Assembly: GCA_902773155.1 (NCBI GenBank)
Contig: CACYDK010000129.1
Location: 1-18,068, forward strand
Length of the DNA stretch: 18,068 bases
Source of the DNA: an uncultured Ruminococcus sp.
GTDB taxonomy: Bacteria > Bacillota > Clostridia > Oscillospirales > Acutalibacteraceae
Direction of reading: 5' to 3'
In this document: positions 1-18,068 of the stretch, one piece after another
Layout of the letters: every line of letters begins with the position of its first letter
How positions within the stretch are numbered: the stretch's first letter is position 1
Program-made: the position numbers and the translations under genes
Notes under the pieces: model-generated
Database searches by the model: none
What the model saw: the letters and a program-made list of their open reading frames with translations, nothing else
Told to the model about the DNA's origin: nothing

Positions 1-77
1 ATGCAATTGGTAATTCTGCCCAAAATTTGAAATCCAATTATATTGAATATGACGGAACGATTTGATGCGATTAAAGA

Positions 78-106
78 TTGTAATATTTTCAGGAATATTA
101 TATAAT
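78..106 (+). promoter_or_regulatory. Sigma-A-type promoter of the HD-GYP/GGDEF unit
   Basis: A TTGTAA box at 78-83 and a perfect TATAAT at 101-106 are separated by exactly 17 bp. Transcription would begin near 113. That leaves a leader of about 26 nt before the TTG start at 139, with GGAGGG at 127-132 in between. No other gene start lies nearby. Bases 1-77 hold only AT-rich sequence in which I see no gene. Confidence 0.7.
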
Positions 107-138
107 CAAAGTGATAGTGTTTGTTTGGAGGGATATTA

Positions 139-2259
139 TTGCCTAAACTGAAACAAAACAGCAGAAAAAGCACATGGCTTTCGCTCTTAGGGCTGGTCGC
201 AGCATGTCTGGCTCTCAATAATCTCGGTATATTCTTTAACGGAGCGCTGGGGCTTCCTTTTTATTTAGATAATATCGGAACAATTCTCGCGGCTCTGTTA
301 GGCGGATATATACCTTGTATCACCGTTGGCTTTTTGACGAATCTTGTTGCGGCAATAACCAATCCCGATTCTATTTACTATTGTATAATAAGCGTTTTTA
401 TTGCTGTTGCCGCGGTCGCTTTCGTAAGGAAGCTTCGCCTTATACGTTTTCCGCACGTAATCTGGGCTGTATTGACTTTCGCTTTTATAGGCGGAGTTGT
501 TGGCGGAATGCTGACGTGTTTTATTTACGGTATGAACTTCGGCGAAGGCGTTGCGGTCGACTTTGCCGCCTCTATTGACAAAACGGTGCCGATGGGCTAC
601 TTTTTCTCCAATTTGCTGTCGGTTTTCCTGATCGATATTGTTGACAAGACCATCGTCACGGCGTTGTCGCTGCTAATATATAAGCTGCTTCCACATAAGC
701 TTATAGGCTATCTCGGGCGTCAGGACTGGTATTTGGTTAGAATTTTTGAGGAATCGAACCGAAAAATCCGCGGACGTATGTCCCTGCGCCACAAGTCGAC
801 CCTGCTGGTTGCGGTTTCAACCACGCTTGTAGCCGCGTCCGCCATCGGTATCGCCGTTGTTCAGTATCACCATACGACGATAAGCGAGTATACTTACAAT
901 GCCGAGTACGCCGCGAGCGTCATTGCCAACAGCATCGATCCCGATCGGATCGAAAGCTTTCTCAGGGACGGCGAAAGAGCGCCGGATTATATCGCCGCGG
1001 AATCGGTTTTGCAGACCGTGAGCGACGCTTCTCCGGAGATTCAGTTCATTTATGTTTATCAGATCAGGGAGGACGGCACCCACGTTGTTTTTGATCTCAA
1101 TACAAAGGACGTCGAGGGCGACGATCCCGGACAGGTTATCGAATATGACGATACTATAAAAAAATACTCAAAGCTTTTTATGGAGGGAAAGGATATCCCC
1201 GTTGACATAACCAACGATGAGAACGGCTGGCTGCTGTCTGTATACAAGCCTGTAAAGGATAAAAACGGAAACGCCTTATGCTATGTCGGCGTCGATATAT
1301 CGATGAGCCACCTCCATGCCGACGAAGTATCCTTTATAGCCAAGGTAATTTCGATCTTCCTCGGAGTTCTTATATTGATACGAACCTACGCGGCCTGGAT
1401 GTCCGAGCGGCATATCGTGCGGCCGGTAAATGTTATCGCCGACGCGGCAAATCACTTTGTTTACGACACACCTCAGTCGCGTGAGGAAAGCCTTAAAATG
1501 ATAGACGAGCTCGGGATATGTACGGGCGATGAGATCGAATACCTGTATGACGCTTATAAGCGGACGACCTCAGATACTGTACGCTATATTAACGAGGTAG
1601 AGGAGAAGAGCGAGCAGATAGTCCGCCTGCAAAACGGGCTTGTGTTTGTGCTTGCAAATATGGTCGAAAGCCGTGATAAATGTACCGGCGACCACGTGCT
1701 TAAGACGGCGCTCTACTGCGAGATAATCCTTCGCCAGATGAAAAAAGACGGTATTTATGCCGAAGAGCTGACCGATGAGTTTATAAGCGAGGTCATTCAT
1801 TCCGCGCCTTTGCACGATATCGGCAAAATAAAGGTCTCCGATACTATCTTAAACAAACCCGGTAAGCTCACCGATGAGGAATTCAAGATCATGCAGAGCC
1901 ATACAACAGCGGGCGGCGAAATAATCGACAAGGTCGTCGACACGGTAGGTAAGGAGTCGGAATACCTGACAGAAGCCAAGAACCTGGCTACCTACCATCA
2001 TGAGAAATGGAACGGTAAGGGCTATCCCAAGGGGCTAAAGGGCAAGGAAATTCCGCTTTCCGCCCGCATAATGGCTGTAGCCGACGTGTTCGACGCATTG
2101 GTTTCGCGCCGAAGCTACAAGGAGCCCTTCTCCGTTGATGAGGCGTTTGAAATAATCCGCAGGGATTCGGGAACTCATTTCGATCCCCTGATCGTTCAGG
2201 CTTTTTTGAACGACGAGGAAGAGGTCAGACGCGTACAGGAGCTCAATATGGAGCTTTGA
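139..2259 (+). CDS. Membrane HD-GYP c-di-GMP phosphodiesterase with ECF-S-like and Cache-like sensor regions
   Basis: About 706 residues. The start is the TTG at 139: GGAGGG at 127-132 sits 6 bp before it, while the in-frame TTG at 121 has no ribosome site and lies only about 8 nt from the predicted transcript start. Residues 15-190 are polytopic and resemble the S component of ECF vitamin transporters (LDNIGTILAALLGGY, then FLTNLV). A transmembrane helix near 220-245 leads to an extracellular stretch of about 150 residues with a Cache-like pattern (IYVYQIREDG, then LCYVGVDIS), followed by a helix near 397-420 and a linker. The C-terminal third is HD-GYP: conserved His519, HDIGK at 559-563, and HHEKWNGKGYP at 620-630, all intact. 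HD-GYP enzymes hydrolyse c-di-GMP to pGpG or GMP, so I infer an active phosphodiesterase gated by an external or membrane ligand. It shares a transcript with the cyclase 38 bp downstream. The ligand is unknown. Confidence 0.88.
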   Translation: MPKLKQNSRKSTWLSLLGLVAACLALNNLGIFFNGALGLPFYLDNIGTILAALLGGYIPCITVGFLTNLVAAITNPDSIYYCIISVFIAVAAVAFVRKLRLIRFPHVIWAVLTFAFIGGVVGGMLTCFIYGMNFGEGVAVDFAASIDKTVPMGYFFSNLLSVFLIDIVDKTIVTALSLLIYKLLPHKLIGYLGRQDWYLVRIFEESNRKIRGRMSLRHKSTLLVAVSTTLVAASAIGIAVVQYHHTTISEYTYNAEYAASVIANSIDPDRIESFLRDGERAPDYIAAESVLQTVSDASPEIQFIYVYQIREDGTHVVFDLNTKDVEGDDPGQVIEYDDTIKKYSKLFMEGKDIPVDITNDENGWLLSVYKPVKDKNGNALCYVGVDISMSHLHADEVSFIAKVISIFLGVLILIRTYAAWMSERHIVRPVNVIADAANHFVYDTPQSREESLKMIDELGICTGDEIEYLYDAYKRTTSDTVRYINEVEEKSEQIVRLQNGLVFVLANMVESRDKCTGDHVLKTALYCEIILRQMKKDGIYAEELTDEFISEVIHSAPLHDIGKIKVSDTILNKPGKLTDEEFKIMQSHTTAGGEIIDKVVDTVGKESEYLTEAKNLATYHHEKWNGKGYPKGLKGKEIPLSARIMAVADVFDALVSRRSYKEPFSVDEAFEIIRRDSGTHFDPLIVQAFLNDEEEVRRVQELNMEL

Positions 2260-2297
2260 TTATCTCATTTTGATAATAGGTAAAAGAGGTGTAGATA

Positions 2298-3404
2298 ATG
2301 AAAGAATTTTCGAAGAATATAAAACAGCGGCTTTTCCCAAAGCACAAGAAAGCGGTCGACCGTGAGATCGATATGCTGAATCTCAAAACCGTATATTATG
2401 TATCGCTGGTGGAGTGCATTATTCAGTCTGTAAGCCTTATTGTTTTTATCATATCGAAGCTGTCGCATTCCGAGAATATATTTAATCCAAACAGTCTCGG
2501 CTCGATCATTAATGTTGCGTCAAGTATAGTGCTTTGCATTTTCGGATTTATTTTCTCAAGATATTTCAGACGTAAAGAGGATATTATGATCCACCATATA
2601 GCGATCAATGTTTTTTCCGGCGTTTATATAAGCCTGCTTCTTGTATGGGGCTTTATGGCTTCGCTTCAAACCTATATCCGCGGCGAGCAGATCATAACCT
2701 TCTTCACCGTTATACTGATCGCGGTATTGTTTATAAGGCTTCGTCCTCTTATTTCCGCGATAATTATACTCAGCTCGTACACGGCTGCATATATCGTGAT
2801 GGATGTTTTTATAAAGCCGGGAATGATCAGTCCGTATAATTTCTTTATGATGGGTATTATCTCGGTAGGCGGTACCGTGGTCATTTATCAGACAACTGTA
2901 AGCTATATTGAGCAAAAAATCGAGACGGTTCGACTCAACGAATCGCTGGAGGTCATCGCTAACCACGACGCCTTGACTCAGCTGCGTAACCGTTACGCTC
3001 TCAGTCAGTCCATTCCCGAATACCTCGGCATCGATATTTGTCTCGCTATGGGCGATATAGACCGCTTCAAGTCAGTAAACGATACCTATGGACACAGAAG
3101 CGGCGACGAGGTTCTGAAGGCGTTTGCGAACATTCTGCTTGAGTGCTTCGAGAAGGAGGACATATACCGTTACGGCGGAGATGAATTCCTCATCGTTTCG
3201 CGCGGTCAGGATTACGCCTCGTTTAGCGCTAAGCTCGACGAATTGAACGATAAGTTCTCAAAGGTTCGTGTAAGCGGAATAGAGGACAGCTTTGGCTGTA
3301 GCTTCGGCGGTGTGTCCGGTCATCCCGAGGTCGTTACGGATTTCTTTGACATGGTCATAAAGGCGGATAAGAAGCTTTACGAGGAAAAACGGAGCGTTCT
3401 CTGA
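2298..3404 (+). CDS. Membrane diguanylate cyclase (GGDEF)
   Basis: 368 residues, ATG start with AAGAGGT about 8 bp upstream. The N-terminal half (about 35-205) has five or six hydrophobic helices with no recognised sensor family. It is followed by a short linker and a full GGDEF domain (about 215-368). Family landmarks are present: HDALTQLRNR at the domain entry, the metal and substrate strand MGDIDRFKSVNDTYGH, and the signature GGDEF at 293-297. The site five residues before the signature lacks the RxxD inhibitory motif (the residues are EKED), so classical product inhibition is not expected. The gene lies 38 bp after the HD-GYP gene and probably shares its promoter, pairing synthesis and breakdown of c-di-GMP. 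No clear terminator follows it, so some read-through into the riboswitch leader is possible. Active-cyclase status is inferred from motif integrity. Confidence 0.9.
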   Translation: MKEFSKNIKQRLFPKHKKAVDREIDMLNLKTVYYVSLVECIIQSVSLIVFIISKLSHSENIFNPNSLGSIINVASSIVLCIFGFIFSRYFRRKEDIMIHHIAINVFSGVYISLLLVWGFMASLQTYIRGEQIITFFTVILIAVLFIRLRPLISAIIILSSYTAAYIVMDVFIKPGMISPYNFFMMGIISVGGTVVIYQTTVSYIEQKIETVRLNESLEVIANHDALTQLRNRYALSQSIPEYLGIDICLAMGDIDRFKSVNDTYGHRSGDEVLKAFANILLECFEKEDIYRYGGDEFLIVSRGQDYASFSAKLDELNDKFSKVRVSGIEDSFGCSFGGVSGHPEVVTDFFDMVIKADKKLYEEKRSVL

Positions 3405-3487
3405 GATATTCTGCGTTACGCTTTCCTGTCCGGCGAATTTACTTGTAATTATCGCGCTGTTGCGCTTTAACTTGGTTGTTTTTCCTA

Positions 3488-3516
3488 TTGCAAAATTCGA
3501 CTCGACATGATAAAAT
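3488..3516 (+). promoter_or_regulatory. Promoter of the riboswitch-controlled exopolysaccharide operon
   Basis: TTGCAA at 3488-3493 and TAAAAT at 3511-3516 are 17 bp apart, and a TG at 3508-3509 makes an extended -10. Transcription would begin near 3523. The predicted leader is about 317 nt before the first start codon, long enough to hold the riboswitch and its terminator. Bases 3405-3487, between the cyclase stop and this promoter, hold no gene I can support. Confidence 0.65.
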
Positions 3517-3522
3517 ACAGTA

Positions 3523-3639
3523 TATTATTTTTGAGCGTCAGGCTCTTTTTTCAGCCGTGACAGCGTTTTCGGAATATTCATCAAGCAAAATGAATAGCCT
3601 TAAATACAAAGAAGCCGAACGCGCTTTATGTAATAAAAT
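3523..3639 (+). other. 5' leader upstream of the riboswitch aptamer, with small hairpins
   Basis: This stretch has no plausible coding gene. It can fold into a hairpin at 3537-3561: GTCAGGCT pairs with AGCCGTGAC with one bulged G, and the loop is T-rich. A second, weaker one follows, with ATTCAT pairing with ATGAAT around 3577-3596. The function is unknown; it may only separate promoter and aptamer. Confidence 0.35.
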
Positions 3640-3724
3640 AAATAATAGGCAAACCTGTTGAAAAACAGGGACGCAAAGCTCAGGTATCTGAAGCGTTTTA
3701 CCAACGTATGATCGACCGGCTGCA
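3640..3724 (+). ncRNA. Class-I c-di-GMP riboswitch (GEMM-I aptamer)
   Basis: The conserved core is directly readable: AGGCAAACC at 3647-3655, stem CCTGTT (3654-3659) / AACAGG (3664-3669) closed by a GAAA tetraloop (3660-3663), then GGGACGCAAAGC at 3668-3679. These are the hallmarks of GEMM-I, in which the GNRA loop docks into a receptor in the second helix. That second arm covers about 3680-3718 and contains an inner hairpin (GCGTT/AACGT) and the closing ACCGG. The 5' strand of P1 is weak and A/T-rich, so the exact outer limits are uncertain. The aptamer lies in the leader of the exopolysaccharide operon and overlaps the 5' arm of a terminator. The identity is well supported; the direction of switching is an inference. 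Confidence 0.92.
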
Positions 3725-3751
3725 TTCTAAAAAGATTGCAGCCGGTTTTTT
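3716..3751 (+). terminator. Riboswitch expression-platform terminator
   Basis: CCGGCTGCA (3716-3724) pairs perfectly with TGCAGCCGG (3737-3745) over a 12-nt A-rich loop, followed by six T residues (3746-3751). This is a textbook intrinsic terminator. Its 5' arm overlaps the closing bases of the aptamer, so the two folds compete. Ligand binding should hold those bases in the aptamer and let transcription continue, which predicts an ON switch. Confidence 0.9.
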
Positions 3752-3783
3752 CTTTATAGATAAGATTTCTGTAGTATAAAAAT

Positions 3784-3836
3784 GACATCACCTTGTACTC
3801 GGGGGGCGATGTCCGCACGTTTTACGAGGTGGTGAT
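3784..3836 (+). promoter_or_regulatory. Possible alternative pairings covering the first gene's ribosome site
   Basis: GACATC (3784-3789) can pair with GATGTC (3808-3813). ATCACC (3787-3792) can instead pair with GGTGAT (3831-3836), part of the GAGGTGGTG ribosome site that precedes the TTG at 3840. The two helices share bases and exclude each other. A translational layer of control is possible but shown only by complementarity. Confidence 0.3.
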
Positions 3837-3839
3837 CGT

Positions 3840-4535
3840 TTGAATAAGGTTCTTAGAGAAGAGAAGAAATTCCTGATTAGTATTGCCGAATTCCGCAGCA
3901 CAAGCTCAAGGCTTGAAAAGGTGATGGCGCAGGATCCTCATAACGGCATTAACGGATATGCAGTTCGCTCGCTATACTTTGACACGCCGTACGATACCGA
4001 TTTTTTTGAAAAGCAGGCAGGCGTTGAGTTGAGAAGGAAGCTTCGCCTTCGGTGCTATGATCCAAAGCAGGATTTCGCCATGCTTGAAATGAAGCAAAAG
4101 CAGGGCGCGCGCCAGCTCAAGCGCTCGCTAAGAGTAAGCCGCCGCGACGCGCTAAGCCTGATCGACGGCGACTACCGCCCGCTGCTTGATTACAATAACC
4201 CGTTTGCCGCGGAGGTTTACGGGCTGATGAGGACGCGCGCCTATATCCCGCGGACGATAGTTCAGTATAACCGCAAGGCCTTTATCGCAAAGGAAAACAA
4301 AATACGGGTCACCTTTGACAACCAAATCGTAGCTACCGAGAGCTGTTTTGATCTGTTTTCGGAGCATTTGAATATGAATCCCGTGCTCGACCCTTACGAC
4401 GCAGTGCTTGAGGTCAAGTTCAATGGCTTACTTCTGAATTATATTCAGAGCATGATAAATTGTATAGACAAAAGCGAGCTGTCCGTCAGCAAGTATGTTC
4501 TGGCAAGACAAAACGCGTATCAAACCCATATATAA
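3840..4535 (+). CDS. VTC-domain (triphosphate-tunnel type, polyphosphate-polymerase-like) protein
   Basis: 231 residues, TTG start with GAGGTGGTG 5 to 6 bp upstream. The whole protein is one VTC-type domain. It shows the N-terminal acidic/basic strand (E7, E8, K9, K10), the SLYFDT motif at 44-49, a basic strand KLRLR (67-71), LEMKQK (82-87), Arg145, an IRVTFD strand (155-160), LEVKF (190-194) with the metal-binding-type glutamate, and a terminal SKY. Such residues line the tunnel that binds nucleotide triphosphate and polyphosphate in yeast Vtc4. There is no membrane segment, so it is cytosolic unless partnered with the DUF4956 membrane protein encoded 12 bp downstream. In bacteria this pair often sits with CotH and polysaccharide genes. 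Its product here is not known: polyphosphate synthesis is the family precedent, not a demonstrated role. Confidence 0.88.
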   Translation: MNKVLREEKKFLISIAEFRSTSSRLEKVMAQDPHNGINGYAVRSLYFDTPYDTDFFEKQAGVELRRKLRLRCYDPKQDFAMLEMKQKQGARQLKRSLRVSRRDALSLIDGDYRPLLDYNNPFAAEVYGLMRTRAYIPRTIVQYNRKAFIAKENKIRVTFDNQIVATESCFDLFSEHLNMNPVLDPYDAVLEVKFNGLLLNYIQSMINCIDKSELSVSKYVLARQNAYQTHI

Positions 4536-4547
4536 GGAGATTCGAAA

Positions 4548-5225
4548 ATGAAAGACAAGCTATTTAATCTTTTTCAGATGACAGGCGAGCTCAGCCTCGA
4601 GAGTATAATCTTTAACGTACTGGTATCGGCAGTACTTGGCGTTTTCATATTTGTTTCCTATATGATAACTCATAGGGGAACTATATACAGCAAAAAGTTC
4701 AACGCATCGCTTGTGGTCATGACGGTGCTCACAGGTACTGTAATGACGGTCATCGGCAACAATATCGCGCTTTCTCTGGGTATGGTCGGTGCGCTCTCTA
4801 TCGTCCGCTTTCGTACCGCTATAAAGGACAGCCGCGACACTGTTTATATCTTCTGGACGGTCATCGCCGGAATCTGCTGCGGCGTTGGCGATTATATCGT
4901 TGCCGCCGTCGGAAGCGCAGTGACATTTTTGGTATTGCTTACCTTCGGGCTTATCAAAAGCGACAATCGTATGCTCGTTATCATCAGAGGCTCGCGCAGC
5001 CGCCAGTCGGCTGTTCAGGCTTATATGTTTTCGGTATTTAAGCGCAAGGCGATTTTGCGTGTGAGAAATACCGACGAGGATTCTATTGAATTCATTTACG
5101 AGATAAACGCAAACCGGCTCAGAAAGGTAGAGGAAGAGCACGGCACCCTTACCGACGCGCTCTACAATATAGGCGGTATCGAGTACGTCAATATCGTAAT
5201 GCAAAACGACGAGGTGTCCAACTGA
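4548..5225 (+). CDS. DUF4956 integral membrane protein
   Basis: 225 residues, ATG start behind AAGGAG. Four hydrophobic helices are visible, near 18-38, 50-75, 98-116 and 118-135. The family signature lies between them: a long GMVGALSIVRFRT stretch at about 78-90, then KDSRDTVYIFW. The C-terminal 85 residues are soluble, probably cytosolic. The biochemical role of DUF4956 is unknown. The gene follows the VTC gene closely and ends one base before the deacetylase start, so translational coupling is likely. It most plausibly anchors or cooperates with the VTC protein, for example in moving or sensing a phosphate-rich product, but that is inference from gene order. Confidence 0.88.
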   Translation: MKDKLFNLFQMTGELSLESIIFNVLVSAVLGVFIFVSYMITHRGTIYSKKFNASLVVMTVLTGTVMTVIGNNIALSLGMVGALSIVRFRTAIKDSRDTVYIFWTVIAGICCGVGDYIVAAVGSAVTFLVLLTFGLIKSDNRMLVIIRGSRSRQSAVQAYMFSVFKRKAILRVRNTDEDSIEFIYEINANRLRKVEEEHGTLTDALYNIGGIEYVNIVMQNDEVSN

Positions 5226-5226
5226 T

Positions 5227-6642
5227 ATGAAACGTATTACAGCGTTGCTTCTGCTTGTATGCTGTTTCTTTGCCTCATGTTCAGAAAAGCCGCAGGCTCC
5301 CAAAGGGCTTTCCGTAAGTCTTAAGAAGGGCGCGGCGGTCATAAGCTGGAATAAAAGCGACGAGGCTCAGACCTACCGCCTGTACAGGCGCGCACCCAAG
5401 GACAGCGACTACAAGTTCATTTTTGACTCCGGCGGCGACGAAACCGGCTACACCGACCGGTATGTACATAACAGCGGCACTTACAGCTATAAGCTGGAAA
5501 TCATTGGCGAAGGCGGCGTTTCTGACGCGCTCGAAAGCACGCTGACTGTTTCAGCGGAGAACTCCGCCGAGCAGCCCAAGGCGCCCGACACGCCTGTTAT
5601 CTACTCCGTTACGGCTATGGACAAATATACCGCAGTGGTTTCGGTAAAGCCGCAGAAGGACTGTACCTACGAGTTTCTGCGCTCGGCTTCCGCCGACGGC
5701 GACTATAAGCATGTCTTTACCTCTGACGAACCGTATTTTTACGACGAACATACGGATCAAAAGCTCGGCTGGCACTACCGCGTCCGCGCTGTCAGGGGTG
5801 ATATGCGCAGCGGCCTCAGCGAGCCGAGAGGCACAGGGTATAATCCCGGAAGCGTATTCGGCGTGCCGGTGTTGATGTACCACGAGTTTGTCACCAAAAA
5901 AGACCTTGACTCGGGAGTCGCCTTTGACGAATACGCCGTTTACGCGGATGAATTTGAAAGCGACCTTAAGTGGCTTCGCGCCAAGGGTTATACGACGATC
6001 ACAACCGAGCAGCTTATTGATTATCTCAGCGGTAAGGGCAAAATGCCGGGAAAGCCCGTAGTAATCACGATCGACGACGGCAAATACGGCGTTTATAAAC
6101 GAGCCTGGCCGCTTTTGAAAAAGTACAAAATGAAGGCGTCGCTTTCGGTCATCGGATATGAGATCGACAACGCGACCGTCGCGCCGGACGCTCGCTCAAA
6201 AAGCGAAGCGCCGTATTGCACCTGGCAGGAGCTTGCCGAAATGTCGGATTCGGGCGCGGTCGAGATCATCAGCCATACTAACAAGCAGCATTATTTTCTG
6301 CACGACGGCAGGTGCGGCGCCTCGACAAAGGAAGGCGACACGCTCGAAACCTACCTGCCGATAGCTCAAAAGGACTATGCCGATACCGCGGCAAATTTCC
6401 GCAGGTATTTTAACTCAACTCCGACTTCAATGGCATATCCGTATTCAAGGAGAACCGAGCTTTCCGATGAAGCGTGGCTTAAAAGCGGATACAGGCTGCT
6501 TTATTCCGGCGATGACGAATACCTTCGGTACAGTATGACAAACTACTTTGTCCGCGAGGCGGGGCTCAACCGCAAGTCCGCGGTTCTCCGCAGAGTAGCC
6601 AGAATGACAAACCATCCCTTTGAGGAGTGCTTTGAAGAATAA
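5227..6642 (+). CDS. Lipoprotein polysaccharide deacetylase (NodB/CE4) with two Fn3-like domains
   Basis: 471 residues. The N-terminus is a short lipoprotein signal ending FASC, with Cys18 as the probable lipid-modified residue. Two beta-sandwich modules of fibronectin-III type follow (about 25-108 and 118-200, each with an ISWN or SVKP core strand). Then comes a NodB-type deacetylase domain (about 212-460). Its catalytic motifs are readable: VPVLMYHEF at the entry, TIDDG at 281-285 carrying the Asp pair, and SHTNKQH at 349-355 with the two metal His residues in the H-x4-H spacing used by many clostridial members. MAYPYSRR is present as the third motif. It should remove acetyl groups from an exported N- or O-acetylated polymer at the outer face of the membrane. 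The ATG is separated from the previous stop by one base. The substrate is inferred from the neighbouring synthase. Confidence 0.9.
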   Translation: MKRITALLLLVCCFFASCSEKPQAPKGLSVSLKKGAAVISWNKSDEAQTYRLYRRAPKDSDYKFIFDSGGDETGYTDRYVHNSGTYSYKLEIIGEGGVSDALESTLTVSAENSAEQPKAPDTPVIYSVTAMDKYTAVVSVKPQKDCTYEFLRSASADGDYKHVFTSDEPYFYDEHTDQKLGWHYRVRAVRGDMRSGLSEPRGTGYNPGSVFGVPVLMYHEFVTKKDLDSGVAFDEYAVYADEFESDLKWLRAKGYTTITTEQLIDYLSGKGKMPGKPVVITIDDGKYGVYKRAWPLLKKYKMKASLSVIGYEIDNATVAPDARSKSEAPYCTWQELAEMSDSGAVEIISHTNKQHYFLHDGRCGASTKEGDTLETYLPIAQKDYADTAANFRRYFNSTPTSMAYPYSRRTELSDEAWLKSGYRLLYSGDDEYLRYSMTNYFVREAGLNRKSAVLRRVARMTNHPFEECFEE

Positions 6643-6675
6643 CCTACACCAATTAACGAGGAAGGCGGTGTGTGA

Positions 6676-8145
6676 ATGAAAAAAAAGATAATCGGCATTA
6701 TCCTATGCCTTGCGGTTTTGTTCGCCGGCTTTGCCGCCGCCATATATGTGCGGCAGGAGGCTCCGCGCGTGCATCAGCACTTATCCGCTAAGACAAAGCC
6801 AGCCTGCACCGACCATGACAGCGGCGTGTTTTGTACTCACCTTCCTCTTGTTCAGATCGAAACCAAGGAGGATATCCCGGGCAAACCGATCTATGACAAA
6901 AACCACACGCGAAGCGGCTTTACTACCGCGGCCGACGGCTCCGACCGCATTGTTTCCACCGTTAAGATCACCGACAGCGAGGAAACAAACAATCATCTCG
7001 GCGATCGGCCTTCGCTCGTGAGCGAGGCGACCATTCATGTCCACGGAAACTCCTCGCGCTATTTTGACAAGCTGGGCTACAAGCTCAAGCTGATCGACAG
7101 CGACGGAAAAAGCAACGCCCAAAGCGTAATGGGCATGTCGGCGCACAGCGAGTGGATACTGCACGGCCCCTACATTGACAAAACCCTGATCAGAAATTAT
7201 ATGTGGTACAATATAGGCGGAGAGATAATGGACTATTCGCCAAACGTGCGCTTTTGCGAGTTGTTTATAAACGGCGAGTACGAGGGTATTTATGTAATGA
7301 CGGAAACCGTTACGGCAGGCAAAAACGGCGCTAGACTGCAGCTTTCGGTCGATAAAAAGGATAATACGTATTCTGGATATCTTCTCAAAGTGGACAGACC
7401 GGGCGACGCCGATATCAACAACTTTACGGAATATGTCTATCGCCTGCCCGAAACAAGCAAAATAAGCATTGAATATCCCGGAACCAAAAACATAACTCCC
7501 GAGCTTGCAACGTCCATTACAAAGGATTTCTCGGCATTTGAAAAATCAATTTACTCCTATGACTTTGACAGCGACGAGTTCGGCTATAAAAAGACGATCG
7601 ACATCGACTCGTTCGTAGACTATTTCATTATCAATGAGTTTACGGGTAACTATGACGCCGGCGGTTATTCTACCTTTATCTACAAGGATAAGGACGGAAA
7701 ATTCCGCTTGTGCGTTTGGGATTTCAACAATTCCTGCGACAACTACCATGAGCAGGCGATACCCACAGACGATTTCAGGTTGATCAATGTTCCGTGGTAC
7801 TGGATGCTTGTAAAAAACAAGGATTTCACGGATCGTATCATCAGCCGTTACCGCAGCCTGCGCGAGAGCGTTCTTTCAGATGAATATCTTGATAGCTACA
7901 TTGACGAGACGATCGCCTATCTCGGCGACGCTGTCGACCGCAATTTTGAGCGCTGGGGCTATACCTTTGAAGATGACGAGCTGCTCGATCCTCCTGAAAG
8001 AAACCTTCACAGCTTTGACGAGGCCGTTTCTCAGATGAAGGGCTTCATCAAAAAGCGCACGAAGTTTTTGGACGCCAACATTGATGTTCTTAAGCAGTAC
8101 AGCGCAGAATCGCGCGTTAAGAAATTCATAGAGAATGCTAACTGA
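6676..8145 (+). CDS. CotH-family kinase-like protein, membrane-anchored or secreted
   Basis: 489 residues, ATG start after AAGGCGGTG. Residues 5-27 form one hydrophobic segment, an uncleaved anchor or signal peptide, which places the rest outside the membrane. The CotH fold landmarks are in order: HVHGNSS (about 120-126) then YKLKL with the nucleotide-contacting-type lysine, WILHGPYIDKTLIRN (160-174), FINGEYEGIYVMTE, DIDSFVDYFIINE, and CVWDFNNS with Asp349 as metal-ligand candidate. CotH proteins of Bacillus spores are atypical protein kinases. In this non-spore setting the target is unknown and may be a protein or a polymer. An extracellular kinase domain raises the question of the phosphate donor; VTC and DUF4956 genes in the same operon may be relevant. 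Kinase activity is inferred from family only. Confidence 0.87.
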   Translation: MKKKIIGIILCLAVLFAGFAAAIYVRQEAPRVHQHLSAKTKPACTDHDSGVFCTHLPLVQIETKEDIPGKPIYDKNHTRSGFTTAADGSDRIVSTVKITDSEETNNHLGDRPSLVSEATIHVHGNSSRYFDKLGYKLKLIDSDGKSNAQSVMGMSAHSEWILHGPYIDKTLIRNYMWYNIGGEIMDYSPNVRFCELFINGEYEGIYVMTETVTAGKNGARLQLSVDKKDNTYSGYLLKVDRPGDADINNFTEYVYRLPETSKISIEYPGTKNITPELATSITKDFSAFEKSIYSYDFDSDEFGYKKTIDIDSFVDYFIINEFTGNYDAGGYSTFIYKDKDGKFRLCVWDFNNSCDNYHEQAIPTDDFRLINVPWYWMLVKNKDFTDRIISRYRSLRESVLSDEYLDSYIDETIAYLGDAVDRNFERWGYTFEDDELLDPPERNLHSFDEAVSQMKGFIKKRTKFLDANIDVLKQYSAESRVKKFIENAN

Positions 8146-8167
8146 GCAACTCTATTTTTATTATTTC

Positions 8168-8231
8168 GCACAGTTTTCTGCTGCGCAGAAACGTGCAATG
8201 AGTAGCGAAATGCGCGCAAGGCGCGCCTTTC
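8168..8231 (+). repeat. 64-bp direct repeat, copy 1
   Basis: This copy is identical over 64 bases to 8343-8406, and the match stops at both ends (c versus t before it, c versus t after it). Inside it are two hairpins. One is TTTCTGC/GCAGAAA over a 3-nt loop, within GCAC/GTGC (8168-8196). The other is GAAA-t-GCGCGC / GCGCGC-c-TTTC (8207-8231). It lies 22 bp after the CotH stop. The paired structure suggests an RNA-active or REP-like element. Confidence 0.9.
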
Positions 8232-8233
8232 CG

Positions 8234-8323
8234 GTTTGGTAGGAGATTACTACAAATTGTATAATCTGAATAATACAATACGTAATAATAATTACCTTGA
8301 TATCTTTGTGGCTCCTACCAAAC
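8234..8323. repeat. 90-bp foldback element with 12-bp terminal inverted repeats (MITE-like)
   Basis: GTTTGGTAGGAG (8234-8245) and CTCCTACCAAAC (8312-8323) are perfect reverse complements. Inside, ATTAC (8246-8250) pairs with GTAAT (8282-8286), and ATTGTAT (8256-8262) pairs with ATACAAT (8273-8279), so much of the element folds on itself. It encodes nothing and is much more AT-rich than its surroundings. I see no clear target-site duplication at its edges. It lies exactly between the two 64-bp repeats. A miniature transposable element is one reading; a structured RNA or REP-like unit is another. Confidence 0.6.
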
Positions 8324-8342
8324 AAAAAAATTTATGTTCTCT

Positions 8343-8406
8343 GCACAGTTTTCTGCTGCGCAGAAACGTGCAATGAGTAGCGAAATGCGCGCAAGGCGCG
8401 CCTTTC
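8343..8406 (+). repeat. 64-bp direct repeat, copy 2
   Basis: Perfect copy of 8168-8231, at an offset of 175 bp. It ends only 4 bases before the GGAGA ribosome site (8411-8415) of the hydrolase gene, so its two hairpins would sit directly upstream of that translation start in the mRNA and could affect its expression. Confidence 0.9.
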
Positions 8407-8419
8407 TTACGGAGACGCT

Positions 8420-10603
8420 ATGAAGAAATTTATTATTATTGTACTTATTATCGTGCTTCTTGTCATGGGACTCGATACCGCGTATTTCAGACTTGGCTGG
8501 TATGTCGATCTCGATCCCGGAGCTGTGCCCACCACCTTTGTCCGCACCGAGGGCGACAAAATGCTGATGCTTGACGGAGATGATTATGAGCCGTTTGAAA
8601 TCAGGGGCGTCAATTTGGGCTCGGGAATCCCCGGCGAATGGTCGACAGATTTTGCCATTGACAAGGAAACCTACAAGCGCTGGTTTAAGTACATTCAGGA
8701 TATGGGCGCAAACACCATCCGCGTTTATACCGTACAACAAGACGTTTTTTACAACGCCTTTTACGAATACAACAGGGACAACGACAACCCGCTGTGGCTT
8801 ATTCACGGAGTCTGGGTCAACGACTATGTTCAAAACTCGCACCGCGACGCATTTGATCAGGGCTTTAGGGAACGCTTCCTGTCTGACAGCCGCACAATGC
8901 TCGACGTTATCCACGGCAACAAGAAGATCGCGCTCGGCAGAATGGCTTCCTCGGGCTCGGGCTTTTATCTCAACGATATTTCCCGTTGGGTCATCGGCTA
9001 TATCCTCGGCGTAGAGTGGGAGGACGTGACCGTTGCATATACAAACGAGCAGTTCGCCGATGTTGAGGGAGCCGACAGCTACACGGGAAAGTATTTTTAC
9101 ACCTCCCCCGAGGCTTCGCCGTTTGAGGCGATGCTCGCCGAGGTGGGCGATAGGGTGGTCGAATACGAATCTAATCGCTACAAAACTCAAAAGCCGATCG
9201 CTTTTTCAAACTGGCCGACGACCGATCCGTTCGAATATCCCGAGAATATCGAGCGCTTCTTTATGAAGTGCGCCGAGGTGGACGTTGAGCATATCAAAAC
9301 GACCGAGGACTTTCTCTCCGGTCAGTTCGTATCGTATCACGTTTACCCTTATTATCCCGACTATCTGGCGTATGTTTCGGATTGGAGCGAGCTGGGCTTT
9401 GATGATCTTACGCCCTATTATACCGACGGAGTCCTCAATACCTACCGCGCCTATCTGTCGATGCTGACGCGGCACCACACCATGCCGGTTGTAATTTCGG
9501 AGTTCGGCGTCTCTACAGGACGCGGTATGGCGCAGCGCGAAATGAGCCTTGGCCGAAACCAGGGCAATATGTCCGAAAAGGCTCAGGGCAAAGCCATTGT
9601 CGACTGCTATGAGGACATAAAGGCGGCGGGCTGCTCCGGCTGCTGCGTATTCTCCTGGCAGGACGAATGGTTCAAGCGCACTTGGAACACTATGTATGCC
9701 GTTAACCTCAAACGCGACCCTTACTGGTCTGATTATCAGACAAACGAGCAGTACTTCGGCCTGCTGTCCTTTGATCCCGGTAACGAAAAATCCGTTTGTT
9801 ATGTCGACGGCGATGATTCCGACTGGGCGGATCGTGACCTTGTCACCAAAAGCGGCGATATGAGCCTTTACATGAAATATGATGAAAGGTTCATCTACTT
9901 CATGATAAAAAAGGACGGGCTGAATATTGACAAGGATAAAATATACATCCCGCTCGACGTCACTCCCAAAAGCGGCAGCAGCTATTACGAGGAAAAAGGA
10001 AAGCTCTTTGACCGTGCGATAGATTTTATAATTGAGCTTGAGGGCAAAAGCAACAGCCGCGTAAGGGTTCAGGAGCGCTACGAGGTGCTCCGCAGCAATT
10101 ATTCCGAGAACGTATATGAATTCAACGCGTATCTTAAGGACAATATCCCCGCCAAGGATTCGCCTAAGTTTGTCAATATAGATATGATCCTGCAAACGGC
10201 GACTCCGCTGTTATACAACAATATGCAGGCGCCTGCCGAGGTGTTCGAAACCGGTAAGCTGACCTACGGTAACGCCAATCCCGACAGCGCCGATTTCAAC
10301 TCCCTTGCGGACTTTATGGCCGGCGACGGCTTTGTCGAGGTCAAGCTTCCGTGGCAGCTGCTCAACTTCTCCGACCCGTCGCTGATGACGATTCACGACG
10401 ATTACTACGAGCACTACGGGATCGAGTATATCGAGATCGACAAAATGTGGGCGGGCGTTTGTGAGAACAACGGCAGACCGCGGCGCGCTGAGCTAAAGCC
10501 CTTCGAGCTTAACGGCTGGAGCAATGACGTCACCTACCACGAGAGGCTCAAAAGCTCCTATTACGTTCTGCAAAAACGCTGGAGAGATAAGAATGAAAAT
10601 TGA
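8420..10603 (+). CDS. Membrane-anchored glycoside hydrolase (clan GH-A-like) with CBM9-like C-terminus
   Basis: 727 residues, ATG start with GGAGA 4 bp upstream. One hydrophobic helix at 3-18 anchors or exports it. Residues 40-445 look like a GH-A (beta/alpha)8 barrel. The sequence opens with FEIRGVNLGSG, then MGANTIRVYT at an early strand. A strand-4 type motif YILGVEWE carries Glu199 as acid/base candidate, and VVISEFGVS carries Glu361 as nucleophile candidate. The spacing of 162 residues suits clan GH-A. From about 455 the sequence changes to a beta-rich region with VDGDDSDWADRDLV and ERFIYFMIKKDG, the pattern of CBM9-like or DOMON-like binding modules. The exact GH family is not clear to me; GH2- or GH5-related is most likely. 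The neighbourhood suggests trimming or release of the operon's polymer, as the endoglucanases of cellulose operons do. Confidence 0.8.
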   Translation: MKKFIIIVLIIVLLVMGLDTAYFRLGWYVDLDPGAVPTTFVRTEGDKMLMLDGDDYEPFEIRGVNLGSGIPGEWSTDFAIDKETYKRWFKYIQDMGANTIRVYTVQQDVFYNAFYEYNRDNDNPLWLIHGVWVNDYVQNSHRDAFDQGFRERFLSDSRTMLDVIHGNKKIALGRMASSGSGFYLNDISRWVIGYILGVEWEDVTVAYTNEQFADVEGADSYTGKYFYTSPEASPFEAMLAEVGDRVVEYESNRYKTQKPIAFSNWPTTDPFEYPENIERFFMKCAEVDVEHIKTTEDFLSGQFVSYHVYPYYPDYLAYVSDWSELGFDDLTPYYTDGVLNTYRAYLSMLTRHHTMPVVISEFGVSTGRGMAQREMSLGRNQGNMSEKAQGKAIVDCYEDIKAAGCSGCCVFSWQDEWFKRTWNTMYAVNLKRDPYWSDYQTNEQYFGLLSFDPGNEKSVCYVDGDDSDWADRDLVTKSGDMSLYMKYDERFIYFMIKKDGLNIDKDKIYIPLDVTPKSGSSYYEEKGKLFDRAIDFIIELEGKSNSRVRVQERYEVLRSNYSENVYEFNAYLKDNIPAKDSPKFVNIDMILQTATPLLYNNMQAPAEVFETGKLTYGNANPDSADFNSLADFMAGDGFVEVKLPWQLLNFSDPSLMTIHDDYYEHYGIEYIEIDKMWAGVCENNGRPRRAELKPFELNGWSNDVTYHERLKSSYYVLQKRWRDKNEN

Positions 10604-11684
10604 GATACTGATATATATATATCTGGCGGTTTGTCTTGCGATGATCGGGTTTAATATCGTCTGCATCTTTGTTTTCAGTCGCGGCGATATGGAAACCGAA
10701 CAAAGCCGTCTGTATTACATCAACCTAATTAAAGAGCAGTTCAGCAGGGAAGCTCTCGAAGATCGTCACCGCCTCCTGATTTACAAGCGGCTGGCGCACG
10801 TTCGCGAGCTGACTGCCTTCGATAAGGCTCTGGAGACGCTCTCAAAGGATTATCCCGAGGAGGTCTACTCGTATCTGCGCAAGCTTGAACACGTATTTGT
10901 CGCGTTGGCAGACCGCTACAGCAGAAGAAATGAGATTCAGATGGCTTACTTTCCGTATGTTATCTCACGTTATCGCTTGTTTGAAGGCGAGAATCTTCCG
11001 CAGATCAACCGCATACTTGTCGACCTGCTTCAAAAGCCGTCCGTATATTGCCGCGAAAACGCGCTCCACGCCGTCTATTCCTTGGGCATAAGCCAAAATG
11101 TCGCGGACGCGCTGAAAATAATCGACGAAGCGGGCTTCTATCACAATAAAAAACTGATCACGGACGGTCTGATGTCCTTTAGCGGCGACAAAAATGAGCT
11201 GGATGAGTACCTGTGGGAGCGTCTGGATGATTATTCGCTGAACATTCAGCTGGCGATTCTTGACTATATCCGCTTTTCGTCGGAAGATTTCCGCGAAAGG
11301 ATGCTCGCTCTGCTTTTGGATAACCGCGACAGCGAGATACACTACTGCGCCATCCGCTATCTGGGCAGGTACCCCTATGAGCCTGCCTATGAGCATCTGA
11401 TCAAATTCAGCGAGCACGAGGATGAAGCAAGGTGGGAGTACACCTCGATAACCTGTTTTACGCTGGCTTCATATCCCTGTGAGCGCACAGTTAACGCGCT
11501 CAAAAAGTGTCTTGGCAGCCGAAACTGGTACGTTCGTCTTAACGCGTCTCAGGCGCTTGAGCGCATGGGGCTGGAAAACATAGATTTTGTCGACATATTC
11601 GACGGAGACGACCGGTACGCAAGTGAAATGATGCGTTATAGGTTAGACAGCAAAAAACTGCATGAAAGGGCGGCAACATCATGA
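10593..11684 (+). CDS. Membrane-anchored HEAT-repeat protein
   Basis: 363 residues from the ATG at 10593, chosen because GGAGAG lies 6 bp before it and a hydrophobic helix (4-27) begins there. An in-frame upstream ATG at 10524 lies inside the hydrolase gene and lacks a ribosome site. The start overlaps the hydrolase stop by 11 bp, and the end overlaps the synthase start by 4 bp, so coupling on both sides is likely. After the membrane helix comes a cytosolic all-helical array. From about residue 115 the helical pairs are HEAT-like, for example VYCRENALHAVYSLG, SEIHYCAIRYLGRYP and WYVRLNASQALERMG. HEAT arrays bind proteins. The position between hydrolase and synthase points to a scaffold or assembly subunit of the polysaccharide synthase complex. 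No enzyme motif is visible. Confidence 0.8.
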   Translation: MKIEILIYIYLAVCLAMIGFNIVCIFVFSRGDMETEQSRLYYINLIKEQFSREALEDRHRLLIYKRLAHVRELTAFDKALETLSKDYPEEVYSYLRKLEHVFVALADRYSRRNEIQMAYFPYVISRYRLFEGENLPQINRILVDLLQKPSVYCRENALHAVYSLGISQNVADALKIIDEAGFYHNKKLITDGLMSFSGDKNELDEYLWERLDDYSLNIQLAILDYIRFSSEDFRERMLALLLDNRDSEIHYCAIRYLGRYPYEPAYEHLIKFSEHEDEARWEYTSITCFTLASYPCERTVNALKKCLGSRNWYVRLNASQALERMGLENIDFVDIFDGDDRYASEMMRYRLDSKKLHERAATS

Positions 11685-13111
11685 GATACTATTTATTTAA
11701 CGATACTGCCTTTGAGATCATCAAGGTGTTCCTGATCTGCGTGGAGTTTTTCTTTGTTATCTACCTGATCGGCTACTCGACCTTTCTGTTTATCTCCGTT
11801 GTTACCGGGTCGTCGACGCTGTACAAAAAACGACAGCAGGACAAACTGAAAAATACTATTTTAAAGAATCACTTCGTGCCGATAAGTATCATCGTGCCCG
11901 CCTACAACGAGGATGTAACGATAGTTGAGAACGTGCGCTCTCTGCTGACGCTCGACTATCCGCTGTACGAGATTATCGTAGTGGACGACGGCTCGGCTGA
12001 CAAAACCTCGGCAAAGCTGATAGACGCCTTCAATATGCTTCCGATCCGCCGTCCTATACAACGCAAAATCGACTGTCAGCCCGTGGAGTTTGTATACGAG
12101 GCGGCGACTCACAAGGTTCCGCTCACTCTGATAAGAAAAAAGAACGGCGGCAAGGCCGACTCCCTGAATACGGGCATTAACGCTTGTAAATACCCTTACT
12201 TTATCTGCATCGACGCTGACTCCGTACTACAGTACGACTCGCTGAGCAAGATCGTCAAGCCTGTGCTTGAAAACGACAATGTCGTAGCGGTCGGAGGAGC
12301 GGTGAGGCCTGCAAACAGCGTTGAGATTGAAAACGGAAGGGTCATCAATTACCGCCTTCCCAAAAATATCATTGCCTGTATGCAGGTGCTTGAATACGAC
12401 CGCTCGTTCCTAGCGTCCCGAATCCTGTTCGATAAGTTTAACGGCTCCCTTATTATTTCCGGTGCGTTCGGCTTGTTCAAAAAAGAAACCGTGATCGCCG
12501 CCGGCGGTTATGACTCTACAACGCTCGGAGAAGATATGGAGCTCGTGGTCAAGCTTCACGATTACTGCGTTTCAAACGAAATCCCATATCTCATACGTTA
12601 CGCTACTGACGCCATCTGCTGGTCTCAGGTGCCTGAAAGCATCAAAGACCTGAGCAAGCAGCGCAGGCGCTGGCACATAGGCTTGTTTCAGTCGATGTGG
12701 AGGCACAGAGTTATGCTTGCAAACACAAAGTTCGGCCTCACAAGCTTTATCTCCTACTTTTACTTTTTGATCTACGAGCTTTTGTCTCCGTTCATCGAGC
12801 TGTTCGGAATAGCCACAATGATCCTTGCGTTTCTTGTCGACCTGATAAACGTGCCGTTTATGCTGCTGTTCTTCGGAATATACGCGCTCTTCGGCTCGGT
12901 TATGTCGATGACGGCTTTCTTTGCGCGGACGCAAACCATCGACCTTAAGGTAACCTTCAAGGACGTCCTCAAGGCGCTTCTGCTGTGTACCGTAGAAATC
13001 TGCGTTTTGCGTTTTATTATGGTATGGGTACGTGCAACGGCGTTTATCGGCTACAGAAAGAGAAAGCTGCAGTGGGGAAGGATTCAGCGGAAAAAAATCA
13101 ATTTGAAATAA
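11681..13111 (+). CDS. Processive family-2 glycosyltransferase (cellulose/hyaluronan/PNAG-synthase type)
   Basis: 476 residues, ATG overlapping the preceding stop as ATGA. One N-terminal helix (about 12-37) is followed by a GT-A catalytic domain with the full processive set: VVDDGS (101-105, UDP-binding Asp), DADS (178-181), GED (283-285, catalytic base) and QRRRW (327-331, acceptor and channel gate). Three to five C-terminal helices (about 345-460) form the translocation channel. The family polymerises a UDP-sugar on the cytosolic face and extrudes the chain. No PilZ domain is present: the protein ends soon after its last helix, so direct c-di-GMP activation of the BcsA kind is not visible. 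The polymer cannot be read from sequence. A deacetylase in the operon favours an acetylated or amino-sugar polymer; cellulose-like chains also remain possible. Confidence 0.93.
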   Translation: MRYYLFNDTAFEIIKVFLICVEFFFVIYLIGYSTFLFISVVTGSSTLYKKRQQDKLKNTILKNHFVPISIIVPAYNEDVTIVENVRSLLTLDYPLYEIIVVDDGSADKTSAKLIDAFNMLPIRRPIQRKIDCQPVEFVYEAATHKVPLTLIRKKNGGKADSLNTGINACKYPYFICIDADSVLQYDSLSKIVKPVLENDNVVAVGGAVRPANSVEIENGRVINYRLPKNIIACMQVLEYDRSFLASRILFDKFNGSLIISGAFGLFKKETVIAAGGYDSTTLGEDMELVVKLHDYCVSNEIPYLIRYATDAICWSQVPESIKDLSKQRRRWHIGLFQSMWRHRVMLANTKFGLTSFISYFYFLIYELLSPFIELFGIATMILAFLVDLINVPFMLLFFGIYALFGSVMSMTAFFARTQTIDLKVTFKDVLKALLLCTVEICVLRFIMVWVRATAFIGYRKRKLQWGRIQRKKINLK

Positions 13112-13120
13112 GGTAAGCCT

Positions 13121-15016
13121 ATGAAACTGAAACTAACAGCGATCATCACAGCCGCAGTGCTGTTGATATCCGGAGCATTCGCGGCTAACGCGGCGGTATA
13201 TACGGTCAAAGAACCTGCAAACGGGAACACCGTCTATATTGCCGGCGATCCCGATATGTACCCGATAGAATACTACGATGAACAAGCAAATGAATACAAG
13301 GGAATTTTACCGGAGCTTTATAAAAAGATCTCCGATGAAAGCGGCATTGATTTTTCCTATATCAATGCCGGCACTGTCAACGAGCAGTTCCGTCTTGCAA
13401 AAAACAAGCAGGTTGAGATCGTTTCGGCTCATGCCAAGGGCGATGTGGACTTCCTGGCCGAAGAGATGCATATACTGACCTATAACAAGGGCGACAGAGA
13501 GGTAGAGCTGTGCGTAGGCTTTACGTCGATCGCGCCGCCGGATGTGGTAAAAACAGTCTCTTCCGCGCTTAAGTCTGTTTCTTCCGAGCAGATTCTGCGA
13601 ATCTCGGTAGAGACGGCGATGACAGACTCTCCACATGACTTTCCTTACTGGCTGATTATTATATCCGGCGTGCTTGCGGCGGGCTGTGCGATCCTTGTTA
13701 TCGTTATTCTCAATCGCCGCAAAAAGGATAAGACTGAAAGAGAAAACCGCCTGACCGACTCCCTGACGGGCATAGGCAACAGCGATTATTTCGAGCAGTG
13801 GTATACAAGCTTTATCTCACCGGTCATGTATGAGCTCTACTATATAGCTTATATCGGCATTGACATACAGCGGCTCCTTCAGTATGCCGACGCTTCCGTA
13901 GCTCAGGAGCTACAGATATACGCCGCAGCCGAATTATCCGCCGTGGCAAGCGATACTGACTTTTGCGCTAGGATATCGGACGGTATTTTCGCTCTGGCGT
14001 TTGAAGCTCCGGACGAGACTCGGGCAAAGGAGTGTATAGAGCGTCTGATTTCGAGGCTAAACCAATTCAATAACGATGATATGCTGAAATACCACATCCA
14101 CTTTCAGGCGGGCGTATTCCACCTCGACGCGCCGAACATCCCATGCGAAAAGGCGTTGCTCAACTCCAGACACGGCTTTTATCACGCGCGTGAAGCAGGC
14201 GAACCGTATATCTTCGCCGACGCCAAGCTGCTTAAGCGCGAGGAGTATGTTCAGGGCTTGAAAAAGAAGCTGCGCGACGCGCTCGAAAAAAAGGAATTCA
14301 GGCTTTATGTGCAGTATATATTTGACGGCAAGGGCGAGCTCGCGTGCGGCGCCGAGGCGTTGTCGCGTTGGGACAGCCCCGAGGAAGGCATAATTGTTCC
14401 CGCGGACTATATTCATATGCTCGAGACCTCTGAAATGATCGACGAACTCGATTTTTACATCCTCGGCGAATGCTGCCGCGCACTGTCGGAATGGAAGTAC
14501 ACCTCGAAAAAGAACCTCTGGCTTTCGTGCAATATGACGCGGATCACGCTTTCCGTCGAAGGCTTTGAACGGCGGTTCAGGGAAATTGTCGAGAGGTATG
14601 ATTTCGATACCGATAAGCTTGTGATCGAAATCACAGAGGACGCGCTTTCTGAAAACCAAAAGCATATTTCGGACAGCATTAATTTCTGCAAAAGTATGGG
14701 CTGCCGTATCGCGCTCGATGATTTTGGCTGCGGCTATTCCTCGGTCAAGGATCTTAATGATTATCCTATAGATATTTTGAAGATCGACAGGGCGCTGATC
14801 ACCGAAACAAAAACCGAAAAGGGCAGGCAGCTTCTGCGCGGCATAATAAAGCTTGCTCATTTTATCGGCATAAAGGCTCTGTGCGAGGGTGTTGAGACCG
14901 AGGAGGAAATGAAGGTTTCAACAGAAGCGGGCTGCGACTATATCCAGGGATATTTGCTCGCCGGAACCAACCCTGCCGACGAGCTGTCAGCAGAACAAAA
15001 CATAAACTTTTTGTAA
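13121..15016 (+). CDS. EAL c-di-GMP phosphodiesterase with solute-binding-like sensor and degenerate GGDEF
   Basis: 631 residues. The ATG lies 9 bp after the synthase stop, whose TAAGG also serves as a weak ribosome site. A signal peptide (about 1-24) leads to an extracellular domain (25-178) resembling the amino-acid-binding SBP_bac_3 fold (PIEYYDEQANEYKGILPELY). A helix at about 184-204 and a GGDEF-like domain with SDGIF at 286-290 in place of the signature follow; it is therefore catalytically dead. The EAL domain (about 375-625) keeps its catalytic residues: E412 of EAL, N471, E503, D533/D534 of DDFG, K554, E589 and Q609. It should hydrolyse c-di-GMP to pGpG. Placed downstream of a c-di-GMP riboswitch, its expression would lower the signal that controls its own operon, a probable negative feedback tuned by an external ligand. 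Confidence 0.92.
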   Translation: MKLKLTAIITAAVLLISGAFAANAAVYTVKEPANGNTVYIAGDPDMYPIEYYDEQANEYKGILPELYKKISDESGIDFSYINAGTVNEQFRLAKNKQVEIVSAHAKGDVDFLAEEMHILTYNKGDREVELCVGFTSIAPPDVVKTVSSALKSVSSEQILRISVETAMTDSPHDFPYWLIIISGVLAAGCAILVIVILNRRKKDKTERENRLTDSLTGIGNSDYFEQWYTSFISPVMYELYYIAYIGIDIQRLLQYADASVAQELQIYAAAELSAVASDTDFCARISDGIFALAFEAPDETRAKECIERLISRLNQFNNDDMLKYHIHFQAGVFHLDAPNIPCEKALLNSRHGFYHAREAGEPYIFADAKLLKREEYVQGLKKKLRDALEKKEFRLYVQYIFDGKGELACGAEALSRWDSPEEGIIVPADYIHMLETSEMIDELDFYILGECCRALSEWKYTSKKNLWLSCNMTRITLSVEGFERRFREIVERYDFDTDKLVIEITEDALSENQKHISDSINFCKSMGCRIALDDFGCGYSSVKDLNDYPIDILKIDRALITETKTEKGRQLLRGIIKLAHFIGIKALCEGVETEEEMKVSTEAGCDYIQGYLLAGTNPADELSAEQNINFL

Positions 15017-15047
15017 TAAAGGGAACATCTGATAAGGAGTTGGGGAT

Positions 15048-15596
15048 ATGTCACTGTTTCAAAATGAAAACATAACCGAACAGGATACAAATTATAAGAG
15101 CATGGGAAAAAGCCAGCTGATTATGCTTCTGCAATCTCAAAAGAGCGATATTGACGCGCTCGAGCGCAAGCTTGGTAAAACAGCCGCCTTAGAGGAGGAG
15201 AACAAGCGCCTCACAGAGCAGACTGCAGCCCTTGGCGCCGAGAACGAAGCGCTTAAAGCCAGGATCGCAGAATTGGAGGAGCAGCTTGCTCCAAAGGATT
15301 CCGAGCTTAACGAGCCGGGCTCGATCGCCGAAATGGCGTTTAGCGTCAACGGTGTTATGAACGCGGCGCAGAAAGCAGCCGACGATTATCTTGCAAAGAT
15401 CAAGGAAATGCATGATAATATGAGCCACGAGTACAGCGAATACGAGACAGCCGCCAGGCAAAAGGCGGACGCTATTATGAAGAATGCCGTCGAGGAAGCG
15501 GACGCTGTAAAAATGAAAGCCCGCACCGAGGCAAACGACATCTGGAACACCCTTCAAAAGCGATTGGATAACTATATTTCAGATAAAAAGCAGTAA
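15048..15596 (+). CDS. Small coiled-coil protein, DivIVA-like in character
   Basis: 182 residues, ATG start with AAGGAG 8 bp upstream and 31 bp after the EAL gene. There is no signal peptide or membrane helix. Residues about 34-88 form a heptad-rich coiled coil of Glu, Leu, Ala and Lys. A second helical region (about 97-178) contains repeated Ala/Glu/Lys blocks such as ARQKADAIMKNAVEEADAV, reminiscent of the tail of DivIVA and related polar scaffolds. I do not recognise a specific family. As the last gene of the operon it could help position or organise the export machine, but no motif proves this. The real function is unknown. Confidence 0.75.
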   Translation: MSLFQNENITEQDTNYKSMGKSQLIMLLQSQKSDIDALERKLGKTAALEEENKRLTEQTAALGAENEALKARIAELEEQLAPKDSELNEPGSIAEMAFSVNGVMNAAQKAADDYLAKIKEMHDNMSHEYSEYETAARQKADAIMKNAVEEADAVKMKARTEANDIWNTLQKRLDNYISDKKQ

Positions 15597-15619
15597 AAAC
15601 AATTTATACTTTGTAAAGC

Positions 15620-15654
15620 GAAGGCGCATACATCATAACGATGTACGCGCCTTC
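15620..15654 (+). terminator. Hairpin terminating the exopolysaccharide operon
   Basis: GAAGGCGC-a-TACATC (15620-15634) pairs with GATGTA-c-GCGCCTTC (15640-15654): 14 pairs with one mismatch and a 5-nt loop. It begins 23 bp after the coiled-coil stop. The 3' side is A/T-rich without a strong T run. The A-rich bases before it could supply a T run on the other strand, but no convergent gene exists there. Confidence 0.65.
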
Positions 15655-15719
15655 AATAATAAGGATGGCAGTGTTGCGAATTACGCATTATGAATCGCGT
15701 ATGTTAGGTACGTAAATTC

Positions 15720-15748
15720 TTTACAAAGTCTCGCTTTTAGTGTATAAT
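15720..15748 (+). promoter_or_regulatory. Sigma-A promoter of the GNAT gene
   Basis: TTTACA (15720-15725), a 17-bp spacer and a perfect TATAAT (15743-15748) form a near-consensus promoter, giving a leader of about 30 nt before the ATG at 15785. GGAGGTG at 15773-15779 is the ribosome site. The gene is therefore separate from the operon upstream. Confidence 0.8.
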
Positions 15749-15784
15749 TTAGTAAATTGAGCGGAATATAGCGGAGGTGCAAAT

Positions 15785-16225
15785 ATGGACAATTCTGTAA
15801 TAATCACGGAAGAACGCCTATCAGCTGAGGAATACATTGATTTCCTTAAAAGAACAGACTTAGGCTCTCAATATCCGAAAGAACGCTTTGAGGAGCGAAT
15901 CAAAAAATTAGTTAACAATGTTTCTATAAGTCTTGTTGCAAGGAACGAGAATAATTTAGTTGTCGGCGTGCTGTTCGGATTGACTGATTTTGCGTATTGG
16001 CTCTATATAACCGACTTGGGAGTTGACAGGGCGTATGTAAAGCAGGGAATAGGGAAACGGCTTATGAAAACCGCTCACTCCATTGCCGGCGGAGAGAAGG
16101 ATATAGCCGTATATTTGATCGCCAACGAAAACGCGATCCCGTTTTACGAAAAGCTCGGTATGAAAAAGTCAGATGATGTAATGCAGTACAACAATATTGA
16201 CTGGACAGAGTTTACAGTACAATAG
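15785..16225 (+). CDS. GNAT-family N-acetyltransferase
   Basis: 146 residues, a normal length for a single GNAT domain, which transfers acetyl from acetyl-CoA to an amine. The pantetheine-pyrophosphate loop is clear as VKQGIGKRLM (about 86-95), preceded by the central strand YITDLGVDRAYV. Near the C-terminus ANENAIPFYEKLGMKK (about 118-133) is the usual last motif. It is a cytosolic protein with no signal or membrane segment. It has its own promoter and no functional tie to the exopolysaccharide genes that I can see. The substrate cannot be told from sequence. Confidence 0.9.
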   Translation: MDNSVIITEERLSAEEYIDFLKRTDLGSQYPKERFEERIKKLVNNVSISLVARNENNLVVGVLFGLTDFAYWLYITDLGVDRAYVKQGIGKRLMKTAHSIAGGEKDIAVYLIANENAIPFYEKLGMKKSDDVMQYNNIDWTEFTVQ

Positions 16226-16440
16226 TATGATTTCCTTGAGCTGATTACCCGAGTAATAACGTTAATATATAACTGTATCGGAACCACATCAGCGAGGTCA
16301 GTTTCGTCCTTAGCGCCGTAAGCTGTTTTTGGAATTCATTTTATTACAAATATTTTATAGCGTTACAATCTGTGCCGTTTTTGTTCGGTTTTGAACAGAT
16401 GCATCCAAAAGTGCTCATTTCTGAACATTTTGGGCTTATA
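16226..16440. other. Intergenic region after the GNAT gene
   Basis: This AT-leaning stretch holds no supportable gene. Short foldbacks exist, such as ATTAC/GTAAT near 16245 and CTTA/TAAG near 16312, the latter followed by a few T residues, but neither makes a convincing terminator. Nothing else is recognised. Confidence 0.5.
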
Positions 16441-16447
16441 TTGTATA

Positions 16448-16476
16448 TTGAAATTACTGACACAGCGTGATATACT
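16448..16476 (+). promoter_or_regulatory. Promoter of the secreted Ig-like protein gene
   Basis: TTGAAA (16448-16453), a 17-bp spacer and TATACT (16471-16476), with TG at 16468-16469, make an extended -10 promoter. The leader would be about 60 nt, with AAAGGAGAG ahead of the ATG at 16543. Confidence 0.75.
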
Positions 16477-16487
16477 AAAGCCACAGC

Positions 16488-16507
16488 AAAAAGGAAATGA
16501 CCTTTTT
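16488..16507 (+). other. 5' leader hairpin
   Basis: AAAAAGG (16488-16494) pairs with CCTTTTT (16501-16507) over a 6-nt loop, just after the expected transcription start. It could protect the mRNA 5' end. The stem is weak and ends in T residues, so slight attenuation is also possible. Confidence 0.4.
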
Positions 16508-16542
16508 CACAAACATTTATAAAATTAAAGGAGAGAATCAAA

Positions 16543-17784
16543 ATGAAAAAATTTACAGGATTATTTTTATGCTTGCTTATCGCGCTCAGCACGGTTGTAT
16601 TTTCCGTGACGGCTTCCGCCGCATCGGCTGTTAACAAAACGGTTTCGTGTTATCAAAGCGTTAACCTGACGTTTAATAAGGCGGAAAGCGACGAATATGA
16701 GTGTAAGGTTGAAAACAACGACAAAAAATACATAAAGCTTGAAGCGTACAACGAGGGCGAATATTACTGGCTTATGGTATCCGGCCTAAAGGCGACAAAA
16801 ACGGAAAAGCCCCTTATCACGATAACCGATAAAAAAGACGGTAATGAAGTTAAGCAATTTCAGATTACCGTAAACGATGTAAAAACATTCAAGCATTCGG
16901 ACGAAAAAATAAACAAGGGCGTATGGAAAGAAATCAACATCAAGAACCCTTACGACAAGGATCACGAGTTTTCTTATAATAAGAAAATCATAAAATTCGA
17001 AAAAGGCGGCTACGGCGACGGAAACGGTAACTGGAAGCATTATATAAAAGGCCTTAACAAGGGTACAACCACTGTAAAGGTTAAGCTGAAAAATACAAAA
17101 ATCGTATTAAGCAGCTTTAAGGTTACTGTGGGCGATTACAAGGCGACAATAAAGAAAGCCTATAAAAACACCAATCTCAAATATAACAAGCACCTTAAAA
17201 AATCCTATTGCCTCAGCCAAGGCGGCTCGATAAACTTAGGCGAGGCTGTGAAAAACTTCCACGCAAACAGCAAAATATCGGTAAAGATCAAGAATGAGTC
17301 GATCCTGAAAACAGCAAAGGTTAAAAAGGATAAGTATTCGCCGGAGGCTGTAAAGCTTTACGCGGCTAAAACAGGAAACACCAAGGTTGACGTTTACGAG
17401 AAGCGCGGCACGGCGAAAAAGACGAAAATCGGAACTATCAGCGTTAAGGTGAGCAAAGCTAAGGACGCGGAAGTATTCGGCGCTAACCGTGAGCTTGATA
17501 ACGACGGTATATTCTACGAGTTCTTTGTAAATGTCGGCGATAAAATCGATCTGAAAAAGATTGTTACCAACAGATACATTAACGGACCTACGGGCTCGAA
17601 GTTCAATGAAAGCGAGTATAAATTCAGCTTTACGGCTTCGCCCGCCGATGTAGTGAGCGTAGACCAAAGCACAGGTGTCTTTACGATTCTGAGCGGCGGC
17701 AGTAACGAGGTAGGCTGCACAATAACCTTTGCCGACGGCTCAAAGGCTTCATGCAGCGGAAGCTTCGATATCGTTAATGAATAA
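16543..17784 (+). CDS. Secreted lysine-rich protein with Ig-like repeats
   Basis: 413 residues. A clear signal peptide ends near residue 27 (TASA then ASAVNK). The mature chain is rich in Lys, Asn and Asp and almost wholly beta-strand in pattern. It reads as about four Ig-like (Big_2-type) modules: about 30-112, 118-195, 205-305 and 312-412. Recurrent strands include ITITDKKDG, TTTVKVKL, NTKVDVYE and VVSVDQSTGVFTI, the last being the usual Big_2 signature. There is no LPxTG motif, membrane anchor or enzyme domain visible, so it is either free in the medium or held on the surface by charge. It is monocistronic, with its own promoter and terminator. The function is unknown; binding to polysaccharide or host surfaces would fit the fold. 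Its lysine-rich, AT-richer coding differs from the operon genes. Confidence 0.85.
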   Translation: MKKFTGLFLCLLIALSTVVFSVTASAASAVNKTVSCYQSVNLTFNKAESDEYECKVENNDKKYIKLEAYNEGEYYWLMVSGLKATKTEKPLITITDKKDGNEVKQFQITVNDVKTFKHSDEKINKGVWKEINIKNPYDKDHEFSYNKKIIKFEKGGYGDGNGNWKHYIKGLNKGTTTVKVKLKNTKIVLSSFKVTVGDYKATIKKAYKNTNLKYNKHLKKSYCLSQGGSINLGEAVKNFHANSKISVKIKNESILKTAKVKKDKYSPEAVKLYAAKTGNTKVDVYEKRGTAKKTKIGTISVKVSKAKDAEVFGANRELDNDGIFYEFFVNVGDKIDLKKIVTNRYINGPTGSKFNESEYKFSFTASPADVVSVDQSTGVFTILSGGSNEVGCTITFADGSKASCSGSFDIVNE

Positions 17785-17801
17785 ATACAATACACAAAAA
17801 T

Positions 17802-17835
17802 GGGTCGGCTCATTTTGAGTCGACCCTTAGCTTTT
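17802..17835 (+). terminator. Intrinsic terminator after the Ig-like gene
   Basis: GGGTCGGCTCA (17802-17812) pairs with TGAGTCGACCC (17816-17826) with one G-T wobble and a 3-nt loop. A T-rich tail follows (17827-17835). It starts 17 bp after the stop codon. Confidence 0.8.
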
Positions 17836-17837
17836 AA

Positions 17838-18068
17838 ATTCATCTCAGAGACCGTGGAGCCAGAGTCTGATCAATTAAGAATTAATAATTAATTGCGCAT
17901 TGCGAATTGTTTTAACATTGATCTGATGCTCCCGCCCCGTCGGTGAAACATCGCAAGTCCAATTCCTCTGCATTTTGTTGTCGGCAGTATAGGCTGTATA
18001 AAAAGTCAAATAATAGCTTTTTATCTTTATCGAAAGAGGTGTGATGTAATAAGTGCACAAATAACAGA
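17838..18068. other. AT-rich tail without a supportable gene
   Basis: Bases 17880-17911 contain nested AATTAAT/ATTAATT and GCGCATTGCGAAT palindromic sequence, similar in style to the ACGCATTATGAAT stretch at about 15681. Such sequences are typical of small dispersed repeats. A weak promoter (TTGTTG at 17975-17980, TATAAA at 17997-18002, spacing 16) and a GAAAGAGGTG ribosome-site-like run near 18033 suggest that a gene may begin beyond the window. No start codon with an open frame is visible before the end. Confidence 0.35.

Follow-up and report, generated by a model that had tools for sequence, protein, structure and literature searches.

The window, an 18,068-nucleotide stretch of the genome of an uncultured gut Ruminococcus sp. 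(assembly GCA_902773155.1, contig CACYDK010000129.1), carries on its forward (+) strand an HD-GYP gene, a GGDEF gene, a c-di-GMP-I (GEMM-I) riboswitch and then nine collinear genes encoding a VTC-domain protein, a DUF4956 protein, a deacetylase, a CotH protein, a clan GH-A hydrolase, a HEAT-repeat protein, a processive family 2 glycosyltransferase (GT2), an EAL protein and a coiled-coil protein. The nine genes span positions 3840-15596 and are joined by junctions of -8 to 33 nt, with the exception of 274 nt between the CotH and hydrolase genes. A promoter-like site is located at 78-106, upstream of the HD-GYP gene, and RNA folding and sequence revealed a hairpin 3' of the last gene (about 15620-15654, + strand), a possible operon end with a strong fold and a poor U tail. 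An earlier note on this DNA had drawn the limits of the system at 78..15654, which fit these two features. All parts that it had named were recovered, collinear on the + strand, by profile and motif matches and by the Rfam match of the riboswitch (RF01051, 62.1 bits).

The two genes ahead of the riboswitch were regarded as neighbours and not as core. The first (121..2259) encodes an HD-GYP phosphodiesterase (Pfam HD_5, 1.7e-32) with the motifs HDIGK and HHExxNGxGYP; translation probably begins at a TTG at 139, preceded by GGAGG. The membrane N-terminus of the protein is ECF-S-like (NCBIfam CD3073 ECF-S, 50.3 bits, below the cut-off of 180). The second (2298..3404) encodes a membrane diguanylate cyclase (Pfam GGDEF, 5e-26) with an intact GGDEF motif, in which no RxxD was found at the usual distance.

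The aptamer (3638..3727) covers the full RF01051 model (1-87) with a score above the gathering threshold of 35 (E 2.7e-10) and is the sole GEMM-I found in the 1.54-Mb assembly. By this curated score it belongs to the c-di-GMP-I class, and ligand binding is predicted. It retains the G at the position of Vc2 G20 (in our own reading of the numbering), the A within GCAAAG and the GC close to its 3' end. The leader continues with an intrinsic terminator (3714..3756), the predicted expression platform of an ON switch. The final 14 nt of the aptamer serve as the 5' arm of this terminator, which makes the two folds mutually exclusive; folding yielded -40.1 kcal/mol with the terminator versus -24.7 kcal/mol with the aptamer forced. 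A strong hairpin also covers the VTC start of the window (z -3.8) and is not shared by relatives.

The operon opens with the VTC gene (3840..4535, TTG start; Pfam VTC, 6.1e-39), for which a PDB search added little, and the gene for the DUF4956 membrane protein (4548..5225; Pfam, 1.2e-10). They are followed by a polysaccharide deacetylase gene (5227..6642; Pfam, 5.1e-15), the product of which is nearest to PgaB/IcaB, and a CotH kinase-family gene (6676..8145; Pfam, 1.7e-63). The next product (8420..10603), which carries a beta domain at its C-terminus, is a glycoside hydrolase or transglycosidase of the clan GH-A type, and the HEAT-repeat protein (10596..11684; Pfam HEAT_2, 1.1e-11) has a hydrophobic N-terminus. 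The GT2 protein (11681..13111; Pfam, 7.3e-26) contains D102/D103, D178xD180, E284/D285 and QxxRW (327-331), identical in 73 of 73 aligned sequences, which we take to be the signature of a processive polysaccharide synthase. The EAL gene (13121..15016; EAL, 9.4e-60) encodes a phosphodiesterase with a degenerate GGDEF domain and a weakly SBP-like N-terminus (SBP_bac_3, 21.3 bits, below the cut-off of 26.4). The last product, the coiled-coil protein (15048..15596), had no Pfam match over the cut-off.

Conservation was assessed in the best 80 of at least 577 confirmed loci, two of which (L110 and L032) represent a single contig. The window order of six core genes was kept in all 65 loci showing all six by tblastn matches; by extended reading frames it was kept in 64 of these 65, the exception (L121) being an over-extension artefact. 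This conservation of order goes beyond chance. The objection that the earlier note had raised against itself, a gene order kept in no relative, therefore does not apply. Among the best 80 loci, VTC and CotH were present in nearly all loci in view, and GT2, HEAT and the hydrolase were conserved to the same degree as VTC. The deacetylase was found in 13 of the 80, several of which are cut by contig ends, and is accessory, not core. L034 shows the operon with neither riboswitch nor EAL gene in view and a hydrolase without E361. A VTC match occurred in 65 of 150 genomes of the host's family, and 17 of 20 VTC loci fetched there (8 of the 20 covered by an Rfam scan) carry other neighbours, which makes VTC a poor marker of the operon. 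Since the VTC-DUF4956 pair is met beside other neighbours, it represents a module and not the core of the system.

The riboswitch was counted in 68 loci, the other 12 of the best 80 having no VTC in view. Of the 68, 34 have GEMM-I ahead of the operon and three more have c-di-GMP-II at the same place; 31 have no intact c-di-GMP riboswitch, one of which (L108) retains a decayed copy. A model built from the positives (R1) and run on 72 sources added to the operon count only L093 and the weak, decayed L108 match. In 30 of the 34 genomes with GEMM-I before the operon no other GEMM-I was reported by genome RNA searches in which no more than 82, 106 or 92 candidates were scored in any one genome. Thus, of the conserved series proposed in the earlier note the core order stood, but GEMM-I is not universal and the deacetylase is accessory. 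In all 35 GEMM-I leaders (the window and 34 others) the 3' strand of the aptamer overlaps the 5' arm of the terminator, and the terminator pairing is kept across several base-pair types, i.e., by compensatory changes. The terminator duplex reached -12.7 with its own partner strand versus -10.0 between leaders and -6.7 after shuffling. In the c-di-GMP-II leaders, too, the terminator starts inside the aptamer 3' strand. Because of this overlap with compensatory changes the leader is predicted to be a transcriptional ON switch, and the riboswitch slot may be under selection, as in one subclade c-di-GMP-II, an unrelated class, has taken the place of class I. Within the host's order, 83 of 295 genomes carry GEMM-I; of the 79 best matches inspected, at least four of which (L170, L186, L187, L209) lie on stretches too short to judge, eight precede the operon (window, L033, L144, L163, L168, L198, L205, L206), in L168 directly before CotH. 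This count led us to drop the idea that GEMM-I in the order mainly serves this operon.

Among the best 80 loci, an EAL gene follows GT2 in 53 of 58 with room for it. All eight residues that we assume to define the EAL catalytic set are present in the window protein, and the set is complete in 49 of 58; a GG(D/E)EF motif was absent from all 58 operon EAL proteins. Eight proteins with lost catalytic residues fall within a single clade of a FastTree phylogeny rooted at its midpoint, a grouping uncorrected for kinship. As the catalytic residues are kept, negative feedback by the operon-encoded EAL protein is likely.

Taken together, the parts and their order, the aptamer class, its overlap with the terminator and the conserved catalytic residues, all read from the DNA, make it probable that this is a c-di-GMP-induced, synthase-type surface-polysaccharide operon under an ON riboswitch with EAL feedback. 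This agrees with the earlier proposal of a Gram-positive polysaccharide operon that is preceded by a c-di-GMP riboswitch and includes a phosphodiesterase gene. By default, the leader would fold into the terminator and the nine genes would be off. Binding of c-di-GMP to GEMM-I would hold back the aptamer 3' strand, i.e., the terminator 5' arm, and allow read-through by the polymerase in the cell. GT2, probably partnered by the HEAT protein, would then make and export a beta-linked polymer, which the hydrolase may trim or remodel and, in the host's lineage, the deacetylase may modify. VTC, DUF4956 and CotH would constitute an accessory module shared by systems for more than one polymer. Finally, the EAL protein encoded on this transcript would lower c-di-GMP, resulting in delayed negative feedback. 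The failure to find PilZ in the genome counted in favour of this reading. Counted against it were the loci without an intact riboswitch, the eight of 79 best GEMM-I matches, the decayed EAL proteins, L034 and the unshared VTC-start hairpin.

Regarding the polymer, a GT2 together with a glycoside hydrolase is also encoded in the clostridial ccs locus. However, GT2 scored 37.5 bits against NCBIfam CelA (cut-off 699.1) and PilZ was not found in the genome, on which grounds a cellulose/ccs identity was rejected. A Pel identity was likewise rejected, since ten of the proteins were scanned against Pfam and NCBIfam and none matched a pelDEADAFG family. A PNAG-like polymer (beta-1,6-GlcNAc, partly deacetylated), made by a riboswitch-controlled analogue of pga/ica, is a guess that we consider doubtful. 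As in pga/ica, a processive GT2 stands with a PgaB/IcaB-type deacetylase; the top-scoring family for GT2 is PgaC/IcaA (TIGR03937, 150.1 bits) and that for the deacetylase is PgaB (TIGR03938, 122.7 bits; IcaB TIGR03933, 75.8 bits), and the best PDB matches of the latter are the PNAG deacetylases 4u10, 4wcj and 5bu6. But these scores are far below the curated cut-offs (422.3, 321.9 and 248.35, respectively), the deacetylase is missing from most of the best 80 loci, the hydrolase has its best fold match in GH157, seen with laminarin fragments, and not in a PNAG hydrolase, and no PgaD, IcaD or IcaC family was among the NCBIfam matches of the operon. Its partners also differ from those of pga/ica, and control here lies in an RNA leader. 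Still less probable is a phosphate-bearing surface polymer or phosphorylated surface protein as the main product of VTC, DUF4956 and CotH, with GT2 only glycosylating it. The near-constant presence of VTC and CotH, the known kinase fold of CotH (structure 5jd9, E 3.1e-6) and the basic VTC residues such as R65, K67, R69, R71, K85, K94, R95, R145, K193 and K218 (at least 95% conserved in 68 sequences) would fit such a product, whereas the equal conservation of GT2, HEAT and the hydrolase and the other neighbours of VTC-DUF4956 in the host's family argue against it.

It is improbable that the c-di-GMP level seen by the operon is controlled by the HD-GYP, GGDEF and EAL proteins encoded locally. 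They are collinear in the window and in the close relative L062, and of 55 testable loci from the best 80, 19 have a GGDEF gene in the 3 kb upstream, a higher frequency than in the rest of the loci (15 in 444,605 bases, 0.10 per 3 kb, both strands). Such a gene was also seen more often in loci with GEMM-I (13 of 25) than in those with no riboswitch (6 of 27; p 0.04, uncorrected for kinship). But HD-GYP occurs within 3 kb upstream in only 6 of the 55, and three of the five GGDEF and two of the three EAL domains of the genome are encoded on other contigs. On these grounds the self-contained circuit of the earlier note was rejected. Finally, it is very unlikely that in some members the aptamer responds to a different cyclic dinucleotide, for instance cGAMP. 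Such a response would be suggested by an A at the G20 position in 6 of 35 leaders (L078, L086, L097, L104, L115, L139), a position described as a selectivity factor in the accessible part of a study of the Geobacter pilM GEMM-I (PMC9262584); the window has G, though, the numbering is our own reading, three relatives use c-di-GMP-II, and the c-di-GMP-cleaving EAL residues are kept in those A20 members inspected. According to the same part of that study, the pilM switch resembles the present leader as an ON switch with mutually exclusive terminator and aptamer, its terminator taking the ligand-pairing cytosine, but it binds cGAMP and controls pilus genes in a Gram-negative bacterium.

What appears to be the same gene series is already in print as NELoc-2 of C. 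perfringens. In the accessible part of its account (PMC2879425), likened by description, the order and lengths of VTC, a 226-aa membrane protein, CotH (497 aa), a hypothetical protein (685 aa; about 700 aa here), HEAT (377 aa) and GT2 (466 aa) agree with the window. GT2 is labelled there as chitin synthase and the 226-aa protein as tubulin/FtsZ; from its place and size we infer the latter to be DUF4956. A later survey found the deacetylase in 18 of 23 NELoc-2 strains, as stated in the portions at hand (PMC5964661, PMC11677781). Unlike the window, NELoc-2 as described there has a sigma factor and an anti-sigma protein at its head and a VTC-DUF4956 pair doubled around a resolvase, and the accessible description names no riboswitch or EAL gene, both present here. 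In a literature search no paper was found linking the gene series to a riboswitch. CotH, polyphosphate polymerase (VTC) and DUF4956 genes also adjoin Gram-positive Pel clusters, in bifidobacteria with a DGC/PDE gene, so far as the accessible text goes (PMC7112168); as here, these three accessory families stand beside an exopolysaccharide system, but Pel has its own synthase genes and PelD binds c-di-GMP, whereas the window has GT2 with HEAT and a riboswitch. VTC, DUF4956, CotH and HEAT are thus standing partners of the operon, and the earlier emphasis on non-standard partners holds only in part, these being partly in print in NELoc-2 and Pel-linked clusters.

The c-di-GMP-induced polysaccharide operon proposed here has an even chance, in our judgement, of representing a widespread, unrecognised Gram-positive class in which c-di-GMP control would reside in an RNA leader and not in a PilZ- or PelD-type protein, with feedback via a phosphodiesterase, a riboswitch slot under selection and an EAL protein decaying to a likely non-enzymatic form in a riboswitch-less clade. 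In Bacillus cereus Pel, c-di-GMP acts via a protein, PelD, according to the accessible text (PMC7112168); here the predicted sensor is an RNA, kept with its terminator and swapped for another class in one group, and a cheap in vitro test is therefore possible. For NELoc-2, an enteritis-associated locus in the account at hand, a role as a polysaccharide operon can now be proposed in concrete terms, and cultured commensals such as Anaerotignum lactatifermentans or Flavonifractor carry this operon type, in which the polysaccharide reading is testable.

Thirteen genes were counted in the 18,068-base window, every one on the + strand. An HD-GYP gene (121-2259) is followed by a GGDEF gene (2298-3404), a c-di-GMP-I riboswitch (GEMM-I; 3638-3727, + strand, 62.1 bits, gathering score 35) and a collinear operon (3840-15596) of nine genes encoding VTC, DUF4956, polysaccharide deacetylase, CotH, glycoside hydrolase (GH), HEAT, GT2, EAL and coiled-coil proteins. 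The parts had thus been read correctly in the earlier note. A GNAT gene and a gene whose protein has no Pfam match come after the coiled-coil gene, and a promoter-like site lies at 15720-15748. The N-terminus of the HD-GYP protein resembles the CD3073 family of ECF transporter S components (50.3 bits, under the cut-off), a putative sensor that would be unusual for a c-di-GMP enzyme.

The operon junctions measure -8 to 33 nt, with the exception of the 274-nt CotH-GH gap, in which two identical 64-nt palindromic repeats were found (8168-8406). The stretch that they flank has 12-nt inverted ends (8234-8245 and 8312-8323), and, allowing 2 mismatches, the core of the repeat has 10 copies in the genome versus none for the reversed control. 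Since the same gap is only 15-91 nt in the eight relatives checked, the repeat-bearing stretch of the window appears to be an insertion.

In a sample of the family, 65 of 150 genomes had a VTC match. Three of the 20 family loci fetched (L032, L033 and L034; L-numbers denote relatives' loci) hold the operon core, and in the remaining 17 VTC-DUF4956 has other neighbours. Relatives were then sought by a GH-alignment scan of 84,980 species, one genome each, and the best 80 of 577 confirmed were kept. Gut and rumen Clostridia assemblies predominate, and the set includes Anaerotignum, Oscillibacter, Flavonifractor, Blautia, Eisenbergiella, some Bacilli and Paenibacillus agaridevorans. Among these best 80, the order VTC, DUF4956, CotH, GH, HEAT, GT2 was kept in all 65 loci showing all six genes, and an EAL gene lay 3' of GT2 in 53 of the 58 loci in which 2.6 kb or more of sequence remained. 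The conserved gene order that the earlier note asked for is thus seen for the six core genes. A deacetylase was found in 13 of the 80 loci, and in 10 of these 13 it sits between DUF4956 and CotH. A GT2-EAL space of 240-730 nt occurs in 28 of 65 loci of this set, 18 of which encode an F-GY-K-V-YI motif there; the one such protein scanned scored 23.5 bits with Pfam DivIVA, under the cut-off of 28. In L085, L096, L107, L076, L091 and L100 the space holds an additional gene for a coiled-coil protein whose N-terminus is DivIVA-like and which is possibly a localiser. The coiled coil of the window instead sits after EAL and looks unrelated.

The riboswitch count covers the 68 loci of the best 80 with VTC in view. 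GEMM-I lies 39-210 nt 5' of the VTC match in 33 and, in L093, ahead of a deacetylase that heads the operon; among the candidates scored, it is the sole GEMM-I in 30 of these 34 genomes. In three loci (L112, L121 and L125) VTC is instead preceded, at 85-252 nt, by a c-di-GMP-II aptamer that scores above gathering, also with a terminator starting in the aptamer 3' strand. In the GH + GT2 tree these loci group together inside a GEMM-I-bearing group, which suggests that class I was exchanged for class II once. L108 retains a decayed aptamer (18.4 bits), and nothing recognisable as a c-di-GMP riboswitch was found in 30 of the 68 loci, some with a GGDEF gene directly upstream. From the riboswitch side the link is looser, as 8 of the 79 best GEMM-I matches in the order precede the operon. 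In L168, GEMM-I lies directly 5' of a CotH-GH pair, with no VTC match in that stretch.

In the window, the leader folds most stably with a terminator (3714-3756) that takes the final 14 nt of the aptamer as its 5' arm; the energy of the leader (3638-3760) is -40.1 kcal/mol with this terminator versus -24.7 when the aptamer is imposed. Formation of the terminator should thus be prevented when ligand binds, which would make the leader an ON switch like the pilM switch described in Geobacter (PMC9262584). The geometry was compared in 35 GEMM-I leaders (the window, L033 and 33 named loci). In all 35 a hairpin starts within the final 6-24 nt of the aptamer, and in 34 six or more of the 9 nt that follow it are U (L110 has 3 U). 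The strand common to aptamer and terminator varies together with its partner: relative to the conserved G, position -5 is C-G in 11, U-A in 4, A-U in 13 and unpaired in 7 leaders; position -4 is G-C in 11, A-U in 16, G-U in 6 and unpaired in 2; and position -1 is U-A in 24, C-G in 7, U-G in 3 and unpaired in 1, although these changes are not independent events because the leaders are akin. Mean duplex energy was -12.7 kcal/mol within a leader, -10.0 between leaders and -6.7 with shuffled downstream sequence. A strong hairpin (3755-3860; z -3.8, matched in stability by 0 of 200 shuffles) spans the VTC ribosome site and TTG start of the window and was absent from six related leaders checked. In six of the 35 leaders (L078, L086, L097, L104, L115 and L139) A replaces G at the putative Vc2 G20 position (our numbering), where a change has been linked to cGAMP selectivity (PMC9262584).

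No GG(D/E)EF motif was found in the 58 EAL proteins aligned, and 49 of them retain all eight catalytic EAL residues. The nine exceptions are L075, which ends early, and eight proteins in one riboswitch-less clade that includes Paenibacillus, Blautia parvula and Eisenbergiella. Intact and decayed EAL numbered 31 and 0 in riboswitch-bearing loci versus 12 and 8 in the others (Fisher p 2e-4, ignoring kinship). A predicted active phosphodiesterase encoded within a putative c-di-GMP-induced operon implies, we infer, negative feedback.

The earlier note had gone further and proposed a self-contained circuit. This could not be upheld, since the window holds 2 GGDEF and 1 EAL of the genome's 5 GGDEF and 3 EAL domains, the remaining 3 and 2 lying outside, and only 6 of 55 testable relatives have an HD-GYP gene in the 3 kb upstream. 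A GGDEF gene is there in 19 of the 55, more commonly than in the rest of these loci (15 matches in 444,605 bases), and in 13 of 25 loci with GEMM-I versus 6 of 27 with none (p 0.04, ignoring kinship). A search of the genome (assembly 94% complete) found no PilZ domain, which leaves the riboswitch as the sole recognised receptor for c-di-GMP linked to the operon here.

The system is real and conserved, and its parts are of known kinds. The published table of NELoc-2, a Clostridium perfringens locus, lists VTC (232 and 230 aa), 'tubulin/FtsZ' (226 and 222 aa), CotH (497 aa), hypothetical (685 aa) and HEAT (377 aa) proteins and a glycosyltransferase of 466 aa named chitin synthase (PMC2879425); in the available text of that paper 'riboswitch' occurs in a reference title only. 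A later survey reports a deacetylase in 18 of 23 NELoc-2 strains (PMC11677781), and Pel clusters are adjoined by CotH, polyphosphate polymerase and DUF4956 (PMC7112168). Our literature search, mostly outside subscription journals, found no paper tying this gene set to a riboswitch. As far as we have seen, the conserved, predicted riboswitch ON control, the class exchange and the built-in phosphodiesterase, all together, are apparently new for an operon that, going by gene order and protein lengths, has so far been published mainly as NELoc-2, an enteritis-associated locus left unexplained.
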